From contig CAJTDE010000001.1 of NCBI GenBank assembly GCA_910574835.1, positions 310,001-374,000 of the forward strand: 64,000 nt of DNA, in the 5' to 3' direction. The translations under genes and the position numbers were made by a program. The stretch is from Clostridia bacterium (GTDB lineage Bacteria; Bacillota; Clostridia; Lachnospirales; Lachnospiraceae). Under the pieces are notes generated by a model, which was not told the origin of the DNA, searched no databases, and was given only the letters and a program-made list of their open reading frames with translations. The first letter of the stretch is position 1; the number at the start of each line of letters is the position of its first letter. This document shows, piece after piece, positions 1-64,000 of this stretch.

Positions 1-2
1 TA

Positions 3-134
3 TCCGATCTCGGTAAGGTTCCGCTTAGAATCCAGGAACAGATTTTACACCAGACAAGCTTTTTTCAGCTGGACCGCTGGTTCCTTTTAGCGCGCCAGGT
101 GCGGTCCGTCGAAGAATTTATTAACCGGATGTAG
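3..134 (+). CDS. 3' end of an unidentified protein gene (partial)
   Basis: The third frame is open from the window edge to a TAG at 132-134 and gives the last 43 residues of a protein that begins outside the window. The tail ends in a helical stretch (LDRWFLLARQ, then VEEFINRM). It loosely resembles the C-terminal helices of Rpn/PD-(D/E)XK transposase-like nucleases, but 43 residues are too few to assign a family. No terminator follows directly. The next gene on this strand starts about 320 bases downstream. That this is coding is likely; the identity is unknown. Confidence 0.45.
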   Translation, partial: SDLGKVPLRIQEQILHQTSFFQLDRWFLLARQVRSVEEFINRM

Positions 135-455
135 GCAGTCTGTCTTATGAAAGGCAGGCCCGGCGGCGCCCAAATACTTTTCCTTCTGTCAGTTCCCTTT
201 TATCCTGTTTTTCCGTCCGTATTGTTCAAAGGGCAGTCGGATGCTTTCTTCTAGCACTTTCTTTGGGAAAAGTATTTAAAAGCAAAACTTCCGGTTACGG
301 AGCACAGCAGCAACTCGTTTTTCGGTAATTGTAAAAGGTTTTTTAAAATGGACTGGTTTTTTAAAAAAGGATCGATTATACTTAAAAATACCTCTTCAAA
401 AAGATGCTGTTCAAATCATATTTCTTCTCGGATTGGGAAGAGAAAGGAGGATACC
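135..455. other. Intergenic stretch with inverted and direct repeats
   Basis: There is no convincing gene here. A perfect 12-bp inverted repeat (AAATACTTTTCC at 172-183, its complement at 266-277) encloses about 80 bases. A 20-base segment at 398-417 is repeated exactly at 666-685 inside the following gene, which suggests a decayed duplication. An upstream ATG at 348 is in frame with the next gene but has no ribosome binding site. Confidence 0.5.
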
Positions 456-884
456 TTGTTAGATGCAAAAGATCTTTCGGCGATTGCCGAAATAGTTGGG
501 AAGGCCGTTCAGGAATCTGAGGCCAGGATGATTGGGCTGATTCAAGAATCCGAAGAGCGCACGACCGGACTGATTCAGGAATCCATTCAGGCGTCCGAAG
601 ACAGAATGACGAAGTTGATTCAGACCTCAATCCAGGCTTCGGAGGACAGATTGACCAGACGCATGAAAAAGATGCTGTTCAAATCCGAGTCTATGCTTTT
701 GGATGAAATGGAACGCTATGATAAAAAGAATGAAAAACGTTTTGAAAAAATCGAGCGCGAGCTTGACGGATTAAAGGACATCTACCGTGTCACCAAAAAC
801 GAACAGGAGACCATCACCCTCCTGCTCCACAGCATGAAAAGCTTTGAAAAGCGCCTTACCGCCCTGGAGGTAAGAACCGCTTAA
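456..884 (+). CDS. Small coiled-coil protein of unknown function
   Basis: A 142-residue protein read from a TTG at 456, chosen because AAAGGAGG (443-450) lies about 6 bases upstream. The in-frame ATG at 348 has no such site. The sequence is almost wholly charged helix. Residues about 20-70 repeat a unit built on IQESEER/IQASEDR, followed by a basic then acidic coiled coil to the C-terminus. There are no membrane segments, signal peptide or cysteines. It is the only intact plus-strand gene before clpB and is followed by a strong terminator. The repeated units suggest a self-associating rod; the function is unknown. Confidence 0.7.
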   Translation: MLDAKDLSAIAEIVGKAVQESEARMIGLIQESEERTTGLIQESIQASEDRMTKLIQTSIQASEDRLTRRMKKMLFKSESMLLDEMERYDKKNEKRFEKIERELDGLKDIYRVTKNEQETITLLLHSMKSFEKRLTALEVRTA

Positions 885-922
885 ATTCAAGTCCGGACAT
901 GCTTTACATCATTAAATAAGAG

Positions 923-983
923 ACGGCCCCGGCATTGCAGAGTATCGGTACTTCCGGTATTCTGCAATGCCAGGGCCGTTTTT
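923..983 (+). terminator. Rho-independent terminator, probably bidirectional
   Basis: A long hairpin (ACGGCCC..., GGCATTGCAGA paired with TCTGCAATGCC, then GGGCCGT) ends in TTTTT on the plus strand. It ends the coiled-coil gene. It also lies 17 bases past the dnaJ stop, so it may stop the heat-shock operon from the other side, although the minus-strand T tract is weak. Confidence 0.8.
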
Positions 984-1000
984 ATAAGTCCTGTCAATGT

Positions 1001-2161
1001 TTATTCATCCAGCGCTTCCTTTACCTTATCCATAAAGCGCTTTTTCGCTTTTCCCCCTTTTCCCGAGGGCGCAATGCCGTTTACCGCATCGTCATAGGCA
1101 CGCAGGGCTTCTTTTGCATCCTTGCTCAAATCCGTAGGCACCTGGACAACCAGGGTTACATAATGATCTCCTCGCACATTTTTATTCCGCAGGGACGGTA
1201 CGCCCTTGCCCTTTAAGCGGACACGGGTATCGGTCTGGGTTCCTGCCTTTACGTCGTACTCCACTTCGCCGTCCACGGTCTTGATCCGCACCGTGCCTCC
1301 AAGAGCCGCTGTCACAAAGTTGATGGGAGCCGTGGAATAAATGTTCGTATCCTGTCTCTGGAAAATGGGATGCCTGCTTACAAGAACCTCCACCAGCAAG
1401 TCCCCTCTGGGTCCGCCGTTCACTCCCGGCTCTCCTTTGCCGCGAATACGGATGCTCTGGCCATTGTCAATTCCGGCCGGCACGGTGACCGCAATTTTCT
1501 TCTTACTGGAAATATATCCTGTTCCGTAGCAGTCGGGGCATTTCTCCTTAATTACCTTACCGGTTCCGTTGCAGTCAGGGCAGGTGCGCACATTCTGTAC
1601 CATGCCAAATAAAGACTGCTGGGTATACACCACCTGACCCTTGCCGCCGCACTTTGTACAGGTAATCGGAGAGGTTCCCGGCTTTGCACCGGTTCCGTTG
1701 CACTTTCCGCACTCATCCTTTAACGTCAGCTCAATTTCCTTATCACAGCCAAATACGGCTTCCTCAAAGGTCACACGTATCTGTGCCCTCAGATTTGCCC
1801 CCTGCATAGGACCGTTGTTGGCTCTCCTGCTACGGCCGCCGCCAAAGAGATCACCGAAAATATCTCCAAAGATATCTCCCATATCAGCACCGGTGAAATC
1901 GAAGCCGCCAAAGCCTCCTCCGGCGCCTCCTTCAAAGGCCGCATGGCCGAACTGATCGTACTGACGGCGCTTATCCGGATCACTTAAGACCGCATAAGCT
2001 TCGGAAGCCTCCTTAAACTTTTTCTCCGCCTCCTGGTCGCCGGGGTTCATATCGGGATGATATTTTTTCGCCAGCTGACGGTATGCTTTTTTAATTGCGG
2101 CATCATCCGCATTTTTGTCTATGCCTAAGACCTCATAATAGTCTCTCTTCTGCTCTGCCAT
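1001..2161 (-). CDS. dnaJ: Chaperone protein DnaJ (Hsp40)
   Basis: A 386-residue type I DnaJ, the co-chaperone that delivers unfolded clients to DnaK and stimulates its ATPase. The J domain occupies residues 1-70 with the HPD triad at 35-37. A Gly/Phe-rich linker with a repeated [14 protein letters not shown] follows, then a zinc-binding region with four CxxCxGxG-type repeats at about 150-225, and the C-terminal substrate domain. Length and order are normal for the family. The start has a good ribosome site (AAGAGGAAG). It is the last gene of hrcA-grpE-dnaK-dnaJ, separated from dnaK by 219 bases that hold a hairpin. Confidence 0.98.
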
Positions 2162-2276
2162 TCTTCTATCTTCCTCTTTATTTAAATACTCCTGGTAATC
2201 AGACGAATCACTTGCCTATGTTACCCTCTGCCGTTCATCGAAAAACGGTGAGATGCAATGTTTTTAATACGGCCAA

Positions 2277-2321
2277 ATTCCAAGGAAAGCGGACTGCTTC
2301 TTCGTTCACTTTCCTTGGAAT
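2277..2321 (-). promoter_or_regulatory. Intercistronic hairpin between dnaK and dnaJ
   Basis: A perfect 13-bp stem (ATTCCAAGGAAAG at 2277-2289 with its complement at 2309-2321) encloses a 19-base loop. In the direction of transcription no U tract follows, so it is not a classic terminator. It is more likely an RNA processing or stabilising structure that sets the dnaK:dnaJ ratio. That role is inferred. Confidence 0.6.
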
Positions 2322-2380
2322 CCTTTTTATGCTACGGTTCACACAGTGACCGGTAACTCACTTCGCAATACACAAAGATT

Positions 2381-4919
<2,539 letters not shown>

Positions 4920-4943
4920 GGGTCTTTACCCCTTTCTCTTCCT

Positions 4944-5978
4944 TTATTCTCTCTTTCGGTTATATATCTCGTCCAGCTGGTCCGTGAGGGTTTTCAAGGT
5001 GTTTACCACATTTTCATAGTCCATGCGCTTCGGTCCTATGATTCCGATGGTGCCGCGAAGTCCGTCTCCCAGCTCGTAGGTGGCTGTCACCACGCTGCAG
5101 TCCTTCATGGCCTGTACGGGAAGCTCCTGGCCAATGTATACCTGGATGTCCCGGTCGCCGCTTTCCTCCAGGGTCCGGGTTACCAGATCCGTAAGCTCCT
5201 GCTTTTCCTCGAAGGTGCTTAGCAGCTCGCTGGCCTTTCCGTTCTCGGACAGCTCCGGATAGCGGAAAATGTTGGTGGTTCCGGAGGTGTATATCTCTAC
5301 TTCCTCCTCCGAATGAATGACCTCCGCCACCGCGTCAATGACGTCGGCTACCAGTCCGCTGTGGATTCCTGCCTGCTCCTTCAGGTTCTTTATCATGGCC
5401 AGATTGATTTCCTCGATGGCCAATCCGTTCAGAACGCTGTTCAGAAGGATGTTCAGCTTCAGCACGGTCTCCTGGTCCAGCTCTTCGGTGACCGGAATCA
5501 CCTTGTTTCGTACCAGATTGCCTTCCAGCATGATAACGGTAAGTATCTGGGTGGAACTGACCTTGGAGAGCTGAATGAATTTCAGCTTGTTCCGGTGGTA
5601 GGTGGGGGCGGATACTATGGTGGCGTAGTTGGTGTTGGCCGCCAGGACCTTTACTACCTGCTTGAGTACGCGCTCCATTTTGTCGGTCCGCTCTATCATC
5701 AGCTCTTTCAGCTCGCTGACTTCCCGGTCTTTTTCTTCCATCATCCGATCCACGTAGAGACGGTAGCCTTTGTCAGATGGGATTCTTCCGGCTGAGGTGT
5801 GGGGCTGCAGGATGTAACCCATTTCCTCCAGGTCTGACATCTCGTTGCGGATGGTTGCGGAGCTTAGGTTCAAATCGGAATACTTGGAAATGGTTCTGGA
5901 GCCTACGGGTTCTCCTGTTTCCATGTAGTTGCGGATGATTGCCTGCAGGATTTTCAGTTTTCTTTCGTCCAGTTCCAA
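4944..5978 (-). CDS. hrcA: Heat-inducible transcription repressor HrcA
   Basis: A 344-residue HrcA, the repressor that binds CIRCE and is kept active by GroEL. The N-terminal winged helix (residues 1-75, with TISKYSDLNLSSATIRNEMSD) is followed by the GAF-like and dimerisation domains ending in GTIGIIGPKRMDYENV. The start codon is TTG at 5978 behind GGGGTG. It is the first gene of the heat-shock operon, and the CIRCE lies between its promoter and start, so it represses itself. No other CIRCE was seen in the window. Confidence 0.98.
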   Translation of the reverse strand: MELDERKLKILQAIIRNYMETGEPVGSRTISKYSDLNLSSATIRNEMSDLEEMGYILQPHTSAGRIPSDKGYRLYVDRMMEEKDREVSELKELMIERTDKMERVLKQVVKVLAANTNYATIVSAPTYHRNKLKFIQLSKVSSTQILTVIMLEGNLVRNKVIPVTEELDQETVLKLNILLNSVLNGLAIEEINLAMIKNLKEQAGIHSGLVADVIDAVAEVIHSEEEVEIYTSGTTNIFRYPELSENGKASELLSTFEEKQELTDLVTRTLEESGDRDIQVYIGQELPVQAMKDCSVVTATYELGDGLRGTIGIIGPKRMDYENVVNTLKTLTDQLDEIYNRKRE

Positions 5979-6043
5979 TTCGTCACCCCATTTTTATAGA
6001 GGATTTCCCTTTTTGTTGGAAATACTCCTGTGTCTTTTTTCTA

Positions 6044-6070
6044 TTAGCACTCGGCCCTTTTGAGTGCTAA
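6044..6070 (-). promoter_or_regulatory. CIRCE operator of the hrcA operon
   Basis: A perfect TTAGCACTC-N9-GAGTGCTAA inverted repeat, identical to the CIRCE consensus bound by HrcA. It starts 4 bases downstream of the -10 element and lies about 65 bases before the hrcA start, so bound HrcA would block initiation. Confidence 0.97.
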
Positions 6071-6074
6071 CATT

Positions 6075-6103
6075 AAAATAGCACTATGGATTGCGTTTGT
6101 CAA
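6075..6103 (-). promoter_or_regulatory. Sigma-A promoter of hrcA-grpE-dnaK-dnaJ
   Basis: On the minus strand, a -35 TTGACA (6098-6103) is separated by 17 bases from a -10 TATTTT (6075-6080). CIRCE begins immediately downstream. Confidence 0.85.
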
Positions 6104-6135
6104 GCGAGTTTATGTTTTTTTTAGAAATTTAGGGG

Positions 6136-6193
6136 GCAGTTCATCCAGGAGGAGGCGGCGGGCAGAGGCACAGGCTTTTCCTGGATGAACTGC
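6136..6193. repeat. REP-like long hairpin
   Basis: A perfect 14-bp inverted repeat (GCAGTTCATCCAGG at 6136-6149, complement at 6180-6193) with a purine-rich 30-base loop. The base of the stem is flanked by GGGGG on the left and TTGGGGACGGG on the right. GGGGAC-type ends recall REP sequences associated with RAYT transposases, but no transposase is present here. On the plus strand it runs into TTTTTT at 6207-6212, so it could also terminate transcription. Confidence 0.5.
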
Positions 6194-6225
6194 TTGGGGA
6201 CGGGAGTTTTTTGGTGTTTTTATTT

Positions 6226-6606
6226 TTATAATACTTTGATTGGTGGATGGCTTGTTTCTTTGTTATGCAGGTCTTTTGGCTTTCTGAATCTGATGCTTAT
6301 TTTTAGCTTGATATGCATTTCGCTTTCCTTATGTGATAGCAATGACATCTCCATCCACAAGGGCAGGCCCATTGGCGGTGAAAATATTTTTGCTGTTTCT
6401 TCTGTGGTAAATGTTTTTGATTCGTATTTTCCTTTTATAAATGCGGTTTTGTAATACAAATCCTTACTGGATAATCTTGACAGCTCTTTTTCGCTTGTAT
6501 CCGGATAAATATGTATATGATATTGTGTACAAGTTATATTATTTTTTTCTTTTAGTTCATTTATGGCTGCTGTCAGACTATTGCTTAACATTATAGTATA
6601 GTTCAT
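6226..6606 (-). CDS. Hypothetical protein, 126 residues
   Basis: A soluble 126-residue protein with no family I recognise. It has a mixed charged composition, one cysteine, a Phe/Tyr/Lys-rich middle (YYKTAFIKGKYESKTF) and the conserved-looking patch MGLPLWMEMSLLSHKE. GAGGAG lies 13 bases before the ATG, slightly far. The gene is AT-richer than its neighbours, which may point to transfer. It lies alone between the heat-shock promoter and clpB on the strand opposite clpB. Confidence 0.55.
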   Translation of the reverse strand: MNYTIMLSNSLTAAINELKEKNNITCTQYHIHIYPDTSEKELSRLSSKDLYYKTAFIKGKYESKTFTTEETAKIFSPPMGLPLWMEMSLLSHKESEMHIKLKISIRFRKPKDLHNKETSHPPIKVL

Positions 6607-6852
6607 ATCTGGCTGCTTTCTCCTCTTTTGGGTTGTATGCTAATTATAAAGTATTTGCCTGACGCCTGCAACGGATAGGTGCCGCTACATTTTCAGCGGG
6701 TATGTAATTTCTAAAGGGATAAGCGGTTTTCTGTATGGATGCGTGGTCTGTATTGGGAAATGTATAAGGATTTATGGGGGTGTCTGCCAGGAAGAACGTT
6801 TGGACGGAATGCTTTGTTTAGAAATGTTTAGAATTATTTTAGAAATTAAGTA
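6607..6852. other. Intergenic stretch without recognised features
   Basis: No gene or clear structure was found between the small hypothetical protein and the clpB promoter. The only plausible contents are regulatory sequences for the two divergent genes. Confidence 0.4.
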
Positions 6853-6881
6853 TTGCATTTTTTGATAGAGAGTGATATATA
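6853..6881 (+). promoter_or_regulatory. Probable clpB promoter
   Basis: TTGCAT (6853-6858), 17 bases, TATATA (6876-6881). A TATACT at 6878-6883 overlaps it with 19-base spacing. No CIRCE and no CtsR-type tandem heptamer was found around it, so the heat-shock control of clpB is not explained by these two repressors. Confidence 0.55.
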
Positions 6882-6905
6882 CTAGGTGTAGACAAGTGAA
6901 CAAGG

Positions 6906-6945
6906 CCCTGTATCACATGCATAAGTGTGTGGTATAGGGTTTTTT
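6906..6945 (+). terminator. Terminator-like hairpin in the clpB leader (possible attenuator)
   Basis: A 12-bp stem (CCCTGTATCACA at 6906-6917 against its G-U-tolerant complement ending GGTATAGGG) is followed directly by TTTTTT at 6940-6945. It lies after the predicted clpB start point (about 6888) and before the Shine-Dalgarno (6966-6971). It would terminate or attenuate clpB transcription. No upstream plus-strand gene needs a terminator here. Confidence 0.6.
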
Positions 6946-6977
6946 GCATTTTACGGAACCGGAATAGGAGGCAGATT

Positions 6978-9569
6978 ATGAATATTAACAAATTTACTCA
7001 GAAATCTATACAGGCTGTGAATGACCTGGAAAAGACTGCCTATGAATATGGCAATCAGGAGCTGGAACAGGAGCATTTGCTTATGAGCCTTCTTAGGCAG
7101 GAGGATAGCCTTATCCTGAAGCTGATTTCTAAGATGGAGATTCAGCCGGAGCATTTTGTGAATCGGGTGGAGCAGGCTCTAAGTAAGAGGGTGAAGGTTT
7201 CCGGCGGGCAGCCCTATGTGGGGCAGTATTTAAATAAGGTACTTATCAGTGCTGAGGATGAGGCGAAGCAGATGGGGGATGAGTATGTTTCCGTGGAGCA
7301 TTTGTTTCTTGCTCTTCTTGATAACCCAAGCCCTTCTGTTAAGGAGATTTTTAAGGAATATGGGATTACGAGGGAGCGTTTTCTGAAAGCTCTTTCTACG
7401 GTTCGGGGGAATCAGCGTGTTACCAGTGATAATCCTGAGGCGACGTATGATACGCTGAATAAGTATGGGGCGGATCTGGTGGAGCGGGCGCGGGAGCAGA
7501 AGCTTGACCCGGTGATTGGACGGGATGCGGAGATTCGAAATATTATTCGTATTCTCTCCAGAAAGACGAAGAATAATCCTGTTCTTATCGGGGAACCCGG
7601 CGTGGGTAAGACGGCTGCTATTGAAGGGCTGGCCCAGCGGATTGTCCGGGGGGATGTGCCGGAAGGACTTAAGGATAAGAAGCTTTTTTCGCTGGATATG
7701 GGCGCTCTGGTGGCCGGGGCCAAATACCGGGGGGAATTTGAGGAGCGTTTGAAGGCTGTGCTGGATGAGGTTCGCAAGAGCGACGGGCAGATTATTCTTT
7801 TTATTGATGAGCTGCATTTGATTGTGGGAGCCGGTAAGACGGACGGGGCTATGGATGCAGGCAATATGTTAAAGCCGATGCTTGCCAGAGGGGAGCTTCA
7901 TTGTATCGGCGCTACGACCCTGGATGAGTATCGGCAGTATATTGAAAAGGATGCGGCTTTGGAACGGCGTTTTCAGCCGGTGATGGTGGATGAGCCTACG
8001 GTGGAGGATACGATTTCTATCTTAAGAGGGTTGAAGGAGCGCTATGAGGTGTTCCACGGCGTTAAGATTACGGACGCGGCGCTTGTGTCTGCGGCTGCGC
8101 TCTCCAACCGCTATATTTCCGACCGTTTTCTGCCGGATAAGGCGATTGACCTGGTGGATGAAGCCTGCGCTTTGATTAAGACGGAGCTTGATTCTATGCC
8201 GGCGGAGCTGGATGAGCTGAGCCGGAAAATCATGCAGCTTGAGATTGAAGAGGCGGCTTTAAAAAAGGAGACGGATCGTCTGAGCCAGGAGCGGTTGGAG
8301 CATCTTCAAAGAGAGCTTGCGGAGCTTCGGGATGAATTTAATGGAAAGAAGGCTCAGTGGGATAATGAAAAAACCTCGGTGGAGCGTCTCTCCAAGCTGC
8401 GTGAGGAAATTGAGGATATTAATAAGCAGATTCAGACGGCGCAGCAGAATTATGATCTGAATAAGGCTGCGGAGCTGCAATACGGCAAGCTTCCTCAGCT
8501 TCAAAAGCAGCTGGCGCAGGAGGAGGAATCGATTCATAAGAAGGATTTGTCTCTGGTGCATGAGGCGGTGACGGAGGATGAGATTGCCCGTATTATTTCC
8601 CGGTGGACGGGGATTCCGGTGGCTAAGCTAACGGAAAGCGAGCGGAATAAGACACTGCATCTGGATGAGGAGCTTCACAAGCGCGTGATTGGGCAGGATG
8701 AGGGAGTGACTCTTGTTTCTGAGGCTATTATTCGTTCTAAGGCGGGGATTAAAGACCCCGGCAAGCCCATTGGCTCTTTTCTGTTTCTTGGGCCTACGGG
8801 TGTGGGAAAGACGGAGCTTGCCAAGGCTCTTGCGGCCAGTCTCTTTGATGATGAGCAGAATATGGTGCGGATAGATATGAGTGAGTATATGGAGAAGTAC
8901 TCTGTTTCCCGGCTGATCGGAGCGCCTCCCGGATATGTGGGCTATGAGGAGGGCGGCCAGCTTACGGAGGCCGTTCGCAGAAAGCCTTATTCCGTGGTGC
9001 TGTTTGATGAGATTGAGAAGGCCCATCCTGATGTGTTCAATGTGCTTCTGCAGGTACTGGATGATGGAAGGATTACGGATTCTCAGGGGCGCACGGTGGA
9101 TTTTAAGAATACGATTTTGATTATGACCTCGAATATCGGTTCTTCTTATCTTCTGGAGGGGATTGATGATGAGGGAAATATCCGAGATGAGGCTCAGAAG
9201 CTGGTGATGAATGACTTGAGAGCGCATTTCCGGCCGGAATTTTTGAATCGGCTGGATGAAACGATTCTCTTTAAGCCTTTAAGCAAGAGGGATATTGCTT
9301 CCATTATTCATCTGCTTCTGGATGAGCTGAACGGACGTTTGAAGGACCGGGAGCTGACTCTTGCGCTTACGGAGCAGGCCAGGACATTTATTACGGAGCA
9401 TGGATACGATCCGGTGTACGGCGCGCGGCCTTTGAAGCGGTATATGCAGAAGCATGTGGAGACCCTTGCCGCAAAGCTTATTCTGGGCGGGAAGATCGCT
9501 GCGGGGGATACGATTGTGATTGATACGGATGGGGAGGGATTGACTGCTTCTCTTAATTCGTCTGTTTAA
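6978..9569 (+). CDS. clpB: ATP-dependent disaggregase ClpB
   Basis: An 863-residue Hsp100 that extracts proteins from aggregates together with DnaK/DnaJ. The N-terminal repeat domain (1-150) precedes AAA+ module 1 with Walker A GEPGVGKT at about 204, a middle coiled coil at about 400-530 (rich in Leu/Glu/Gln, marking ClpB rather than ClpA/C), and AAA+ module 2 with GPTGVGKT at about 604. The start is the ATG at 6978 behind AGGAGG. An upstream in-frame GTG at 6927 lies inside the leader hairpin and is not credible. It is transcribed opposite to the dnaK operon. Confidence 0.97.
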
Positions 9570-9618
9570 TGGTATCTTTCTATAGGGAAATTATGTTTCA
9601 CATTGAAAAATAAGGAGG

Positions 9619-9669
9619 GCCGGGATATAGAAACAGTTGGTTTCTTATTACCCGGCACCCCGTATTTTT
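9619..9669 (+). terminator. Probable clpB terminator
   Basis: GCCGGG (9619-9624) pairs with CCCGGC (9651-9656), with a smaller internal AGAAAC/GTTTCT pairing, and TTTTT follows at 9665. The structure is imperfect but correctly placed after the clpB stop. Confidence 0.45.
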
Positions 9670-9709
9670 ATGTTGTTTTTTTGCTTCAAGACGGTTGTAA
9701 AATAAGTTC

Positions 9710-10150
9710 TTATCTCTGTCCGCAGCTCTTTAGCTTAAAGTACAGAGGCACCAGTACGGCATTTATTATGGCTGCATAAAATACGGAAATAAAAGCCACT
9801 GATATATCCGGACCAATATTTGACAGTCCAAAATCCAAATCCATACAATGCAAAATATTTATCACGCTTATTGCAACGCCCAGCACTCCGAATATAAGAG
9901 AGGATATGCATACCAGCTTAACTGCCTGCGCACTTTCTTTCATTTCTTTCTTGTTGTATTCTTTCCTGCCAGAGATATAAACAAATGCCTTTATAAATCC
10001 TTTCCAACAGCCTGTACCTATCAACATCAAAATGCATGGAACCACGATGAATCCAAAACTGATCAGGTCTATAAAATTATAAACTCTGTCCGGGCCAATG
10101 CCATACATAAGGCAAATCAGCAAGCCTGCTAAATATATCAAATATCCCAT
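9710..10150 (-). CDS. MotA/TolQ/ExbB-like small membrane protein
   Basis: A 146-residue membrane protein with about four hydrophobic segments. The C-terminal half (GPDISVAFISVFYAAIINAV) matches the last two helices of the MotA/TolQ/ExbB proton-channel fold, and the N-terminus (DLISFGFIVVPCILMLIG) fits the start of MotA. It is about half the length of a flagellar MotA and no MotB or ExbD partner is adjacent. The start was chosen at 10150 behind GGAGGAAA; a longer open frame upstream has no site. It probably forms a two-gene unit with the next membrane-anchored protein. The function is inferred from fold only. Confidence 0.6.
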   Translation of the reverse strand: MGYLIYLAGLLICLMYGIGPDRVYNFIDLISFGFIVVPCILMLIGTGCWKGFIKAFVYISGRKEYNKKEMKESAQAVKLVCISSLIFGVLGVAISVINILHCMDLDFGLSNIGPDISVAFISVFYAAIINAVLVPLYFKLKSCGQR

Positions 10151-10205
10151 AACGGTTTCCTCCCTAAATAAATGTACCCAAATTATATTCAGATGCACTT
10201 CCATA

Positions 10206-10703
10206 TCATGCAAGGGAATACCTGAGCAGCCGCTGCATAAAAGTGTGTTTTGTATCTGTTTTCTTTTCACTCATATAGGGAGGCTCCGCCGGATCGGGCT
10301 TTGTATAAATTCCGTCCACAATATCCTGGTAAACATCCGCATCTGCGGGATTTCCCTCTTTGATTACGCGGATTTCCGTAACTCCCGGATACTGGCCCGG
10401 ATAGGATTCCATCATCATCCCATCGCCGTATATTTTTACAATATTTCCTTTGACAAGCTGATCAAATGCAATTTCCTTCCCTTTTATATCGTATACCTTG
10501 AACTCCTCATTCCAAGCGGCAACTTCAAATGCCCCCCGCTGTTCATCAACAAATATATGAAGTCCCTCGCCAAAGGGCACATACATTGCGGTAATTGCCA
10601 ATGCTTCTCGTTCCATTTTCTTTTTTGCATACAGCAGCCCGCCTATGACCGTAAGCAGAATGACGCACCCTGCCGCAAGCCATAAATATGATTTCTTCTT
10701 CAA
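10206..10703 (-). CDS. Membrane-anchored protein, OB-fold-like
   Basis: A 165-residue protein with an N-terminal signal anchor (residues 4-26), an extracytoplasmic domain, and a short basic tail. The pattern KGNIVKIYGDGMMMES recalls the OB-like fold of small secreted DUF3221-type proteins, but similarity is weak. The start is TTG at 10703 behind GGAGA. It lies 55 bases upstream of the MotA-like gene on the same strand, so the two are probably co-transcribed. The function is unknown. Confidence 0.6.
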   Translation of the reverse strand: MKKKSYLWLAAGCVILLTVIGGLLYAKKKMEREALAITAMYVPFGEGLHIFVDEQRGAFEVAAWNEEFKVYDIKGKEIAFDQLVKGNIVKIYGDGMMMESYPGQYPGVTEIRVIKEGNPADADVYQDIVDGIYTKPDPAEPPYMSEKKTDTKHTFMQRLLRYSLA

Positions 10704-10772
10704 GCTTTTCTCCGTTCTTTTTTCTGAAATGATTTTTACTTATAATAGACGGGGACGGCAAAGAATCGGTTT

Positions 10773-12347
10773 TTACTTCTCGCCGCCGTTCTCCGGCAGC
10801 CCGGAAACATTGATGTTCCGCGTCACCTTGGCGTCGTAGGTCTCGGCCCGGATGATCTCGGACAGATCGATGCCCACTGTCTCCTTCATCGTTTCAAAGA
10901 GCTTTGCCATAACTGCCGGCACATTTCCGGCCACATCGCCCACGCCCTTGTCCTCGCCGCTTCCGATGATGGTGATCTTGTCAATCTGGGACAATGGCTC
11001 GGCAATTTTTCCGGCAATATCCGGGAGTACGCCGATAAGCATTTCCGCCATAGCTGCCTTGTTGTATTTCTGATAAGCCTCGGCCTTCTTCTCCATAGCT
11101 TCGGCTTCTGCCATACCCTTTGCACGGATAGCCTCGGCCTCTGCGGACCCTCTGGCCTGGATACCGGCTGCCTCCTGTTCCATTGAGAACTTGTTGGCTT
11201 CCGCCTGGGCCTTCTTTGCCAGGGCGTCCTGCTCCGCCTCGTACTTCTTGGCCTCTGCCTGAGCCTTTTTCGCCTCGGCATCCTGCTCCGCTTCATACTT
11301 GCGGGCCGTGGCATCCTGCTCCGCCTCGTATTTCTTAGCCTCTGCGTCTCTCTGGCGCTTTGCAAGGGCTGCCGCTGCCGCCTGCTCTACGGCGTAACGG
11401 TCTGCGTCCGCCTTTTTGTTAATCTCCGCTTCCAAAGCCTGCTGCTTTACAAGAACCTCCTGCTTGCGAAGCTCCGCCTCCCGCTCGGCCTTGGCAATCT
11501 GAGCGTTGACCGTAGCCGTCTGGATGACCTTTTCCTGCTCCTGCTCCTGAATCTTGTAGGCCGCATCTGCCATAGCCTGCTTGGTGTCGGATACCTGCTG
11601 CAGCTCCGCCTTCTTGATGGCAAGCTCGTTGTTCTTCTCCGCAATCTCTGTCTCGGCCAGCACTCTCGCGTCGTTGGATGCCTTATTTGCCTCCGCCTGG
11701 GCAATGGCTACGTCGCGCTCGGCCTGTGCTCTGGCAATGGAAGCATCCTTCTTAATCTTCGCCGTATTGTCGGCGCCCAGATCCTTGATAAGTCCGTTTT
11801 CGTCGGTTACGTTCTGGATGTTGCAGGACACAACCTCGATCCCCAGCTTCTTCATATCCTTGGAAGCCTTCTCCATCACCTGGTCGGAGAAGGAATCCCG
11901 GTCCGTGTTGATGGACTTGAGGGTCAGCGTGCCGATGATTTCACGCATATTACCCTGGAGGGAATCCTGCAGATCCCGGGTAATCTGATCGGAATTTTTG
12001 TTCAGAAAGTTCTTGGCCGCCAGACGGATGCCCTCGGTGGTGGGGTCAATCCGCACCTTGGCTACCGCGTCCACATTGACATTGATAAAGTCTGTGGTGG
12101 GAACGGACTGCTCCGTCTTGATATCCACCGTCATCTGGCCCAGATAAAGCTTATCCAGACGCTCCAGGAAAGGCACCCGGATACCGGCCCGCCCGATCAG
12201 GATCTTCGGCTCCTTTTTAAGACCGGAGATGATAAATGCCCTGTCCGGCGGAGCCTTTACATAGCCGACGGCTAAGATAATGACTAACACAATGATTAAA
12301 ATAACAGGAATTAAAACAGTCAGCATATTCTGTGTAAAATCAAACAT
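10773..12347 (-). CDS. floT: Flotillin-like SPFH-domain protein
   Basis: A 524-residue flotillin, a scaffold of ordered membrane microdomains. An N-terminal hydrophobic hairpin (residues about 7-30) is followed by the SPFH/band-7 domain (about 35-200), a very long Ala/Glu/Lys coiled coil (about 210-430) and a C-terminal domain. Within the coil, residues about 330-390 consist of near-identical repeats of KKYEAEQDA and KKAQAEA. The start was set at the ATG 12347 behind GGAGG; a longer open frame reaches 12437 without a site. NfeD, the usual partner, is absent nearby. Confidence 0.9.
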   Translation of the reverse strand: MFDFTQNMLTVLIPVILIIVLVIILAVGYVKAPPDRAFIISGLKKEPKILIGRAGIRVPFLERLDKLYLGQMTVDIKTEQSVPTTDFINVNVDAVAKVRIDPTTEGIRLAAKNFLNKNSDQITRDLQDSLQGNMREIIGTLTLKSINTDRDSFSDQVMEKASKDMKKLGIEVVSCNIQNVTDENGLIKDLGADNTAKIKKDASIARAQAERDVAIAQAEANKASNDARVLAETEIAEKNNELAIKKAELQQVSDTKQAMADAAYKIQEQEQEKVIQTATVNAQIAKAEREAELRKQEVLVKQQALEAEINKKADADRYAVEQAAAAALAKRQRDAEAKKYEAEQDATARKYEAEQDAEAKKAQAEAKKYEAEQDALAKKAQAEANKFSMEQEAAGIQARGSAEAEAIRAKGMAEAEAMEKKAEAYQKYNKAAMAEMLIGVLPDIAGKIAEPLSQIDKITIIGSGEDKGVGDVAGNVPAVMAKLFETMKETVGIDLSEIIRAETYDAKVTRNINVSGLPENGGEK

Positions 12348-12459
12348 CGCTTTCCTCCGTATTTTTTCTGTGCCCGCGCATAATAATGAAATGGCCCGCA
12401 CATCTGCCGTCAGTCCGTATCCAAAATTCTTGTGCATAGCTTTGGTACGGACTGCCCGT

Positions 12460-12984
12460 CTATAGTTCCGCTCGTTTTATCCGCAGTATCCGGCACGCAG
12501 CCCATCCGGTGACGCAGCCGATCAGGATTCCGCCAAGCACATCCGTGGGGTAATGAGCGCCCACATACAGACGTGAAAAGGAGATCAGCGCCGCCGTCAC
12601 CAGGGCCGGAATCCCGAACCTTCTCGGGAGACACAGGAACAGGACGCTTGCCACTGCAAAGCAGGCTCCTGCATGGCCCGACGGAAAGGACAGGTCCGAG
12701 GGGCGCCTGGTAATTAAAATCAATTCCTCAAATACGTCATAGGGCCTGATTCTGGCAACCAGATTTTTCAAAACCAGATTTACTACCAGAAAATCCAGGC
12801 TCAATGACAGGGAGGCCGCCGCTCCCGCTCTCCGGTATTTTTTGATACACAAAAGGACAATGCAGGCCAGAATAGCCAAAAAGCCTGCATCGCCCAGGGA
12901 TGTGACGAACTGCATCACCTTATCCAGAATCGGATTGCGGACACTCTCTTGTAAAAATAGCAGAAAACGTTCTTCCCAGCCCAT
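12460..12984 (-). CDS. PAP2-family membrane phosphatase
   Basis: A 174-residue integral membrane phosphatase of the PAP2 superfamily, likely acting on undecaprenyl pyrophosphate or another lipid phosphate. All three signature motifs are present: K73 with RP80-81 (KNLVARIRP), PSGH at 101-104, and SRLYVGAHYPTDV at 137-149. Five to six membrane helices are evident. AGGAGCG precedes the ATG. It begins 9 bases after the small gene upstream, so the two are probably one transcript. Substrate specificity cannot be read from the sequence. Confidence 0.85.
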   Translation of the reverse strand: MGWEERFLLFLQESVRNPILDKVMQFVTSLGDAGFLAILACIVLLCIKKYRRAGAAASLSLSLDFLVVNLVLKNLVARIRPYDVFEELILITRRPSDLSFPSGHAGACFAVASVLFLCLPRRFGIPALVTAALISFSRLYVGAHYPTDVLGGILIGCVTGWAACRILRIKRAEL

Positions 12985-12993
12985 TTACCGCTC

Positions 12994-13221
12994 CTAGACC
13001 TCCGTAAAGGTGTAGCGAACCAGTGTGCCGGACAGATCCAGGTGGTATACAATGGAGCCGTCGTTCATGGTTTCTTTGTCAATATTTACTTTCTTGTCCT
13101 TATGTAAGCCCTGTACATAGGCGTCCAGATCCGCAGTCTCTATCTCCCGAATCTCCGTATCGCGCATCTGATTGCCCGGACACTTGTTTAAGTTTTCGAT
13201 CATCATTTCATAAGCCTTCAT
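12994..13221 (-). CDS. Small conserved protein, paralogue 1 (75 residues)
   Basis: A 75-residue soluble protein. Its sequence runs colinearly, without gaps, with the 75-residue product at 13495-13722: both start MKxYE, share CxGNQMRD near residue 16, ADLxAYV near 35, DGxxxYH, and end RYTFTE(V/L). The start is the ATG at 13221, eight bases after GGAGG; an ATG two codons earlier is too close. The family is unknown to me. The invariant cysteine in CxGNQMRD suggests metal or thiol chemistry, but this is only a guess. Confidence 0.75.
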   Translation of the reverse strand: MKAYEMMIENLNKCPGNQMRDTEIREIETADLDAYVQGLHKDKKVNIDKETMNDGSIVYHLDLSGTLVRYTFTEV

Positions 13222-13311
13222 ACCCATTACCTCCCTGGTATCATTTTGAACATATTCTGCCGGGCCGCTTGGCGATGCGGCGTCGGCAGAGCTTCAAGGT
13301 TTCATGCTTCT

Positions 13312-13340
13312 ATTTTACACCTATGAAAAGATGACGGCAA
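13312..13340 (-). promoter_or_regulatory. Probable promoter of the 75-residue gene and PAP2 gene
   Basis: On the minus strand, TTGCCG (13335-13340), 17 bases, TAAAAT (13312-13317), about 90 bases before the small gene. Just upstream, a GGGCACAG/CTGTGCCC inverted repeat with a long loop (13423-13490) may end the preceding transcript. Confidence 0.55.
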
Positions 13341-13494
13341 GTTTTTTCTGAAAATTTCAAAAAAATATTATCATTATTTGTCAAAATTTGTATTCCCGAT
13401 AATTTTGTGCGTTTTCATTCTCACCGGGGCACAGAGCAAGACTTCTGAAAAGATTTATGTTTTTATATCAGCCTAAACTGCTGTGCCCGGCCTT

Positions 13495-13722
13495 TTACAG
13501 TTCCGTGAAGGTATACCGCTGAAGGATGCCGGAGGTATTCACATGGTAAATGACCGTTCCGTCCGCCAAGTCCTCCCGCTCAAAGGTGAAATCCTTGTCC
13601 TGGTGGCGGCTGGTTACGTAGGCTTCCAGATCCGCAATCTCCACCTCCTCGATAAATACATCCCGCATCTGATTGCCGGAGCATTGGTTGAAAATTTCAT
13701 GTACTACTTCGTATTCTTTCAT
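13495..13722 (-). CDS. Small conserved protein, paralogue 2 (75 residues)
   Basis: A 75-residue paralogue of the product at 12994-13221, alignable end to end without gaps (MKEYE, CSGNQMRD, ADLEAYV, DGTVIYHV, RYTFTEL). The divergence is well beyond a recent duplication, so both copies have probably been kept for function. The start follows ATAGGAGG. That Shine-Dalgarno lies next to copy 1 of the dispersed hairpin element, so this gene's mRNA leader is made of the element. Confidence 0.75.
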   Translation of the reverse strand: MKEYEVVHEIFNQCSGNQMRDVFIEEVEIADLEAYVTSRHQDKDFTFEREDLADGTVIYHVNTSGILQRYTFTEL

Positions 13723-13741
13723 AGTAAGGCCTCCTATTTTG

Positions 13742-13857
13742 AGTCGCTACGCGACGGCACTAAAGGGTAAAGTCGCTTCGGCACACCTGTAATGAGAGAA
13801 ACTTTTATTCGAAAGGGCATTCATAAAAGTTCCTCTCGTGCGCCTTTGTGGCTTTAC
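13742..13857 (-). repeat. Dispersed leader hairpin element, copy 1 (core form)
   Basis: A 116-bp copy of the core element. In the sense of the downstream gene (13495-13722) it begins GTAAAGCCACAAAGG, contains the stem GAGAGGAACTTTTAT / ATAAAAGTTTCTCTC, and ends in CGTCGCGTAGCGACT. The AT-rich distal part found in full copies is missing; instead a truncated copy (1b) lies directly upstream. The conserved end is six bases from the AGGAGG of the gene. Confidence 0.9.
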
Positions 13858-13864
13858 TATTTAA

Positions 13865-13892
13865 ATCGCTGCGCGACGGCACTAAAGGGTAA
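13865..13892 (-). repeat. Dispersed leader hairpin element, truncated copy 1b
   Basis: A 28-bp remnant holding only the conserved end (GCGCAGCGAT and CCCTTTAGTGCC in sense). It abuts copy 1 in tandem, in the same orientation, just after the stop of the large membrane protein. Confidence 0.8.
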
Positions 13893-13914
13893 CACCGCTT
13901 TCCTGGCTTCTCTC

Positions 13915-15816
13915 CTACACCGGCGGCTGTATATTGGGAATACAGCAGCAGGCAAAGGAATAGAGTGATAAAATCGCAGTTGTGCAAATCAGGCATTGAA
14001 ACCACTTTGACTTCAACACCTTGGGGTTTAAAGATACTGCATGGGCTACGAAAATCAGCACCGGCAGCATATAGCGTCCCTGAGCCTGAAAATCAATAAA
14101 CCAGCCATTATATACCACCAGCACCCAGGAAATAAACGCCATCAGGTGAAGCAGCACAAACTTCACCTTTTTCTCTTTCTGCCCCTTTTCCCGCCAAATA
14201 GAAACGCTCAATCCCACATAAAGTATGATATATAATATCCCTATTATTGTCACATACCATTCGGGGCTTGGAAATTGCAGGCAGCCATAGGTTCCCACAA
14301 AGGAAGCAAACAGTATGGTGTGGAACCCCATATGAAATAAAAGCTCTTTCAGCGTAACTCCCTTACCATAGAGATTAAAGGCCGGACCCTGTACCTCCGG
14401 CGGTGAGGCCGGGCGAAGCATTGGAATCGCTATCTCATTTTGCATCTCTAAAATCACCTGCTGCTTATGAATCCCATAATGTATAAATTCCGGAATGTAA
14501 CGAATCCCCAGAAACAGTAAAGCCGCTCCCGCAAGCAGCAGGCAGCCTGTCAGTCTCTTTCGCCGCTCCGTCTTCGGGGCCGCCGCCAGCTCCGTCAAAA
14601 GCATTGCAAACGCATAAATCGCAATTACATAATAATTTTGCTTGGACATAAAAATATTGGAGAAGAGAAAGCCCAAAAGCAGCACCCGCCAGACATCTCT
14701 TTTTTCCACGCCTTTTTTGAGCAGTCTCTGCAGCATGCTTTCCGGATTCGCCAATTGATACAGTACAAGCACTGCTACCGCAAAGTCCAAAGCATCCGAG
14801 GTACAGTATGTATACAAATACCAAACCTGAGGCGTTAAAAAAAGCGCACAAAGTAAATATCGATTCTTCTTCAGATTCCAAAAAGCCAGATAAAAAAGGC
14901 CGGCCATCATACATACGCCAAAGAATCTTGTTCCGCTTTCCAAAGTAACAAACCGGGCAATCAAAGCCGCAAGCATATAGTAAAGGTTCAGCTCGGAAAG
15001 CCTCGCAGTCCCGTACAGCGAATAAGCCTCTAAAGGAAGCTCCCTCATATCCGGAATCTTCCAGTGGGTGGTATAATACCGCACAGAATAGATACCTTCC
15101 GATTCATCCGGGTTAATGGCCGAAGAACCTGTAAAAGCTCCATATGCAACTAATATGACAGCGCAAATCCCTGCCGCATAAAGAATCGTATTGGAGATTC
15201 CAAACAGCCTGGAACCGGAGAGCCTTTTTACATACCGCCTGTAAAAAGAAATCACAAGCATTGCCAAAGCCAGCAAAGGAATCAAATAAAAAATTCCCGT
15301 CCAGGCACAGCGCTTTGCCGCTGTTTTATAAAAATCCCGGAACACTTCCGTAGGAAAAAGCTGAGAATCTTCCCCTTCAATCCAAAGCCCCAGGCATCCG
15401 TCCTCTGTCTCATACATCCGCACCTGATCATTGGGAACAAACGCCTGTAAAAGCTCCTCTCCCTCCAAACGGCCGGCATAAAATCCATTCATATAAAATG
15501 TTATGGAACGCACGGCAGATTCATTATTGAAATTGTAATCCATAGGGTCCATTCGCTTCACATAAGTCCCTTTTCCATAAGAAAAGTCAAAGAAAGCCAC
15601 ATGTGCCTCCCCTGGTCTTTCGTAAGTCCGCCGCACACTGTCTATCCCTGCATGTTCGCGGTAGGAGGTCAGTACTTTCCAATGATCCCCCGCCGAATAG
15701 TCCTCCTTTGCAAAATCGATTCGAATTTCTGCCAAAACCACAAAGGGATGCAGCAGAAAACACAAAAGCAGCACCATGATTGCAAGAAGCTTATATTGTT
15801 TTTTAATCCACGTCAT
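13915..15816 (-). CDS. Polytopic membrane protein, GT-C glycosyltransferase-like
   Basis: A 633-residue protein with a signal-anchor N-terminus, an extracellular segment of about 150 residues, and some 12 membrane helices. The first extracellular loop after helix 2 carries NPDESEGIYSVRYYTTHWK, which resembles the Asp-containing loop of DUF2142/GT-C enzymes that move sugars from polyprenyl carriers. FQAQGRYMLPV near the C-terminus is also typical of such families. The ATG at 15816 was preferred to the TTG one codon earlier (AGGAGG, 7-base spacing). It overlaps the vWA gene by 14 bases. The family assignment is moderate. Confidence 0.65.
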   Translation of the reverse strand: MTWIKKQYKLLAIMVLLLCFLLHPFVVLAEIRIDFAKEDYSAGDHWKVLTSYREHAGIDSVRRTYERPGEAHVAFFDFSYGKGTYVKRMDPMDYNFNNESAVRSITFYMNGFYAGRLEGEELLQAFVPNDQVRMYETEDGCLGLWIEGEDSQLFPTEVFRDFYKTAAKRCAWTGIFYLIPLLALAMLVISFYRRYVKRLSGSRLFGISNTILYAAGICAVILVAYGAFTGSSAINPDESEGIYSVRYYTTHWKIPDMRELPLEAYSLYGTARLSELNLYYMLAALIARFVTLESGTRFFGVCMMAGLFYLAFWNLKKNRYLLCALFLTPQVWYLYTYCTSDALDFAVAVLVLYQLANPESMLQRLLKKGVEKRDVWRVLLLGFLFSNIFMSKQNYYVIAIYAFAMLLTELAAAPKTERRKRLTGCLLLAGAALLFLGIRYIPEFIHYGIHKQQVILEMQNEIAIPMLRPASPPEVQGPAFNLYGKGVTLKELLFHMGFHTILFASFVGTYGCLQFPSPEWYVTIIGILYIILYVGLSVSIWREKGQKEKKVKFVLLHLMAFISWVLVVYNGWFIDFQAQGRYMLPVLIFVAHAVSLNPKVLKSKWFQCLICTTAILSLYSFACCCIPNIQPPV

Positions 15817-17569
15817 CAAGCTGCCTCCTCAGATACCGGCCAACCACACCGGAAAAATTCATAATATCCCGGATATAGGCAAAATCCCGTCCAAAGATCC
15901 GCCGCTCCGCCTGCAGGTCCTGCTCCTCCCCTGCAAATACTCCAAGAACCGAGATCCCCATAGCCCGAACCTTCCGCACCTCCGCCGCCGTATCTCTCAC
16001 CGCATAATCGCCGGAATAAGGCATAGGATTCCGGCTGCCCGGCCGGTTTACAATAATATCATTGGGTCGTCCGTCGCTCAGCACAATCAGAACCTTATGC
16101 TCCTCCGGCCTGCTCATCAGACTGTCGGCCGCCGCACGGATCGCCAGACCGTCCCGGTTGTTGGAGGAAGCGTAAAACTCAAAGATTTTCTGATTTGCCT
16201 CTCTTGGGTCATCGTAATCCCGGTAGCGCTGCATCACCGTGTAATCCCAGAAGGTACAAAATCCCATTACCTGATGGGGAATATCCACAATGCTCAAAGC
16301 CTCGCTGAGAATAAAGCCCTGCAGCGCCACCAGGCTCTGCCTCCGTTTCTGGGAACCGCTGGCGTCAATCAGCACATATACCGCAAAGTCAGAATTGTCC
16401 TTTCGAAGCTCCCGCTCAAAGAGCTTTTTATCCCGGCTGCGCCCCACCTTCCAGAGCTTCACAGGAACAATCCGGCCAAACTCCGAGGGCAGAACCTCCC
16501 GCTCGCTGCGGGCCGTAAGCGCCCGGCGCAGAGTGTCGGAGAGATGCTCGACATTTCTTCTGGACACACGCATACAGTGGCCATATGCCTTCAGATTCTC
16601 CGACTTTGCTCGTCTGGCATATTCCGACTGATAATTTTTCTTCACCATACCGGAGAGAATCCCGTCCGTAAAATAAAGGCTGCAATCCGCATGAGCGCCG
16701 CGACAGAGACTTCGGTTTACCCGCTGCCGTTCCTGTCCGGACAGATAGGAACGTCCGTAATTAAGCTCAATATAGGAAAACATTTTGTCTGCCGCTTCCT
16801 GGTCAACCAGAACCCGCTTGGATCGAAGCCGCTTTTTCTCCTCTGCCTGAGCCTCCTGATCCGCAAGCTGCGTAGCCACATTCGTCACCTGGGAGAGATA
16901 GCGGTCAAAATCCTCCTCATAAGCCTCTTCCTCCAGAAAATCCTGCCACCGGAATTCCCTTAATTTCTCCATCGGAACAGAAAGCACCGTGTCAAGGGAA
17001 CCATGCCGTTCTGCAAAATGAGGGTCCACCAGCCAGTTGTAAAGGTCATCCACAGTCCGTATCACTGTCATGGTATCCTCTGTCTCACAGAGCGCTTCCA
17101 GCATGTCCGCCGCCTTTCGGATGCGGCTCTGCATGGTCCTGGGACCCAAAACCGCTTCCTGCATAACGGAAAGGCGTATCTGCCCGATAAAGGAAGCCGC
17201 AAGCCTGGTAAAATCGTACTCCATAAGATCCTCAAAAGCCTTTTTCCGAATCTCCAGAATCCCCGGCCGCTCCCTGCTGATTTTCCTGTAAACGGCGCTG
17301 TCCACACAGAGCTGCGCCAGACTGGTCAGGGGCTGCTCCTCCCCGCCGCAGTAGAGCTTTTTTACCAGATAGAGTCCGAAGGCATCCCGGTCAAAGTATT
17401 TGGAAAATGCGCCTTGTTTAACGGCGTCGTACAGAGATACATAGACAGATTTGGAGTAGGATATCGTATCTGGCTTCAGATTGAGGTCATAATCACCGCT
17501 GACTGTCCAGCAAAGATTCCGAAGCCTGTTTTCAATTTCAAATTGGTCAATCTCATATGCTTCTTCCAT
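15803..17569 (-). CDS. vWA-domain protein, CobT/NorD-like partner of a MoxR ATPase
   Basis: A 588-residue soluble protein. The first 380 residues are mostly helical and unrecognised. The C-terminal 200 residues form a von Willebrand A domain with an intact metal-ion site: DASGS at 402-406, a conserved Thr region, and LSDGRPND near 500. The gene lies just downstream of a MoxR-family ATPase, the standard pairing (CbbQO, NorQD) in which ATPase and vWA protein remodel or metallate a target. No target is evident. Copy 2 of the hairpin element separates the two genes and provides the leader before its AGGAG. Confidence 0.85.
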   Translation of the reverse strand: MEEAYEIDQFEIENRLRNLCWTVSGDYDLNLKPDTISYSKSVYVSLYDAVKQGAFSKYFDRDAFGLYLVKKLYCGGEEQPLTSLAQLCVDSAVYRKISRERPGILEIRKKAFEDLMEYDFTRLAASFIGQIRLSVMQEAVLGPRTMQSRIRKAADMLEALCETEDTMTVIRTVDDLYNWLVDPHFAERHGSLDTVLSVPMEKLREFRWQDFLEEEAYEEDFDRYLSQVTNVATQLADQEAQAEEKKRLRSKRVLVDQEAADKMFSYIELNYGRSYLSGQERQRVNRSLCRGAHADCSLYFTDGILSGMVKKNYQSEYARRAKSENLKAYGHCMRVSRRNVEHLSDTLRRALTARSEREVLPSEFGRIVPVKLWKVGRSRDKKLFERELRKDNSDFAVYVLIDASGSQKRRQSLVALQGFILSEALSIVDIPHQVMGFCTFWDYTVMQRYRDYDDPREANQKIFEFYASSNNRDGLAIRAAADSLMSRPEEHKVLIVLSDGRPNDIIVNRPGSRNPMPYSGDYAVRDTAAEVRKVRAMGISVLGVFAGEEQDLQAERRIFGRDFAYIRDIMNFSGVVGRYLRRQLDDVD

Positions 17570-17585
17570 ATACTTCTCCTATTAA

Positions 17586-17752
17586 AGTCGCTGCGCGACA
17601 GCACTAAAGGGTAAAGTCGCTTCGGCACACCTGTGATGAGAGAAACTTTCATTCGAAAGGGCACTCATGAAAGTTCCTCTCGTGCGCCTTTGCGACTTTA
17701 CCGGACAGCCAAGAGTATTTCTTATAAACACTTGACATTTCTTAGCCGGACT
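17586..17752 (-). repeat. Dispersed leader hairpin element, copy 2 (full, 167 bp)
   Basis: A full-length copy, 167 bp. Sense ends are AGTCCGGCTAAGAAATGTC and CGCGCAGCGACT. The main stem reads GAACTTTCAT / ATGAAAGTT where other copies read GAACTTTTAT / ATAAAAGTT: both strands of one base pair have changed together. It lies between the MoxR and vWA genes and ends five bases before AGGAGA of the vWA gene. Confidence 0.93.
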
Positions 17753-17799
17753 ATTTCTCTTCTATCCGCAATGTGCCCGGGAATCTCCGATACGGTCTA

Positions 17800-18738
17800 C
17801 TAGAACACTTCATCCCCGGTCCACTCCTCCGGAATCCGGGTCATCACAATATCCCCGATAATCTCCTTCTCAAAAATATCAAAGCTCTTATTCGTAATCC
17901 CCATCGTAATGGCCTTCCGGGGTGAAATCCCGATCCGTATGGTTTTCAGCGCCCCAATCATGCCTCGCAGATCCATAGGCTTTGTGGAAATCTCGCTGTT
18001 CTGCGCCTTAAGCTGCAGATCCAGAAACAGGCCGGCAAAATGCTTTAAGCCCTCCTCCTTTGCATCGGGAAAATTCTTCTTGAGAATCAGCAGTAAGGTT
18101 TCCTCCGTAAGAGGCGGCATATCAATCACCAGGAAACGGGAAACAAGCGCCTCATTAAGCTCCTTTGTTCCTGCATAGCCGTAATTCATAGTTCCGATAA
18201 ACCGTGTGGCCGGATGAAGCTCAATCTTGTCGTATCCCGGCACATCGATTATCCGACGGTAGTCCAAAGTGGCATGCAACACGGACACAGCGTCATTTTT
18301 GGCCATATTAATCTCGTCAAAGATACCGAAGCCGCCGTTGACGGCACACTGATACACGGGACCCTTACGCAGACGCACCTCATTATCCGCAAAGGTGTCC
18401 GTTCCGATAAGAGAACTGCTGTCCGTATTCACATTAAAAGAGATATTGTAGGAGGGACGGCGAAAAATCCAGGCCAGGTTTTCTGCCAGAATATTCTTTC
18501 CCGTGGCCTTAGAACCGCTCAGCAGGACATTTTCTCCCTGGAGCAGCGCGGCTATGGCCATCTCCAGTATTTCCTTCCCGTAAAACGGAATCGGCGGCAT
18601 GACAATGCGGTTTTTTACCTCCTCCGATACCTGATGTGCCTCACGAAACCTCTCCACCTCACGGATAAGGCCCGGAGATACGTGTTGTTCTTCTAAAAAC
18701 TGCAATTCCTTCATAAGATTCTCTTCCTCTGCTTTCAT
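17800..18738 (-). CDS. MoxR-family AAA+ ATPase
   Basis: A 312-residue AAA+ ATPase of the MoxR/CbbQ/NorQ group. Walker A is GSKATGKN (75-82) and Walker B GIFDEIN (138-144); sensor and arginine-finger regions follow (GTMNYGYAGT, ALVSRFLVIDM). Walker A ends in Asn where nearly all P-loops have Thr or Ser, the residue that holds magnesium. The partner is the vWA gene downstream. The start at 18738 has a weak ribosome site; an internal ATG eight codons on, after AGAGGAAGAG, is an alternative. Confidence 0.85.
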   Translation of the reverse strand: MKAEEENLMKELQFLEEQHVSPGLIREVERFREAHQVSEEVKNRIVMPPIPFYGKEILEMAIAALLQGENVLLSGSKATGKNILAENLAWIFRRPSYNISFNVNTDSSSLIGTDTFADNEVRLRKGPVYQCAVNGGFGIFDEINMAKNDAVSVLHATLDYRRIIDVPGYDKIELHPATRFIGTMNYGYAGTKELNEALVSRFLVIDMPPLTEETLLLILKKNFPDAKEEGLKHFAGLFLDLQLKAQNSEISTKPMDLRGMIGALKTIRIGISPRKAITMGITNKSFDIFEKEIIGDIVMTRIPEEWTGDEVF

Positions 18739-18772
18739 TTATCCAAATATCGTTATCCGCGGGAACAAAATA

Positions 18773-19486
18773 CTATTCCAATGTCTTAATATACGGCACC
18801 AGTTCATCAAAATGACGTATTTCCCTGAATGTTCCTTTCAATTGCTCCGAATCCTCCGGAAGTTTATTTCCGTTTGGATTGTACCAGACGCCGTGCATAC
18901 CGCAGGCGGACGCGCCGCAGGCATCCTTCTTCAAATTATCTCCCACAAAAACGCACTCCTCCGGCCGGGCCTCCGCTTTTTTGATGCACAGCTTCATAAA
19001 TTCCGGATGCGGTTTCTCCACTCCCGCCTCCTGGCTGGTTACTATATGGCTGATAAACGGAGCAAAGCCAAAGGCCGACAGCTTTTCATACTGCATCATG
19101 GCTGTCATATCCGTTCCGATTCCGATGCGGATACCCATAGACTTTAATTCCTGCATACAGGCGACAGCTCCCGGCTCCGGCCCGCTTACCTTCAAAAGCG
19201 TATCCCAATAGACGTGATACATAGCCTGTACGTGAGGAAACAGGGGCTTTCCCCATTTTTCCAGAAGATTCTGAAAGCGGATGCTGCGGCTGTGGATGGC
19301 TGCGTTATCCTTTCCCAAACGGTCCGTTATCTCCTGGTTGCTGATACGCACCATGCTCTGAAATTCCCCCTGCTCTATGCCGAACTGCTCCTTCATATAG
19401 CCATAGAGCTGCTTCATCCCCTCGCCGTGACCCTTGTCATAGCTGTAAAGGGTGTTGTCAATATCAAAAATCACTTCCTTAATCAT
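18773..19486 (-). CDS. HAD-superfamily hydrolase (YjjG-like)
   Basis: A 237-residue haloacid-dehalogenase-type phosphatase. Motif I FDIDNTL gives the nucleophile D8 and acid D10. Motif II is GIGTDMT, the motif III lysine lies in GVEKPHPEFM, and motif IV is VFVGDNLKKD. The helical cap and overall length match YjjG/pyrophosphatase-like nucleotidases; the substrate is not determined. The ribosome site ATAGGAGG follows copy 3 of the hairpin element, which separates it from hemW upstream. Confidence 0.85.
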   Translation of the reverse strand: MIKEVIFDIDNTLYSYDKGHGEGMKQLYGYMKEQFGIEQGEFQSMVRISNQEITDRLGKDNAAIHSRSIRFQNLLEKWGKPLFPHVQAMYHVYWDTLLKVSGPEPGAVACMQELKSMGIRIGIGTDMTAMMQYEKLSAFGFAPFISHIVTSQEAGVEKPHPEFMKLCIKKAEARPEECVFVGDNLKKDACGASACGMHGVWYNPNGNKLPEDSEQLKGTFREIRHFDELVPYIKTLE

Positions 19487-19506
19487 GCTCTAATCCTCCT
19501 ATTTTA

Positions 19507-19673
19507 AGCCGCTGCGCGACGGCACTAAAGGGTAAAGTCGCTTCGGTACACCTGTAATGAGAGAAACTTTTATTCGAAAGGGCACTCATAAAAGTTCCTC
19601 TCGTGCACCTTTGCGACTTTACCAGTCAGCAGAAATTATTTTTTAAAATTACTTGACATTTCTTAGCCGGACT
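19507..19673 (-). repeat. Dispersed leader hairpin element, copy 3 (full, 167 bp)
   Basis: A full-length 167-bp copy between hemW and the HAD gene. Its distal end overlaps the 3' end of hemW: the last sense codons of hemW and its TAA (19663-19665) are element sequence (CAGTCCGGCTAA). Its other end lies six bases before AGGAGG of the HAD gene. In this copy the buried reading frame runs through to stop four bases past the HAD start codon. Confidence 0.93.
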
Positions 19674-20802
19674 GTAAAAACTCTGCCAACGCATAATTAC
19701 TCACATCAATCCCAAGCTCTGTCAATCGTACCCTTCCATTTTCCCGAATCAATAGTTCCTGCTGCTCCAATCTCTCAAACACGCCTCTATAGACCTTTAA
19801 AAGCTCCTCCGTCAGCAGAACTCCTTCCGTTTTCCGAAGGCCCAGAAACATGGTCTCCTCCAACTCCTCCTGCCTGGTAAGCCTGTGTTTATCCTCATGC
19901 CCATAATCACCGGCCAGATACGCGGACAGCTTCTTGTGATTGCGGTAACGCACTCCTTCTGTCAGAGAGGATGCTCCCAGTCCCAAGCCTAAGTATTCTC
20001 TTCTCTCCCAATAGCCGAGATTGTGCCGGCAGGCAAAACCCTGTCTGGCATAATTGGATATCTCATACCGCTCATAGCCCTCTGCCTTAAGTATATCCTT
20101 GGTGTCGTAATACATCTGCCGTTCCGTGTCCTCATCCGGCAAAAGGCGTTCCTCCCCGGCTCCCGGTCCGAAACGGTGATAAAAGGGCGTTCCCTCTTCT
20201 ATGATTAAGCTGTAAGCTGATATATGCTCCGGTTTGAGACTCAGTACTTCTCTTAAGGTCTGCTGCCAGCTTTCTTTCGTCTGCCCCGGAAGGGCTGACA
20301 TCAAATCCACATTGATATTTTCAAATCCCATTTCACGGGCCAGCATATAGCTCTGCAAAAACTCCTCATACGTATGAATCCTTCCAAGGAGGCGAAGCTC
20401 CTCGTTATCCGCTGACTGAAGCCCTATACTCAGGCGGTTTACGCCTTGCCGGCGGTAACAGGAAAGCTTGTCCGCCGTCAATGTGCCCGGATTGCACTCG
20501 ACCGTGATCTCGGCATCTGTTTCGACGTGAAAGCTGTCATGCACAGCCTCAAGAAGCTGCGCCATCTGCCCCCCATCCAGGATAGAGGGCGTACCGCCTC
20601 CGACGAAAATGGAAGTAACCCTTCGATTCAATCCAAGGGTCTTTTGCTGATAAATTTCTCCTTTTAATGCTTCCACATAGCAAAGCTGAACTGCTTTATC
20701 CGCCGGTACGGACAGAAAATCACAATAAGCGCATTTCTTTACACAAAACGGGATATGAAGATACAGCTCCAGTTCCGATTGTTTTTTTCCGTTTTCACAC
20801 AT
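19663..20802 (-). CDS. hemW: Radical SAM protein HemW
   Basis: A 379-residue HemW, a heme chaperone formerly annotated as oxygen-independent coproporphyrinogen oxidase. The radical SAM cluster cysteines are C20, C24 and C27 (CVKKCAYC), one residue spacing different from true HemN, and the HemN C-terminal domain follows. The start lies 16 bases after the lepA stop, so the two are one operon as in Bacillus. The C-terminal residues and stop come from the inserted hairpin element, so the tail may differ from orthologues. Confidence 0.93.
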   Translation of the reverse strand: MCENGKKQSELELYLHIPFCVKKCAYCDFLSVPADKAVQLCYVEALKGEIYQQKTLGLNRRVTSIFVGGGTPSILDGGQMAQLLEAVHDSFHVETDAEITVECNPGTLTADKLSCYRRQGVNRLSIGLQSADNEELRLLGRIHTYEEFLQSYMLAREMGFENINVDLMSALPGQTKESWQQTLREVLSLKPEHISAYSLIIEEGTPFYHRFGPGAGEERLLPDEDTERQMYYDTKDILKAEGYERYEISNYARQGFACRHNLGYWERREYLGLGLGASSLTEGVRYRNHKKLSAYLAGDYGHEDKHRLTRQEELEETMFLGLRKTEGVLLTEELLKVYRGVFERLEQQELLIRENGRVRLTELGIDVSNYALAEFLQSG

Positions 20803-20818
20803 ATCCTACCGTTTCCAA

Positions 20819-22633
20819 CTACCTGTCGTCCAGCTTCAGCACACTCATAAAGGCTTTCTGCGGAATCTCCACATTTCCAATCTGGCGCATCCGCTTCTTT
20901 CCTTCCTTCTGCTTTTCCAGAAGCTTCTTCTTCCGGGTGATATCGCCGCCATAGCACTTTGCCAGCACATCCTTACGCATGGCCTTCACCGTCTCCCGGG
21001 CAATAATCTTGCTTCCGACCGCCGCCTGAATGGGAATCTCAAAGAGATGCCTCGGGATCTCTTCTTTTAGCTTCTCACACATTTTCCGGCCGCGCTCGTA
21101 GGCCGTGCTGCTGTGAACAATAAAGGACAGAGCGTCCACCTCTTCCTTATTAATGAGAATATCAAGCTTCACAAGCTCTGCCTGCACGTAGCCCTTCATA
21201 TCATAATCAAAGGAGGCATAGCCCCTGGAACGTGATTTCAACGCGTCAAAGAAATCATAGATAATCTCGTTTAAGGGAAGGTCGTACTTCAAAAGCGCAC
21301 GTGTTTCCTCCATATATTCCATGCCAAGATAAATGCCCCTGCGCTCCTGACACAGCTCCATTATGGAACCGATAAACTCCGTAGTCACCATAATCTCCGC
21401 GCTGACCATAGGCTCCTCCATATATTCTATCTCCGCCGGGTCCGGCAGATTGGATGGATTGGTCAGCTCAATTACCTCGCCGTTTGTCCGGTGAACCTTG
21501 TAAATAACGCCGGGAGCCGTGGTCACCAGATCAAGACCGTACTCCCGCTCCAAGCGCTCCTGAATAATCTCAAGATGAAGAAGTCCCAGGAAGCCGCAGC
21601 GGAAACCAAAGCCCAATGCAATGGAGGTCTCCGGCTCAAACTGGAGAGAAGCGTCATTGAGCTGCAGCTTTTCCAGCGCATCGCGGAGATCCGGATACTT
21701 GGCTCCGTCCGCCGGGTACATGCCGCAATACACCATAGGAAGAACCTTTTTATAACCGGGCAGCGGCTCCGCACAGGGATTGTCCCGGCTTGTTATGGTA
21801 TCACCCACACGGGTATCCTTGACATTTTTAATACTTGCCGTCAGATAGCCTACCATGCCTGCGGAAAGCTCTTCGCAGGGAATAAACTGTCCGGCGCCGA
21901 AGTAGCCTGCCTCCACCACATCGGCCTCTGCTCCCGTAGCCATCATGCGGATGGGCGTTCCCCTCTTTACGGTGCCCTCTTTGATACGGCAGAATACAAT
22001 CACACCCTTATAGGAATCATACACGGAATCAAAGATCAGCGCCTTAAGAGGCGCCTGGGCGTCTCCTGCAGGCGCCGGAATCCGCTCCACAATCGCCTCT
22101 AATACATCACCCACATTTTGTCCCGTCTTGGCGGAAATCTGCGGTGAATCCTGTGCCTCAATTCCAATTACATCCTCAATCTCATCAATCACCCGCTGAG
22201 GCTCCGCACTGGGCAGATCAATTTTGTTGATCACCGGCAGCACGTCCAGATCGTGATCCAGGGCCAAATATACATTTGCCAAGGTCTGGGCCTCAATCCC
22301 CTGGGCCGCGTCTACCACAAGAATCGCCCCGTCACAGGCCGCCAGGCTTCGGGATACCTCATAATTAAAGTCCACATGTCCCGGCGTGTCAATCAGGTTG
22401 AAAATATACTCCTCGCCGTTTTTTGCCTTATATACCGTGCGCACGGTCTGGGCCTTAATCGTAATGCCCCGCTCGCGCTCCAAATCCATATTGTCCAACA
22501 CCTGGGCCTGCATTTCCCGGCTGGTCAGAAGTCCCGTCATCTCAATGATCCGGTCCGCCAGGGTGGACTTGCCGTGATCAATGTGGGCGATAATGCAGAA
22601 ATTTCTTATTTTACTCTGGTCCATAGATGCCAT
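20819..22633 (-). CDS. lepA: Elongation factor 4 (LepA)
   Basis: A 604-residue translational GTPase that acts on the ribosome. The G domain starts with AHIDHGKST (16-24), continues with DTPGHVDF and NKIDLPSA, and is followed by domains II, III, V and the LepA-specific C-terminal domain (SFDYDMKGY region and [20 protein letters not shown]). The length is exactly typical. GGAGG precedes the ATG. It heads the lepA-hemW transcript from the promoter at 22742-22770. Confidence 0.98.
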
Positions 22634-22741
22634 CGAATATTCCTCCGTATTTTTACTAAAAAGAATCCGGCCGCAAGGTATTTCCCAATAAAAACCACCC
22701 CCGGCTGACAGGGTTCTTTGTGTTCCTTGTCAATCGAGGGT

Positions 22742-22770
22742 AGTATAGCATAAACAGGAAGAAATGTAAA
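22742..22770 (-). promoter_or_regulatory. lepA promoter
   Basis: On the minus strand, TTTACA (22765-22770), 17 bases, TATACT (22742-22747), about 110 bases before the lepA start. Confidence 0.75.
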
Positions 22771-22788
22771 ATTCTTTCGGTAACTACT

Positions 22789-24072
22789 CTACTCTTCTAT
22801 TATCTCTCCGCCTCCCAATACTTCGTGAAGCACAAACGCAAGCGGTTCCATTGCGTTCATCATCTCCTCCAAAGTATTCGTCTGCGCCCCCGCCTCCACC
22901 AGTAGGCTCTTGGGCCGAAGATGCAGATTGTACCGGAGGCTCTTCAGATAAATCTTCCGGCTAATCCCCGGATAGTACTTTTCGCTGGCCAATTTTAGCT
23001 GGAGAGACAAGGCCAGATTATCCTCAATATAAGGATTGGGAAGATAATCAATTACGCCGTTTCGCTTGCTGTAGCTCAAGCCGTTAAAAAACATAAATTG
23101 AGCGGTAGGCTTTCCGTTTACCTCCGTTACAAGATGAGTTCCTTCCTTCACACCGTCTCTGTGAAGATCGATGATAACTTCGATAGATGGATTTTCTGCC
23201 AAAATCTGCTGAACCTCCTGCTCTGCCAGGGCATATGCCTGGTTCCGATCCAGCTCTCCGTCAATAAAATCATAAACATTTGTATTATGTATCACATTAT
23301 ATCCATACTCATCCCGAAGAAGCTCCGTCAAATACTCTCCTACTCCCACAATAGTAGTGCTGTTATCACCGGCCACGGAATCCACAAACCCCTCCTGAGA
23401 ATGGGTATGATAAATCAAAATCTGAGGGTTTGAATTATCCTGCCCAATCCTCATATCCCGGTTCAAAAGATTTTCGGCATTCAACACCTCTGCGCTGATA
23501 TCCGTGTTATTTTCCACAATATAAAAGCTATTCCTTAAAAAATCAAAATCTGCCAACTGTTCCGCCGTATACTCCGTGCCTAATATCCGGCCGCTTTGTT
23601 CCTGTTCCTGCAGGGCCGCCTGCTCCTGCTCATGAGCCGCCTGTAAATTCTCTTCCTCCATCTTTTCCGCAATATCAAACGCCTCTCCGGTTTGCTCATT
23701 AATTTCATTTTCATCATGCGCTCCGCCTTCCACCAATCTATCATAGGCGGCCTGGCTTTCAATCTCCGTCTCATAAACCTCTTTTTCATCCAGATACGAG
23801 TACAGCGGGAAAATCCCCGCCGCCTTCCGTATCAAAAGCTCTTCCAGGGTATAGGAAGGCTCCCGATCTCCTGCCATATAGGCAAGCCCGGGATAAAGAG
23901 ATTTCTCTGCCGCCCTCCGAAGCCCGTTCTCACTGCCTGTCAGCGCCTTCATACAAGCATAGGCAGCCTTTGCAAAAGACTGCCCCTTCATTCCGTAGCC
24001 AAGAATATAGATTCCCAATATTCCGATTATCACCCATACAATCGTATTCAGTACCTTATGCAGACGGCTCAT
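22789..24072 (-). CDS. spoIIP: Stage II sporulation protein P
   Basis: A 427-residue SpoIIP, the amidase/endopeptidase that degrades septal peptidoglycan during forespore engulfment. A membrane anchor lies at residues about 9-30, then a charged Glu/Gln-rich linker (about 140-165) and the catalytic domain with ILIYHTHSQEGF, VIIDLHRDG and LLVEAGAQTN. It follows gpr by 48 bases, the order seen in other spore formers. The ATG at 24072 was preferred to the TTG two codons upstream; both are possible. Expression is presumably from sporulation sigma factors, but I could not define a promoter. Confidence 0.95.
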   Translation of the reverse strand: MSRLHKVLNTIVWVIIGILGIYILGYGMKGQSFAKAAYACMKALTGSENGLRRAAEKSLYPGLAYMAGDREPSYTLEELLIRKAAGIFPLYSYLDEKEVYETEIESQAAYDRLVEGGAHDENEINEQTGEAFDIAEKMEEENLQAAHEQEQAALQEQEQSGRILGTEYTAEQLADFDFLRNSFYIVENNTDISAEVLNAENLLNRDMRIGQDNSNPQILIYHTHSQEGFVDSVAGDNSTTIVGVGEYLTELLRDEYGYNVIHNTNVYDFIDGELDRNQAYALAEQEVQQILAENPSIEVIIDLHRDGVKEGTHLVTEVNGKPTAQFMFFNGLSYSKRNGVIDYLPNPYIEDNLALSLQLKLASEKYYPGISRKIYLKSLRYNLHLRPKSLLVEAGAQTNTLEEMMNAMEPLAFVLHEVLGGGEIIEE

Positions 24073-24120
24073 TTCCAATCACCCCATACTCCTTTCAAAT
24101 ATATTCGAAAGGATGCCGCC

Positions 24121-24978
24121 TTATGCCAATGCGATATTCAGAGCCTCGGAAATGGTAAAGCTTAAACGCTTGATGGTTTCGTCAATATCCTTCGGAGTGA
24201 CAAACATTCCGTTTAGATTAGGGGAAATGGCATTTCGATCCCCGGTAGCATCATAGATAATGGTTGCCGCATCTACAACTGTAGGAACTCCGATAGCCAC
24301 GATGGGGATGCCGAGAGTATCTTTTGTAAGGCTGTTCCGGTGATTTCCCACGCCGGAGCCCGGATGAATCCCTGCATCCGAAAGCTGAATCGTCCGGTTC
24401 AGACGCTTGGTGCTCCTGGCCGCCAGCGCATCAATAGCCACCACTACATCGGGTTTTGTCTCGTCAATGATTCCCTTAATAATCTCAAAGGTCTCCATAC
24501 CTGTCTGAGCCATGACGCCCGGCACAATTCCGCTTACAAGGTGTACCTTTTCCTTTCCCAAGGCAGCTTTTCCGTATTCCCGCACTACATGCCGGGTAAT
24601 CATCAAGTGATTCACTGCCTCCGGCCCCAGTGCGTCAGGTGTCACTTCCCGGTTGCCAAGCCCTACCACCAGCACGGATTTTTCCTCCTCGGTTCCAAGA
24701 AGCTCCTTAAGCTCCTCTGCCAGTTGTACGGACACTTCCCTGTGATACCCCTCATCCGGATCGGAAAGCCTGGGCGCCTCCAGGGTAAGATATGTCCCTA
24801 CAGGCTTTCCCATAGCCTTAGCCCCGTTCTCTGTCTCAATACATACCCGAGTGATACGGATGTCCCGTTCCTCGTCATAGCTCTCTTCTATGGCCACCCC
24901 GCGAATCTCTACATTGTCCTCCTCAAAGCTCTCCCGGGCCTCCAGCGCCAAATCCGTTCGAATCTGAAATCGTTCCAC
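24121..24978 (-). CDS. gpr: Germination protease (GPR)
   Basis: A 285-residue GPR, the aspartic-type protease that degrades small acid-soluble spore proteins at germination. Conserved blocks visible are VVGLGNREVTPDALGP, GIVPGVMAQTGMETFEI, VVAIDALAARS and GSGVGNHR. The N-terminus (ERFQIRTDLALEARE) is the propeptide region removed during autoprocessing. The start is GTG behind GGAGAG. It diverges from rpsT and is followed by spoIIP, as in Bacillus and other Clostridia. Confidence 0.97.
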   Translation of the reverse strand: MERFQIRTDLALEARESFEEDNVEIRGVAIEESYDEERDIRITRVCIETENGAKAMGKPVGTYLTLEAPRLSDPDEGYHREVSVQLAEELKELLGTEEEKSVLVVGLGNREVTPDALGPEAVNHLMITRHVVREYGKAALGKEKVHLVSGIVPGVMAQTGMETFEIIKGIIDETKPDVVVAIDALAARSTKRLNRTIQLSDAGIHPGSGVGNHRNSLTKDTLGIPIVAIGVPTVVDAATIIYDATGDRNAISPNLNGMFVTPKDIDETIKRLSFTISEALNIALA

Positions 24979-25041
24979 TCTCTTTCTCTCCTATTCCGCT
25001 GTTTTCCTTATTATTTTCTCTTATTTTTTCAGAATTATGTA

Positions 25042-25070
25042 TTGACAGAACGTCTTTCCTGGCATAAAAT
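25042..25070 (+). promoter_or_regulatory. rpsT promoter
   Basis: TTGACA (25042-25047), 17 bases, TAAAAT (25065-25070), a near-consensus sigma-A promoter about 130 bases before the rpsT start. Confidence 0.85.
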
Positions 25071-25080
25071 GAATGAGTAT

Positions 25081-25146
25081 GTTTGGATGAGCCAAACAGT
25101 GACATGTTTTGTTAAGACGTCCGTGTCCGGCTTTTACAGAACATGT
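25081..25146 (+). promoter_or_regulatory. Structured rpsT leader
   Basis: Two hairpins lie in the leader: GTTTGG-ATGAG-CCAAAC at 25081-25097, and a larger one at 25102-25146 pairing ACATGTT with AACATGT. The position just after the start point fits an autoregulatory ribosomal-protein leader. Binding by S20 is an inference. Confidence 0.5.
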
Positions 25147-25197
25147 ACGGATAAATAAGAAGACAAAGATGAAATAAATGATTTGGAGGTGTACGGG

Positions 25198-25461
25198 TTG
25201 GCTAATATTAAGTCCGCAAAAAAGAGAATTTTGGTAGCCGAGACAAGAGCCGCAAGAAATAAGGCAATCAAGTCTGAGGTTAAGACCGCTATTAAGAAGG
25301 TAGATGCCGCTGTTGCCGCAAAGGATGCCGAGGCTGCAAAGGCTTCCCTGAAAGCTGCAATCGCAACCATCAGCAAAGCGACTTCTAAGGGAGTTTATCA
25401 TAAAAACACAACTTCCAGAAAGATTTCTCGTTTAACCAAGGCTGTGAACAGCATCGCTTAA
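25198..25461 (+). CDS. rpsT: 30S ribosomal protein S20
   Basis: An 87-residue basic S20. The start is TTG at 25198, six bases after GGAGGTG, giving the standard N-terminus ANIKSAKKRI; in-frame upstream TTG/GTG codons overlap the ribosome site. The protein is a helical bundle rich in Lys and Ala, ending in RKISRLTKAVNSIA. It has its own promoter and terminator, opposite gpr. Confidence 0.97.
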   Translation: MANIKSAKKRILVAETRAARNKAIKSEVKTAIKKVDAAVAAKDAEAAKASLKAAIATISKATSKGVYHKNTTSRKISRLTKAVNSIA

Positions 25462-25478
25462 TTTTACGCATATAAAAG

Positions 25479-25512
25479 GACGCCCAATACCGTCAGTTGG
25501 GCGTCTTTTTTT
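25479..25512 (+). terminator. rpsT terminator
   Basis: The perfect stem GACGCCCAA / TTGGGCGTC is followed by seven T residues, directly after the rpsT stop. Confidence 0.95.
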
Positions 25513-25528
25513 CTAAGAGGTGAACAAC

Positions 25529-26515
25529 ATGAAAATGCTTGCCGAAGACATTAAAAACGGGTCCTTTAAAACCTCCTACCTGCTCTACGGGGAGGAAGCC
25601 TATCTGCGCAGCCAATATCGGACACGTCTGAAAAACGCTCTCATCGATCCCCAGGACACTATGAATCTATCCCATTTCGAAGGAAAAGGGATTCGTCCCG
25701 AGGAAATCATTGATCTGGCTGAGACACTTCCCCTTTTTGCTCCCCGCAGAGTGATTCTGATAGAAAACAGCGAGTTTTTCAAAACAAAATGCGACAAGCT
25801 TGCAGATTACCTCCCCTCCATACCGGAGACCACCTGCCTGATCTTTGTAGAGAAAGAGGTGGACAAGCGCGGCCGTCTCTTCAAGGCCGTAAAGGATAAA
25901 GGCCGTGCCGTAGAATTTACGTCACAGGACGAAGCCACCTTGGCCAAATGGATCTTAGGAATTTTAAAGCGGGAAGGAAAGCAAATCTCCAAGTCCTCTT
26001 TAACCCTCTTTCTGGAACAGACCGGCACAGATATGGAGCACATTTCCCGGGAATTGGAGAAGCTCCTAAGCTATACGCAGGGAAGAGACGCCATCACCTC
26101 GGAGGATATAGAAGAGATCTGCACCGTTTTAACATCCAACCGTATCTTCGATATGATTCGGGCCATTGCCGAGAAAAATCAGCCCCTTGCCCTGAAGCTT
26201 TACTACGATCTGCTGACTTTAAAGGAATCTCCCAGAGGAATACTCACCCTCTTAGGCCGCCAGTTTCAGCAGCTTCTTCTTGTGAAAAGCCTGATGGCCA
26301 AGGGTTATAACCAGTCCTCCATCGCCTCTAAGGCAGGGCTTGCCCCCTTTATCGTCCGACGCTTAATGGGACAAGCCGGAAACTTTACCGACGAGCAGTT
26401 AAAAGCTGCCCTTACTGATTGTGCCAAAGCCGTAGAGGATGTAACCGCAGGACAGATGAATGATGTATTGAGCGTGGAGCTTCTCATTGTAAAATACAGC
26501 GGCAATATTACTTAA
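25529..26515 (+). CDS. holA: DNA polymerase III, delta subunit
   Basis: A 328-residue HolA, the clamp-loader wrench subunit. The N-terminal AAA+-like domain (YLLYGEEAYLR near residue 20, FVEKEVDKRG) lacks a working P-loop, as expected, and the C-terminal collar domain follows. The ATG at 25529 follows AAGAGGTG; a GTG three codons earlier overlaps that site. The stop overlaps the comEC stop by 8 bases on the opposite strand. The comEC-holA-rpsT neighbourhood is as in Bacillus. Confidence 0.93.
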   Translation: MKMLAEDIKNGSFKTSYLLYGEEAYLRSQYRTRLKNALIDPQDTMNLSHFEGKGIRPEEIIDLAETLPLFAPRRVILIENSEFFKTKCDKLADYLPSIPETTCLIFVEKEVDKRGRLFKAVKDKGRAVEFTSQDEATLAKWILGILKREGKQISKSSLTLFLEQTGTDMEHISRELEKLLSYTQGRDAITSEDIEEICTVLTSNRIFDMIRAIAEKNQPLALKLYYDLLTLKESPRGILTLLGRQFQQLLLVKSLMAKGYNQSSIASKAGLAPFIVRRLMGQAGNFTDEQLKAALTDCAKAVEDVTAGQMNDVLSVELLIVKYSGNIT

Positions 26516-28748
26516 ATCCTTCCGCCCAAAAATCTCTGCCATTACTGTAAATTGTGATGGCCCCCTGTTCCGGAGTCATAAGGACTCCGCTTCCTGCTTC
26601 CCGAATACGTGCAATCGTCTCCTCATGAGGATGTCCGTAGGAATTGTTTTTTCCGCAGGAAATCAAAGTTAATTTTGGAGCCGCCTTTTCCATCCATTCC
26701 TCTGTGGTAGAAAACCGCGACCCATGATGACCTGCTTTTAAAACATCGCAGGTAAGCTCTTCCCCCGCATCAAGAATTTCTCTTTCTCCGGTTTCCTCCA
26801 GATCTCCTGTCAAAAGAATTGAAAAATCTCCATAGGTTAGCCGAAGCACAACAGATCCCGCGTTCTTATCTGCGTAAAAGCTTCCTCTGTCCGGATGAAG
26901 ACAGGAAATGCTCGCACTTCCATCCGACAAAACCATTCCTGCTTCTATCTGTTTCACAGACGTACCTGCTTGTGCCGCCAGCTCTATCAGCTGAAGCCCC
27001 GCCTCCTCATTTGCAGACTGCCCGGAAAGCAATAACGTCTCCACCCGGATTCCTCCCGGCTCCCCTGCCTGTTCCAGCAATTCCCGGATTCCGGAGATAT
27101 GATCTCCGTCCGTATGCGTTACCAGCACATAATCCAGGCGTCCGATGCCCCGCTCCTTTAAAAACGGGAGGATACGATAGCGTCCCACCTGCTTTATATC
27201 ACTGCTTCCGCCGTCAATCAGACAGGCTGTCCCCCCTTCCGTCCGCAAAAAGAGTCCGTCTCCCTGTCCCACATCCAGCATGGTGAAGGAAAGTCCTCCA
27301 CGAAAACGAAGCTGCAGGCAGACACACAATATAAGGACGGCAAAGACAGCAATTCGTCTTTCTCTCTTTTGTATCTTCTTTTTCCCGCAAAGCTCGTCCT
27401 CTGTTTCCTCCTCTCCCCTTGCTGTCCGCAGGCAGGAATACCATTTCTCCCTATCCCGCACCTTACTTCTCCAAAAAATAAAACAGCATATCCCGCCATA
27501 ATACAAGAATATCTGATAAAGCTCCGGCCTTCCGCAGACGAACACAGACTTGGGAAGACTTAAGGTTCCTCTGCCCAAACCTTCATAAATACTTAATATT
27601 ACTTTACAGATAAAGGCCGGAAGAGCTGCAATTCCAAAAGAAAAAAAGCTGATTCCAAGGGCCGCAATCCCGCAGAGCATCAAGGCTCCCATCAGGGGAA
27701 TAACCAGAAGATTCAAGAATACCGAATACAGGGGAAGTTCAAAGTAAAACCATTCGATCAGGGGAAGTGTCAAAAGCTGAATAGAAAGACAAAGCAAAAA
27801 GGCATCCCTTAATTTCCTTCCGGATTGAAAAAGGCTCAAAACGGCCGGATAGAGCAGGCCAACCCCCAGCACAGCCCCAAAGGAAAGGAGAAATGCCGCA
27901 TTTTTAACATACAGAGGCTGTTTTACCAAAATCAAAAGGGCCGCAAGAGCCAAAGCGCTCAGCATATCATAGCTGCGCCCCAAAAGGTCCGCCAGTACCG
28001 CCAGAACAAACATAGCGGCTGCCCGAATCGTAGAGATACTCATCCCAGTCATTCCGCCGTATAAAAGAACAAGAAGAACGCCTGCTGCTCCCGACACCTG
28101 ATAAGAACACCCTCTCTTTCGTAAAAAACGATATAAGCTTGTACCAACAATGGAAATATGCAGCCCGGAAATGGCAAGAAGATGAGACATGCCGCTTTTT
28201 TGATAAATATTTTTCATATCCTCCCCAAGCTCTGTCTTGTCCCCCAAAAGCATCGCCTTAAGCACACCGCTTTGTTCCTCCCCAAATAACTTTCCGCAGC
28301 GAAACGCCAGCTGTTCACGGAATCGCCGCAAAAGCTCTCCCGGCCAAAAGCTGCCGCTCTTTACCACGGAAGCATTTTTTGCACTGCCTAAGTGTGTGAT
28401 ATTCCGGGACTGATAGTAAAGCCTGGCATCAAACTGTCCCGGATTGGACGGAGCTTCCGGCTCCCAGATGCGGTATGGCGGCTCAATTCGTATGGTATTG
28501 CCGATGGAAAATGACTGTTCGGCATCGAAGTATAGTAAGAGAATCCCTTTATCTGAAAGGTAAGAATGTTTTAGATAGACCGCCTGACCCTCTGACCGGG
28601 ATTCTATCCTGCATATCTTCCCGGTCAGATCTTTTGCCGGCCTCTGACTCTCCGGAACCGACTCTCTCATCCAAATTCCGGAGGGCAGAAGCAAAAGCAG
28701 AAGGGTCAAGATCAGCACAGTCATACAGAAAGGCCGTTTCTTTATCAT
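26508..28748 (-). CDS. comEC: ComEC/Rec2-family DNA uptake channel
   Basis: A 746-residue membrane protein. An N-terminal OB-like domain (DUF4131) is followed by the competence helices (SGMSHLLAISGLHISIVG near residue 200) and a C-terminal metallo-beta-lactamase domain with VTHTDGDHISG and LKAGHHGS. It moves single-stranded DNA across the membrane in competent bacteria. A ComEA-like protein is encoded upstream on the same strand, so the uptake core may be functional. All domains appear intact. Confidence 0.93.
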   Translation of the reverse strand: MIKKRPFCMTVLILTLLLLLLPSGIWMRESVPESQRPAKDLTGKICRIESRSEGQAVYLKHSYLSDKGILLLYFDAEQSFSIGNTIRIEPPYRIWEPEAPSNPGQFDARLYYQSRNITHLGSAKNASVVKSGSFWPGELLRRFREQLAFRCGKLFGEEQSGVLKAMLLGDKTELGEDMKNIYQKSGMSHLLAISGLHISIVGTSLYRFLRKRGCSYQVSGAAGVLLVLLYGGMTGMSISTIRAAAMFVLAVLADLLGRSYDMLSALALAALLILVKQPLYVKNAAFLLSFGAVLGVGLLYPAVLSLFQSGRKLRDAFLLCLSIQLLTLPLIEWFYFELPLYSVFLNLLVIPLMGALMLCGIAALGISFFSFGIAALPAFICKVILSIYEGLGRGTLSLPKSVFVCGRPELYQIFLYYGGICCFIFWRSKVRDREKWYSCLRTARGEEETEDELCGKKKIQKRERRIAVFAVLILCVCLQLRFRGGLSFTMLDVGQGDGLFLRTEGGTACLIDGGSSDIKQVGRYRILPFLKERGIGRLDYVLVTHTDGDHISGIRELLEQAGEPGGIRVETLLLSGQSANEEAGLQLIELAAQAGTSVKQIEAGMVLSDGSASISCLHPDRGSFYADKNAGSVVLRLTYGDFSILLTGDLEETGEREILDAGEELTCDVLKAGHHGSRFSTTEEWMEKAAPKLTLISCGKNNSYGHPHEETIARIREAGSGVLMTPEQGAITIYSNGRDFWAEGFK

Positions 28749-28795
28749 ATATTATCTTTCTAGTACACTTGTGTACTGCACAGAACATTTATAAG

Positions 28796-29731
28796 TTATG
28801 GTTCCTCTATCAGATCCAGATTTCGTTCAAATAGGGTCTCAAAGCGGATACTCTCCTGATAAGTAATATTTGTCTCCCCATTGATAAGAATCTGAACCTT
28901 GCTGATACCCGGAATCTCCGTAAGTGAATTAACTATGGAGTAAACAGGTATCTGCTCCAGAACATCATAGCCCTGCCCTAAAAAACCGTCGTCTAAGTTT
29001 ACATAACAAATTCCATCTTTCGTAGCAATGCTGACTATTTTTGTATTGGAAGGAATAGCCGGATATGCATTCTTTGTAATCGGCCCTTTGATCAGCCTCT
29101 CTACCACCAGCTTTTCCACAGACATATTACTGCTGTAGCGGATTTCCACCCGCTCACTTGTCAGCCGATCCCCTTTTTCATTTGCAAAATAAAGCGTTAG
29201 AGTCGTCTTTGTATAGGTATTGATTTCATCACCCGCATTTTCCACAAAGCTTTCCTCATTAAGCGCACCGATGGGAATCTCATTCGAGTCCATCAAAGGA
29301 CTGTCCCCCACCATAAAGGATACTGTCTCTACCTCCGGAATCTGGCACAGGGTCCGTACAATGGCAGAGCGGCAGAGAATCTCATACAGGGGATTCATGT
29401 CAAGATAAGCCAAATTAAATTGCAGCGACAATTGCCCCTTATCTAAGGTATAATCCAAAAGTACCACATCCTCCGGAATCGCAGGCTTTTCCTCTCTCTC
29501 CCCGCTGCTTTCCCTGAGACAGACAAGAAACTCCTCCAAAAGAGCGCCGGTTGTATCACCTTTGGGCGCATATGGTTCTGTCACTACTGCCGTCTCATCC
29601 TTATTGATATAATAGATCCGATATCCCGCCTTATCCTCCTTTGGTTTTTCCTTTTCGGAGGAACATCCCCCAAAAATAAGAAGAAAAACCGGAAGAAGGC
29701 ACAGGAAACAAATCCTTTTATGTTTTCTCAT
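28796..29731 (-). CDS. GerM-like lipoprotein (two GerMN domains)
   Basis: A 311-residue lipoprotein with a signal peptide and lipobox ending at C23 (LLIFGGCSS). Two GerMN-type repeats follow at about residues 70-165 and 185-290, the second with GICYVNLDDGFL. Such proteins act in spore cortex or septal peptidoglycan. The start at 29731 follows GGGAGG; a longer frame to 29779 lacks one. It lies between the histidine kinase and comEC on one strand, and may be part of the envelope-stress regulon of that kinase. Confidence 0.85.
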   Translation of the reverse strand: MRKHKRICFLCLLPVFLLIFGGCSSEKEKPKEDKAGYRIYYINKDETAVVTEPYAPKGDTTGALLEEFLVCLRESSGEREEKPAIPEDVVLLDYTLDKGQLSLQFNLAYLDMNPLYEILCRSAIVRTLCQIPEVETVSFMVGDSPLMDSNEIPIGALNEESFVENAGDEINTYTKTTLTLYFANEKGDRLTSERVEIRYSSNMSVEKLVVERLIKGPITKNAYPAIPSNTKIVSIATKDGICYVNLDDGFLGQGYDVLEQIPVYSIVNSLTEIPGISKVQILINGETNITYQESIRFETLFERNLDLIEEP

Positions 29732-29770
29732 AGACTGCCTCCCGTCCAAAAGCCCCCATCGCCGGTGCCG

Positions 29771-29801
29771 GTACGGCATTACAATTTGTGCAATGCCGTA
29801 C
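29771..29801 (-). promoter_or_regulatory. Hairpin between the kinase gene and gerM
   Basis: GTACGGCATT (29771-29780) pairs with AATGCCGTAC (29792-29801), touching the kinase stop codon. No T tract follows in the transcribed direction, so this is a possible processing or mRNA-end structure rather than a terminator. Confidence 0.45.
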
Positions 29802-31258
29802 TAAGCGATGTAATTCAAAGGAATACGCACCGAAAAGGTGGTTCCTTCTCCCACATGGCTTGACACCTTGATCGCTCCCTTATGAACCTGAATCGCACTT
29901 TTCGTTATGGCAAGGCCCAAACCTGTTCCGTCGATCTCGTTGGAATGTGACTTGTCCACCCGATAGAAGCGCTCAAAAATATAGTTTAAGGACTCCTCCG
30001 GTATCCCCATGCCGGAATCTATTACTTTTACATAAAAAAACTTGTGATCCGCATCCAGGGACACATGTACCCAGCCGTTTTCCCTGTTATATTTCACCGC
30101 ATTTTCCATAAGATTTGTAAAAGCCAGAGACAGGCGTCCTGCGTCTACCTCGGCTGTTACAGGGCGAAAGCTCTCCAGCACCATCTCAATATTTTTCCTG
30201 GAAGCAATGGGCCGCAGGCGCTTTAGAATCAGCTCCAGCAGATCATTGATATCCACCGGCTCAATATTGAGATTTGCCGCCTTCTTATCCATCTTCACCA
30301 GTGACAGCAGATCGGTAATAATCTTGTTCTCCCGCTCAATCTCCTCCGCAATGTCGCTCATAAATTCCTTGTATAGCTCCACCGGAGCGTCCTCCTGGAC
30401 CAGCAGGGAATCCGCCAGCACCTTTATAGAGGTCAATGGCGTCTTCAGCTCATGGGACACATTGGACACAAATTCCTGACGGGATTCATCCAGCACACGC
30501 ATCTGATTGACAATCTTATTAAATTCCTCAGAAATCTCCTCTGTCTCCGTATAAGCCTTTATCTTCAAATCCTCCGTGGAATGTCCTTCCGCAATCTCCC
30601 TTAAGGAAAGCACCATCCGGTGAAAGGGACGTCCCAAAAAGTAGGAAAGAAGAATGGAGGAGGTCAGAACCAGCACGCCGCAGATAAGCACAAAAATCAG
30701 GGCGTTCCCCGTGAGCACATCCAGATTGTCCCAGATACTGTCCGTGGATACGCTCACCAGCAGTACCCCGATAATCTTCTGGGTATCCGCCTCCTGAATG
30801 GGCACTGTCATCTCAATGTAACGCTTATTGGAAAGCTGATTGGTCGTCTCCCCCTGAAAGCAGCGGATAACCTCTTCGGAGACCACCAGTTTTCCTTCTA
30901 TTAACTCGTAAGTATCCCTTATAACCTTAAAATTCTGATCAATCACAATGATACGGCCGTCGTACAGATTGGAAAGCTGGGCCAGCTCTCCCCCTATCAG
31001 CTCTGATGAGGGGTCCTTAAGGTAATTATAGCTGACCAGCTGATTTGATAAAATCCTGCACTGATTCTGCACATCCGTGCTTCGGACCGTGATAGCCCTT
31101 TCCCGGTAACTGTCCAGCACTCCGTAAGCCACAATCAGCATAGGAATCCAGCCGGCCAAAAGCATTGCCAGAAATATCCGGGCCTTCAGACTTTTCAGAT
31201 ATGTAATTAAAACTCTATGCTTGGAAATAATAGCCCACTCCCCACTTTGTATGAACAT
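29801..31258 (-). CDS. Sensor histidine kinase, WalK/PhoR-like
   Basis: About 485 residues. Two membrane helices bracket an extracytoplasmic sensor domain (about 50-190). HAMP, HisKA with the phospho-acceptor in NVSHELKTPLTS, and HATPase_c (NLMENAVKYN, DSGMGIPEE, GTGLGLAI) follow. There is no clear PAS domain, unlike Bacillus WalK. The start is uncertain: the frame extends to 31315, and 31258 (ATG) overlaps the response regulator by 44 bases. It is paired with that regulator. Confidence 0.9.
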   Translation of the reverse strand: MFIQSGEWAIISKHRVLITYLKSLKARIFLAMLLAGWIPMLIVAYGVLDSYRERAITVRSTDVQNQCRILSNQLVSYNYLKDPSSELIGGELAQLSNLYDGRIIVIDQNFKVIRDTYELIEGKLVVSEEVIRCFQGETTNQLSNKRYIEMTVPIQEADTQKIIGVLLVSVSTDSIWDNLDVLTGNALIFVLICGVLVLTSSILLSYFLGRPFHRMVLSLREIAEGHSTEDLKIKAYTETEEISEEFNKIVNQMRVLDESRQEFVSNVSHELKTPLTSIKVLADSLLVQEDAPVELYKEFMSDIAEEIERENKIITDLLSLVKMDKKAANLNIEPVDINDLLELILKRLRPIASRKNIEMVLESFRPVTAEVDAGRLSLAFTNLMENAVKYNRENGWVHVSLDADHKFFYVKVIDSGMGIPEESLNYIFERFYRVDKSHSNEIDGTGLGLAITKSAIQVHKGAIKVSSHVGEGTTFSVRIPLNYIA

Positions 31259-31901
31259 ACTTCGGTTCACTTGGATTTGTCTCAATCTTCTCCCGCAGGC
31301 GGCGGATATGCACATCCACAGTTCTCACATCACCCGGATATTCATACCCCCACATGGTATTCAAAAGGCTCTCGCGGCCATATACCTTGCCCGGATTCAA
31401 AGCCATCAGCTCCAGAAGATCGAACTCCTTTGCGGTCAGGTTGATCTCCTTACCGGCTATAAACAGACGGCGGCTCTCCAGATCCATCCGAAGCTCCGAC
31501 GCCTCCACAATCTTTCCCTGAGTTCCCTTCTCTGGCCGACCGGTCCGCCGCATAATTGCCTTGATACGGGCCTTTATTTCCAGAATGTTAAAGGGCTTTG
31601 TAATATAATCGTCGGCCCCGTACTCCAGACCGAGGATCTTATCCATATCGTCTCCCTTGGCAGTCAGCATAACAACAGGCACATTGGAAAATTCACGAAT
31701 CTGCTGGCACACCTCGAAGCCGTCCATCTTCGGAAGCATCACATCCAAAAGGATCATATCGTATTCTTTACTTCGGGCGTACTCCAAGGCTTCTTCTCCG
31801 TCATAGGCGCAGTCCACTTCCATGCCGTCCTGCTCCAGACTGAAGCGCAGTCCCTTTACAATCAGCTTTTCATCGTCAACAACCAATACCTTTTTTGCCA
31901 T
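31215..31901 (-). CDS. OmpR/PhoB-family response regulator, WalR-like
   Basis: A 228-residue response regulator. The receiver domain has the acidic pair near DDEK, phospho-acceptor D in ILLDVMLPKMDG and the switch lysine in DYITKPFN. The winged-helix DNA-binding domain ends in PKYVHTKWGVGYYF. The high similarity in layout to WalR suggests control of cell-wall turnover, which fits the neighbouring GerM lipoprotein. It overlaps the kinase gene and follows the ComEA-like gene by 15 bases. Confidence 0.93.
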   Translation of the reverse strand: MAKKVLVVDDEKLIVKGLRFSLEQDGMEVDCAYDGEEALEYARSKEYDMILLDVMLPKMDGFEVCQQIREFSNVPVVMLTAKGDDMDKILGLEYGADDYITKPFNILEIKARIKAIMRRTGRPEKGTQGKIVEASELRMDLESRRLFIAGKEINLTAKEFDLLELMALNPGKVYGRESLLNTMWGYEYPGDVRTVDVHIRRLREKIETNPSEPKYVHTKWGVGYYFQA

Positions 31902-31916
31902 CTTTTTCTGCCTCTT

Positions 31917-32528
31917 TCACACTGTAATCTGATCTTTGATTTTTTCAAAAACCCGTTCCTTAATTCCGGGAATCTGCATGAGATCTTCCTTTGTCCGGAA
32001 ACCTCCGTTTTGTTCCCGGTAGTCAAGGATATCTTCCGCCTTGGATTCTCCGATGCCCGTAAGCGTCATAAGCTGCTCTTTTGCGGCCGTATTGAGATTC
32101 ACAAGGCCGCCCTCCTGCTGCTCTTGCTGCTCCTTGAGAGCCTTTGCGTCTTCCCTGGAGGGCACCTCTATCTTCTGCCCGTCCGTCATATGCCCGGCCA
32201 GGTTCAAAAAGGTATCGGCAGCCTCCTCCGTCATACCGCCGGCAGCCTCTACCGCCTCCCCGATACGGGACGAAGCCGGCAGCTCATAGACTCCGGGAGC
32301 CTCCACTTCGCCGCAGACATAAACGCAAATCAGCCCCGGCTCCTGTGCCTCTGCCGGATTGCCGTCCTCCCGGGTCTCCAAAGGCTCCGTCTGAAAAGCT
32401 TCCTCCGAAGCCTCAGCCTTCTGTGTCCCGCTGCTGTCATACAGCAGCGCCTTTTTCTCACAGCCCGTACAAAACAAAAGCTGTAAAACAGCCAAAGCAC
32501 ATAAAATAATTCTTATCCCTTTCATCAT
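31917..32528 (-). CDS. comEA: ComEA-like lipoprotein (SLBB plus helix-hairpin-helix)
   Basis: A 203-residue protein. A signal peptide with lipobox C23 (FCTGCEK), a low-complexity linker, an SLBB domain (about 68-125, VYVCGEVEAPGVYEL) and a C-terminal helix-hairpin-helix pair (VNLNTAAKEQLMTLTGIG, IPGIKERVFEKI) match ComEA, the DNA receptor that feeds ComEC. Bacillus ComEA is a membrane-anchored rather than lipid-anchored protein. It is first in a run with the two-component genes, gerM and comEC. Confidence 0.88.
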   Translation of the reverse strand: MMKGIRIILCALAVLQLLFCTGCEKKALLYDSSGTQKAEASEEAFQTEPLETREDGNPAEAQEPGLICVYVCGEVEAPGVYELPASSRIGEAVEAAGGMTEEAADTFLNLAGHMTDGQKIEVPSREDAKALKEQQEQQEGGLVNLNTAAKEQLMTLTGIGESKAEDILDYREQNGGFRTKEDLMQIPGIKERVFEKIKDQITV

Positions 32529-32578
32529 TCCCCTATCCTTCCTGCCGGACCGGGGACCCCTCTGATGCGGATAATATT

Positions 32579-32607
32579 AGTGTAGCCGATTTCGGAAATG
32601 ATTACAA
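32579..32607 (-). promoter_or_regulatory. Promoter of the comEA-walRK-gerM-comEC run
   Basis: On the minus strand, TTGTAA (32602-32607), 17 bases, TACACT (32579-32584), about 50 bases before the comEA-like start. Confidence 0.65.
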
Positions 32608-32614
32608 CCTTTTT

Positions 32615-33046
32615 TTATTCCCACTTGAACAGAACAACGCCTGCGATGGCGATGGCCATTCCCAGGAGCTTCCGCCACTCAAAGGCTGTCCTCTCCACCC
32701 CGAAGACACCGAATATTTCTATCAGGTACGCCACAATCAACTGAGAAATCACAATGAGCATTACAGCCTTGGCAGGTCCCAAGCTGTCCATGCTTTGAAT
32801 CACGGTAAAGGTGATAAAGGCGCCGATTACGCCTCCCAAGAGCATATATTTCGGGCTTACCTGAAAGACGTTCATCAAATTCTCCCTGTCACGCAGCGCC
32901 CACACCGCCAGGCAGGTAAGAAGGGCGGAAAGCTGCACCCAGCTTGCGGACGCCCACATACTGCTGCTCTTTGTCACCTCTGTGTTGAATACTCCCTGAA
33001 TACTCATAAGCGCCCCGGATATCAGGGCAATAAAAATTCCAATCAT
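32615..33046 (-). CDS. Small DMT-type transporter (YdcZ/DUF606-like)
   Basis: A 143-residue protein with five predicted membrane helices, equal to half an EamA/DMT transporter, as in the YdcZ (DUF606) family. Features include ISGALMSIQGVFNTEV at the start and VIAGVVLFKW-like glycine-rich helix at the end. Such half-size proteins dimerise. The start at 33046 follows GAAGGAGG; a longer frame to 33085 lacks a site. The substrate is unknown. Confidence 0.8.
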   Translation of the reverse strand: MIGIFIALISGALMSIQGVFNTEVTKSSSMWASASWVQLSALLTCLAVWALRDRENLMNVFQVSPKYMLLGGVIGAFITFTVIQSMDSLGPAKAVMLIVISQLIVAYLIEIFGVFGVERTAFEWRKLLGMAIAIAGVVLFKWE

Positions 33047-33114
33047 AGAAAAAGCCTCCTTCGGTCTCATTGTCCTTTGTACCAATAGCTTTCCCTATCA
33101 TTGGAATAATTATG

Positions 33115-34518
33115 TTACTCGTTTTCTTCCGTCTGAAGCTGGGCGTGTATCATCTGATTCACGGACTCAATCTCCGCTCCCACTTCATTTCCCCGCCAGA
33201 TATTGGCAAAGGCAATCTCCATCTGAATCCAGTAATTGGACAGATCCGTAAGCTTCGGAACCTCCACGGAATCCTCATACTGGGCAAACAGCAGGTTCAT
33301 TTCCTCATTGGCATAGCTGACGCCCATTTTTACCGGCATCTTATTTGCCATCGTATACAGAGCATCCACCTTATCATAAGTCAGATATTTTGCAAATTCC
33401 TTTGCCAGCTCCCGCTCGCCGGAGTAGGCGTTGACCACCACGGAATTTGTTACGGACAATCCCTTTGTATGAAGCTCTCCCGTCAGATCCGGCACCCGGG
33501 CAATTCCGTAAAAATAGCCGTTGTCCGCCGGCTCCTCCTCCGGCGGGGCTTCCTCCGAAGCCTCCTCTCCCGCTTCTCCTTCTTCCGTGGTCTCTCCGTC
33601 TTCCGCCTCCTGCGCCTCTTCCTGCTGAACCTGGTACACGGTTCCCTCCGCAATGGCCGCATCCAGCCTTGCCACGGCATCCGTCTTGGCTATGGTGTAG
33701 ATAATCTTTCCGTCAATAAACTCCTGAATCACATTCTCTGTCGTTACTTCGTCCGCGTCAATGGCAAAGAAGGCATTGAGACTTTGATAATATTCCAGAC
33801 AGCGGACAATCTCCTCTGCGGAAAGATCCACCTCCGCCTTGTTGTCCCCTGTGGCTCCTCCCAGATTCACATAATCAGCAATAAAAAAGAAATTAAAGAA
33901 AATATCGGCCACATTCCATTTGAAAATGCTTTCTACCCTTTCCGTACTGGCGCCGCCCTCAAAATTATCCGCATAGGCCAATATCTCGTCAATAGTTGCC
34001 GGGGCCGCGTCCGTATAGCTCTTGTTATACAGCAGGAAGCAGGTTTCAAAGTAGAAGGGATAAGCCATCAGCTTTCCCCCGCAGGTAGCGGCGTCCAGAG
34101 CCTTCTGCGGAAAGGAGTCCTCAAGCTCCCGCGCCGAAAAGCTGTCATTCTCTACGGCCAGGCCGGACAGACGCGCTTTCTCCAAAAGCTCGCTGGAGGT
34201 AATAAAGAGATCCGGTCCCCCCAGGTCGGAAATGCTGGCCGTATTGATATGCTCAATATAATCTACGGCCGTAACCAATTGAAGCGTAACCTCCACATGA
34301 TGCCTTGCCTCAAATTCCGCGGCCGCCTCTACCAGATAGGCGTTCAGCTTATCATCCGTGTACCAGAGCGTCAAGCCCTTTTCCTCCTCTGCCGCTTCTC
34401 CCTCCTCCAGAGCTTTAAGCCGCTCCTGGTGATAAGAGGCCGCCACCTGGATCATCTGGAAAAACACCAGCAGTACGCAGAAAACCGCAAAAGCCCTTCG
34501 ATATATCTTCTGTCTCAT
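33115..34518 (-). CDS. Extracellular solute-binding protein, family 1, orphan
   Basis: A 467-residue type 1 solute-binding protein with an N-terminal hydrophobic anchor (about 8-27) but no lipobox cysteine. The periplasmic-binding fold follows (LTLWYTDDKLNAYLVEAAAEFE, DLFITSSELLE, a C-terminal lobe with AKEFAKYLTYD). Between the lobes, about residues 295-330, is an acidic low-complexity insert of Glu/Ala/Pro/Gly. No permease or ATPase is encoded nearby. It starts 19 bases after argD and is probably in the arginine transcript. The ligand is unknown. Confidence 0.8.
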   Translation of the reverse strand: MRQKIYRRAFAVFCVLLVFFQMIQVAASYHQERLKALEEGEAAEEEKGLTLWYTDDKLNAYLVEAAAEFEARHHVEVTLQLVTAVDYIEHINTASISDLGGPDLFITSSELLEKARLSGLAVENDSFSARELEDSFPQKALDAATCGGKLMAYPFYFETCFLLYNKSYTDAAPATIDEILAYADNFEGGASTERVESIFKWNVADIFFNFFFIADYVNLGGATGDNKAEVDLSAEEIVRCLEYYQSLNAFFAIDADEVTTENVIQEFIDGKIIYTIAKTDAVARLDAAIAEGTVYQVQQEEAQEAEDGETTEEGEAGEEASEEAPPEEEPADNGYFYGIARVPDLTGELHTKGLSVTNSVVVNAYSGERELAKEFAKYLTYDKVDALYTMANKMPVKMGVSYANEEMNLLFAQYEDSVEVPKLTDLSNYWIQMEIAFANIWRGNEVGAEIESVNQMIHAQLQTEENE

Positions 34519-34537
34519 AAATACTTCCTTTTCTATT

Positions 34538-35731
34538 CTAAAAAGCCCTGATTAGCTTCTCAATCATCTCATCCACATGCTGTTTCTCAATAATGAGCGG
34601 CGGCACCAGACGCAGAACATTGTTCCCTGCCGTGATGACCAGAAGGCCCATTTCCTGTGATTTTACCACAATTTCGCTCACAGGTCTACCCTGAATTGCC
34701 AGGCCCTGGATAAGACCCTTTCCTCTGCGCTCCTCAATAAAGTCATACCTTTCCGCCAGCTCGTCAAGCCGTTCGGTCAGATACGCGCCTGCTTCACGCA
34801 CATGCTCCACGATTCCGTCCCTCTCAAAGAGATCAAGAACCGTACTCACTGCCGCGCATGCAAAGGGATTGCCGCCGTAGGTGGTTCCATGATCTCCCGG
34901 AGCCAGGGAGCCGTTCGCCGCCTTCTCATCCAGTACAAAAGCGCCAACCGGAACACCGCAGCCAAGAGCCTTGGCGCAGGTCATCACATTGGGCTTCACA
35001 CCATACTCCTGCCATGCAAACATATGGCCGGTACGTCCCATGCCGCACTGGATTTCATCCAGAATAAGCAGGATATCATGCTCCTCACAGAGCGCCTTTA
35101 CACCCTTTAAAAACTCCTCTGTGGCCGGGTAAATGCCGCCCTCTCCCTGAATCGTCTCCAGGATAATGCCGCAGGTCCGCTCCGTAATCTGGGCGCGGAC
35201 GCTCTCCAAATCATTGTAGTCCGCAAACCTGATACCGCCAATCAATGGCCGGAACGGCGCCTGATAAGCCTCATTGCCCGTGACAGACAGGGCGCCCATG
35301 CTTCTTCCGTGGAAGGAGTGTCTCATGGCAATGATCTCATGATCCTCCCGCTTGTCCTTCAGCCAGGCATATTTTCTCGCCGCCTTCAAGGCTCCCTCAA
35401 TGGCCTCGGTTCCGCTGTTGGTAAAGAACACCTTGCTCATGCCGCTGGCCTTCGTAAGCTTTTCGGCCGCCTCCATAGCCAGAATATTGTAAAAAAGATT
35501 GGAGGTATGCATAAGTTTGTCAATCTGGGCCTTTAAGGCTTCGTCATAACCGGGGTAATGATAACCAAGCCCCTGTACGGCAATCCCCGCCGCAAAGTCC
35601 AGATATTGCTTTCCTTCCGTATCATACAGATAAACGCCCTCTCCCTTTTCCAAAACAAGGGGATAGCGGTTGTAGGTATGTAAAACGGCTTCCTCCGCCC
35701 GCTTCATAATTGTCTCTTTATTTTCCGTCAT
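34538..35731 (-). CDS. argD: Acetylornithine aminotransferase
   Basis: A 397-residue class III aminotransferase. It carries the PLP site motif [14 protein letters not shown], the lysine region [18 protein letters not shown], and [16 protein letters not shown]. It converts N-acetylglutamate semialdehyde to N-acetylornithine. It overlaps argB by 14 bases. GGGGAG lies 10 bases before the ATG. The arginine context favours ArgD over related ornithine or GABA aminotransferases. Confidence 0.95.
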
Positions 35732-36629
35732 AATAATTACACTCCCCCTCGCTCAGCATTGCCGTACCGATTCCCTTGTTGGTAAAGATCTCCAGAAGCA
35801 GGCAGTGTGCAATCCGGCCGTCCAGAATATGCACCCTGGAAACGCCGTTCTCAATGGCCTCAATGCAGTTATTGAGCTTGGGCAGCATACCGCCTCCAAT
35901 GGTTCCTCCGCCTATCAGCTTGCGGGCCTCCTTTACGTGAAGCTCGGAAATCAGTGTGGACGGGTCCTCCGGGTCCCGGTAAACTCCCTCGATATCCGTC
36001 AGAAACGCCAGCTTTTCCGCATTGACCGCCCTGGCAATGGCGCAGGCCGCGTCATCCGCATTGATATTGTAGGTATGAAAATCCTTGTCCATTCCTACCG
36101 GGCACACAATGGGAAGAAAGTCTTTTTCCAGAAGATCGTAGAGAATCTTGGGATTTACCTCCGTGATCTCTCCCACAAAGCCAATGTCCTCTCCGTCGGA
36201 ATATTTCTTTTCTACTGTTAAGAGTCCGCCGTCCTTGCCGCTGATGCTTACCGCCTTTACGCCCAGCTCCTGCACCATCTGTACCAGGCTCTTTCCCACC
36301 TTGCCGAGAACCATCTCCGCAATCTCCATCGTATCCGCATCCGTTACGCGCAGGCCGTTGATAAAGTGAGGCTCCATGCCTACCTTGCCTACCCAGCGGC
36401 TGATCTCCTTGCCGCCGCCGTGAACGATGATGGGCTTAAAGCCTACCAGCTTCAGCAGCGTGACGTCCTTAATCACGTTGCGCTTTAGCTCTTCGTCTAC
36501 CATAGCGCTGCCGCCGTATTTTACTACAATAATTTTCCGGTTGAATCGCTGGATATAAGGCAATGCCTCAATCAAGACCTCCGCCTTTTCCAGAGAACGC
36601 TTCATTTCCTCTTCTCTGCTCATTTTCAT
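35718..36629 (-). CDS. argB: Acetylglutamate kinase
   Basis: A 303-residue amino-acid kinase that phosphorylates N-acetylglutamate. Conserved parts are [20 protein letters not shown] and the C-terminal [14 protein letters not shown]. The long N-terminal helix (residues 1-25) is of the type found in arginine-inhibited hexameric enzymes, so feedback control is likely. The start at 36629 follows GAGGAG; the frame extends 19 codons further without a site. It leads argB-argD from its own promoter. Confidence 0.96.
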
Positions 36630-36663
36630 AATCTCCTCATTTTTGCTGATATGGTCCAAATTT

Positions 36664-36691
36664 ATTATAAACGCTGACGCTGACATGTCAA
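36664..36691 (-). promoter_or_regulatory. argBD promoter
   Basis: On the minus strand, consensus TTGACA (36686-36691), 16 bases, consensus TATAAT (36664-36669), 35 bases before argB. No clear ARG box overlaps it. Confidence 0.85.
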
Positions 36692-36698
36692 GCCGAAC

Positions 36699-36750
36699 AA
36701 ATGGGCGTCAAGGCAGGATATAATAGAAAATCCTGTCCTGACGCCCATTT
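36699..36750. terminator. Terminator between the lipoprotein gene and argB
   Basis: A long stem (TGGGCGTCA...GGCAGGAT with ATCCTGTCC...TGACGCCCA) ends in T runs on both sides. It stops the lipoprotein transcript just before the argB promoter. Confidence 0.85.
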
Positions 36751-36752
36751 TT

Positions 36753-37328
36753 CTAGGCATCGGTTGCCCCGTATCGAAAATTTACCACTGTTGCTTTTCC
36801 GTAGGCTTCCACCATAGCCATGTATTCTTTCTCCGTAATCGTTTCTGTGCCGTCTGTGGTTTCTCTGGTATATGCAGCCGTACCTGTCTCATCATAGATT
36901 TCATACACGCCTTCCGCCATCACCAGAAAGCCTGCCTTATCCACCTCATAGCGCCGCACCTCATGGCCGCCGGCAGTGTAGAGACCTGATTTGTCATAAG
37001 CTATGGGATAGGCGGTACCCAGGCTTTCCAATGTTCCAATCTTTTTTGCTTCTCCATCCTCTCCCTCATAGTAAACATCACAGAAAATCGACGCCTGATT
37101 CCCGTTTTTGTCATCATATGTCTGATCAGAGGTCAGCAGGACAGAATGTTTCGCTCCAATCTCTACGATTGCAAAGAGTTCATCATCACCCAAGCCTGCT
37201 ACCGCCTTCCCCAGCGCCTCGATATCATCGGTTTTTTTGCCGCATGCAAAAGCCATGCAGATCAGAATCCCTGCCAATACAGCTGCAATGCATCTTTTTA
37301 TTCCTGCCATACGCTTCTTCTCTCTCAT
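36753..37328 (-). CDS. Hypothetical lipoprotein
   Basis: A 191-residue lipoprotein with a basic N-terminus, hydrophobic segment and lipobox at C29 (CMAFACGKK). The mature domain is a beta-rich globular domain with repeated Tyr/Asp/Gly patterns (VYYEGEDGEAKKIG, YEIYDETGTAAYT). No family was recognised. It lies between a helix-turn-helix regulator and argB, ended by a terminator, and is probably co-transcribed with the regulator (62 bases apart). Confidence 0.75.
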   Translation of the reverse strand: MREKKRMAGIKRCIAAVLAGILICMAFACGKKTDDIEALGKAVAGLGDDELFAIVEIGAKHSVLLTSDQTYDDKNGNQASIFCDVYYEGEDGEAKKIGTLESLGTAYPIAYDKSGLYTAGGHEVRRYEVDKAGFLVMAEGVYEIYDETGTAAYTRETTDGTETITEKEYMAMVEAYGKATVVNFRYGATDA

Positions 37329-37390
37329 TTCAATCCCTTTCTTTCCATTTCTATTTTCCTGCCAGGTTATCCGTGCAAAAAATTACCCGG

Positions 37391-37909
37391 CTACCTTTTT
37401 CCGTTTCTGTTCTTGATTACATAACACAGGCACAGCAATAGCCCTATCACGCCTGCGCCCACGGAAGGTATCAGAAACCTTGCAAAATTCACGGGCGCAT
37501 AAGCATAGCTGCCGACGGCAATATAGCGGTACAGCATATATTGGGTGCTGTATGTAATATCGCTCAGAGCCGTTACAAAGATAATTCCAAGGGCGCTTAC
37601 CATAAGAAATATCAGGCCGCTCACCAGCAGCAGGGTCATTCTCCGGTTGTGAAGATTGATTTCCATGAGATCTTCCAAAGTTATTTTTTCATGCCGCTCC
37701 GTCATGCTTTCCTCCTCTTTAAGCACAAGCTCGTCTAAGGACAGCTGGAATATCCGGCAGATTCGAACCATACTCTCCAGGTCCGGCATCGTCGTATCGG
37801 ATTCCCATTTGGAAATGGTCTGTCTGGAAACATTCAATTTCTCCGCCAGCTGTTCCTGCGTCATCCCTGACAGCTTCCGCAATTGATGAATTTGATTCCC
37901 AAGTTGCAC
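37391..37909 (-). CDS. XRE-family regulator with membrane domain
   Basis: A 172-residue protein. A Cro/C1-type helix-turn-helix at residues 1-60 (GMTQEQLAEKLNVSRQTISKWE) is followed by a linker and two membrane helices (about 92-115 and 142-165). This architecture is common for Firmicutes regulators that govern a neighbouring membrane or envelope gene, here probably the lipoprotein downstream. The start is GTG at 37909, eight bases after AGGAGG. An upstream in-frame GTG is less likely. Confidence 0.85.
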   Translation of the reverse strand: MQLGNQIHQLRKLSGMTQEQLAEKLNVSRQTISKWESDTTMPDLESMVRICRIFQLSLDELVLKEEESMTERHEKITLEDLMEINLHNRRMTLLLVSGLIFLMVSALGIIFVTALSDITYSTQYMLYRYIAVGSYAYAPVNFARFLIPSVGAGVIGLLLCLCYVIKNRNGKR

Positions 37910-38159
37910 TGCTTTGTCCTCCTGTTTTTTGTTCCACACCTTTCAGCCTGTACCGGTGGAGAAAAATCTCCGGCTGCAAAAGAGATATCTCTAAAACGAA
38001 CCGGCGCCGTCTAAAAGATGCTGTGTGAAAATCCTATCTGAAATCTGTCTGTTTTTCTATCAACAAAGGCTGACATTCCCGCTCCGAATGATAACATGAA
38101 AGAAAAACACGATAAAAAGTACGTTTAAATCAACTTTAAAAGAGCCTTGATAACTGAAA

Positions 38160-38182
38160 GGTCAGTTCCCAATGAACTGACC
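38160..38182 (-). terminator. Probable argJ terminator
   Basis: GGTCAGTTC and GAACTGACC form a perfect 9-bp stem just past the argJ stop. The T tract after it is short (CTTTCAG), so termination may be weak. This is the likely end of the long minus-strand ureide run. Confidence 0.6.
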
Positions 38183-38210
38183 CTTCCTCACACGTTTCTT
38201 ATCTATTCCA

Positions 38211-39479
38211 TTACGACCGATAGTCCGCATTGATCTTCACATAGTCATAGGTGAGATCGCACCCCCAGGCCGTAGCAGAGGCATCACCCATCTTCACATC
38301 CGCAATCGCCGTCACCTCCGGTTCGGACAGGATTCGGGTGGCCTCCTCCTCGCTGTAATCCACCGCAACGCCATTTTCGATAATCTGAATCCGTCCGGCT
38401 GCGCTCTCAAAGAACAGATCCACCTTCTCCGGATCAAACTCCACGCCGGAATAACCCATAGCACAGAGAATCCGTCCCCAATTCGCGTCATGACCATAGA
38501 CGGCTGCCTTCACCAGACTGGAGGTCACCACAGACTTACTCAGGGCAGCCGCATCTGCCTTTGTCTCCGCGCCCACAATCTTCACCTCAAAGAGAGCCGT
38601 GGCTCCCTCGCCGTCTCCCGCCATTTTCTTTGCCAGATAAGTATTCACCGTGTTCAAAGCTGCCGCAAAAAGTCCGTAATCCTCATTTTCCTCCGTAATC
38701 TGCGGATTCTTTGCCGCTCCGTTGGCAAGTACCAGCAAGGTATCATTGGTGGAAGTATCTCCGTCCACGGAAATCATATTGAAGGTATCCTTCACATCTT
38801 CACTCACGGCTTTTTGAAGCATTTCTTTGGAAATACAGACATCCGTAGTTACAAAGGCAAGCATGGTGCACATATTGGGATGGATCATGCCGGACCCCTT
38901 GCACATGCCGCCGATGGTCACTGTTTTCCCTCCCAGCTCCACCTGTACCGCAATCTCCTTATGTACGGTATCCGTAGTCATAATAGCCTTGGCCGCTGCC
39001 GTTCCATGCTCCGCAGTGCTGCCCTTTGCTTCCTTCAGTAATGCAATTCCCTTTTTTAACCGGTCAATAGGCAGCTGCATGCCAATCACGCCTGTGGAAG
39101 CCACCAGGACTGCATCCTCAGGAATATTCAGCGCTTTTGCACACTCCTCAGCCGTCTCTTTGCAATAGCCGTATCCTTCCGCTCCCGTACAGGCATTGGC
39201 TATCCCGGAATTAACCACAACCGCCTGTGCAAAGGGAGATTCCGTCACAATCTTCTGATCCCATTTCACCGGAGCCGCTTTTACAACATTGCTGGTAAAG
39301 GTTCCGGCTGCCTGACAGGGCGTTTGGCTGTAAATAAGAGCCATATCCGTGCGTCCCTTATATTTGATCTCCGCCGCTGCCGCCGCTGCCTCAAAGCCCT
39401 TAGCCGCCGTGACGCCGCCCTCTATGATATTTACCTTTCCAATCCTGTTTTCCATAATCCCACTCTCCATTTTATTCAT
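38211..39479 (-). CDS. argJ: Bifunctional ornithine acetyltransferase/N-acetylglutamate synthase
   Basis: A 422-residue ArgJ precursor that recycles acetyl from acetylornithine to glutamate. It self-cleaves before a catalytic threonine, here in HPNMCTMLAF; the residue before the Thr is Cys rather than the usual Ala. The start at 39479 follows AAAGAGGAG; upstream in-frame ATGs and one later ATG are alternatives. It begins 38 bases after the asparaginase stop, so it is now the last gene of the ureide operon, not next to argC or argB. Confidence 0.95.
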   Translation of the reverse strand: MNKMESGIMENRIGKVNIIEGGVTAAKGFEAAAAAAEIKYKGRTDMALIYSQTPCQAAGTFTSNVVKAAPVKWDQKIVTESPFAQAVVVNSGIANACTGAEGYGYCKETAEECAKALNIPEDAVLVASTGVIGMQLPIDRLKKGIALLKEAKGSTAEHGTAAAKAIMTTDTVHKEIAVQVELGGKTVTIGGMCKGSGMIHPNMCTMLAFVTTDVCISKEMLQKAVSEDVKDTFNMISVDGDTSTNDTLLVLANGAAKNPQITEENEDYGLFAAALNTVNTYLAKKMAGDGEGATALFEVKIVGAETKADAAALSKSVVTSSLVKAAVYGHDANWGRILCAMGYSGVEFDPEKVDLFFESAAGRIQIIENGVAVDYSEEEATRILSEPEVTAIADVKMGDASATAWGCDLTYDYVKINADYRS

Positions 39480-39517
39480 ATTCTCCTCTTTAACAGCCTT
39501 GTCCTTATCCGCCAGCT

Positions 39518-40537
39518 TCACGTTTTCACATAAGTCATGCTTGTATCAAAATTAACTTTCCGATAAAACAGCGTCTCAATCTCCTCAAAGCTTAAGCCCT
39601 CAATCCCAAGTATCCACATTATCTTTGTAAACACAGCCTCCAGGGTCATATCATAAGCCTCCAAAAACCGAAACCGTTCCCGAATCCGCTTGCCCACCTC
39701 ATATACATCCACATCGCTTCCCTCGTAAGTAACTTGGGTGGTCATAATCAGAATCTTTTCCCCCGGCTCATATCTGCTTAACTGCCGGAAAAATTCCTCC
39801 GCAATGCTGTCCGGTATTCCTCCCACCCCGAAGCTTTCCACGATCACACAATCAAATTCCTGAAAAATAGGATTCAAAATCTGCGGCTGCATCCCAGGAA
39901 CCAGCTTTAACAGAAACACCTTCGGATGTACCCGATGATAAAATACCGGAGCCTCCGCCCTCCGCTCTTCTCTTATATACCGTATCACCCTCCCATTCCG
40001 TACCACACCAAGAACAGGAAAATTAATGCTTGTAAATGCATCAAAGCTAAAACTCTTTACCTTCTTCGCCCGGGTACCTGCAATAATCTGCCCGTTAAAT
40101 ACAATCTGCACTCCGGGGCAGTCCTCGTTCATAGCAACCGCAATACTGTCCCTCAGATTCCGCTTGGCATCCGTGATTTCCTGGTTGATAGGCTTCTGAG
40201 AGCCGGTAAGTACTATTGGCTTTCCGGGATTTTGAATCAAATAAGAAAGCGCTCCCGCCGTATAAGCCATTGTGTCCGTGCCGTGGCAGATTACGAATCC
40301 ATCGTACTGCTTATAATGGGCCTCAACGGCCTCCTCAAGCTTCAGCCAGTGCGCCCAGGTCATATTGGTGCTGTCCAGGCTGCATACCTCCAGAGTATCG
40401 AGCCGGCAGCTTTCCCGCAAATCCTCCAGTCCCTTTAGAAGTTCGTCCGCATGGAGGGCCGGCGCAAGCCCCCGGTCCGTGGCTGTGGAGGCAATGGTGC
40501 CTCCTGTGGTCAGCATCAGTATTTTCTTCTTATTCAT
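39518..40537 (-). CDS. ansA: Type I L-asparaginase-like amidohydrolase
   Basis: A 339-residue asparaginase/glutaminase fold protein. Both catalytic threonine motifs are intact: MLTTGGTIAS at the N-terminus and ICHGTDTMAYTA at about 85. The lysine lies in DAKRNLRDS. The length matches cytoplasmic type I enzymes. Its place in a ureide operon is unusual. It may supply ammonia from asparagine, or act on another amide such as oxamate, the pathway product; that second idea is pure inference. Confidence 0.88.
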   Translation of the reverse strand: MNKKKILMLTTGGTIASTATDRGLAPALHADELLKGLEDLRESCRLDTLEVCSLDSTNMTWAHWLKLEEAVEAHYKQYDGFVICHGTDTMAYTAGALSYLIQNPGKPIVLTGSQKPINQEITDAKRNLRDSIAVAMNEDCPGVQIVFNGQIIAGTRAKKVKSFSFDAFTSINFPVLGVVRNGRVIRYIREERRAEAPVFYHRVHPKVFLLKLVPGMQPQILNPIFQEFDCVIVESFGVGGIPDSIAEEFFRQLSRYEPGEKILIMTTQVTYEGSDVDVYEVGKRIRERFRFLEAYDMTLEAVFTKIMWILGIEGLSFEEIETLFYRKVNFDTSMTYVKT

Positions 40538-40548
40538 AGCGAATCCTC

Positions 40549-41487
40549 TTATTTGCTATATGCTCTCTCCTCCAGCCAGGAATACAGCTTGTCAAAGACA
40601 ATCTCTGCCCGCAGCTCCATAGATTCCGCCGAAGCAAAGGCAATATGAGGCGTCACAATGGTATTCGGACTGTGAAGAAGAGGATGCTCCCGAGACAGAG
40701 GCGGCTCTGTCTCAAACACATCGCAGGCGGCCCCGCCAAGTCTGCCTTCCTTAAGCGCCTCCGCCAACGCATCAGAGTCTACAACGGCTCCTCTGGCCGT
40801 GTTAATAAGAAAAGCTCCCTCCTTCATAAGCGCTAACTGTTCTCTTCCTATCATCCCCTTTGTCTCTGCTGTCAGAGGACAGTGAAGGGACACAATATCG
40901 GAACGCTTCAACAGCTCTTCCAGTGTTACCTGTTCGTCAATAGACGGATCCTGCACCTTACTTCTGTTAAAAGCAATCACCTTACATCCAAATGCCTTGC
41001 AGAGCAAAGCTGTCTTTTTCCCGATTGCGCCGGCTCCCACGATACCCACTGTCTTTTTATACAGCAGATTGCCGATAAGGCCGTCCTTTGTTCCGCTCTC
41101 CCGGCAGCGCCGCTCTGTCTGGTTTACATTGCGCAAAAGCTGAATCATAAAACCGATGCACAGCTCCGCCACTGCCTGGGTTGCGTAGCCGGATGCATTG
41201 GTCACGGTGATCCCCTTCTTCTTTGCTTCCTCCATCGGAATGTGATCCAGTCCGGTGAAAGCCACATTAATATACTTCAAAGAAGGAGCCTTTTCCAATA
41301 CGGACTCATGAAGGGGCATATTTGCCAGCATAATTACATCCGCATCTTTGCTCCGCTTTGCCTGAACCTCCGGGGAAGTATCCTTTTCGTAGGCCGTAAA
41401 GGTATGTCCCATCTCCTTTAATTTTTCCGCGTGCTTCTCCAACACTTTTTCCGAGACGCCAAGTCCCTCTAACAATACAATCTTCAT
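40549..41487 (-). CDS. D-isomer-specific 2-hydroxyacid dehydrogenase
   Basis: A 312-residue NAD-dependent dehydrogenase. The Rossmann motif is GIVGAGAIGKKTALL, followed by the catalytic Arg (NTARGAVVD), Glu (VFETEPPL) and His (TPHIAFAS). It reduces a 2-oxoacid such as glyoxylate or hydroxypyruvate, or oxidises the corresponding D-hydroxyacid; glyoxylate would fit ureidoglycolate breakdown. It lies between pucR and ansA. A truncated hairpin element precedes its ATAGGAG ribosome site. Confidence 0.88.
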   Translation of the reverse strand: MKIVLLEGLGVSEKVLEKHAEKLKEMGHTFTAYEKDTSPEVQAKRSKDADVIMLANMPLHESVLEKAPSLKYINVAFTGLDHIPMEEAKKKGITVTNASGYATQAVAELCIGFMIQLLRNVNQTERRCRESGTKDGLIGNLLYKKTVGIVGAGAIGKKTALLCKAFGCKVIAFNRSKVQDPSIDEQVTLEELLKRSDIVSLHCPLTAETKGMIGREQLALMKEGAFLINTARGAVVDSDALAEALKEGRLGGAACDVFETEPPLSREHPLLHSPNTIVTPHIAFASAESMELRAEIVFDKLYSWLEERAYSK

Positions 41488-41506
41488 CTTAGTATTCTCC
41501 TATCAT

Positions 41507-41533
41507 AGTCGCTGCGCGACGGCACTAAAGGGT
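41507..41533 (-). repeat. Dispersed leader hairpin element, truncated copy 4
   Basis: 27 bp of the conserved end only (ACCCTTTAGTGCC and GCGCAGCGACT in sense), five bases before AGGAGA of the 2-hydroxyacid dehydrogenase gene. The hairpin itself is gone, yet position and orientation match the full copies. Confidence 0.88.
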
Positions 41534-41548
41534 TCCGTAATTTTTCTC

Positions 41549-43159
41549 TCATTGAGCATATTCTGTCAAAACCAAGGCTAATTGCAGCTGAAAGCAGTTC
41601 GATACCTCAGAAAGATCTATTTCCAGAATTTCTTCACACTTTTTCAGCCGATACTTAATGGTATTGCGGTGAACAAAAAGGCTTTCCGCCGTCTTTGTGA
41701 TACTGCTGCCGCAAAATAAATATGTATAAAGCGTCTTGCGCAGCTCTTCCTCTGTCTGATTTTGAGGATAAGCCAGCTCCTTCAAAGTAAACTTACAAGT
41801 ATCCCTCACTTCCTTTTCCGGTATAAATTTAAATAGCTCTTTCATATTCTGAGGCTTATAGCTTAAGAGATATGGGCAGCCTTCGTCTTTATTTCCATCA
41901 ATCAGGCTCTGCTCTGCCTGTCGATAGGAATTTTTAATGTTCATCAGAGAGGACACCATACCTCCCTGGGCAATGATGATATCCTGCTGAAACTTTTCCT
42001 TCACCATTTCATAAACATGTAAGAGATGCTTTAAATAATCATTTTTCCTGCTTTGTATCAGGCAGACATACCTCCAATTAGACTTCTGCGGGAAAATGAG
42101 AATCTCATTTTCTTCCCCCAGCATATGGAACATCCAGTCATAGACGAGAATATATCGTTCCTCTCTCTTGGAAAAATTGACCGTATTAAACTTTCTTGCG
42201 CATACCTGATCCATTTCCAAAAATACAATGCGGTATTCTGAAAGGCGTCTCAGTCCATAGCTTTCTCCCAGAGCCAATGCCTGCTGCTCATTCCACATCT
42301 TTCTCTCTATCTGTTCAAGAAAAAGTGTCATAAATTCTTCCCGGATCTTCATCTCATTATACTTTACATAGAGTTCCCTGTAAAAATACATCTCCAGAGC
42401 CATCACAATCTGCTCCATAATCAAGACGTACTCTTCTTTTTCCCGGGGATCAAAATCTAATATAATGATATAATGCGTACTTCTGCCTACGCCGTGAATG
42501 GGATATACGCAGTATTTTGTATCTCCCTTGGTGTAAACAAAATAGGAATCCTGCTCCATCCCCCGCCCGTCAAGCAGCAGCTTTGCCGCCTTTTCGCCGG
42601 ACTCTCTTGTAAATGCACCTCCGCAGGCTAAGGTCCTTCCAAACAAATCCATTACCATAACCGGTTTTCCGAAAATCATGGAAATATTATTGATAATGCT
42701 TTTCAGGGAACTCCCTTGAAGAATCAAATTAGATATCTTCTGCTGTGCATTCAATGCCCCCAGCAAATAACCGTTCTGGTTATCCCAAATATAAGAAAGC
42801 AGCTCCTGATACACATTACCCAAAGTCTTATCCATAGGGATCTGAAGAAGCGGCAGTCCCAGCTGATTAGCCGTATGGAGCACACGGGCGTCCAGGGTAT
42901 TTAAAAACCGTCCCAGCTTAATTGCCACTCCGGCGCAGCGGCGTTCATTTAAATCCTCCAGAAATCCGCACAGCTGCTCCGGCTCTTCTTTAAACGCCAT
43001 ACCTGTCATAATCAGAAATGTATTCTGCGGAATATATTTTGCAACATCAGGTGTCTCTGTCGATTCTACCGTAATCACTTTTCTCGACAAATCCGGTTTG
43101 TCATTCAGTACTTTTAAATAATGAAACCTTTCCTTATCTAACAGCTCCTTTAATACCAT
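41549..43159 (-). CDS. pucR: PucR-family transcriptional regulator
   Basis: A 536-residue PucR-type regulator. The N-terminal PucR domain (1-125) is followed by a GAF-like/GGDEF-remnant middle and a C-terminal HTH_30 (VHRNTIKYRLKKCEEIL near 505). In Bacillus, PucR activates purine catabolism in response to allantoin-type inducers, and the neighbouring all genes fit that role here. The ribosome site is GAGGGGG. It sits within the run of genes it probably controls. Confidence 0.92.
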   Translation of the reverse strand: MVLKELLDKERFHYLKVLNDKPDLSRKVITVESTETPDVAKYIPQNTFLIMTGMAFKEEPEQLCGFLEDLNERRCAGVAIKLGRFLNTLDARVLHTANQLGLPLLQIPMDKTLGNVYQELLSYIWDNQNGYLLGALNAQQKISNLILQGSSLKSIINNISMIFGKPVMVMDLFGRTLACGGAFTRESGEKAAKLLLDGRGMEQDSYFVYTKGDTKYCVYPIHGVGRSTHYIIILDFDPREKEEYVLIMEQIVMALEMYFYRELYVKYNEMKIREEFMTLFLEQIERKMWNEQQALALGESYGLRRLSEYRIVFLEMDQVCARKFNTVNFSKREERYILVYDWMFHMLGEENEILIFPQKSNWRYVCLIQSRKNDYLKHLLHVYEMVKEKFQQDIIIAQGGMVSSLMNIKNSYRQAEQSLIDGNKDEGCPYLLSYKPQNMKELFKFIPEKEVRDTCKFTLKELAYPQNQTEEELRKTLYTYLFCGSSITKTAESLFVHRNTIKYRLKKCEEILEIDLSEVSNCFQLQLALVLTEYAQ

Positions 43160-43416
43160 TCCCTGTATTTCCCCCTCTTTTGCACGCTTAGCCTGCTTTT
43201 TATAACCTGCGGCTAAAGGTGACTGCAGATGTATACATGCCCTTTCAGGGCAGGCAGACTTCGCCCGGTAAGGTACAATAATTCCAATGATTCTATATTA
43301 ACATCACACAGCAAAAAAGAAAAGACAAAACAAAAAAGAAATCCCCGCTTTATGTTAAATCAAGGCAAGGATTTCTCAATATCATGTATTAAAGTTTGGA
43401 TGCCGCAAGGTATGTT
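43160..43416. other. Intergenic region between allE and pucR
   Basis: 257 bases without a gene. It contains a small palindrome, GCCCTTTCAGGGC (43239-43251), and an inverted repeat AGAAATCC/GGATTTCT enclosing about 24 bases near 43338-43377. These may be a pucR operator or the end of the upstream transcript; I cannot decide. Confidence 0.4.
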
Positions 43417-44208
43417 TTACAGTCTTACATCGCGGTTGCAGTCCTTAGAATAAATATAGGCAAACGCATCACCCCGTCCAACCGCATAGGAAGCCTGGGG
43501 ACAATAAGCGCTCATAAAGAGATAATCTCCCTTTTTCACCGGAACCCAATCCTCATCCAATACATACATTCCCTCTCCGGAGTAAATATATGCGCCGTGC
43601 TCCTGTACATGGGTCTCGATATAGCCATGACATGCGCCGGTCTTGAAGGACAGAATGTGGAAGTTCATATCAAAGCCGAGATCCCCTGCTGCCGGAAGGA
43701 AATCTTTCACCATTACATCCTCCATTTCCTCAAGGAGCATCCATTCTACCTCATTGATGTTGCCAATCACCGTATGAGCCTCATAACCTTCGATTCTGTC
43801 ATACAGTCTCTTATACATAAAGCATCTTGCTTTGGTATCCCCAATGTTTTCAAAATAAAGCTTTGTCCCCTCAGGACAGAAAATGTAACCGCCGTCTGTT
43901 ACCTCTGCAGACTCTTTTTCATTCCACACCTTTACATTTCCCTCAAATACATAGAAGAAAATCTCTTCTCCGGCGCTGCCAAAGCCTTTGTCGTTCTTGC
44001 CGCCCGGCTCTACTCCTACCAGATAGTCTACAAAGGATGCTCCAAGCTTGGGAGATGATAAAATAGTAATCTCGCACCCCTCAAATCCCGGAATCACGTT
44101 CTTTACCAGCCCGTCCGGCTCAATCACCGCATAATTGTCCTTCTTGATAATAGAACGGGTGCTGAGCAGATCCTTTCTGTATCCTGTTGCTCCATTTAAA
44201 TAACTCAT
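43417..44208 (-). CDS. allE: (S)-ureidoglycine aminohydrolase
   Basis: A 263-residue bicupin that converts (S)-ureidoglycine to (S)-ureidoglycolate and ammonia. Two cupin halves are visible: FYVFEGNVKVW with a glycine turn in the first, and the metal-site motif with ETHVQEHGAYIYSGEGMY in the second. The start is ATG 44208 behind TGGAGGAA; the frame runs six codons further. It follows the cation symporter gene and precedes pucR. Confidence 0.94.
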   Translation of the reverse strand: MSYLNGATGYRKDLLSTRSIIKKDNYAVIEPDGLVKNVIPGFEGCEITILSSPKLGASFVDYLVGVEPGGKNDKGFGSAGEEIFFYVFEGNVKVWNEKESAEVTDGGYIFCPEGTKLYFENIGDTKARCFMYKRLYDRIEGYEAHTVIGNINEVEWMLLEEMEDVMVKDFLPAAGDLGFDMNFHILSFKTGACHGYIETHVQEHGAYIYSGEGMYVLDEDWVPVKKGDYLFMSAYCPQASYAVGRGDAFAYIYSKDCNRDVRL

Positions 44209-44338
44209 GTCAATTCCTCCATTCAATGTTTATATTTAGCAATGTCTCCCATGTAATTTGGAAAACAGCTGCTTTTGCATTTATGCAGCCGGTTTTGTTA
44301 TATCACAAACCATTCCCTTTTTCAACTTTTGCGTTTCT

Positions 44339-45586
44339 TTAATAGGTCACGGTTTTCTTTTCATCGTATACATCGCGATCCAATTCACCCAGCTTGCTGG
44401 CTACCAAAAGACCTACCATAACATCCACATCAACGTTCATCAGTGTACGGAACATTCCGGAGAACCAGTCAATGCCAATCAGTACCGCAATACTCTCAAG
44501 AGGCAGTCCCAGAGAGGACGCCAGGAAGGTATATACGATAACAGAGCCGCCCGGTACGGAAATAGTTCCCATGCACATCAGACAGGAAAGAAGAATCGCC
44601 ATGCCCATCTGATAAGGCGTCATTGAAATTCCCGTTGACTGTGCCATAAAGAAGATGGCCGCCACATAGCACTGTGCTGCGCCGCAGCTGTTCATGGACA
44701 TGGTAATCGGTCCGGTAAAGCCTGCCACCTTGCGGCTGATGCCAAACTTTGTAACCTCGTCCTCCATCTTTGTAGGAAGGCAGATAGCGCCTGAGGTCGT
44801 TGTAACAGCCATCATGGACATTTTCGCAAACTTCTTCGGCATCTTGAAAAGATTTACCTTGCAGAGAGCCGCCGTCATAGGTCCAAAGAAAACAAACTGG
44901 ATAGCGTCTCCAATCAAAAGCAGTCCCAAGAACTTCATCATAGGAATAATTACTTTGAGACCTGTCACGCCTGCAACATTTGCCAAAAGACAGAAGATAC
45001 CGATGGGAGCGATGTTCATAACCATCTTAATAATGTTGGTAACAACCGCATTCATGCTCTTTACCCAGTCTACCATAATCGTATTGCCTGTTTCCTTGGT
45101 GTAGACGCCCATAGCGGCGCCAAACATCAGCGCAAATACGATACAGGGAACCATGCTTCCCTCAGCCATAGAACCGATAATATTTGTCGGAACAAAGTTC
45201 AGAAGGGTGTCCTGAAGAGAAGCGGACTGTACCTCTGTGTTTGCTATGGCATCCGCACCCACCAGTTCAATTCCTGCACCCGGACGGATAAGCATGGAAA
45301 GAAGCATACCAAGAGCTGCGGAAATAATGGTAAAGAAGATGATCCACTTAAAGGTGTGGAAGCCCATCTTGCCCACGTCTTTTCCGTCCCCGCCTCCTAC
45401 TGCCGCCGATACGGAAGACATTACCAATAATACAACTGACATCTGTATCAGGCGGATAAAAATATCTCCGATAAACTTTAAATTTCCTGCCCAGGGTCCA
45501 ACAATTGTTCCAAAGATAATACCCGCAACGGTGGCAATCAAAATCTGATTTGTTAACGAAATATTTAACCCTTTTTTCTTATTCAT
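44339..45586 (-). CDS. Dicarboxylate/amino acid:cation symporter (DAACS)
   Basis: A 415-residue member of the glutamate transporter family with about eight membrane helices and two hairpin loops. Family marks include the serine-rich region (AVTTTSGAICLPT, where GltPh has SSSATLP), the unwound helix region TMSMNSCGAAQ, and GSVIVYTFLASSLGL. It imports an acidic solute with sodium or protons. In this operon a ureide or its acid is a plausible substrate, but this is not readable from sequence. Confidence 0.88.
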   Translation of the reverse strand: MNKKKGLNISLTNQILIATVAGIIFGTIVGPWAGNLKFIGDIFIRLIQMSVVLLVMSSVSAAVGGGDGKDVGKMGFHTFKWIIFFTIISAALGMLLSMLIRPGAGIELVGADAIANTEVQSASLQDTLLNFVPTNIIGSMAEGSMVPCIVFALMFGAAMGVYTKETGNTIMVDWVKSMNAVVTNIIKMVMNIAPIGIFCLLANVAGVTGLKVIIPMMKFLGLLLIGDAIQFVFFGPMTAALCKVNLFKMPKKFAKMSMMAVTTTSGAICLPTKMEDEVTKFGISRKVAGFTGPITMSMNSCGAAQCYVAAIFFMAQSTGISMTPYQMGMAILLSCLMCMGTISVPGGSVIVYTFLASSLGLPLESIAVLIGIDWFSGMFRTLMNVDVDVMVGLLVASKLGELDRDVYDEKKTVTY

Positions 45587-45619
45587 AACTCTCTCCTATT
45601 CCAGTTCCGTAATAACCCC

Positions 45620-46873
45620 TCATTTTTTATACTCTGCCAACAATAACTTTTCCGCAAGATCCGTCATAATGACAGAGGCTTTCGCAAACTCGCTGTACTT
45701 CGTAAATTCTACCGGGCAGTGGCTTCTTCCGTCTTTACTGGGGACAAATAGCATCACTGTGGGAATTACCTGGCCAATCTCCAGAGAATCGTGTCCTGCA
45801 CCGCTTGCCAGGCGCTTATAGCTATAGCCCTTCTCCTTACAGTCATCTTCCATAATCCGCAGCATTTCCTGCGAAAGATGAACGGGGGTAATGGTCAGCT
45901 TATTATCCATCTCATAGCTTCCGCCCATCGCCTCTGTCTCACGATCCAGAGCGGCGCGGATTCTCTTTGTGATATCATTGATATTATCATTGTTGCCGGA
46001 ACGGATATCCACGGTAAACTCCACCTTCTCAGCTACAATGTTCATACCGCCCGGCACCGTATTGATATAACCGGTTGTTGCCACGGTTCCGTCTGCTTTC
46101 TCTCTTGCCCAATCCGCAATCTTAGAGATAACCTTCGTCGCCGCATCCACCGCATCCAGGCGCATATCCATAGGAGTTGTTCCGGCATGATCGGCTCTGC
46201 CGTGAACGGTCACCATATAACGCCGGATTCCAACGATACAGTCTACAAGGCCGATCTCTATCTTCTCCGCATCCAAAACCGGTCCCTGCTCAATATGCAG
46301 CTCCAGGAAAGAACCGATAGAACCCTCCGGCCATTTTGCATCGCTTACCTTTTCCGGATCCAGGCCATATCCCTTCATTGCATCATAAATCGAAACGCCA
46401 TCCGTATCCTTGAACTTTTTGCAGTACTCCACATCGCGGTTGCCAAGCATCGCGCCTGATCCAAAATAGCCTGTACCAAAGCGCATCCCTTCCTCGTCGC
46501 AAAAGCCTGCCGCAACAAAATTGCGCTTAAGTGCAATCCCCCGCTCCTTCAGCTGCCTTGCAGCCTCCATTGCACAGACAACACCTGCGATTCCGTCAAA
46601 ATCTCCGCCATTAATTACGGAATCATAATGGGAACCCATCATAACGCAGGGAGCGTCCGGGTCTTCACCCTTTAAAACGCCGAACACATTTCCTGCGGCG
46701 TCCTCACGGACCTCAAGACCGATGTCCTCCATCGTCTTTTTCAGGTACTCCACAGCGTCCCGGGCTTCTTTTGTAAAGGGAAGCCTGGTACAGCCGTCTC
46801 CCGGTGTGGCAGTGAATTGCTTCAGACTTTCCAGATCTGCCGCAATCCTGCCGGTGATTGTTTCAATTGCCAT
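45620..46873 (-). CDS. allC: Allantoate amidohydrolase
   Basis: A 417-residue M20-family metallohydrolase that removes one carbamoyl nitrogen from allantoate to give ureidoglycine, CO2 and ammonia. Metal ligands are visible in MGSHYDSV, DFDGIAG, FCDEEGMRFG and ELHIEQGP, and HAGTTPMDMR marks the allantoate/N-carbamoyl group. The start is ATG 46873 behind TGGAGG. The surrounding all genes separate it from beta-ureidopropionase. Confidence 0.94.
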   Translation of the reverse strand: MAIETITGRIAADLESLKQFTATPGDGCTRLPFTKEARDAVEYLKKTMEDIGLEVREDAAGNVFGVLKGEDPDAPCVMMGSHYDSVINGGDFDGIAGVVCAMEAARQLKERGIALKRNFVAAGFCDEEGMRFGTGYFGSGAMLGNRDVEYCKKFKDTDGVSIYDAMKGYGLDPEKVSDAKWPEGSIGSFLELHIEQGPVLDAEKIEIGLVDCIVGIRRYMVTVHGRADHAGTTPMDMRLDAVDAATKVISKIADWAREKADGTVATTGYINTVPGGMNIVAEKVEFTVDIRSGNNDNINDITKRIRAALDRETEAMGGSYEMDNKLTITPVHLSQEMLRIMEDDCKEKGYSYKRLASGAGHDSLEIGQVIPTVMLFVPSKDGRSHCPVEFTKYSEFAKASVIMTDLAEKLLLAEYKK

Positions 46874-46943
46874 GACTTTTTCCTCCATATATTTTTTATT
46901 ACTTTCTGCGGCCGCCGACCATATGAATACGGGTCAGTCCTCC

Positions 46944-48551
46944 TTACCCCGCCAGAATGTATACCAGCACGCCAATCACAAGCACCACCGGCATTGCAAC
47001 GCAGAGAATCTTTTTCATTATCTGACCTTCGCTTCCGGAAATATTGGCCGTAGTCGTCCCGAAGGCAATATTGCTGGGGCTGATACTGCTCCCTACGGAC
47101 GCGCCTGCCGACTGCGCCCCCAGAATATAAGACGCCTCCACATTCAAAAGCTCCGCCGTCGTCTGCTGAAAGTTTCCGAACAGGATATTCGAACTCATAT
47201 TGCTTCCTGTCATAAAGGTTCCCAGAAGTCCCACAAACGGCGCTAAAATCACATAAGCATTACCCAGAACCGTTACAATTCCATTGGCCAGTACTACGGT
47301 CTGTCCCGTGCTGCTCATAAGCTTTGACATCACCACAAGTCCCAGAACAGCAATACTGGAATTGCGCGCCATCATAAGAGATTTAACGAATACATTCTTT
47401 ACTCCGCCCTCCTGAATCCAGCCTTGCTTTTTGTAGTACACCAGACCGGCCAGGGATGCCAGGAGCAAAAACATACTGGCATGGGTAAACAGCTTCAAAG
47501 GGGAGAAGCTCTCCACCGCCTCATTGACAAAGCCATAGCCCGTCTGTGTCTCCGGAAAGGGAATCCCTATTGCAAACTGCCCCAAAAACGCATTTACAGG
47601 CTTAATAAGAAGTACTATCAGCGCCAGAGCGGACAGCAGAAAATAGGGCACGAATGCCTGGAGCAATGTCATATCAGAAGTTTTTCCTTCTGCTTTTTCA
47701 TCCGCCAAAGTGCGATCCATAATCTTACTGTCTTCGATGCTCCACTCCTTCCCGTAGAGCTTTGTCCTTCCCAGCAAAAGAATCACGATCAGAGAAGCGC
47801 AGGCAGGCAGGAAGCATGCCAGGGTTGTATTGATCTGGCTCAAAAGCAGCTCTCCGCCGCCCTGAATCACCGTCATAGCCAAAACGGCAGGCAGTCCCTT
47901 CTTTAACGCCTTTCCTTTTCCATAAAACCAGCAGATGGCAAAGCCAAGCACCGCATTCCAAATCAGGATAAAAAATGCGGTCCAAAAGGCAGTCTGCATA
48001 TACGCCTGACTTCCCGCCTCAAGCCCTGCCGACATTGCCAGGGCGTCCCAGGCAGCTGCCAAAGTTCCGAAGGTATTGCCCCAGGACTGTCCGATAAGAG
48101 GAATGATAACCGCCCACAGAGGCTTTACGCCCAGTCCGATAAGAAGAGGAGCGCCCACTGCCACAGGCACACCGAAGCCTGTGATTCCCTGGAGAAAGCT
48201 TTCAAAAATCCATCCCATTGCCAGCACCAAAAGCAGCTCATTGGGAAGAAGGCTTCTCATTCCGTTGCGGATGACAGCAAAGGCTCCTGCCTCTCTGCTC
48301 ACCTGATACATAAGAATCGCGGTCAAGATCACAAGGAGAATGGGCATAGCGCTCCACGCGCCCTTGCCGCTCTCTACAAGTAAGAGACCTATATTGGCCT
48401 TGTAGAACAAAACACTTGAAATTGCAGTAACTACAAGTCCTGTAACAGCCGCCTTAAAAGCCGGCCAATTGAATCCAATCATAAGTACTAACAGAACAAT
48501 AATCGGCATAAAAGCCATAATCCACATAAATAGCGTTACCGGTATATTCAC
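46944..48551 (-). CDS. LctP-family permease, possibly for oxamate
   Basis: A 535-residue polytopic carrier (about 13 helices) of the lactate permease family. Signature stretches include SFLQGITGFGVPVAVGAPLL, GQSWGNTFGTLAAAWDA and TGSNMSSNILFGN. The start is set at GTG 48551, nine bases after AAGGAG; the frame is open to 48602. The family moves lactate or glycolate. Oxamate is a close lactate analogue and is the end product of the enzyme encoded two genes upstream, so oxamate exchange is a reasonable inference. Confidence 0.88.
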   Translation of the reverse strand: MNIPVTLFMWIMAFMPIIVLLVLMIGFNWPAFKAAVTGLVVTAISSVLFYKANIGLLLVESGKGAWSAMPILLVILTAILMYQVSREAGAFAVIRNGMRSLLPNELLLVLAMGWIFESFLQGITGFGVPVAVGAPLLIGLGVKPLWAVIIPLIGQSWGNTFGTLAAAWDALAMSAGLEAGSQAYMQTAFWTAFFILIWNAVLGFAICWFYGKGKALKKGLPAVLAMTVIQGGGELLLSQINTTLACFLPACASLIVILLLGRTKLYGKEWSIEDSKIMDRTLADEKAEGKTSDMTLLQAFVPYFLLSALALIVLLIKPVNAFLGQFAIGIPFPETQTGYGFVNEAVESFSPLKLFTHASMFLLLASLAGLVYYKKQGWIQEGGVKNVFVKSLMMARNSSIAVLGLVVMSKLMSSTGQTVVLANGIVTVLGNAYVILAPFVGLLGTFMTGSNMSSNILFGNFQQTTAELLNVEASYILGAQSAGASVGSSISPSNIAFGTTTANISGSEGQIMKKILCVAMPVVLVIGVLVYILAG

Positions 48552-48620
48552 TTGATGCATCTCCTTAACAGCCCTGCGGGCAAGCCTTTTGGCCTGCCCC
48601 AAAGCTTCCAGTTGTATTTT

Positions 48621-49556
48621 TTAAACATGAATAACGGTTCCTGTCTCCCCCGCAATTCCCGCCGCCGCTTTATCCAGCAGCGTAATCAGGGTATGACGTC
48701 CTTCCTTTGACTCCGCAAAACGAATTGCCGCCTCGATCTTGGGAAGCATGGAGCCTTTGGCAAACTGCTCCCGGGCAATATATTCCTTTGCCTGAGCTAC
48801 CGTCAGATCGGAAAGCCATTCCTGATTTTCCTTACCGAAATTAATTGCTACTTTCTCCACAGCTGTCAAAATCACCAGATAATCAGCTCCAAGCTGTGCT
48901 GCCAAAAGGCTGCTTGCATTGTCCTTGTCAATGACCGCATTGGCGCCTACAAGCTTGCCATCTATATCAACTACCGGAATCCCGCCTCCTCCGCAGGTGA
49001 TGACGATATGTCCTGCATTGACCAGGGTGCGGATCGTCTCCAGCTCGCGGATTCTCTTTGGCATGGGGGAGGCTACTACGATACGGTAGCCCCTTCCCGC
49101 GTCCTCCATGCATCGAACGCCGTTTGCCTCATTTTCCTCGGCTTCCTCTTTTGTCATAAAGCGTCCGATTGGCTTGGTAGGATTTTCAAAAGCCGGATCA
49201 TCCTTATCTACCTCTACCTGTGACAAGATAGTGGAAACCTTTCCGTCTATTCCTCTCCGATACAGTTCATATTTGATCGCGTTCTGCAGATCGATGCCGA
49301 TATATCCCTGGCTCATGGCCACACTTGTAGGCAGAGGCACCTGCTTATAGTTATCATGCATGACAACCAGGTTATCCATAGCATTCTGAATCATGCCTAC
49401 CTGCGGACCGTTTCCGTGAGTAATAATAATATCCAATCCCTGCTGCTGAAGATCCACAATCACCTTCGCAGTCTTGGCAACCGCTTCTTTCTGTTCCTCT
49501 ACGTCCTTACCCAGTGCGTTTCCGCCCAGGGCAATTACAACCTTTTTCTTTTCCAT
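48621..49556 (-). CDS. allK: Carbamate kinase of the ureide pathway
   Basis: A 311-residue carbamate kinase with VIALGGNAL, THGNGPQVGMI, ITCGGGGIPVV, NADxD-type VIDKDNASSLLA and KVAINFGKEN. It makes ATP from carbamoyl phosphate and ADP. It is 17 bases downstream of the oxamate carbamoyltransferase fusion gene, matching the E. coli allantoin arrangement. It could be called arcC in another context, but no ornithine carbamoyltransferase or arginine deiminase gene is present here. Confidence 0.94.
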   Translation of the reverse strand: MEKKKVVIALGGNALGKDVEEQKEAVAKTAKVIVDLQQQGLDIIITHGNGPQVGMIQNAMDNLVVMHDNYKQVPLPTSVAMSQGYIGIDLQNAIKYELYRRGIDGKVSTILSQVEVDKDDPAFENPTKPIGRFMTKEEAEENEANGVRCMEDAGRGYRIVVASPMPKRIRELETIRTLVNAGHIVITCGGGGIPVVDIDGKLVGANAVIDKDNASSLLAAQLGADYLVILTAVEKVAINFGKENQEWLSDLTVAQAKEYIAREQFAKGSMLPKIEAAIRFAESKEGRHTLITLLDKAAAGIAGETGTVIHV

Positions 49557-49573
49557 AGCGGTCTCCTTTCTAT

Positions 49574-52500
49574 CTATCCCTGAAAGCCCAGCTTCTCTGC
49601 GTAAGCCTTGATTGCTTTTTCAAAGCACTCTACAGGGGGATGAACCGTACCGGCTCCAATCTGGCCGTATCCTGCAATCTTATGGGCAATACCCGTATTG
49701 ATCACCGGCGTGATTCCCTTCTCAACCACAAGCCTTGCGTCAATTCCAAGACAGATTCCCTGGAAATTCCAGGTGGGTACGGTAAAGTTCGGATTCCTGT
49801 CAATCACAATCTCCATCATTTCATTGCTGGTGCGGAGGGCATCCTCATAGCCGCCTGCGCCGACAAATCTTGTAACCGCAGGCGCAGCAATCATAGCCAT
49901 ACCGCCTACGCCAAAGGTCTCCGTAATGGCGCTGTCACCCATATCCGGGCAGGCGTCCTCTCCGTCATAGCCTGTGAAGTACAAGCCCTGGGGCGTATTT
50001 ACCGGACCGGTAAACCATTCGTCTCCCATTCCGGCAATGCGGATACCAAACTCATAACCGTTACGGCACATAGCCGTCACAATGGTTCCGTCCGTTCCCT
50101 TCCGCGCGTCATCCATCACTGCCTTGCTGGTAGCCATCATAATATTCAGGAAGAACTGATCCGTATCTGCCAGGAACTTAATTACATCATAGCGATCCTT
50201 CTCATCCATATCCATTGCAGTAATGATGGGAGCTACCTCCTTTAAGAAGGCTAAGGATGCCGCAATATTTCTCTGGTGGAACTCGTCTCCCATAGCTACG
50301 GCCTTTGCAATCAAGGGATTGATAGCAAGCCCGTTGTCCATAGAGCGAAGAGCCTTGCCAAGGGTAGGTCCGAGGATGTCTCTCATCCAGCGGAGCCGAT
50401 CTACTACCTCCTCGGAATATGCGCCGAAGCGGAGCACTTTACCGATGCCTTCATTCATGGTACAGTAAGCTCTGTTGCCGCCGGTTTCATTTTCCACAAC
50501 GAATACCGCCATATTGGGAGAAGTAATACCGCCCATAGGACCTACCGCATTGCAGTGGTGGCAGGGAATGAAAGTAATCTCGCCGTTCTCCAGCAGCTTT
50601 CTTGCATCTGCTTCATTGTCCGCCCACTCCTCAAAAAGTACTGCGCCTACACAGGAACCCTGCATGGGGTCCGGCATATTCTTATAGTCTACCGGCGGTC
50701 CCGCATGGAGGATCACCTTACCTGCCGCAAGCTCCGGAATCACTTCCTTAGCCCTTACATTGTCCTTAAGCACCGGCTGGCTGGCAACGACTTTTGCGAT
50801 AACCTCGCGGTTCTTTTCCTCTATTCCTTCATAATTTCTCAGGAAATTCAGTACCTTAATCAGCTCTACATTGCCTCCCGCCGGCGGCATCCAATCATAC
50901 TGAACAACCTCGCAGCCAAACTGCTCGCAAACCTCCGCAAAGCTCTTTAAGCCAATGTTGATGATACGGGGTTTCTCTGAAAGAAGCTCACGCAGCTTAT
51001 CGGACGGCGCCGCCTTCTCTGCATCCGCAACCTCTTTGGAGCGGATCTCCTTTACCGGCTCCTCAAAATCTCTTCCGATGGCGCGGATAGCGGTACGGCA
51101 GGCAAGCTTATTGTTCTCACATACGATAACGCCCGCTTCCTTCAGCTTATTCACTGCCTCGTCATAACCCTGATAGTCCGTTCTTGTTCCGCAGACCGTC
51201 GCTACGAAGAATACCTTTCTTCCCTGTGCCTCAGCCTTATCACGAAGCTCTATAATAGAGGGAAGCAGCGCTCCCGCCATGTCTGCATGGGAACCGTAAC
51301 CCAGCATAATGTCAAGGAGGATCACGCCTGTAGATTCGTCGTCCACCGCGCTCTGCATACACTCAATGCGCTTTGCCGGATCAATCATGGGATGGGGCTT
51401 GCCCTGAGTATAAGCGTCATCGCCTAAGTCAACAACCACATTGCCATCCAGCTGAAGCATATAGCCTTCAATGTCTTCCGGGGGCACTTCACAGTTCATG
51501 GCGTCCTTGATCAGCATAGCTGCCTCATTAGCCAGAGTTCCGCCGGAATAATATGCCTTAATGGTCTTGTTATCCTCCGCTTTGAAGAAGGCGGATTCGT
51601 CAATGTCTATCGTCGCTTCCGGAATCTCCACGCCTCTTACCAGGCTGACTGCCAGGCGGGCCGCTTCGTCCAGTGTATATGTATGATAGAAGTTCTCCTC
51701 ATGATAGGTCGGTTTCTCGCCTACAAACAGTGTAACTACCGGCTTGCTGAAGCTGCTGAGTCTTGCGGAGATTTTATCCCTTACTTCCTTTGCAGGCGGC
51801 TTGGAAATGATAATCAGCACCTTAACGGAGTCGTCATCCTCCATAGCGTCAATCATATCCATCATTGTGATTCCGCCGATGGCTGCATTCAGGTCACGTC
51901 CGCCGATACCGATTGCATTTGTCACGCCCTCACCCAAGCGATCAATAATGGTAGTCAGCTCCTGAATACCTGTTCCGGATGCGCCAATGATACCAATAGA
52001 TCCAGGCGCTACCTTATTGGTAAATGCGATGGGCACGCTCTGTATAATTCCCGTTCCGCAGTCCGGCCCCATCAGGCAGAGTCCTTTCTTATGCGCCTTC
52101 TCCTTTAACGCCCGCTCATCCTCAATGGTTACATTATCACTGAACATAAATACGTTTAATCCTTCGTCCAAGGCCCGATCTGCCTCCAGGGCCGCATAGG
52201 CTCCGGGTATGGAAATCACGGCCAGGTTGGCATCCGGCATCTTTTTCAGCGCTTTATCCCAGCTCTTTACGCTCTCGGCTCCCTTCTTTTTATCCGAATC
52301 GGTAGACTGCTTTTTGAAGAACTCCTCTGTCTCAGCCATAATTACATCCAGAAGCCCTTCGTCGTCCACATCTGCAACTACAACCATATCATTTGCCGTA
52401 GCAGACATCAATTCTTCTGTATCAAGGCCGCTCTGCTTGAAGATATCTTTGTTGGCCGGTGTCGCCATCATAATAGAAACCTTTTTCACGCCCTCAATCG

Positions 52501-52576
52501 CGGAGATATGATTTGTAAGGAGCATCAGTACAACTGAATCATGGTAGCTCCCTTTTTGTACAACCGTTCTTAACAT
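49574..52576 (-). CDS. allFG: AllF-AllG fusion: oxamate carbamoyltransferase subunits
   Basis: A 1000-residue protein. Residues 1 to about 580 match AllF/FdrA, a succinyl-CoA-synthetase-like fold (MMATPANKDIF, LMGPDCGTGII, GIIGASGTGIQELTT, DLGDDAYTQGKPHPMIDP, and the terminal INIGLKSFAE...PPAGGN). Residues from about 600 to 1000 match AllG/YlbE (DUF1116: HCNAVGPMGGITSPNM, NETGGNRAYC, MGDEFHQRN). E. coli encodes these as separate genes. With AllH they convert oxalurate and phosphate to oxamate and carbamoyl phosphate. The frame is unbroken through the junction. The ATG 52576 follows AGGAGGAG. Confidence 0.93.
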   Translation of the reverse strand: MLRTVVQKGSYHDSVVLMLLTNHISAIEGVKKVSIMMATPANKDIFKQSGLDTEELMSATANDMVVVADVDDEGLLDVIMAETEEFFKKQSTDSDKKKGAESVKSWDKALKKMPDANLAVISIPGAYAALEADRALDEGLNVFMFSDNVTIEDERALKEKAHKKGLCLMGPDCGTGIIQSVPIAFTNKVAPGSIGIIGASGTGIQELTTIIDRLGEGVTNAIGIGGRDLNAAIGGITMMDMIDAMEDDDSVKVLIIISKPPAKEVRDKISARLSSFSKPVVTLFVGEKPTYHEENFYHTYTLDEAARLAVSLVRGVEIPEATIDIDESAFFKAEDNKTIKAYYSGGTLANEAAMLIKDAMNCEVPPEDIEGYMLQLDGNVVVDLGDDAYTQGKPHPMIDPAKRIECMQSAVDDESTGVILLDIMLGYGSHADMAGALLPSIIELRDKAEAQGRKVFFVATVCGTRTDYQGYDEAVNKLKEAGVIVCENNKLACRTAIRAIGRDFEEPVKEIRSKEVADAEKAAPSDKLRELLSEKPRIINIGLKSFAEVCEQFGCEVVQYDWMPPAGGNVELIKVLNFLRNYEGIEEKNREVIAKVVASQPVLKDNVRAKEVIPELAAGKVILHAGPPVDYKNMPDPMQGSCVGAVLFEEWADNEADARKLLENGEITFIPCHHCNAVGPMGGITSPNMAVFVVENETGGNRAYCTMNEGIGKVLRFGAYSEEVVDRLRWMRDILGPTLGKALRSMDNGLAINPLIAKAVAMGDEFHQRNIAASLAFLKEVAPIITAMDMDEKDRYDVIKFLADTDQFFLNIMMATSKAVMDDARKGTDGTIVTAMCRNGYEFGIRIAGMGDEWFTGPVNTPQGLYFTGYDGEDACPDMGDSAITETFGVGGMAMIAAPAVTRFVGAGGYEDALRTSNEMMEIVIDRNPNFTVPTWNFQGICLGIDARLVVEKGITPVINTGIAHKIAGYGQIGAGTVHPPVECFEKAIKAYAEKLGFQG

Positions 52577-52850
52577 TCTTTTCTCCTCCTGAAATTTTAT
52601 TCTATGCTCTGTATTATACATGCGGTTTTTGTAAATATCATTGTCCATCCCTTCTAATTCCAAAAGAGATTTTTGTCCATTATGAATGGCGTACACAAAA
52701 GCCCTAAAATATCATTGTGCATTTTAGACAATTCAATATAGGCATTTTGTCTGTTTTATATAATGATTTTCCTACTATTTTCCTATAAGCTAAGTATTGA
52801 GTTAGGCACTTAATAGGGGCCGAATAATCAACTTACAGGAGGGATACATA
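52577..52850. promoter_or_regulatory. Divergent regulatory region, allFG / YfcC transporter
   Basis: TATAAT boxes are present on both strands: minus at 52613-52618 for allFG, and plus near 52760 for the transporter, neither with a good -35, which fits activator-dependent promoters. TTGTCCAT occurs at 52641-52648 and 52673-52680, with the related TTGTGCAT near 52715. The same core, TTGTCCAC, recurs upstream of allD (56371). These are candidate PucR-type sites. Confidence 0.5.
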
Positions 52851-54257
52851 ATGTCAAAAGACGCGACACAAAAGAAAAAGCAATCCATGCATCCATTTGT
52901 AATCATTGTTTTAATTCTGCTGGTTGCTGCCGTTGTTTCCAATTTTCTTCCGGCAGGTGAATATCAGAGAGTAGCCGGACCGGACGGAAGGACAATTGTA
53001 GATCCGACCACTTTCCAGTTTATATCAAGAGACGGCTTCAATCTTATGAATATTTTAACTGCCATACCCCGCGGTATTGAGGCAGCCGCCAACGTTGTTG
53101 TTATTACCTTAATGATCGGCGGTGCATTTGGTATCATTAAGAAAACAGGTATGCTGAATCTTGGCGTAAAGAGTTTGGTAAAAACCTTTTCCAATAACAA
53201 AATCGCTATTATTTTTGTACTTTATCCTATATTTGCTGCCATTACCGGATTCATCGGCGTTCCGGAGCTGTGCTTGGTATATATACCTGTACTGATGCCG
53301 CTGCTCTTTTCCCTTGGATTTGACTCCATGACTACGGTAGCTATCTCTCTGTGCTCCACTGCCGCCGGTTTCAGCGCCGCATGGTCCGCACCGGCAACCG
53401 TAGGTCTCGGAGATCAGTTAGCGGAGCTTCCTATGTATTCCGGAATGGGCTTCCGTATCTTAACCGTTGTCATATTGACTGTTACGGCTGCCGTTTACAC
53501 TGCTATTCATGCACGTAAGGTTTTGAAAAACCCGAACCTCAGTCCCGTATATACGGAGGATCAGGAAAACCGCCTGTTATTCAAATCGGACGATGATTCC
53601 GCTGCTGTTTATCCCCGTGTAAAGCTTTCCGGTGTTGTCACAATTTTAATGTTTGTAGGACTGATTGCCGGTGTTATTATCTCCAGCTGGGGATTTGAGG
53701 AGATGGCCGGATACTTCATTGTTATGGGCGTTGCAGCCGGTATTACGGCCGGAATGTCCCTGCGCGACACCTGTGATTCCTTTGAGGCAGGCTTAAAGGA
53801 AATGCTGGTAGGCGCATTGATCTGCGGTATTGCAAGAGGTATTTCCGTTGTACTGACGGATGCCTGCGTTATGGATACCATTATCATGTACCTTGCAAAC
53901 TTTGTATCCGCTCTGCCTTCCAACCTGGCTGCTATCGGAATGTTTATTATCACAAGCCTGTTCAACGGCGTAATCGCCTCCGGAAGCGGAAAAGCCGTGA
54001 TTTCTCTGCCCATTATGATCCCGCTGGCAGATATCACCGGAGTTACACGTCAGACCACACTTCTTGCTTATCAGCTTGGAGACGGCATTACCAATATTCT
54101 CTGGCCGGCTTCCGGATACTTTATGGCAGCTCTGGCTATCGGAAAAATGAACTACAAGAAATGGGTAAAATGGTTCTTCCCACTCTTAATTGTCTGGTTG
54201 GTTGTGGCATGTGTTATGGTCGCTATTGCAAGCGCTATCGGATATGGGCCATTCTAA
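52851..54257 (+). CDS. YfcC/DcuC-like membrane transporter
   Basis: A 468-residue carrier of the YfcC family (ion transporter superfamily) with about 11-12 helices. Typical segments are FLPAGEYQRV, PRGIEAAANVVVITLMIGGAFGII, GFIGVPELCLVYIPVL and SGSGKAVISLPIMIPLAD. Relatives carry peptides, C4-dicarboxylates or short-chain acids. It is divergent from allFG and the only plus-strand gene in the middle of the block, so uptake of allantoate or allantoin is the simplest inference. AGGAGG precedes the ATG. Confidence 0.85.
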   Translation: MSKDATQKKKQSMHPFVIIVLILLVAAVVSNFLPAGEYQRVAGPDGRTIVDPTTFQFISRDGFNLMNILTAIPRGIEAAANVVVITLMIGGAFGIIKKTGMLNLGVKSLVKTFSNNKIAIIFVLYPIFAAITGFIGVPELCLVYIPVLMPLLFSLGFDSMTTVAISLCSTAAGFSAAWSAPATVGLGDQLAELPMYSGMGFRILTVVILTVTAAVYTAIHARKVLKNPNLSPVYTEDQENRLLFKSDDDSAAVYPRVKLSGVVTILMFVGLIAGVIISSWGFEEMAGYFIVMGVAAGITAGMSLRDTCDSFEAGLKEMLVGALICGIARGISVVLTDACVMDTIIMYLANFVSALPSNLAAIGMFIITSLFNGVIASGSGKAVISLPIMIPLADITGVTRQTTLLAYQLGDGITNILWPASGYFMAALAIGKMNYKKWVKWFFPLLIVWLVVACVMVAIASAIGYGPF

Positions 54258-54347
54258 AAAAATATTGCTGCGGAGTATTTGACTGCAAAATAAGGAGACA
54301 GGCTGACAGCCCCGTCTCCTTATTTTTACTTAAGACATTCTGTTTAT

Positions 54348-55205
54348 TCAATGCATAAATACTTTCCGCCTCTGCAGAAGATAGAGTATTCCGCTCAAGG
54401 TATCCATCCCGGAGGAATGACCGATCGCCGAAAAATCTGCCGAAATCTCCTTCCTGTCAGGAAGACGGCTCAGGGAATTGACCGCCTGGCTGAACTGTCC
54501 CTCCAATGCACACCTAAGAAATGCGGCGCTGATCTCATTGGTATCCGCAAGACGCAGTCCGATATCTTCCTTTAACGCCTGCGCAAAGGGGTGCCTGTTT
54601 CCTCCGCATAAAATCAATCCGGCCAATACTCCGCACAAGAAATCATCTCCTCCGGGAGTCAGCCCCAGACCAAGTCCAATCAAACGGCACAGTTCCCCGG
54701 AAGCCGCCTCCCAACAGGACTTTTCCAAAGCTTGGGAAGCTTCCTTAAGACGCTTCCCCGCAACAGCCAAAAACGGAATCTCCTCCGCATCCGGCAAACA
54801 AGAAAAAAGTACGTCAAAGCTTCCCTTATGGCCGGATGACACCACAGCCATAAGAGCATCCTCTAAAAGTACAAGCGACTCCTCCGGAAGCGCTCCCTTA
54901 AGCTTTAAATCCTGCAGGGACGCCGACTCAAAGAAAAAAGTGCAGTCTTTTCCCACGCTTAAAGAATCAGAGGTTACAACTGCCTGTTCTCCGATTTCCA
55001 GCGGCAGAGCAGCCATCCCCTCTTCTGTCAGCGGCAGTATCAGGCTGATAGGCGACAGGGGTGATCCTTCTGCCTGCAAAGCTGCAAGCTGACCCCCAAA
55101 AGAAAGATTGATCGTTTTCCGATAAATAGAATGTACGGTTCCCTGCGTATACCTGCCAAGAAGCCCAAGCACATATCGGGAAGCAGATGTTATAGACAGA
55201 TTCAT
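54348..55205 (-). CDS. allH: AllH, third subunit of oxamate carbamoyltransferase (DUF2877)
   Basis: A 285-residue DUF2877 protein. The family hallmark GLGLGLTPGGDDFLCGVLAG is present at about residues 175-194. In E. coli AllH (YlbF) works with AllF and AllG in oxamate carbamoyltransferase. Here the fused AllFG gene lies 1.8 kb away across the YfcC-type transporter. The ribosome site is AAGGAG. It follows the alpha/beta hydrolase gene by 16 bases, so the two are co-transcribed. Confidence 0.92.
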   Translation of the reverse strand: MNLSITSASRYVLGLLGRYTQGTVHSIYRKTINLSFGGQLAALQAEGSPLSPISLILPLTEEGMAALPLEIGEQAVVTSDSLSVGKDCTFFFESASLQDLKLKGALPEESLVLLEDALMAVVSSGHKGSFDVLFSCLPDAEEIPFLAVAGKRLKEASQALEKSCWEAASGELCRLIGLGLGLTPGGDDFLCGVLAGLILCGGNRHPFAQALKEDIGLRLADTNEISAAFLRCALEGQFSQAVNSLSRLPDRKEISADFSAIGHSSGMDTLSGILYLLQRRKVFMH

Positions 55206-55221
55206 AGAAGCTCCTTTCGTA

Positions 55222-56076
55222 TCAGCCCTGCTGATGCTCCTCTAAAAATGCAAGGGAAGCCTCCAGAAGTTCGGCCGTAAAGGGATTGTCCGGGTCACGG
55301 TCAAAATCATGTACATTGCCGGATTCAATAAAACGCTTTGCCTGATACCTCTCGCAAAGCGCCAGAAATTCTTCGTAGGGAACATCCGTGTCTCCTGTGG
55401 AATGAGCGGCAAAAAGCGGGCATGGAAGCTCTTCGCAGGTGCGCAGAGTAAAATTCAGATAAAAAAACTTCTCACGGCCTTTATATATCAAACGGCTCCA
55501 ATTTCCCGTCTGCCTTGCATAGACATACACGGCATAGTGGGTATCAAGCGTTCCCTCTCCGTGAAGCTTCCCGGGTATGTAATCAAGGCAGGAAGCATCC
55601 ACGGAGGGCAGCGTCTGATAAAAGCTGCTGGGCGTGCGGAACCAATTGTCGCATAAAAATCCATATCCGTAATAAGATAAGATTCCGGCAGGTTTCACCT
55701 TTAACCGGCCGCTTGCCGCAGCAATCAGGCAAAGGTAGGCGCCGGCAGAGCGGCCCCAAAGATAATACGGCAGCTTTGCATCCGTTAATCTGCAGTCCTT
55801 CTCGCAAACACCATTGATGGATTCCCTTACATCCTCCGCAATCTGTTCCAGATCTGCCGCCGGCGCAAGAGGGTAATCAAAGGCTAAGATCTCATAGCCG
55901 GCCCGCGTGAACCACTCCAAATGACCTTGAGGCAGATCCTCCCGGGAACCAAAGATAAGTCCTCCGCCGTGAAAGTAAAGAAGCCTTGCCTTGGGCATAA
56001 TTTCCGAATCCGTATATCTTGTGCACCATTTTTCCCAATCCGGGTGCTCCATATTCCAATTCTGTTTTTGCAGCAT
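55222..56076 (-). CDS. Alpha/beta hydrolase of the HGGG type
   Basis: A 284-residue esterase/amidase-like hydrolase. The oxyanion motif is YFHGGGLIFG, the nucleophile elbow WGRSAGAY, and the acid and base appear in HSTGDTDVP and NVHDFDRD. The substrate is unknown; its place upstream of allH suggests a ureide-pathway role such as hydrolysing an ester or amide intermediate. Its mRNA leader carries two tandem hairpin elements (copies 5 and 6). The ribosome site ATAGGAGG adjoins copy 5. Confidence 0.82.
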   Translation of the reverse strand: MLQKQNWNMEHPDWEKWCTRYTDSEIMPKARLLYFHGGGLIFGSREDLPQGHLEWFTRAGYEILAFDYPLAPAADLEQIAEDVRESINGVCEKDCRLTDAKLPYYLWGRSAGAYLCLIAAASGRLKVKPAGILSYYGYGFLCDNWFRTPSSFYQTLPSVDASCLDYIPGKLHGEGTLDTHYAVYVYARQTGNWSRLIYKGREKFFYLNFTLRTCEELPCPLFAAHSTGDTDVPYEEFLALCERYQAKRFIESGNVHDFDRDPDNPFTAELLEASLAFLEEHQQG

Positions 56077-56097
56077 AAGCCTGCTCCTCCTATTTGT

Positions 56098-56214
56098 AGT
56101 CGCTGCGCGACGGCACTAAAGGGTAAAGTCGCTTCGACGCACCTGTATTGAGAGAAACTTTTATTCGAAAGGGCACTCATAAAAGTTCCTCTCGTGCGCC
56201 TTTGCGACTTTACC
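56098..56214 (-). repeat. Dispersed leader hairpin element, copy 5 (core, 117 bp)
   Basis: A 117-bp core copy in the leader of the alpha/beta hydrolase gene, ending six bases before AGGAGG. The main stem GAACTTTTAT / ATAAAAGTT is intact. Upstream it is joined in tandem to copy 6. The reading frame buried in it continues 118 codons across the hydrolase gene in another frame, which is not a real gene. Confidence 0.92.
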
Positions 56215-56221
56215 TGGTTGT

Positions 56222-56286
56222 AGTCGCTGCGCGACGGCACTAAAGGGTAAAGTCGCTTCGGCGCACCTGTGACTTTACCAGTCAGT
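56222..56286 (-). repeat. Dispersed leader hairpin element, copy 6 (internally deleted)
   Basis: A derivative that keeps both ends (GACTGGTAAAGTC and GCGCAGCGACT in sense) but has lost about 50 bases holding the central stem. The outer stem GGTAAAGTC/GACTTTACC remains. It lies at the predicted start of the hydrolase transcript. Confidence 0.88.
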
Positions 56287-56291
56287 AGATT

Positions 56292-56320
56292 AGTATAGCA
56301 CAGGAAAAATCAACTTTAAA
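56292..56320 (-). promoter_or_regulatory. Promoter of the alpha/beta hydrolase-allH transcript
   Basis: On the minus strand, TTTAAA (56315-56320), 17 bases, TATACT (56292-56297). Transcription would begin near 56285, at the edge of copy 6, so copies 6 and 5 together form the leader. Confidence 0.6.
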
Positions 56321-56386
56321 TAGTCAATTTTTCATATATAATGCATCATAGACAAAAATAATTTGTGTATTTGTCCACAATGGAAA

Positions 56387-56415
56387 TTGAAAAAGGCGAT
56401 TATAATTGGCATAAT
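56387..56415 (+). promoter_or_regulatory. allD promoter with candidate regulator site
   Basis: TTGAAA (56387-56392), 17 bases, CATAAT (56410-56415). TTGTCCAC at 56371-56378 lies just upstream of -35, in the place expected for an activator. The predicted leader of about 215 bases contains the whole of element copy 7. Confidence 0.6.
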
Positions 56416-56450
56416 TGTTCTATCAAAATCAGTTTGCAGCGACTTTTAAT

Positions 56451-56617
56451 AATCCAGCTAAGAAATATCAAGTAATTTTGAAAAATAACTTCTGCTGGCT
56501 GGTAAAGTCGCAAAGGCGCACGAGAGAAACTTTTATGAGCGCCCTTTCGAATAAAAGTTTCTCTCAATATAGGTGCGCCGAAGTGACTTTACCCTTTAGT
56601 GCTGTCGCGCAGCGACT
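56451..56617 (+). repeat. Dispersed leader hairpin element, copy 7 (full, 167 bp, plus strand)
   Basis: The only copy on the plus strand, 167 bp, directly in the allD leader, with its conserved end six bases before AGGAGG. Stem and ends match copies 2 and 3. A remnant of another conserved end (GCAGCGACTT near 56436-56445) adjoins its distal side. Its buried frame gives a 28-residue peptide starting MSALSNKSFSQYRC and stopping just before the allD ribosome site. Confidence 0.93.
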
Positions 56618-56636
56618 TTAATTAGGAGGAAAAAAG

Positions 56637-57689
56637 ATGAGACTTTCACGTGATGAACTGAAAACACTGATGAAGAACAAGATGATGGCAGCAGGACTGA
56701 GCGAGGATCATGCGGAGCAGACCTCGGAAATCCTTACATGGTCACACGAAAGAGGCTATGCTTCACACGGCGCGGTACGTGTTGAGTACTACAGCGAGCG
56801 AATCTTTAAGGGCGGTATCACAACTAACCCGACCTTTACCTGGAAAGAAACCGGACCCTGCTCCGGGATTCTGGACGGCGACAATGCCATCGGCTATGTA
56901 GTTGCCAAGGAAGGTATGATAAAAGCAATTGAAATGGCTAAGAAGAACGGCGTTGCCGTAGTGGGCATGAGCAATATGGCTCACAGCGGTTCCATCGGAT
57001 ATTACTCTGAAATGGCTGCAAAAGAAGATCTCGTTGCCATTACCTTCTGCCAGTCTGATCCTATGGCCGTACCCTATGGCGGAACAGAGCCTTATTATGG
57101 AACCAACCCCATCTCCTTCGCAGCTCCCACAGCTGACGACAGGACCGTTGTATTTGATATGGCTACTACCGTTCAGGCATGGGGCAAAATCTTGGATAAG
57201 CGTTCTCAGGGCGCTTCCATCCCGGCTGATTGGGCCGTTGACGAGAAGGGCGCTCCGGTTACCGATCCTCATCTGGTAAATGCATTGCTTCCCATTGCAG
57301 GCGCAAAGGGTTACGGATTAATGATGATGGTAGACATTTTCTCCGGTGTGCTTCTGGGCGTTCCCTTTGGCAAGCATGTAAGCTCTATGTATCATGATCT
57401 TTCACAAGGAAGATGCCTGGGACAGATGCATATTGTTATGGACCCGGCCAGATTCGTTGGATTGGAAACTTTCAAGAAGAGCATGTCTCAGGTATGTGAT
57501 GAGCTGAATGCCATGACTCCTGCTCCGGGATTCGACAAAGTATATTATCCCGGCGAGAGAGCCGTTATGAGAAGAGATAAGGCTATGGAAGCAGGCGGAA
57601 TCGAAGTTGTGGATGAGCTTGTTGAATACTTGAGAAGCGATGATATTCATTTTGATCGGTATGATCACAAGAATCGTTTTGCCGATTAA
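56637..57689 (+). CDS. allD: Ureidoglycolate dehydrogenase
   Basis: A 350-residue NAD-dependent dehydrogenase of the malate/L-lactate dehydrogenase type 2 family. It oxidises (S)-ureidoglycolate to oxalurate. Family features are SHERGYASHGAVRVEYY, GVAVVGMSNMAHSGSIGYY (catalytic His), PYGGTEPYYGTNPISFAAP and GAKGYGLMMMVDIFSGVL. The length equals E. coli AllD. It links AllE to the oxamate carbamoyltransferase encoded nearby. The leader is the full hairpin element copy 7. Confidence 0.94.
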   Translation: MRLSRDELKTLMKNKMMAAGLSEDHAEQTSEILTWSHERGYASHGAVRVEYYSERIFKGGITTNPTFTWKETGPCSGILDGDNAIGYVVAKEGMIKAIEMAKKNGVAVVGMSNMAHSGSIGYYSEMAAKEDLVAITFCQSDPMAVPYGGTEPYYGTNPISFAAPTADDRTVVFDMATTVQAWGKILDKRSQGASIPADWAVDEKGAPVTDPHLVNALLPIAGAKGYGLMMMVDIFSGVLLGVPFGKHVSSMYHDLSQGRCLGQMHIVMDPARFVGLETFKKSMSQVCDELNAMTPAPGFDKVYYPGERAVMRRDKAMEAGGIEVVDELVEYLRSDDIHFDRYDHKNRFAD

Positions 57690-57728
57690 GAGACCGTTTT
57701 TTGTAGAAAAAAATTTTTTATTCTTCCT

Positions 57729-57770
57729 AAAAAAGCTGCCGCAAAATATCTTATCCTGCGGCAGCTTTTT
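57729..57770. terminator. Bidirectional terminator of allD and the GNAT gene
   Basis: GCTGCCGCA (57735-57743) pairs with TGCGGCAGC (57757-57765), flanked by A and T runs that serve both strands. It lies between the convergent allD and acetyltransferase genes. Confidence 0.93.
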
Positions 57771-57777
57771 GCTGAAA

Positions 57778-58224
57778 TTATTTGTTGAACTCCTCAATAT
57801 TTCGCTCATTCAGCACAAAGTCATAATAATTTAAATCCTGCCGTTTTGTCCAGCCTATGCGGTTCCAAAATGCATTTCCTATATCATTTTTTGTAAATGC
57901 TATAAGGGAAACCTTGCTGATCTCCTCATTTTTTAAAGCATTCATGGCGTATACCACCATAGCCTTGCCGATGCCGCGCATCCGATAGTCCCGGTGGACG
58001 CACACATGGTACAGGCATCCCCGGCGTCCGTCATGACCGCAGAGAATACTTCCCACCACACGGCCGTCCTCCACAGCTACCACACTTGTGTCCGGATTCC
58101 GCCTGAGAAACCGCTCCACGCCTGACCGGGAATCGTCTATGCTTCGAATAGCGAAGCCCTTGATGGTCATCCAGAGAGCGTACACGCCGTCATAATCTTC
58201 GCTTGTCATAGTTCGAATTGTCAT
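57778..58224 (-). CDS. GNAT-family N-acetyltransferase
   Basis: A 148-residue single-domain GNAT. The acetyl-CoA motif is HRDYRMRGIGKAMV at about 90-103, with a beta bulge and NDIGNAFWNRIGW at the end. It follows argC by 46 bases on the same strand. A short GNAT next to argC could be an N-acetylglutamate synthase that primes the acetyl cycle, but ribosomal or small-molecule acetylation is equally possible. Confidence 0.8.
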   Translation of the reverse strand: MTIRTMTSEDYDGVYALWMTIKGFAIRSIDDSRSGVERFLRRNPDTSVVAVEDGRVVGSILCGHDGRRGCLYHVCVHRDYRMRGIGKAMVVYAMNALKNEEISKVSLIAFTKNDIGNAFWNRIGWTKRQDLNYYDFVLNERNIEEFNK

Positions 58225-58270
58225 GACCTTCGTCCATTCCTTTCCGCTTACTCCATACGATACTCAGCCC

Positions 58271-59311
58271 CTATGGGAATACGGGCACCAGTTCAAGACC
58301 CTCGCTCTCCTTCAGCCCAAACATAAGGTTCATATTCTGAACGGCCTGCCCTGCGGCTCCCTTCACCAGATTGTCCATAGCGCCCATCATAATGATGCGT
58401 CCTGTCCGGGAATCAATTTTAAAATTCACATCCACGTAATTGCTTCCCTCCACCCATTTTGTCTGAGGGCATACATCCTTGTCAAGCACACGCACAAAAC
58501 GTTCGGATGCGTAGTATTTGTCATAAACAGACTTAATCTCCTCATAGGCGTACTGTCTTTTTAAAGAGGCATAGGCTGTTATCAAAATCCCACGGTTCAT
58601 GGGAATCAGATGAGGCGTAAAATTAATCATCACCGGCTCCCCGGCCGCATAGCTTAACTGCTCCTCAATCTCCGGCGTATGACGATGGGAGGCAACTCCG
58701 TAAGCCTTAATATTTTCATTGACCTCACAGAAGAGGTTATCTACCTTGGCTCCCCGGCCTGCTCCGGAGGTTCCCGACTTGGCATCCACGATAATGGTGT
58801 TTGGATCAATCATCCCCTCCATCAATAACGGGTAAATAGAAAGCATGGTACAGGTGGGATAGCATCCCGGGTTGGCAATCAGCCGAGCCGCTTTCACCGC
58901 TTCCCGGTTCACCTCACAGAGTCCGTAAACAGCTTCCGGGATATATTGGGGCGTGGGGTGGGTGATTCCATACCACTGCTCGTATACCTTCACATCCTTG
59001 ATGCGGAAATCCGCACTCAGATCCACAATCTTTGTACGTGATAAAATCTCATCGTTTACAAGAGAAGCGCACAGGCCCTGGGGAGTGGCCGTGAAAATGA
59101 CGTCTGCCTCTTTTGACAGCTCTTCCATATTATCATCCAGACATTTGTCCTCTACAATCCGGAACATATTCTGATAAACTTCAGCGTATTTTTTATCAAT
59201 GTAGCTTCTGGAACCATACCATTTGATCTCTGCCTCCTTATGGCCCGTCAGGATGCGCACCAGCTCGGCGCCTGCATATCCGGTTGCTCCGATAATTCCT
59301 ACCTTTATCAT
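58271..59311 (-). CDS. argC: N-acetyl-gamma-glutamyl-phosphate reductase
   Basis: A 346-residue ArgC that makes N-acetylglutamate semialdehyde. The Rossmann motif is GIIGATGYAGAELVR, the catalytic Cys lies in ANPGCYPTCTML, and the active-site His in VASHRHTPEIEEQL. It normally heads argCJBD, but here argJ lies nearly 19 kb downstream. The ribosome site is GAGGAG. An ARG box upstream predicts repression by ArgR. Confidence 0.97.
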   Translation of the reverse strand: MIKVGIIGATGYAGAELVRILTGHKEAEIKWYGSRSYIDKKYAEVYQNMFRIVEDKCLDDNMEELSKEADVIFTATPQGLCASLVNDEILSRTKIVDLSADFRIKDVKVYEQWYGITHPTPQYIPEAVYGLCEVNREAVKAARLIANPGCYPTCTMLSIYPLLMEGMIDPNTIIVDAKSGTSGAGRGAKVDNLFCEVNENIKAYGVASHRHTPEIEEQLSYAAGEPVMINFTPHLIPMNRGILITAYASLKRQYAYEEIKSVYDKYYASERFVRVLDKDVCPQTKWVEGSNYVDVNFKIDSRTGRIIMMGAMDNLVKGAAGQAVQNMNLMFGLKESEGLELVPVFP

Positions 59312-59378
59312 AATCTCCTCTTTCCTCTCTGATTTTCCTTTTCATGCGTTTTCGGACAAAGTTCCTCTGCCGAATGTT

Positions 59379-59396
59379 TATGTATTATTATTCATA
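59379..59396 (-). promoter_or_regulatory. ARG box upstream of argC
   Basis: On the minus strand, TATGAATAATAATACATA matches every fixed position of the 18-base ARG-box consensus TNTGNATWWWWATNCANA. It lies about 70 bases before argC. A second, poorer half-site adjoins it. No similar site was seen upstream of argJ or argB. Confidence 0.75.
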
Positions 59397-59499
59397 TTTA
59401 TTGCATATATTATCACCATATCTTATAATATTCAAGTCCTTTTTTATTTTTATACAATTCCACCACATTTACGGCGGATTTTCGCATATTTTTTCCTTT

Positions 59500-60831
59500 T
59501 TATGCTTTTGAACCTTCGTTTTTCCAAGCTAAAATCTCCTGAAGCCGTTCCTTCACCTTCCGCTCCTGTCCCTGAAGCGTAGGGTGATAATAACGCCGCT
59601 CCTTTAAAGCATCCGGCAGACATTGCATCCTGCTCAGCTTTTCCTCCGTATCATGGGCATAAATGTAGCCTTCCCCATAGCGGAGATCCTTCATAAGCTT
59701 TGTGGGCGCATTGCAGATCTGCAAAGGCACCGGCTCTGCCGGCTGCTCCCGTACATCCTTCTTGCAGGCTTCACATGCCTGATAGAGAGCATTGGACTTA
59801 GGCGCCATAGAAAGATACACCACCGCATGGGTAAGATGCACATCGCACTCCGGCATCCCCAGGAAATGGCACGCCTGATAGACGGATATTGCCAGCGGAA
59901 GAGCCTGTGAGTCCGCCATCCCCACATCCTCACTGGCAAAGCGTACCAGCCTCCTTGCTATGTATAAAGGGTCCTCTCCCCCGTGCAGCATCCGATGCAT
60001 CCAGTAAAGAGCCGCATCGGGATCACTGTTGCGCATGGATTTGTGGAGGGCGGAGATAATATTATAATGCTCCTCCCCATTCTTATCATACAAAAGGGAA
60101 CGCCGGTTCATGCACTGGGCCAAAAGCTCCTCATCTACACAGAGCACGCCCTCCTCGTTCATATCTCCATTGAGCACCGCCATCTCAAGAGTATTGAGGG
60201 CTGTCCGGGCATCGCCGTTGGCAAACCGGGCAATGGCGCTAAGATGCGGCTCTTCGATTGAAATATCCAGATTTCCAAAGCCTTTTGTACTTTTCAGCGC
60301 ATGGTGAAGTAGGGCTGTCAAATCCTCTTCCTCCAGTGCTTTTAAAATAAAAACCTTACACCTGGACAGGAGAGCCGAATTGATCTCGAAGGAGGGATTC
60401 TCTGTCGTCGCCCCTACCAGTACAATGCTTCCCTTTTCCACAAAGGGAAGGAACGCATCCTGCTGGGCTTTGTTAAAGCGGTGAATCTCATCGGTAAATA
60501 AAAGCGTGCGCATCCCCATCCTGCGGTTCTGCTCGGCCTGGCTCATAACGGCCTTAACCTCCTTGATTCCGCTGGTTACCGCGCTAAATTCCACGAACTC
60601 CGCCTGTGTCTGCTTTGCTATGATCCTTGCCAGGGTAGTCTTTCCCACACCGGGAGGCCCCCAGAAAATCATGGAAGATACCTGATCCGTCTCTATCAGC
60701 CTGCGCAGTATCTTTCCCCTTCCTATGAGATGTCTCTGCCCGACATATTCCTCCAGACTTTCCGGCCGAAGCCTGCTGGCCAAAGGCGCGCTCTGCTTCC
60801 TGTCATCAAATAAGCTTAACTGTTCCATCAT
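59500..60831 (-). CDS. rarA: Replication-associated recombination protein A (MgsA/WRNIP1-type)
   Basis: A 443-residue AAA+ ATPase that acts at stalled replication forks. Walker [14 protein letters not shown] at about 48, Walker [13 protein letters not shown], sensor [20 protein letters not shown], then the tetramerisation domain with [20 protein letters not shown]. The length is normal. The start is ATG 60831, eight bases after GGGGG; the frame is open nine codons further. Confidence 0.95.
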
Positions 60832-60923
60832 GTACCTGTCCCCCTGTCCCTTGCGCAAACATATGTTCTTTCAATATCATACTACATTCTCCCCAGACCC
60901 ACAAGGGTATTTTTTAGTTTCCA

Positions 60924-60970
60924 TATAAAAGGGGTATCGGGAAAGAACGTTTCCTTGTTCTCCGACACCC
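60924..60970 (-). terminator. Terminator after the 200-residue gene
   Basis: GGGTGTCGG...AGAAC pairs with GTTCT...CCGATACCC (sense on the minus strand), then TTTT. It ends the transcript of the gene at 60977-61579 before rarA. Confidence 0.8.
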
Positions 60971-60976
60971 TTCCAT

Positions 60977-61579
60977 TTAAACCACGGACAAAAGAATCAT
61001 TCCGCCCTTGCGCTCAAAGCCCGTATCCCATAACTCGCTTAGATCCAGCCACTCCGCTTCCCCATAGGTCACAGCTTTCACAAAAAAGCCCTCCAAAGTC
61101 TCCTCATATCCGGCCAGATTATACCAATGCCACACATAATCCTTTAATTTCGGATTTTTGTGATGAAGCGTCAAAAAGGGTATGGGCAAGTCCTGATCTA
61201 TCTGTCCTTTGACCGCTTCTCTTGCCATGTCAAAGTCTGCGGTTCCCGGAAAGCCTTCTGCCGTCAAGGAGCAGCAGTTTACATTTTTCCAATAAGCGCG
61301 TATCCCCTCCAGATAAATATCCAAAGTATCAATTCCCTGCCGCCTTGGATGGAGATAAGGCTTCATCTGTTTTGAAAATTGAATATACTCCTTCTTCGCA
61401 GGGTTCTTTGCATCAAAGGGATATAACTCATTTAGCCCCTTTTGACGCGCAAAATAGATACAGAGATCACAGGCCGTAACAGCAGCACAGCCTCCGCCCT
61501 TCATAAACGGATCCAAAAACCAATCCTGATTGCCTCCCAAGGCTTCCTCTACCTGAATGTAGTCCAGCTCTTTTTTCAT
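60977..61579 (-). CDS. Hypothetical protein, possible cysteine-peptidase-like fold
   Basis: A 200-residue soluble protein. Near the N-terminus, GGNQDWFLDPFMKGGGCAAV resembles the oxyanion-Gln and catalytic Cys arrangement of papain-like C39-type peptidases. HHKNPKLKDYVWHWYNLAGY at about 138-157 supplies a candidate His, and an Asp follows near 180. There is no signal peptide. It may be a cytoplasmic peptidase or an inactive relative. It follows hydE by 13 bases, so it may be in the same transcript. The family call is tentative. Confidence 0.6.
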   Translation of the reverse strand: MKKELDYIQVEEALGGNQDWFLDPFMKGGGCAAVTACDLCIYFARQKGLNELYPFDAKNPAKKEYIQFSKQMKPYLHPRRQGIDTLDIYLEGIRAYWKNVNCCSLTAEGFPGTADFDMAREAVKGQIDQDLPIPFLTLHHKNPKLKDYVWHWYNLAGYEETLEGFFVKAVTYGEAEWLDLSELWDTGFERKGGMILLSVV

Positions 61580-61592
61580 AATCTTCTATTCC

Positions 61593-62639
61593 TCAAATTT
61601 CTGCCGCATCTCCCCGTCCCATATCAAGATAATAGCCAAGGGCCTTTACCCTTTTTGCTAAAGCGCTCAATCTCTCGGCCGCCTCCTCGCCCTCACTAAG
61701 CTTATTGTCATAGAGCGCGTAATGCTTCCGCCGATTTCGGGGAGACAGATTCGGCATCACTACATTTGCTCCTGCCGCCAATCCCTGCTCTCTTCCGTCA
61801 GCGGCAAGTGTCCCAAGAGCCGTAGTCGCCGGAAGCAGTACTGCCGGAAGCAGAATACGGACAACTGATAACAGCCGAAGGGTAAGCTCAGCACTTCCCG
61901 CCCTCTGATCCGCAAACCGCGTATCCTGATGGGGGATAAACGGTCCGATTCCTGCCATCTCCGGCTGCAGTTCCTTTAAAAACATCAAATCCTGAGCAAG
62001 CGTATCGTAGGTCTGTCCGGGACTTCCAACCATGAATCCCGCACCTGTCTGATAGCTCAGGCTCTTCAAGCTTCGCAGGCATTGCTTTCTTGCAGCTAAG
62101 CTCATCTCGGAAGGGTGGAGACAGGCGTAATGTGCCTCGCTGGCTGTCTCATGACGGAGAAGATAGCGATCCGCCCCGGCTTTTTTAAGCTTCTCGTAGC
62201 TCTCATAAGACCGCTCCCCTACAGACAAAGTTACGGCACAATTGGGATAAGCCCTCTTTACAGAGGAAACCACCTCTGCCAGACGTTCATCTGTAAACCA
62301 GGCGTCCTCTCCTCCCTGGAGTACAAAGGTGCGAAATCCAAGCTCCCAGCCCTGCCTGCAGCACTCCAAAATCTCTTCCGGGGTCAGGCGGTACCGAACC
62401 GCTCTTTGATTCTCCCGGTTGATTCCGCAGTAATAGCAGCCGTTCCTGCAATAATTCGTAAATTCTATCAGACCCCTGACATATACTGCCCTGCCATAGT
62501 GTCTTTCTCGAAGCTTTACCGCCCGGACCCGCACATATTCGGCCGCTTCCGGATCTTCCAGATGTTTCAGCAGTTCTCTATATTCTTCCCTGTTCTCCAG
62601 CTTATGATTCTTAACAAAACGTTCCACAAGGTCCGTCAT
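61593..62639 (-). CDS. hydE: [FeFe]-hydrogenase H-cluster maturase HydE
   Basis: A 348-residue radical SAM enzyme that acts in making the dithiomethylamine or cyanide/CO-iron precursor of the hydrogenase H-cluster. The cluster cysteines are C64, C68 and C71 (CRNGCYYCG), with GFMVGSPGQTYD, IGPFIPHQDT and LPATTALGTL as further HydE marks; BioB-like alternatives lack these. HydF and HydG are not in the window. Its presence implies a fermentative anaerobe that makes hydrogen. Confidence 0.93.
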   Translation of the reverse strand: MTDLVERFVKNHKLENREEYRELLKHLEDPEAAEYVRVRAVKLRERHYGRAVYVRGLIEFTNYCRNGCYYCGINRENQRAVRYRLTPEEILECCRQGWELGFRTFVLQGGEDAWFTDERLAEVVSSVKRAYPNCAVTLSVGERSYESYEKLKKAGADRYLLRHETASEAHYACLHPSEMSLAARKQCLRSLKSLSYQTGAGFMVGSPGQTYDTLAQDLMFLKELQPEMAGIGPFIPHQDTRFADQRAGSAELTLRLLSVVRILLPAVLLPATTALGTLAADGREQGLAAGANVVMPNLSPRNRRKHYALYDNKLSEGEEAAERLSALAKRVKALGYYLDMGRGDAAEI

Positions 62640-62727
62640 CTGCCACCTCTGAGTGTCCGTAAATTGTTCCCGCTCTCCATCATTTTTCTAATGATGAAAA
62701 GAATTTTTTGCTCAATTCTTATGGCGT

Positions 62728-64000
62728 TCATTTGCATTTTTCTCTGAAATATACTTTATTTTTTGTTTTGCCAGCGCCTTTAAGGATATCTAGCTTTTCA
62801 GCTTTCAACAACAAGCGACTTGCCGTCTTTATCTCAACTTCCAACAATTTCGCTGCAGCAGAACTATTTATTTCTTTATTTGTTTCCAAATAGAGCAAAA
62901 TGGTATGCATTCTTGCTCTTTCTAATTCAGACATTGATTCGGACATTGATTCGGACATTGATTCGGACATTTTCTCTTTTGCTTCAAACCCGTCTCTTAT
63001 GTGAATTATTACATTCAAATAGGTTCTTTCCTCGTCCATATCAAACTCAGGCTCCGGCGAACCATTTTGTTTAAGTTCTCTTAATATTTTAGGAATACCC
63101 GTTCCCTTTTTTTCAGATAAATCAATCTCCTTAAACAATTCTCCGATTCTTCTGTTACGATATTTCCTTGCTTTAACTTTACCCGATACAAAACGCTCAA
63201 GATTAATCCATTTAGCAAGTCCGGGATAATTAAGTATCTGAATACTATCTACATATATGCGAATTTCCACTGGTTCCGGCTCACGATAAGACTTATGAAA
63301 TATTGCATTTACCAGTGCTTCTTCCAATGCATTATACGGATAATTAAAATATCGTTCTGCTTCTGCCTGACCTTGCACTTTTACAACTTTTTGCTCAATC
63401 ACTGTTGTCTTTATATAATCCAAAGCATCCTGAACCTGCTTCCATATTGGTCCTGTAAATGTTTTTTCTGTAAAATCATCAGATGCCTCCGCTTCATTTG
63501 AATGAAATCTAATTAGTTCAATATATGCTCCCGGAATCAACTTCTCTGGATATTCCGTAAACATCAATACACCAATATTTCTGATATCTAAATCTGTATC
63601 TGTCTCATTTGCAACTTCCTGTGCAAGCAGCAATTCCTCTAATGAACTGCTATTAAGCTCCATCACCAGACTACTATTGCTCTTCCTAATAAAATCCTCA
63701 AGATAGCCTCTTCTGATATTATCAATTTTTGCTTTTCTGTTTACACGGTCATCAAAGGGAACAGAATTAAATTTATCAAACAATTCAGATATTTCATCCT
63801 GCTTAGCATCCGTAGTAAGCGATGCCGGTCTAATCCAATACCTCAAACTTTTGTCTGCTTTTCCATCGTTTTCAACATAGACCGATTTTGGCGCTTGGTA
63901 AGGACCGCTATCGCCTGCCGAACACCATAGGTATATCAAATACGTTCCTTCATTCTTGTAATCAATCACTTCTATTCTTGGAATGTACCGCGGAATAATT
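62728..64000 (-). CDS. AlbA/Schlafen-type ATP-binding regulator (5' end beyond the window)
   Basis: At least 424 residues; the frame stays open to the window edge, so the N-terminal AlbA_2 DNA-binding domain is only partly seen. The GHKL-like HATPase_c_4 domain lies around YPYNALEEALVNAIFHKSY, IQILNYPG and EKKGTGIPKILREL. After it, a tandem MSES repeat forms a hinge, followed by a winged helix (INSSAAAKLLEVEIKTASRLL). Such genes are common accessory regulators in Clostridia. The repeat hinge is encoded by 12-base tandem units. Confidence 0.85.
   Translation of the reverse strand, partial: IIPRYIPRIEVIDYKNEGTYLIYLWCSAGDSGPYQAPKSVYVENDGKADKSLRYWIRPASLTTDAKQDEISELFDKFNSVPFDDRVNRKAKIDNIRRGYLEDFIRKSNSSLVMELNSSSLEELLLAQEVANETDTDLDIRNIGVLMFTEYPEKLIPGAYIELIRFHSNEAEASDDFTEKTFTGPIWKQVQDALDYIKTTVIEQKVVKVQGQAEAERYFNYPYNALEEALVNAIFHKSYREPEPVEIRIYVDSIQILNYPGLAKWINLERFVSGKVKARKYRNRRIGELFKEIDLSEKKGTGIPKILRELKQNGSPEPEFDMDEERTYLNVIIHIRDGFEAKEKMSESMSESMSESMSELERARMHTILLYLETNKEINSSAAAKLLEVEIKTASRLLLKAEKLDILKGAGKTKNKVYFREKCK
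62924..62971. repeat. 12-bp tandem repeat within the AlbA-type gene
   Basis: Three exact copies of GATTCGGACATT (62936-62971) and one diverged copy before them (62924-62935) encode the MSES hinge. The period is four codons, so unit gain or loss changes linker length without a frameshift. Confidence 0.95.

Follow-up and report, generated by a model that had tools for sequence, protein, structure and literature searches.

Hairpin repeats placed in one orientation before Shine-Dalgarno sequences in a Clostridia genome and its relatives

MIRUs occur as tandem copies in a fixed orientation, REP/REPIN sequences, with their RAYT transposases, form many non-autonomous extragenic hairpins, and SINE-like retroposons have an invariant 3' end, 5' ends that are truncated in some copies and a variable A-rich tail. 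The repeats described here partly resemble SINE-like retroposons in these last three features and differ from them in that no dedicated reverse transcriptase was found and many of the short copies begin at one of two recurrent points, not randomly. They differ from REP/REPIN by their Shine-Dalgarno (SD) target, by a larger bulged hairpin and in that no Y1 transposase was found in the incomplete assembly of the relative G007, and they show, by eye, no terminal inverted repeats and, in the clean pairs described below, no target site duplication like those of a classical MITE. The closest precedent in kind is the MIRU, described as a short, apparently mobile repeat at translation-start signals that does little harm to the gene; insertion at such signals is the common trait (PMC12548453). 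MIRUs are said to enter at the start codon and to carry an internal ORF that becomes coupled to the gene, whereas the present elements lie at the SD and the internal ORF of their family A is without convincing coupling. Pneumococcal BOX, RUP and SPRITE repeats are likewise small, folded and interspersed, are likely to affect co-transcribed genes and, in the case of BOX, are modular (PMC3049150). BOX and RUP, however, have terminal inverted repeats, and no fixed SD distance is described for them in the portions of that source consulted (PMC3049150). Among the open-licence papers listed, a set that leaves out most subscription papers, none was seen to report mobile elements that prefer the SD strictly and in a strand-specific way.

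Placement of the repeats before start signals

The window, that is, the whole 64-kb stretch of DNA analysed, belongs to a genome of 5.01 Mb in 133 contigs and holds copies on both strands that a repeat finder grouped as one family (Table 1). A preliminary description had them all pointing into the next gene, with GCGACT, five or six A/T-rich bases, AGGAG and ATG in this order at six genes, on both strands, and with tandem units behind copies 1 and 5. Direct reading in gene sense bore out the order (hairpin, 5-6 A/T-rich bases, AGGAG, ATG) at the six copies nearest a gene, the presence of copies on both strands and the partial tandem units 1b and 6; the hexanucleotide is GCGACT at five of the genes and GCGGCT, one base off, at the gene at 18773.

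Table 1 Repeat copies and family B tails in the window, with gene-proximal junctions in gene sense.
Feature	Position	Strand	Description	Junction	Remark
Copy 1	13736..13857	-	Family A unit, ~122-bp form, before gene 13495-13722; SD AGGAGG 13730-13735	GCGACT-CAAAAT-AGGAGG	5' boundary approximate
Copy 1b	13858..13892	-	Tail-only unit (CCCTTTAGTGC...GCGATTTAAAT), tandem behind copy 1		Boundaries approximate
Copy 2	17581..17750	-	Long family A element (TCCGGC...TTTAAT), abuts AGGAG 17576-17580 of VWA/CobT-like gene 15803-17569	GCGACT-TTAAT-AGGAG	
Copy 3	19501..19671	-	Long family A element before HAD gene 18773-19486; SD AGGAGG 19495-19500	GCGGCT-TAAAAT-AGGAGG	
Copy 4	41502..41533	-	Tail-only unit continuous with ATTACGGAAC (a piece like family B), before gene 40549-41487; SD AGGAG 41497-41501	GCGACT-ATGAT-AGGAG	
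Copy 5	56092..56213	-	Family A unit before gene 55222-56076; SD AGGAGG 56086-56091	GCGACT-ACAAAT-AGGAGG	5' boundary approximate
Copy 6	56214..56280	-	Partial unit, tandem behind copy 5		Boundaries approximate
Copy 7	56453..56623	+	Long family A element before Ldh_2 gene at 56637; SD AGGAGG 56624-56629	GCGACT-TTAATT-AGGAGG	
Family B tail	6951..6965	+	TTACGGAACCGGAAT, before AGGAGG 6966-6971 and ATG at 6978		
Family B tail	45598..45612	-	TTACGGAACTGGAAT, before AGGAG of gene 44339-45586		

With two mismatches allowed, the bare 17-nt pattern was found 19 times in the window against 15.6 expected, which is not significant (20 of 100 shuffles reach 19); significance rests on the long repeat and the genome-wide set. 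The family A core CCCTTTAGTGCNGTCGCGNAGCG gave 203 matches in the 5.01 Mb at up to three mismatches (99 and 104 per strand) versus one for the reversed control. We examined 145 of these cores (76 and 69 by strand), within 84 stretches totalling 336,100 bp; 101 had no mismatch, and worn copies are therefore under-sampled. An SD and start codon followed 94 of the cores and another unit 45 (a short-type unit in 31 cases and a long-type unit in 14), with neither after six, two of which carry, by reading, a weak or shifted SD and ATG. The last copy of an array was followed by an SD and start under a loose rule in 94 of 100 cases, against 4.7% of 60,000 random positions in the same stretches, and under a strict rule in 83 of 100, against 0.26%; reading left four of the 100 with no clear SD or start. 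The element ends at the SD, which measures 5-6 bases and is followed by a spacer of 3-12 bases and the start codon. Upstream of the 94 arrays, a same-strand ORF ended within 160 bp in 68 cases, only a divergent one was found in eight and neither in 18. The placement of the repeat, in one orientation before an SD, is genome-wide; neither random orientation nor a majority of copies with no start codon after them, the outcomes that the preliminary description had named as refuting it, occurred in this tabulation of orientation and distance to the start codon. On a G007 contig of 348,568 bp, three of ten family A cores preceded another A unit and the other seven all preceded an SD and start.

The left flanks of several A copies end in TTRCGGAAC..GGAATAG, a motif that led us to family B, a diverged second family with a ~105-nt hairpin in the same position relative to genes; units measure ~105 bp in family B and ~122 or 171-174 bp in family A. 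The search for B left out the SD and was confined to the exact tail with a 35th base other than T. It returned 82 matches, followed by a B unit in 36, an A unit in four and a gene in 42, and 40 of the 42 gene-facing tails had a purine tract and a start codon within the 21 following bases. The bases after the B end differ by gene (AGGAGG, AGGAGA, GGAGG, AAGAGG, AGAAGG), so the SD is the gene's own. On the same G007 contig, ten B tails led into SD and start (five), B (two), A (one) and other sequence (two, in which reading placed the SD and ATG slightly further on). In three other genera, 22 B loci, fetched out of the 45 matches listed in those three genomes and counted by eye, ran straight into an SD and start in 14 cases (one weak), into another unit in seven and into a remnant and then an SD in one.

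Empty and occupied sites in relatives

The HAD gene behind copy 3 has an exact empty site in G007 (locus L162), GAGTTTTTACAG followed directly by GAGGATTAGAACATG, where the window reads GAGTTTTTACAG, the element (TCC...AAAATAG) and then GAGGATTAGAGCATG; the empty allele of this close relative, 97% identical at the locus, reads TTTTTACAG and, across the junction, GAGG..ATG. The two alleles differ by 173 bp and their flanks match at 38 and 40 of 40 positions, with AG common to both borders, leaving the cut position ambiguous by two bases. Some element is present at this site in L163, L164, L166 and L167 and none in L165, and gain and loss are for that reason not separable with certainty. Copy 2, before the VWA gene, is present in the own genome and L162 and missing in all five of L163-L167, each with AGGAG before the ATG; in the more distant L168-L170 the element is missing and there is no clear SD. 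As orthologs devoid of the element keep the SD (L162 at copy 3, L163-L167 at copy 2), the SD belongs to the gene. The gene at 6978 is preceded by a B tail in the own genome, by an A element in L167 and by only AAAGGAGTCAGATTTATG in L169 and L170. For the genes at 55222 and 56637 no ortholog was among the matches listed, all of which, outside the own genome, fell in the repeat part of the query.

A further 40 loci were sought in G007, and 26 matches were returned, a few of them too diverged for good comparison. At C5:106760, G007 has a clean extra unit of 171 bp, with flanks identical at 30 of 30 positions on each side and ATAG common to both edges; a second difference lies in the adjoining older unit. 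At C8:39041 the same SD carries an A element in the own genome and a B element in G007. Array length differs between the two genomes at four of the 26 loci, and a further array, at C7:104026, differs by a 174-bp unit, which could equally well stem from insertion or from recombination between repeats. Whole-unit presence and absence was found in only two clean pairs, either of which precise loss could account for.

Fold, ends and distribution

One A and one B copy, folded singly, share an architecture of outer stem, middle stem and inner hairpin, with a 7-nt bulge on the 3' side and then a short A-rich tail; bulge length varies somewhat across the B alignment. That alignment comprises 32 of 54 candidates, those with no full hairpin having been left out. 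Among its 32 sequences, 28 of 35 pairs changed on both sides, compared with a shuffled mean of 14.6 and 10-14 for slid structures, and 94.8% of cells were paired versus 83.0% after shuffling; none of 500 shuffles reached any of five measures. Compensatory changes maintain the fold of family B. Non-Watson-Crick cells on the mRNA strand comprise 55 G-U and 11 A-C in family B (37:11 for minority types only) and 205 G-U and 40 A-C in family A (102:38 minus the two pairs in which G-U is commonest), the A counts being restricted to the distinct units with a length of exactly 117 nt (84 of 99) and the shuffle control covering B only. The G-U lean suggests that the strand which folds is the sense strand, be it as RNA or as single-stranded DNA, and could partly reflect a mutational strand bias, for instance a transcription-linked one; together with the conserved fold it would fit an RNA role. 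Rfam 15 covariance models gave no match at gathering threshold in the window and none at E<=1 in six loci holding A or B copies. The inner-hairpin test was failed by 25 of the 145 A cores, C10:91133 through an indel only. At several B loci (e.g. L145:350-475, L152 and L199:12990-13120), the outer-stem sequence was locus-specific and present three times, as left direct repeat, complementary arm and right arm, such that the stem could pair in either of two ways.

The end facing the SD is constant to within a few bases, its junctions varying by 1-4 bases, and the tail between hairpin and SD is variable and A/T-rich. Of 78 non-tandem A units, 46 start within two bases of full length; by eye, the other 32 comprise 18 simple truncations (10 at a common 45-52 point, eight at scattered points), six internal deletions or variant hairpins, seven units inside arrays and one B/A chimera. 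The 5' ends are less ragged than at first look. Many tail-only copies begin near CTTTACCC, for which recombination between GCGACTTTA repeats could be an alternative origin. Chimeras of A and B exist at C25:3882 and upstream of the L162 ortholog of gene 13495-13722, the latter resembling B in its 5' half and A in its 3' half. The ends TCCRGC.. and ..ATAG form no inverted repeats by eye, no long target duplication was found in the clean pairs, whose edges share only AG or ATAG, and no autonomous copy with the same ends was noticed among the 145 examined cores (203 in the genome).

A search of 41 genomes found the A core (up to two mismatches) in eight, which all belong to a single genus, with 193 copies in the own genome, 125 in G007, 120 in G002, 117 in G012, 92 in G005, 19 in G004, 12 in G013 and two in G006; the core was absent from eight other members of this genus and from 25 genomes outside it. 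Among 200 genomes of the family, a covariance model of B matched at least four, the own genome being one of them, under strict filters that drop weak matches, and B-like tails also occur in loci of other relatives (L181, L188, L192, L199). The A core had no exact match in IMG/VR, and family A had no blastn match in PLSDB or INPHARED. RVT_1 does not track copy number, being found in none of the fragmented assemblies G012 (117 copies) and G006; it occurs in G000 (one), G002, G004, G005, G007 and G013 and also in the element-free G001, G010, G014 and G015. The only reverse transcriptase match in the own genome, L289:820-2394 (-), is a 524-aa protein with RVT_1 as its sole Pfam match. Y1_Tnp does not track copy number either: it is absent from the incomplete assemblies G007 (125 copies), G004 (19) and G006 (two) and numbers four in G000, seven in G002, six in G013 and one each in G005 and G012. 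In these incomplete assemblies neither a dedicated reverse transcriptase nor a Y1 transposase co-occurred consistently with the elements, and both were set aside as candidates.

Origin of the placement and minor observations

Position, orientation, empty sites with a prior SD, different families at one SD, differences in array length and the conserved B fold were observed directly, and they quite probably reflect a superfamily of non-autonomous mobile elements that insert beside or within existing SDs with the same end toward the start codon. An enzyme acting in trans would recognise the purine tract of the SD in one orientation, the sense strand would be the folded form, and the differences between the own genome and its relatives would represent insertions, best polarised for copy 2. 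Following insertion, the gene's AGGAG(G) and spacer would be intact and translation could still start; the SD would be a harmless landing place, mostly close behind another same-strand gene. Among the three roles that the preliminary description had offered (action in the mRNA, a ribosome site carried by the element, insertion only at ribosome sites), the last is the best supported, by the empty sites that keep the SD and by the different families at one SD. If confirmed, it would be a clear case of parasitic DNA exploiting a signal that can be interrupted without harm. The many genes with and without an element in sister species would serve as a natural experiment on the effect that structure immediately ahead of the SD has on translation, and a mobilising enzyme with a short purine-rich target, findable by strain comparison, would be expected.

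The second of those roles would make the repeats a mobile translation-initiation module bringing its own ribosome-binding site, as the four occurrences of AATAGGAGG in the window, every one adjoining an element, and the lack of a clear SD at the copy-2 site in L168-L170 might suggest. It is contradicted by the SD found at the same place in the element-free L162 (copy 3) and L163-L167 (copy 2) and by the gene-dependent bases after the element end; we rejected this very improbable reading, which the empty sites largely contradict. An unlikely alternative with more in its favour is a cis-acting regulatory or processing RNA that is retained for an effect on translation or on the cleavage or stability of the mRNA and owes its position to selection rather than targeting. 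The conserved fold with its compensatory changes, the G-U lean on the mRNA strand and the same-strand ORF ending at most 160 bp upstream of 68 of the 94 arrays are consistent with such an RNA, but similar copies precede unrelated genes, relatives 97% identical at the locus differ in presence, one SD can carry different families, and an edge fixed within a few bases is not expected from selection alone.

Several routes of movement can be weighed. Single-strand DNA transposition of the HUH type (Y1 or Y2), with the hairpins as recognition sites and CCTC(CT) on the bottom strand as target, would explain the strand-specific target, the hairpins near the ends, the lack of a long target duplication and the AG at both borders of the empty and filled pair, and tandem insertion would follow because the element ends like its target. 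It is rather unlikely, given that no Y1_Tnp was found in G007 (125 copies) or G004, the variable 5' ends and a G-U lean that places the fold on the other strand. Site-specific recombination at an AG/CT core, by a serine recombinase or an IS110-like system with a guide RNA, would suit the AG common to both borders in the clean pairs and a structured element of 105-174 nt; several B junctions with no AG (GGAAT/GGAGG) and, again, the variable 5' ends make it very unlikely. Our tentative first choice among the mechanisms considered, with a real if minor chance of being correct, is an intermediate of RNA (or of the sense strand) whose copying would start at the constant end next to the SD, favoured because it would fit the constant 3' end, the variable 5' ends, the variable A-rich tail and the A/B chimeras, and given less weight because of the tally of 5' ends (18 simple truncations among 32). 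Some of these features resemble target-primed reverse transcription, but reverse transcriptases do not track copy number. The more specific version, a bacterial SINE-like retroposon whose RNA would be aimed at SDs, for instance by pairing of its 3' SD with the CCTCC strand of other genes, with translation signals as landing sites that insertion would rebuild, is quite doubtful.

Within the window, CAGCGGAATAGGAG at 24979-25001 (-), before gene 24121-24978 and also present in L162, may be a B-tail remnant that is shorter still. No internal ORF was noticed by eye in family B. Family A contains an internal reading frame, MSALSNKSFSHYRCAEATLPFSAVAQRL, of which variants occur (e.g. window 17582-17668, -), and an in-frame ATG lies upstream of the core in 95 of 145 cases. 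The stop of this ORF fell between -40 and +10 of the start codon in 57 of 94 arrays, the other two frames giving 74 and 62 of 94, and an ORF coupled as in MIRUs was rejected because its stop is no better placed than those frames would place it. The family A frame sometimes continues in frame into the downstream gene, so gene callers may add false N-termini. At the opposite end, copy 3 holds the TAA stop (19663-19665; TCC GGC TAA, 19663-19671) of the upstream HemN-like gene, and its insertion would therefore alter the last residues of that protein.
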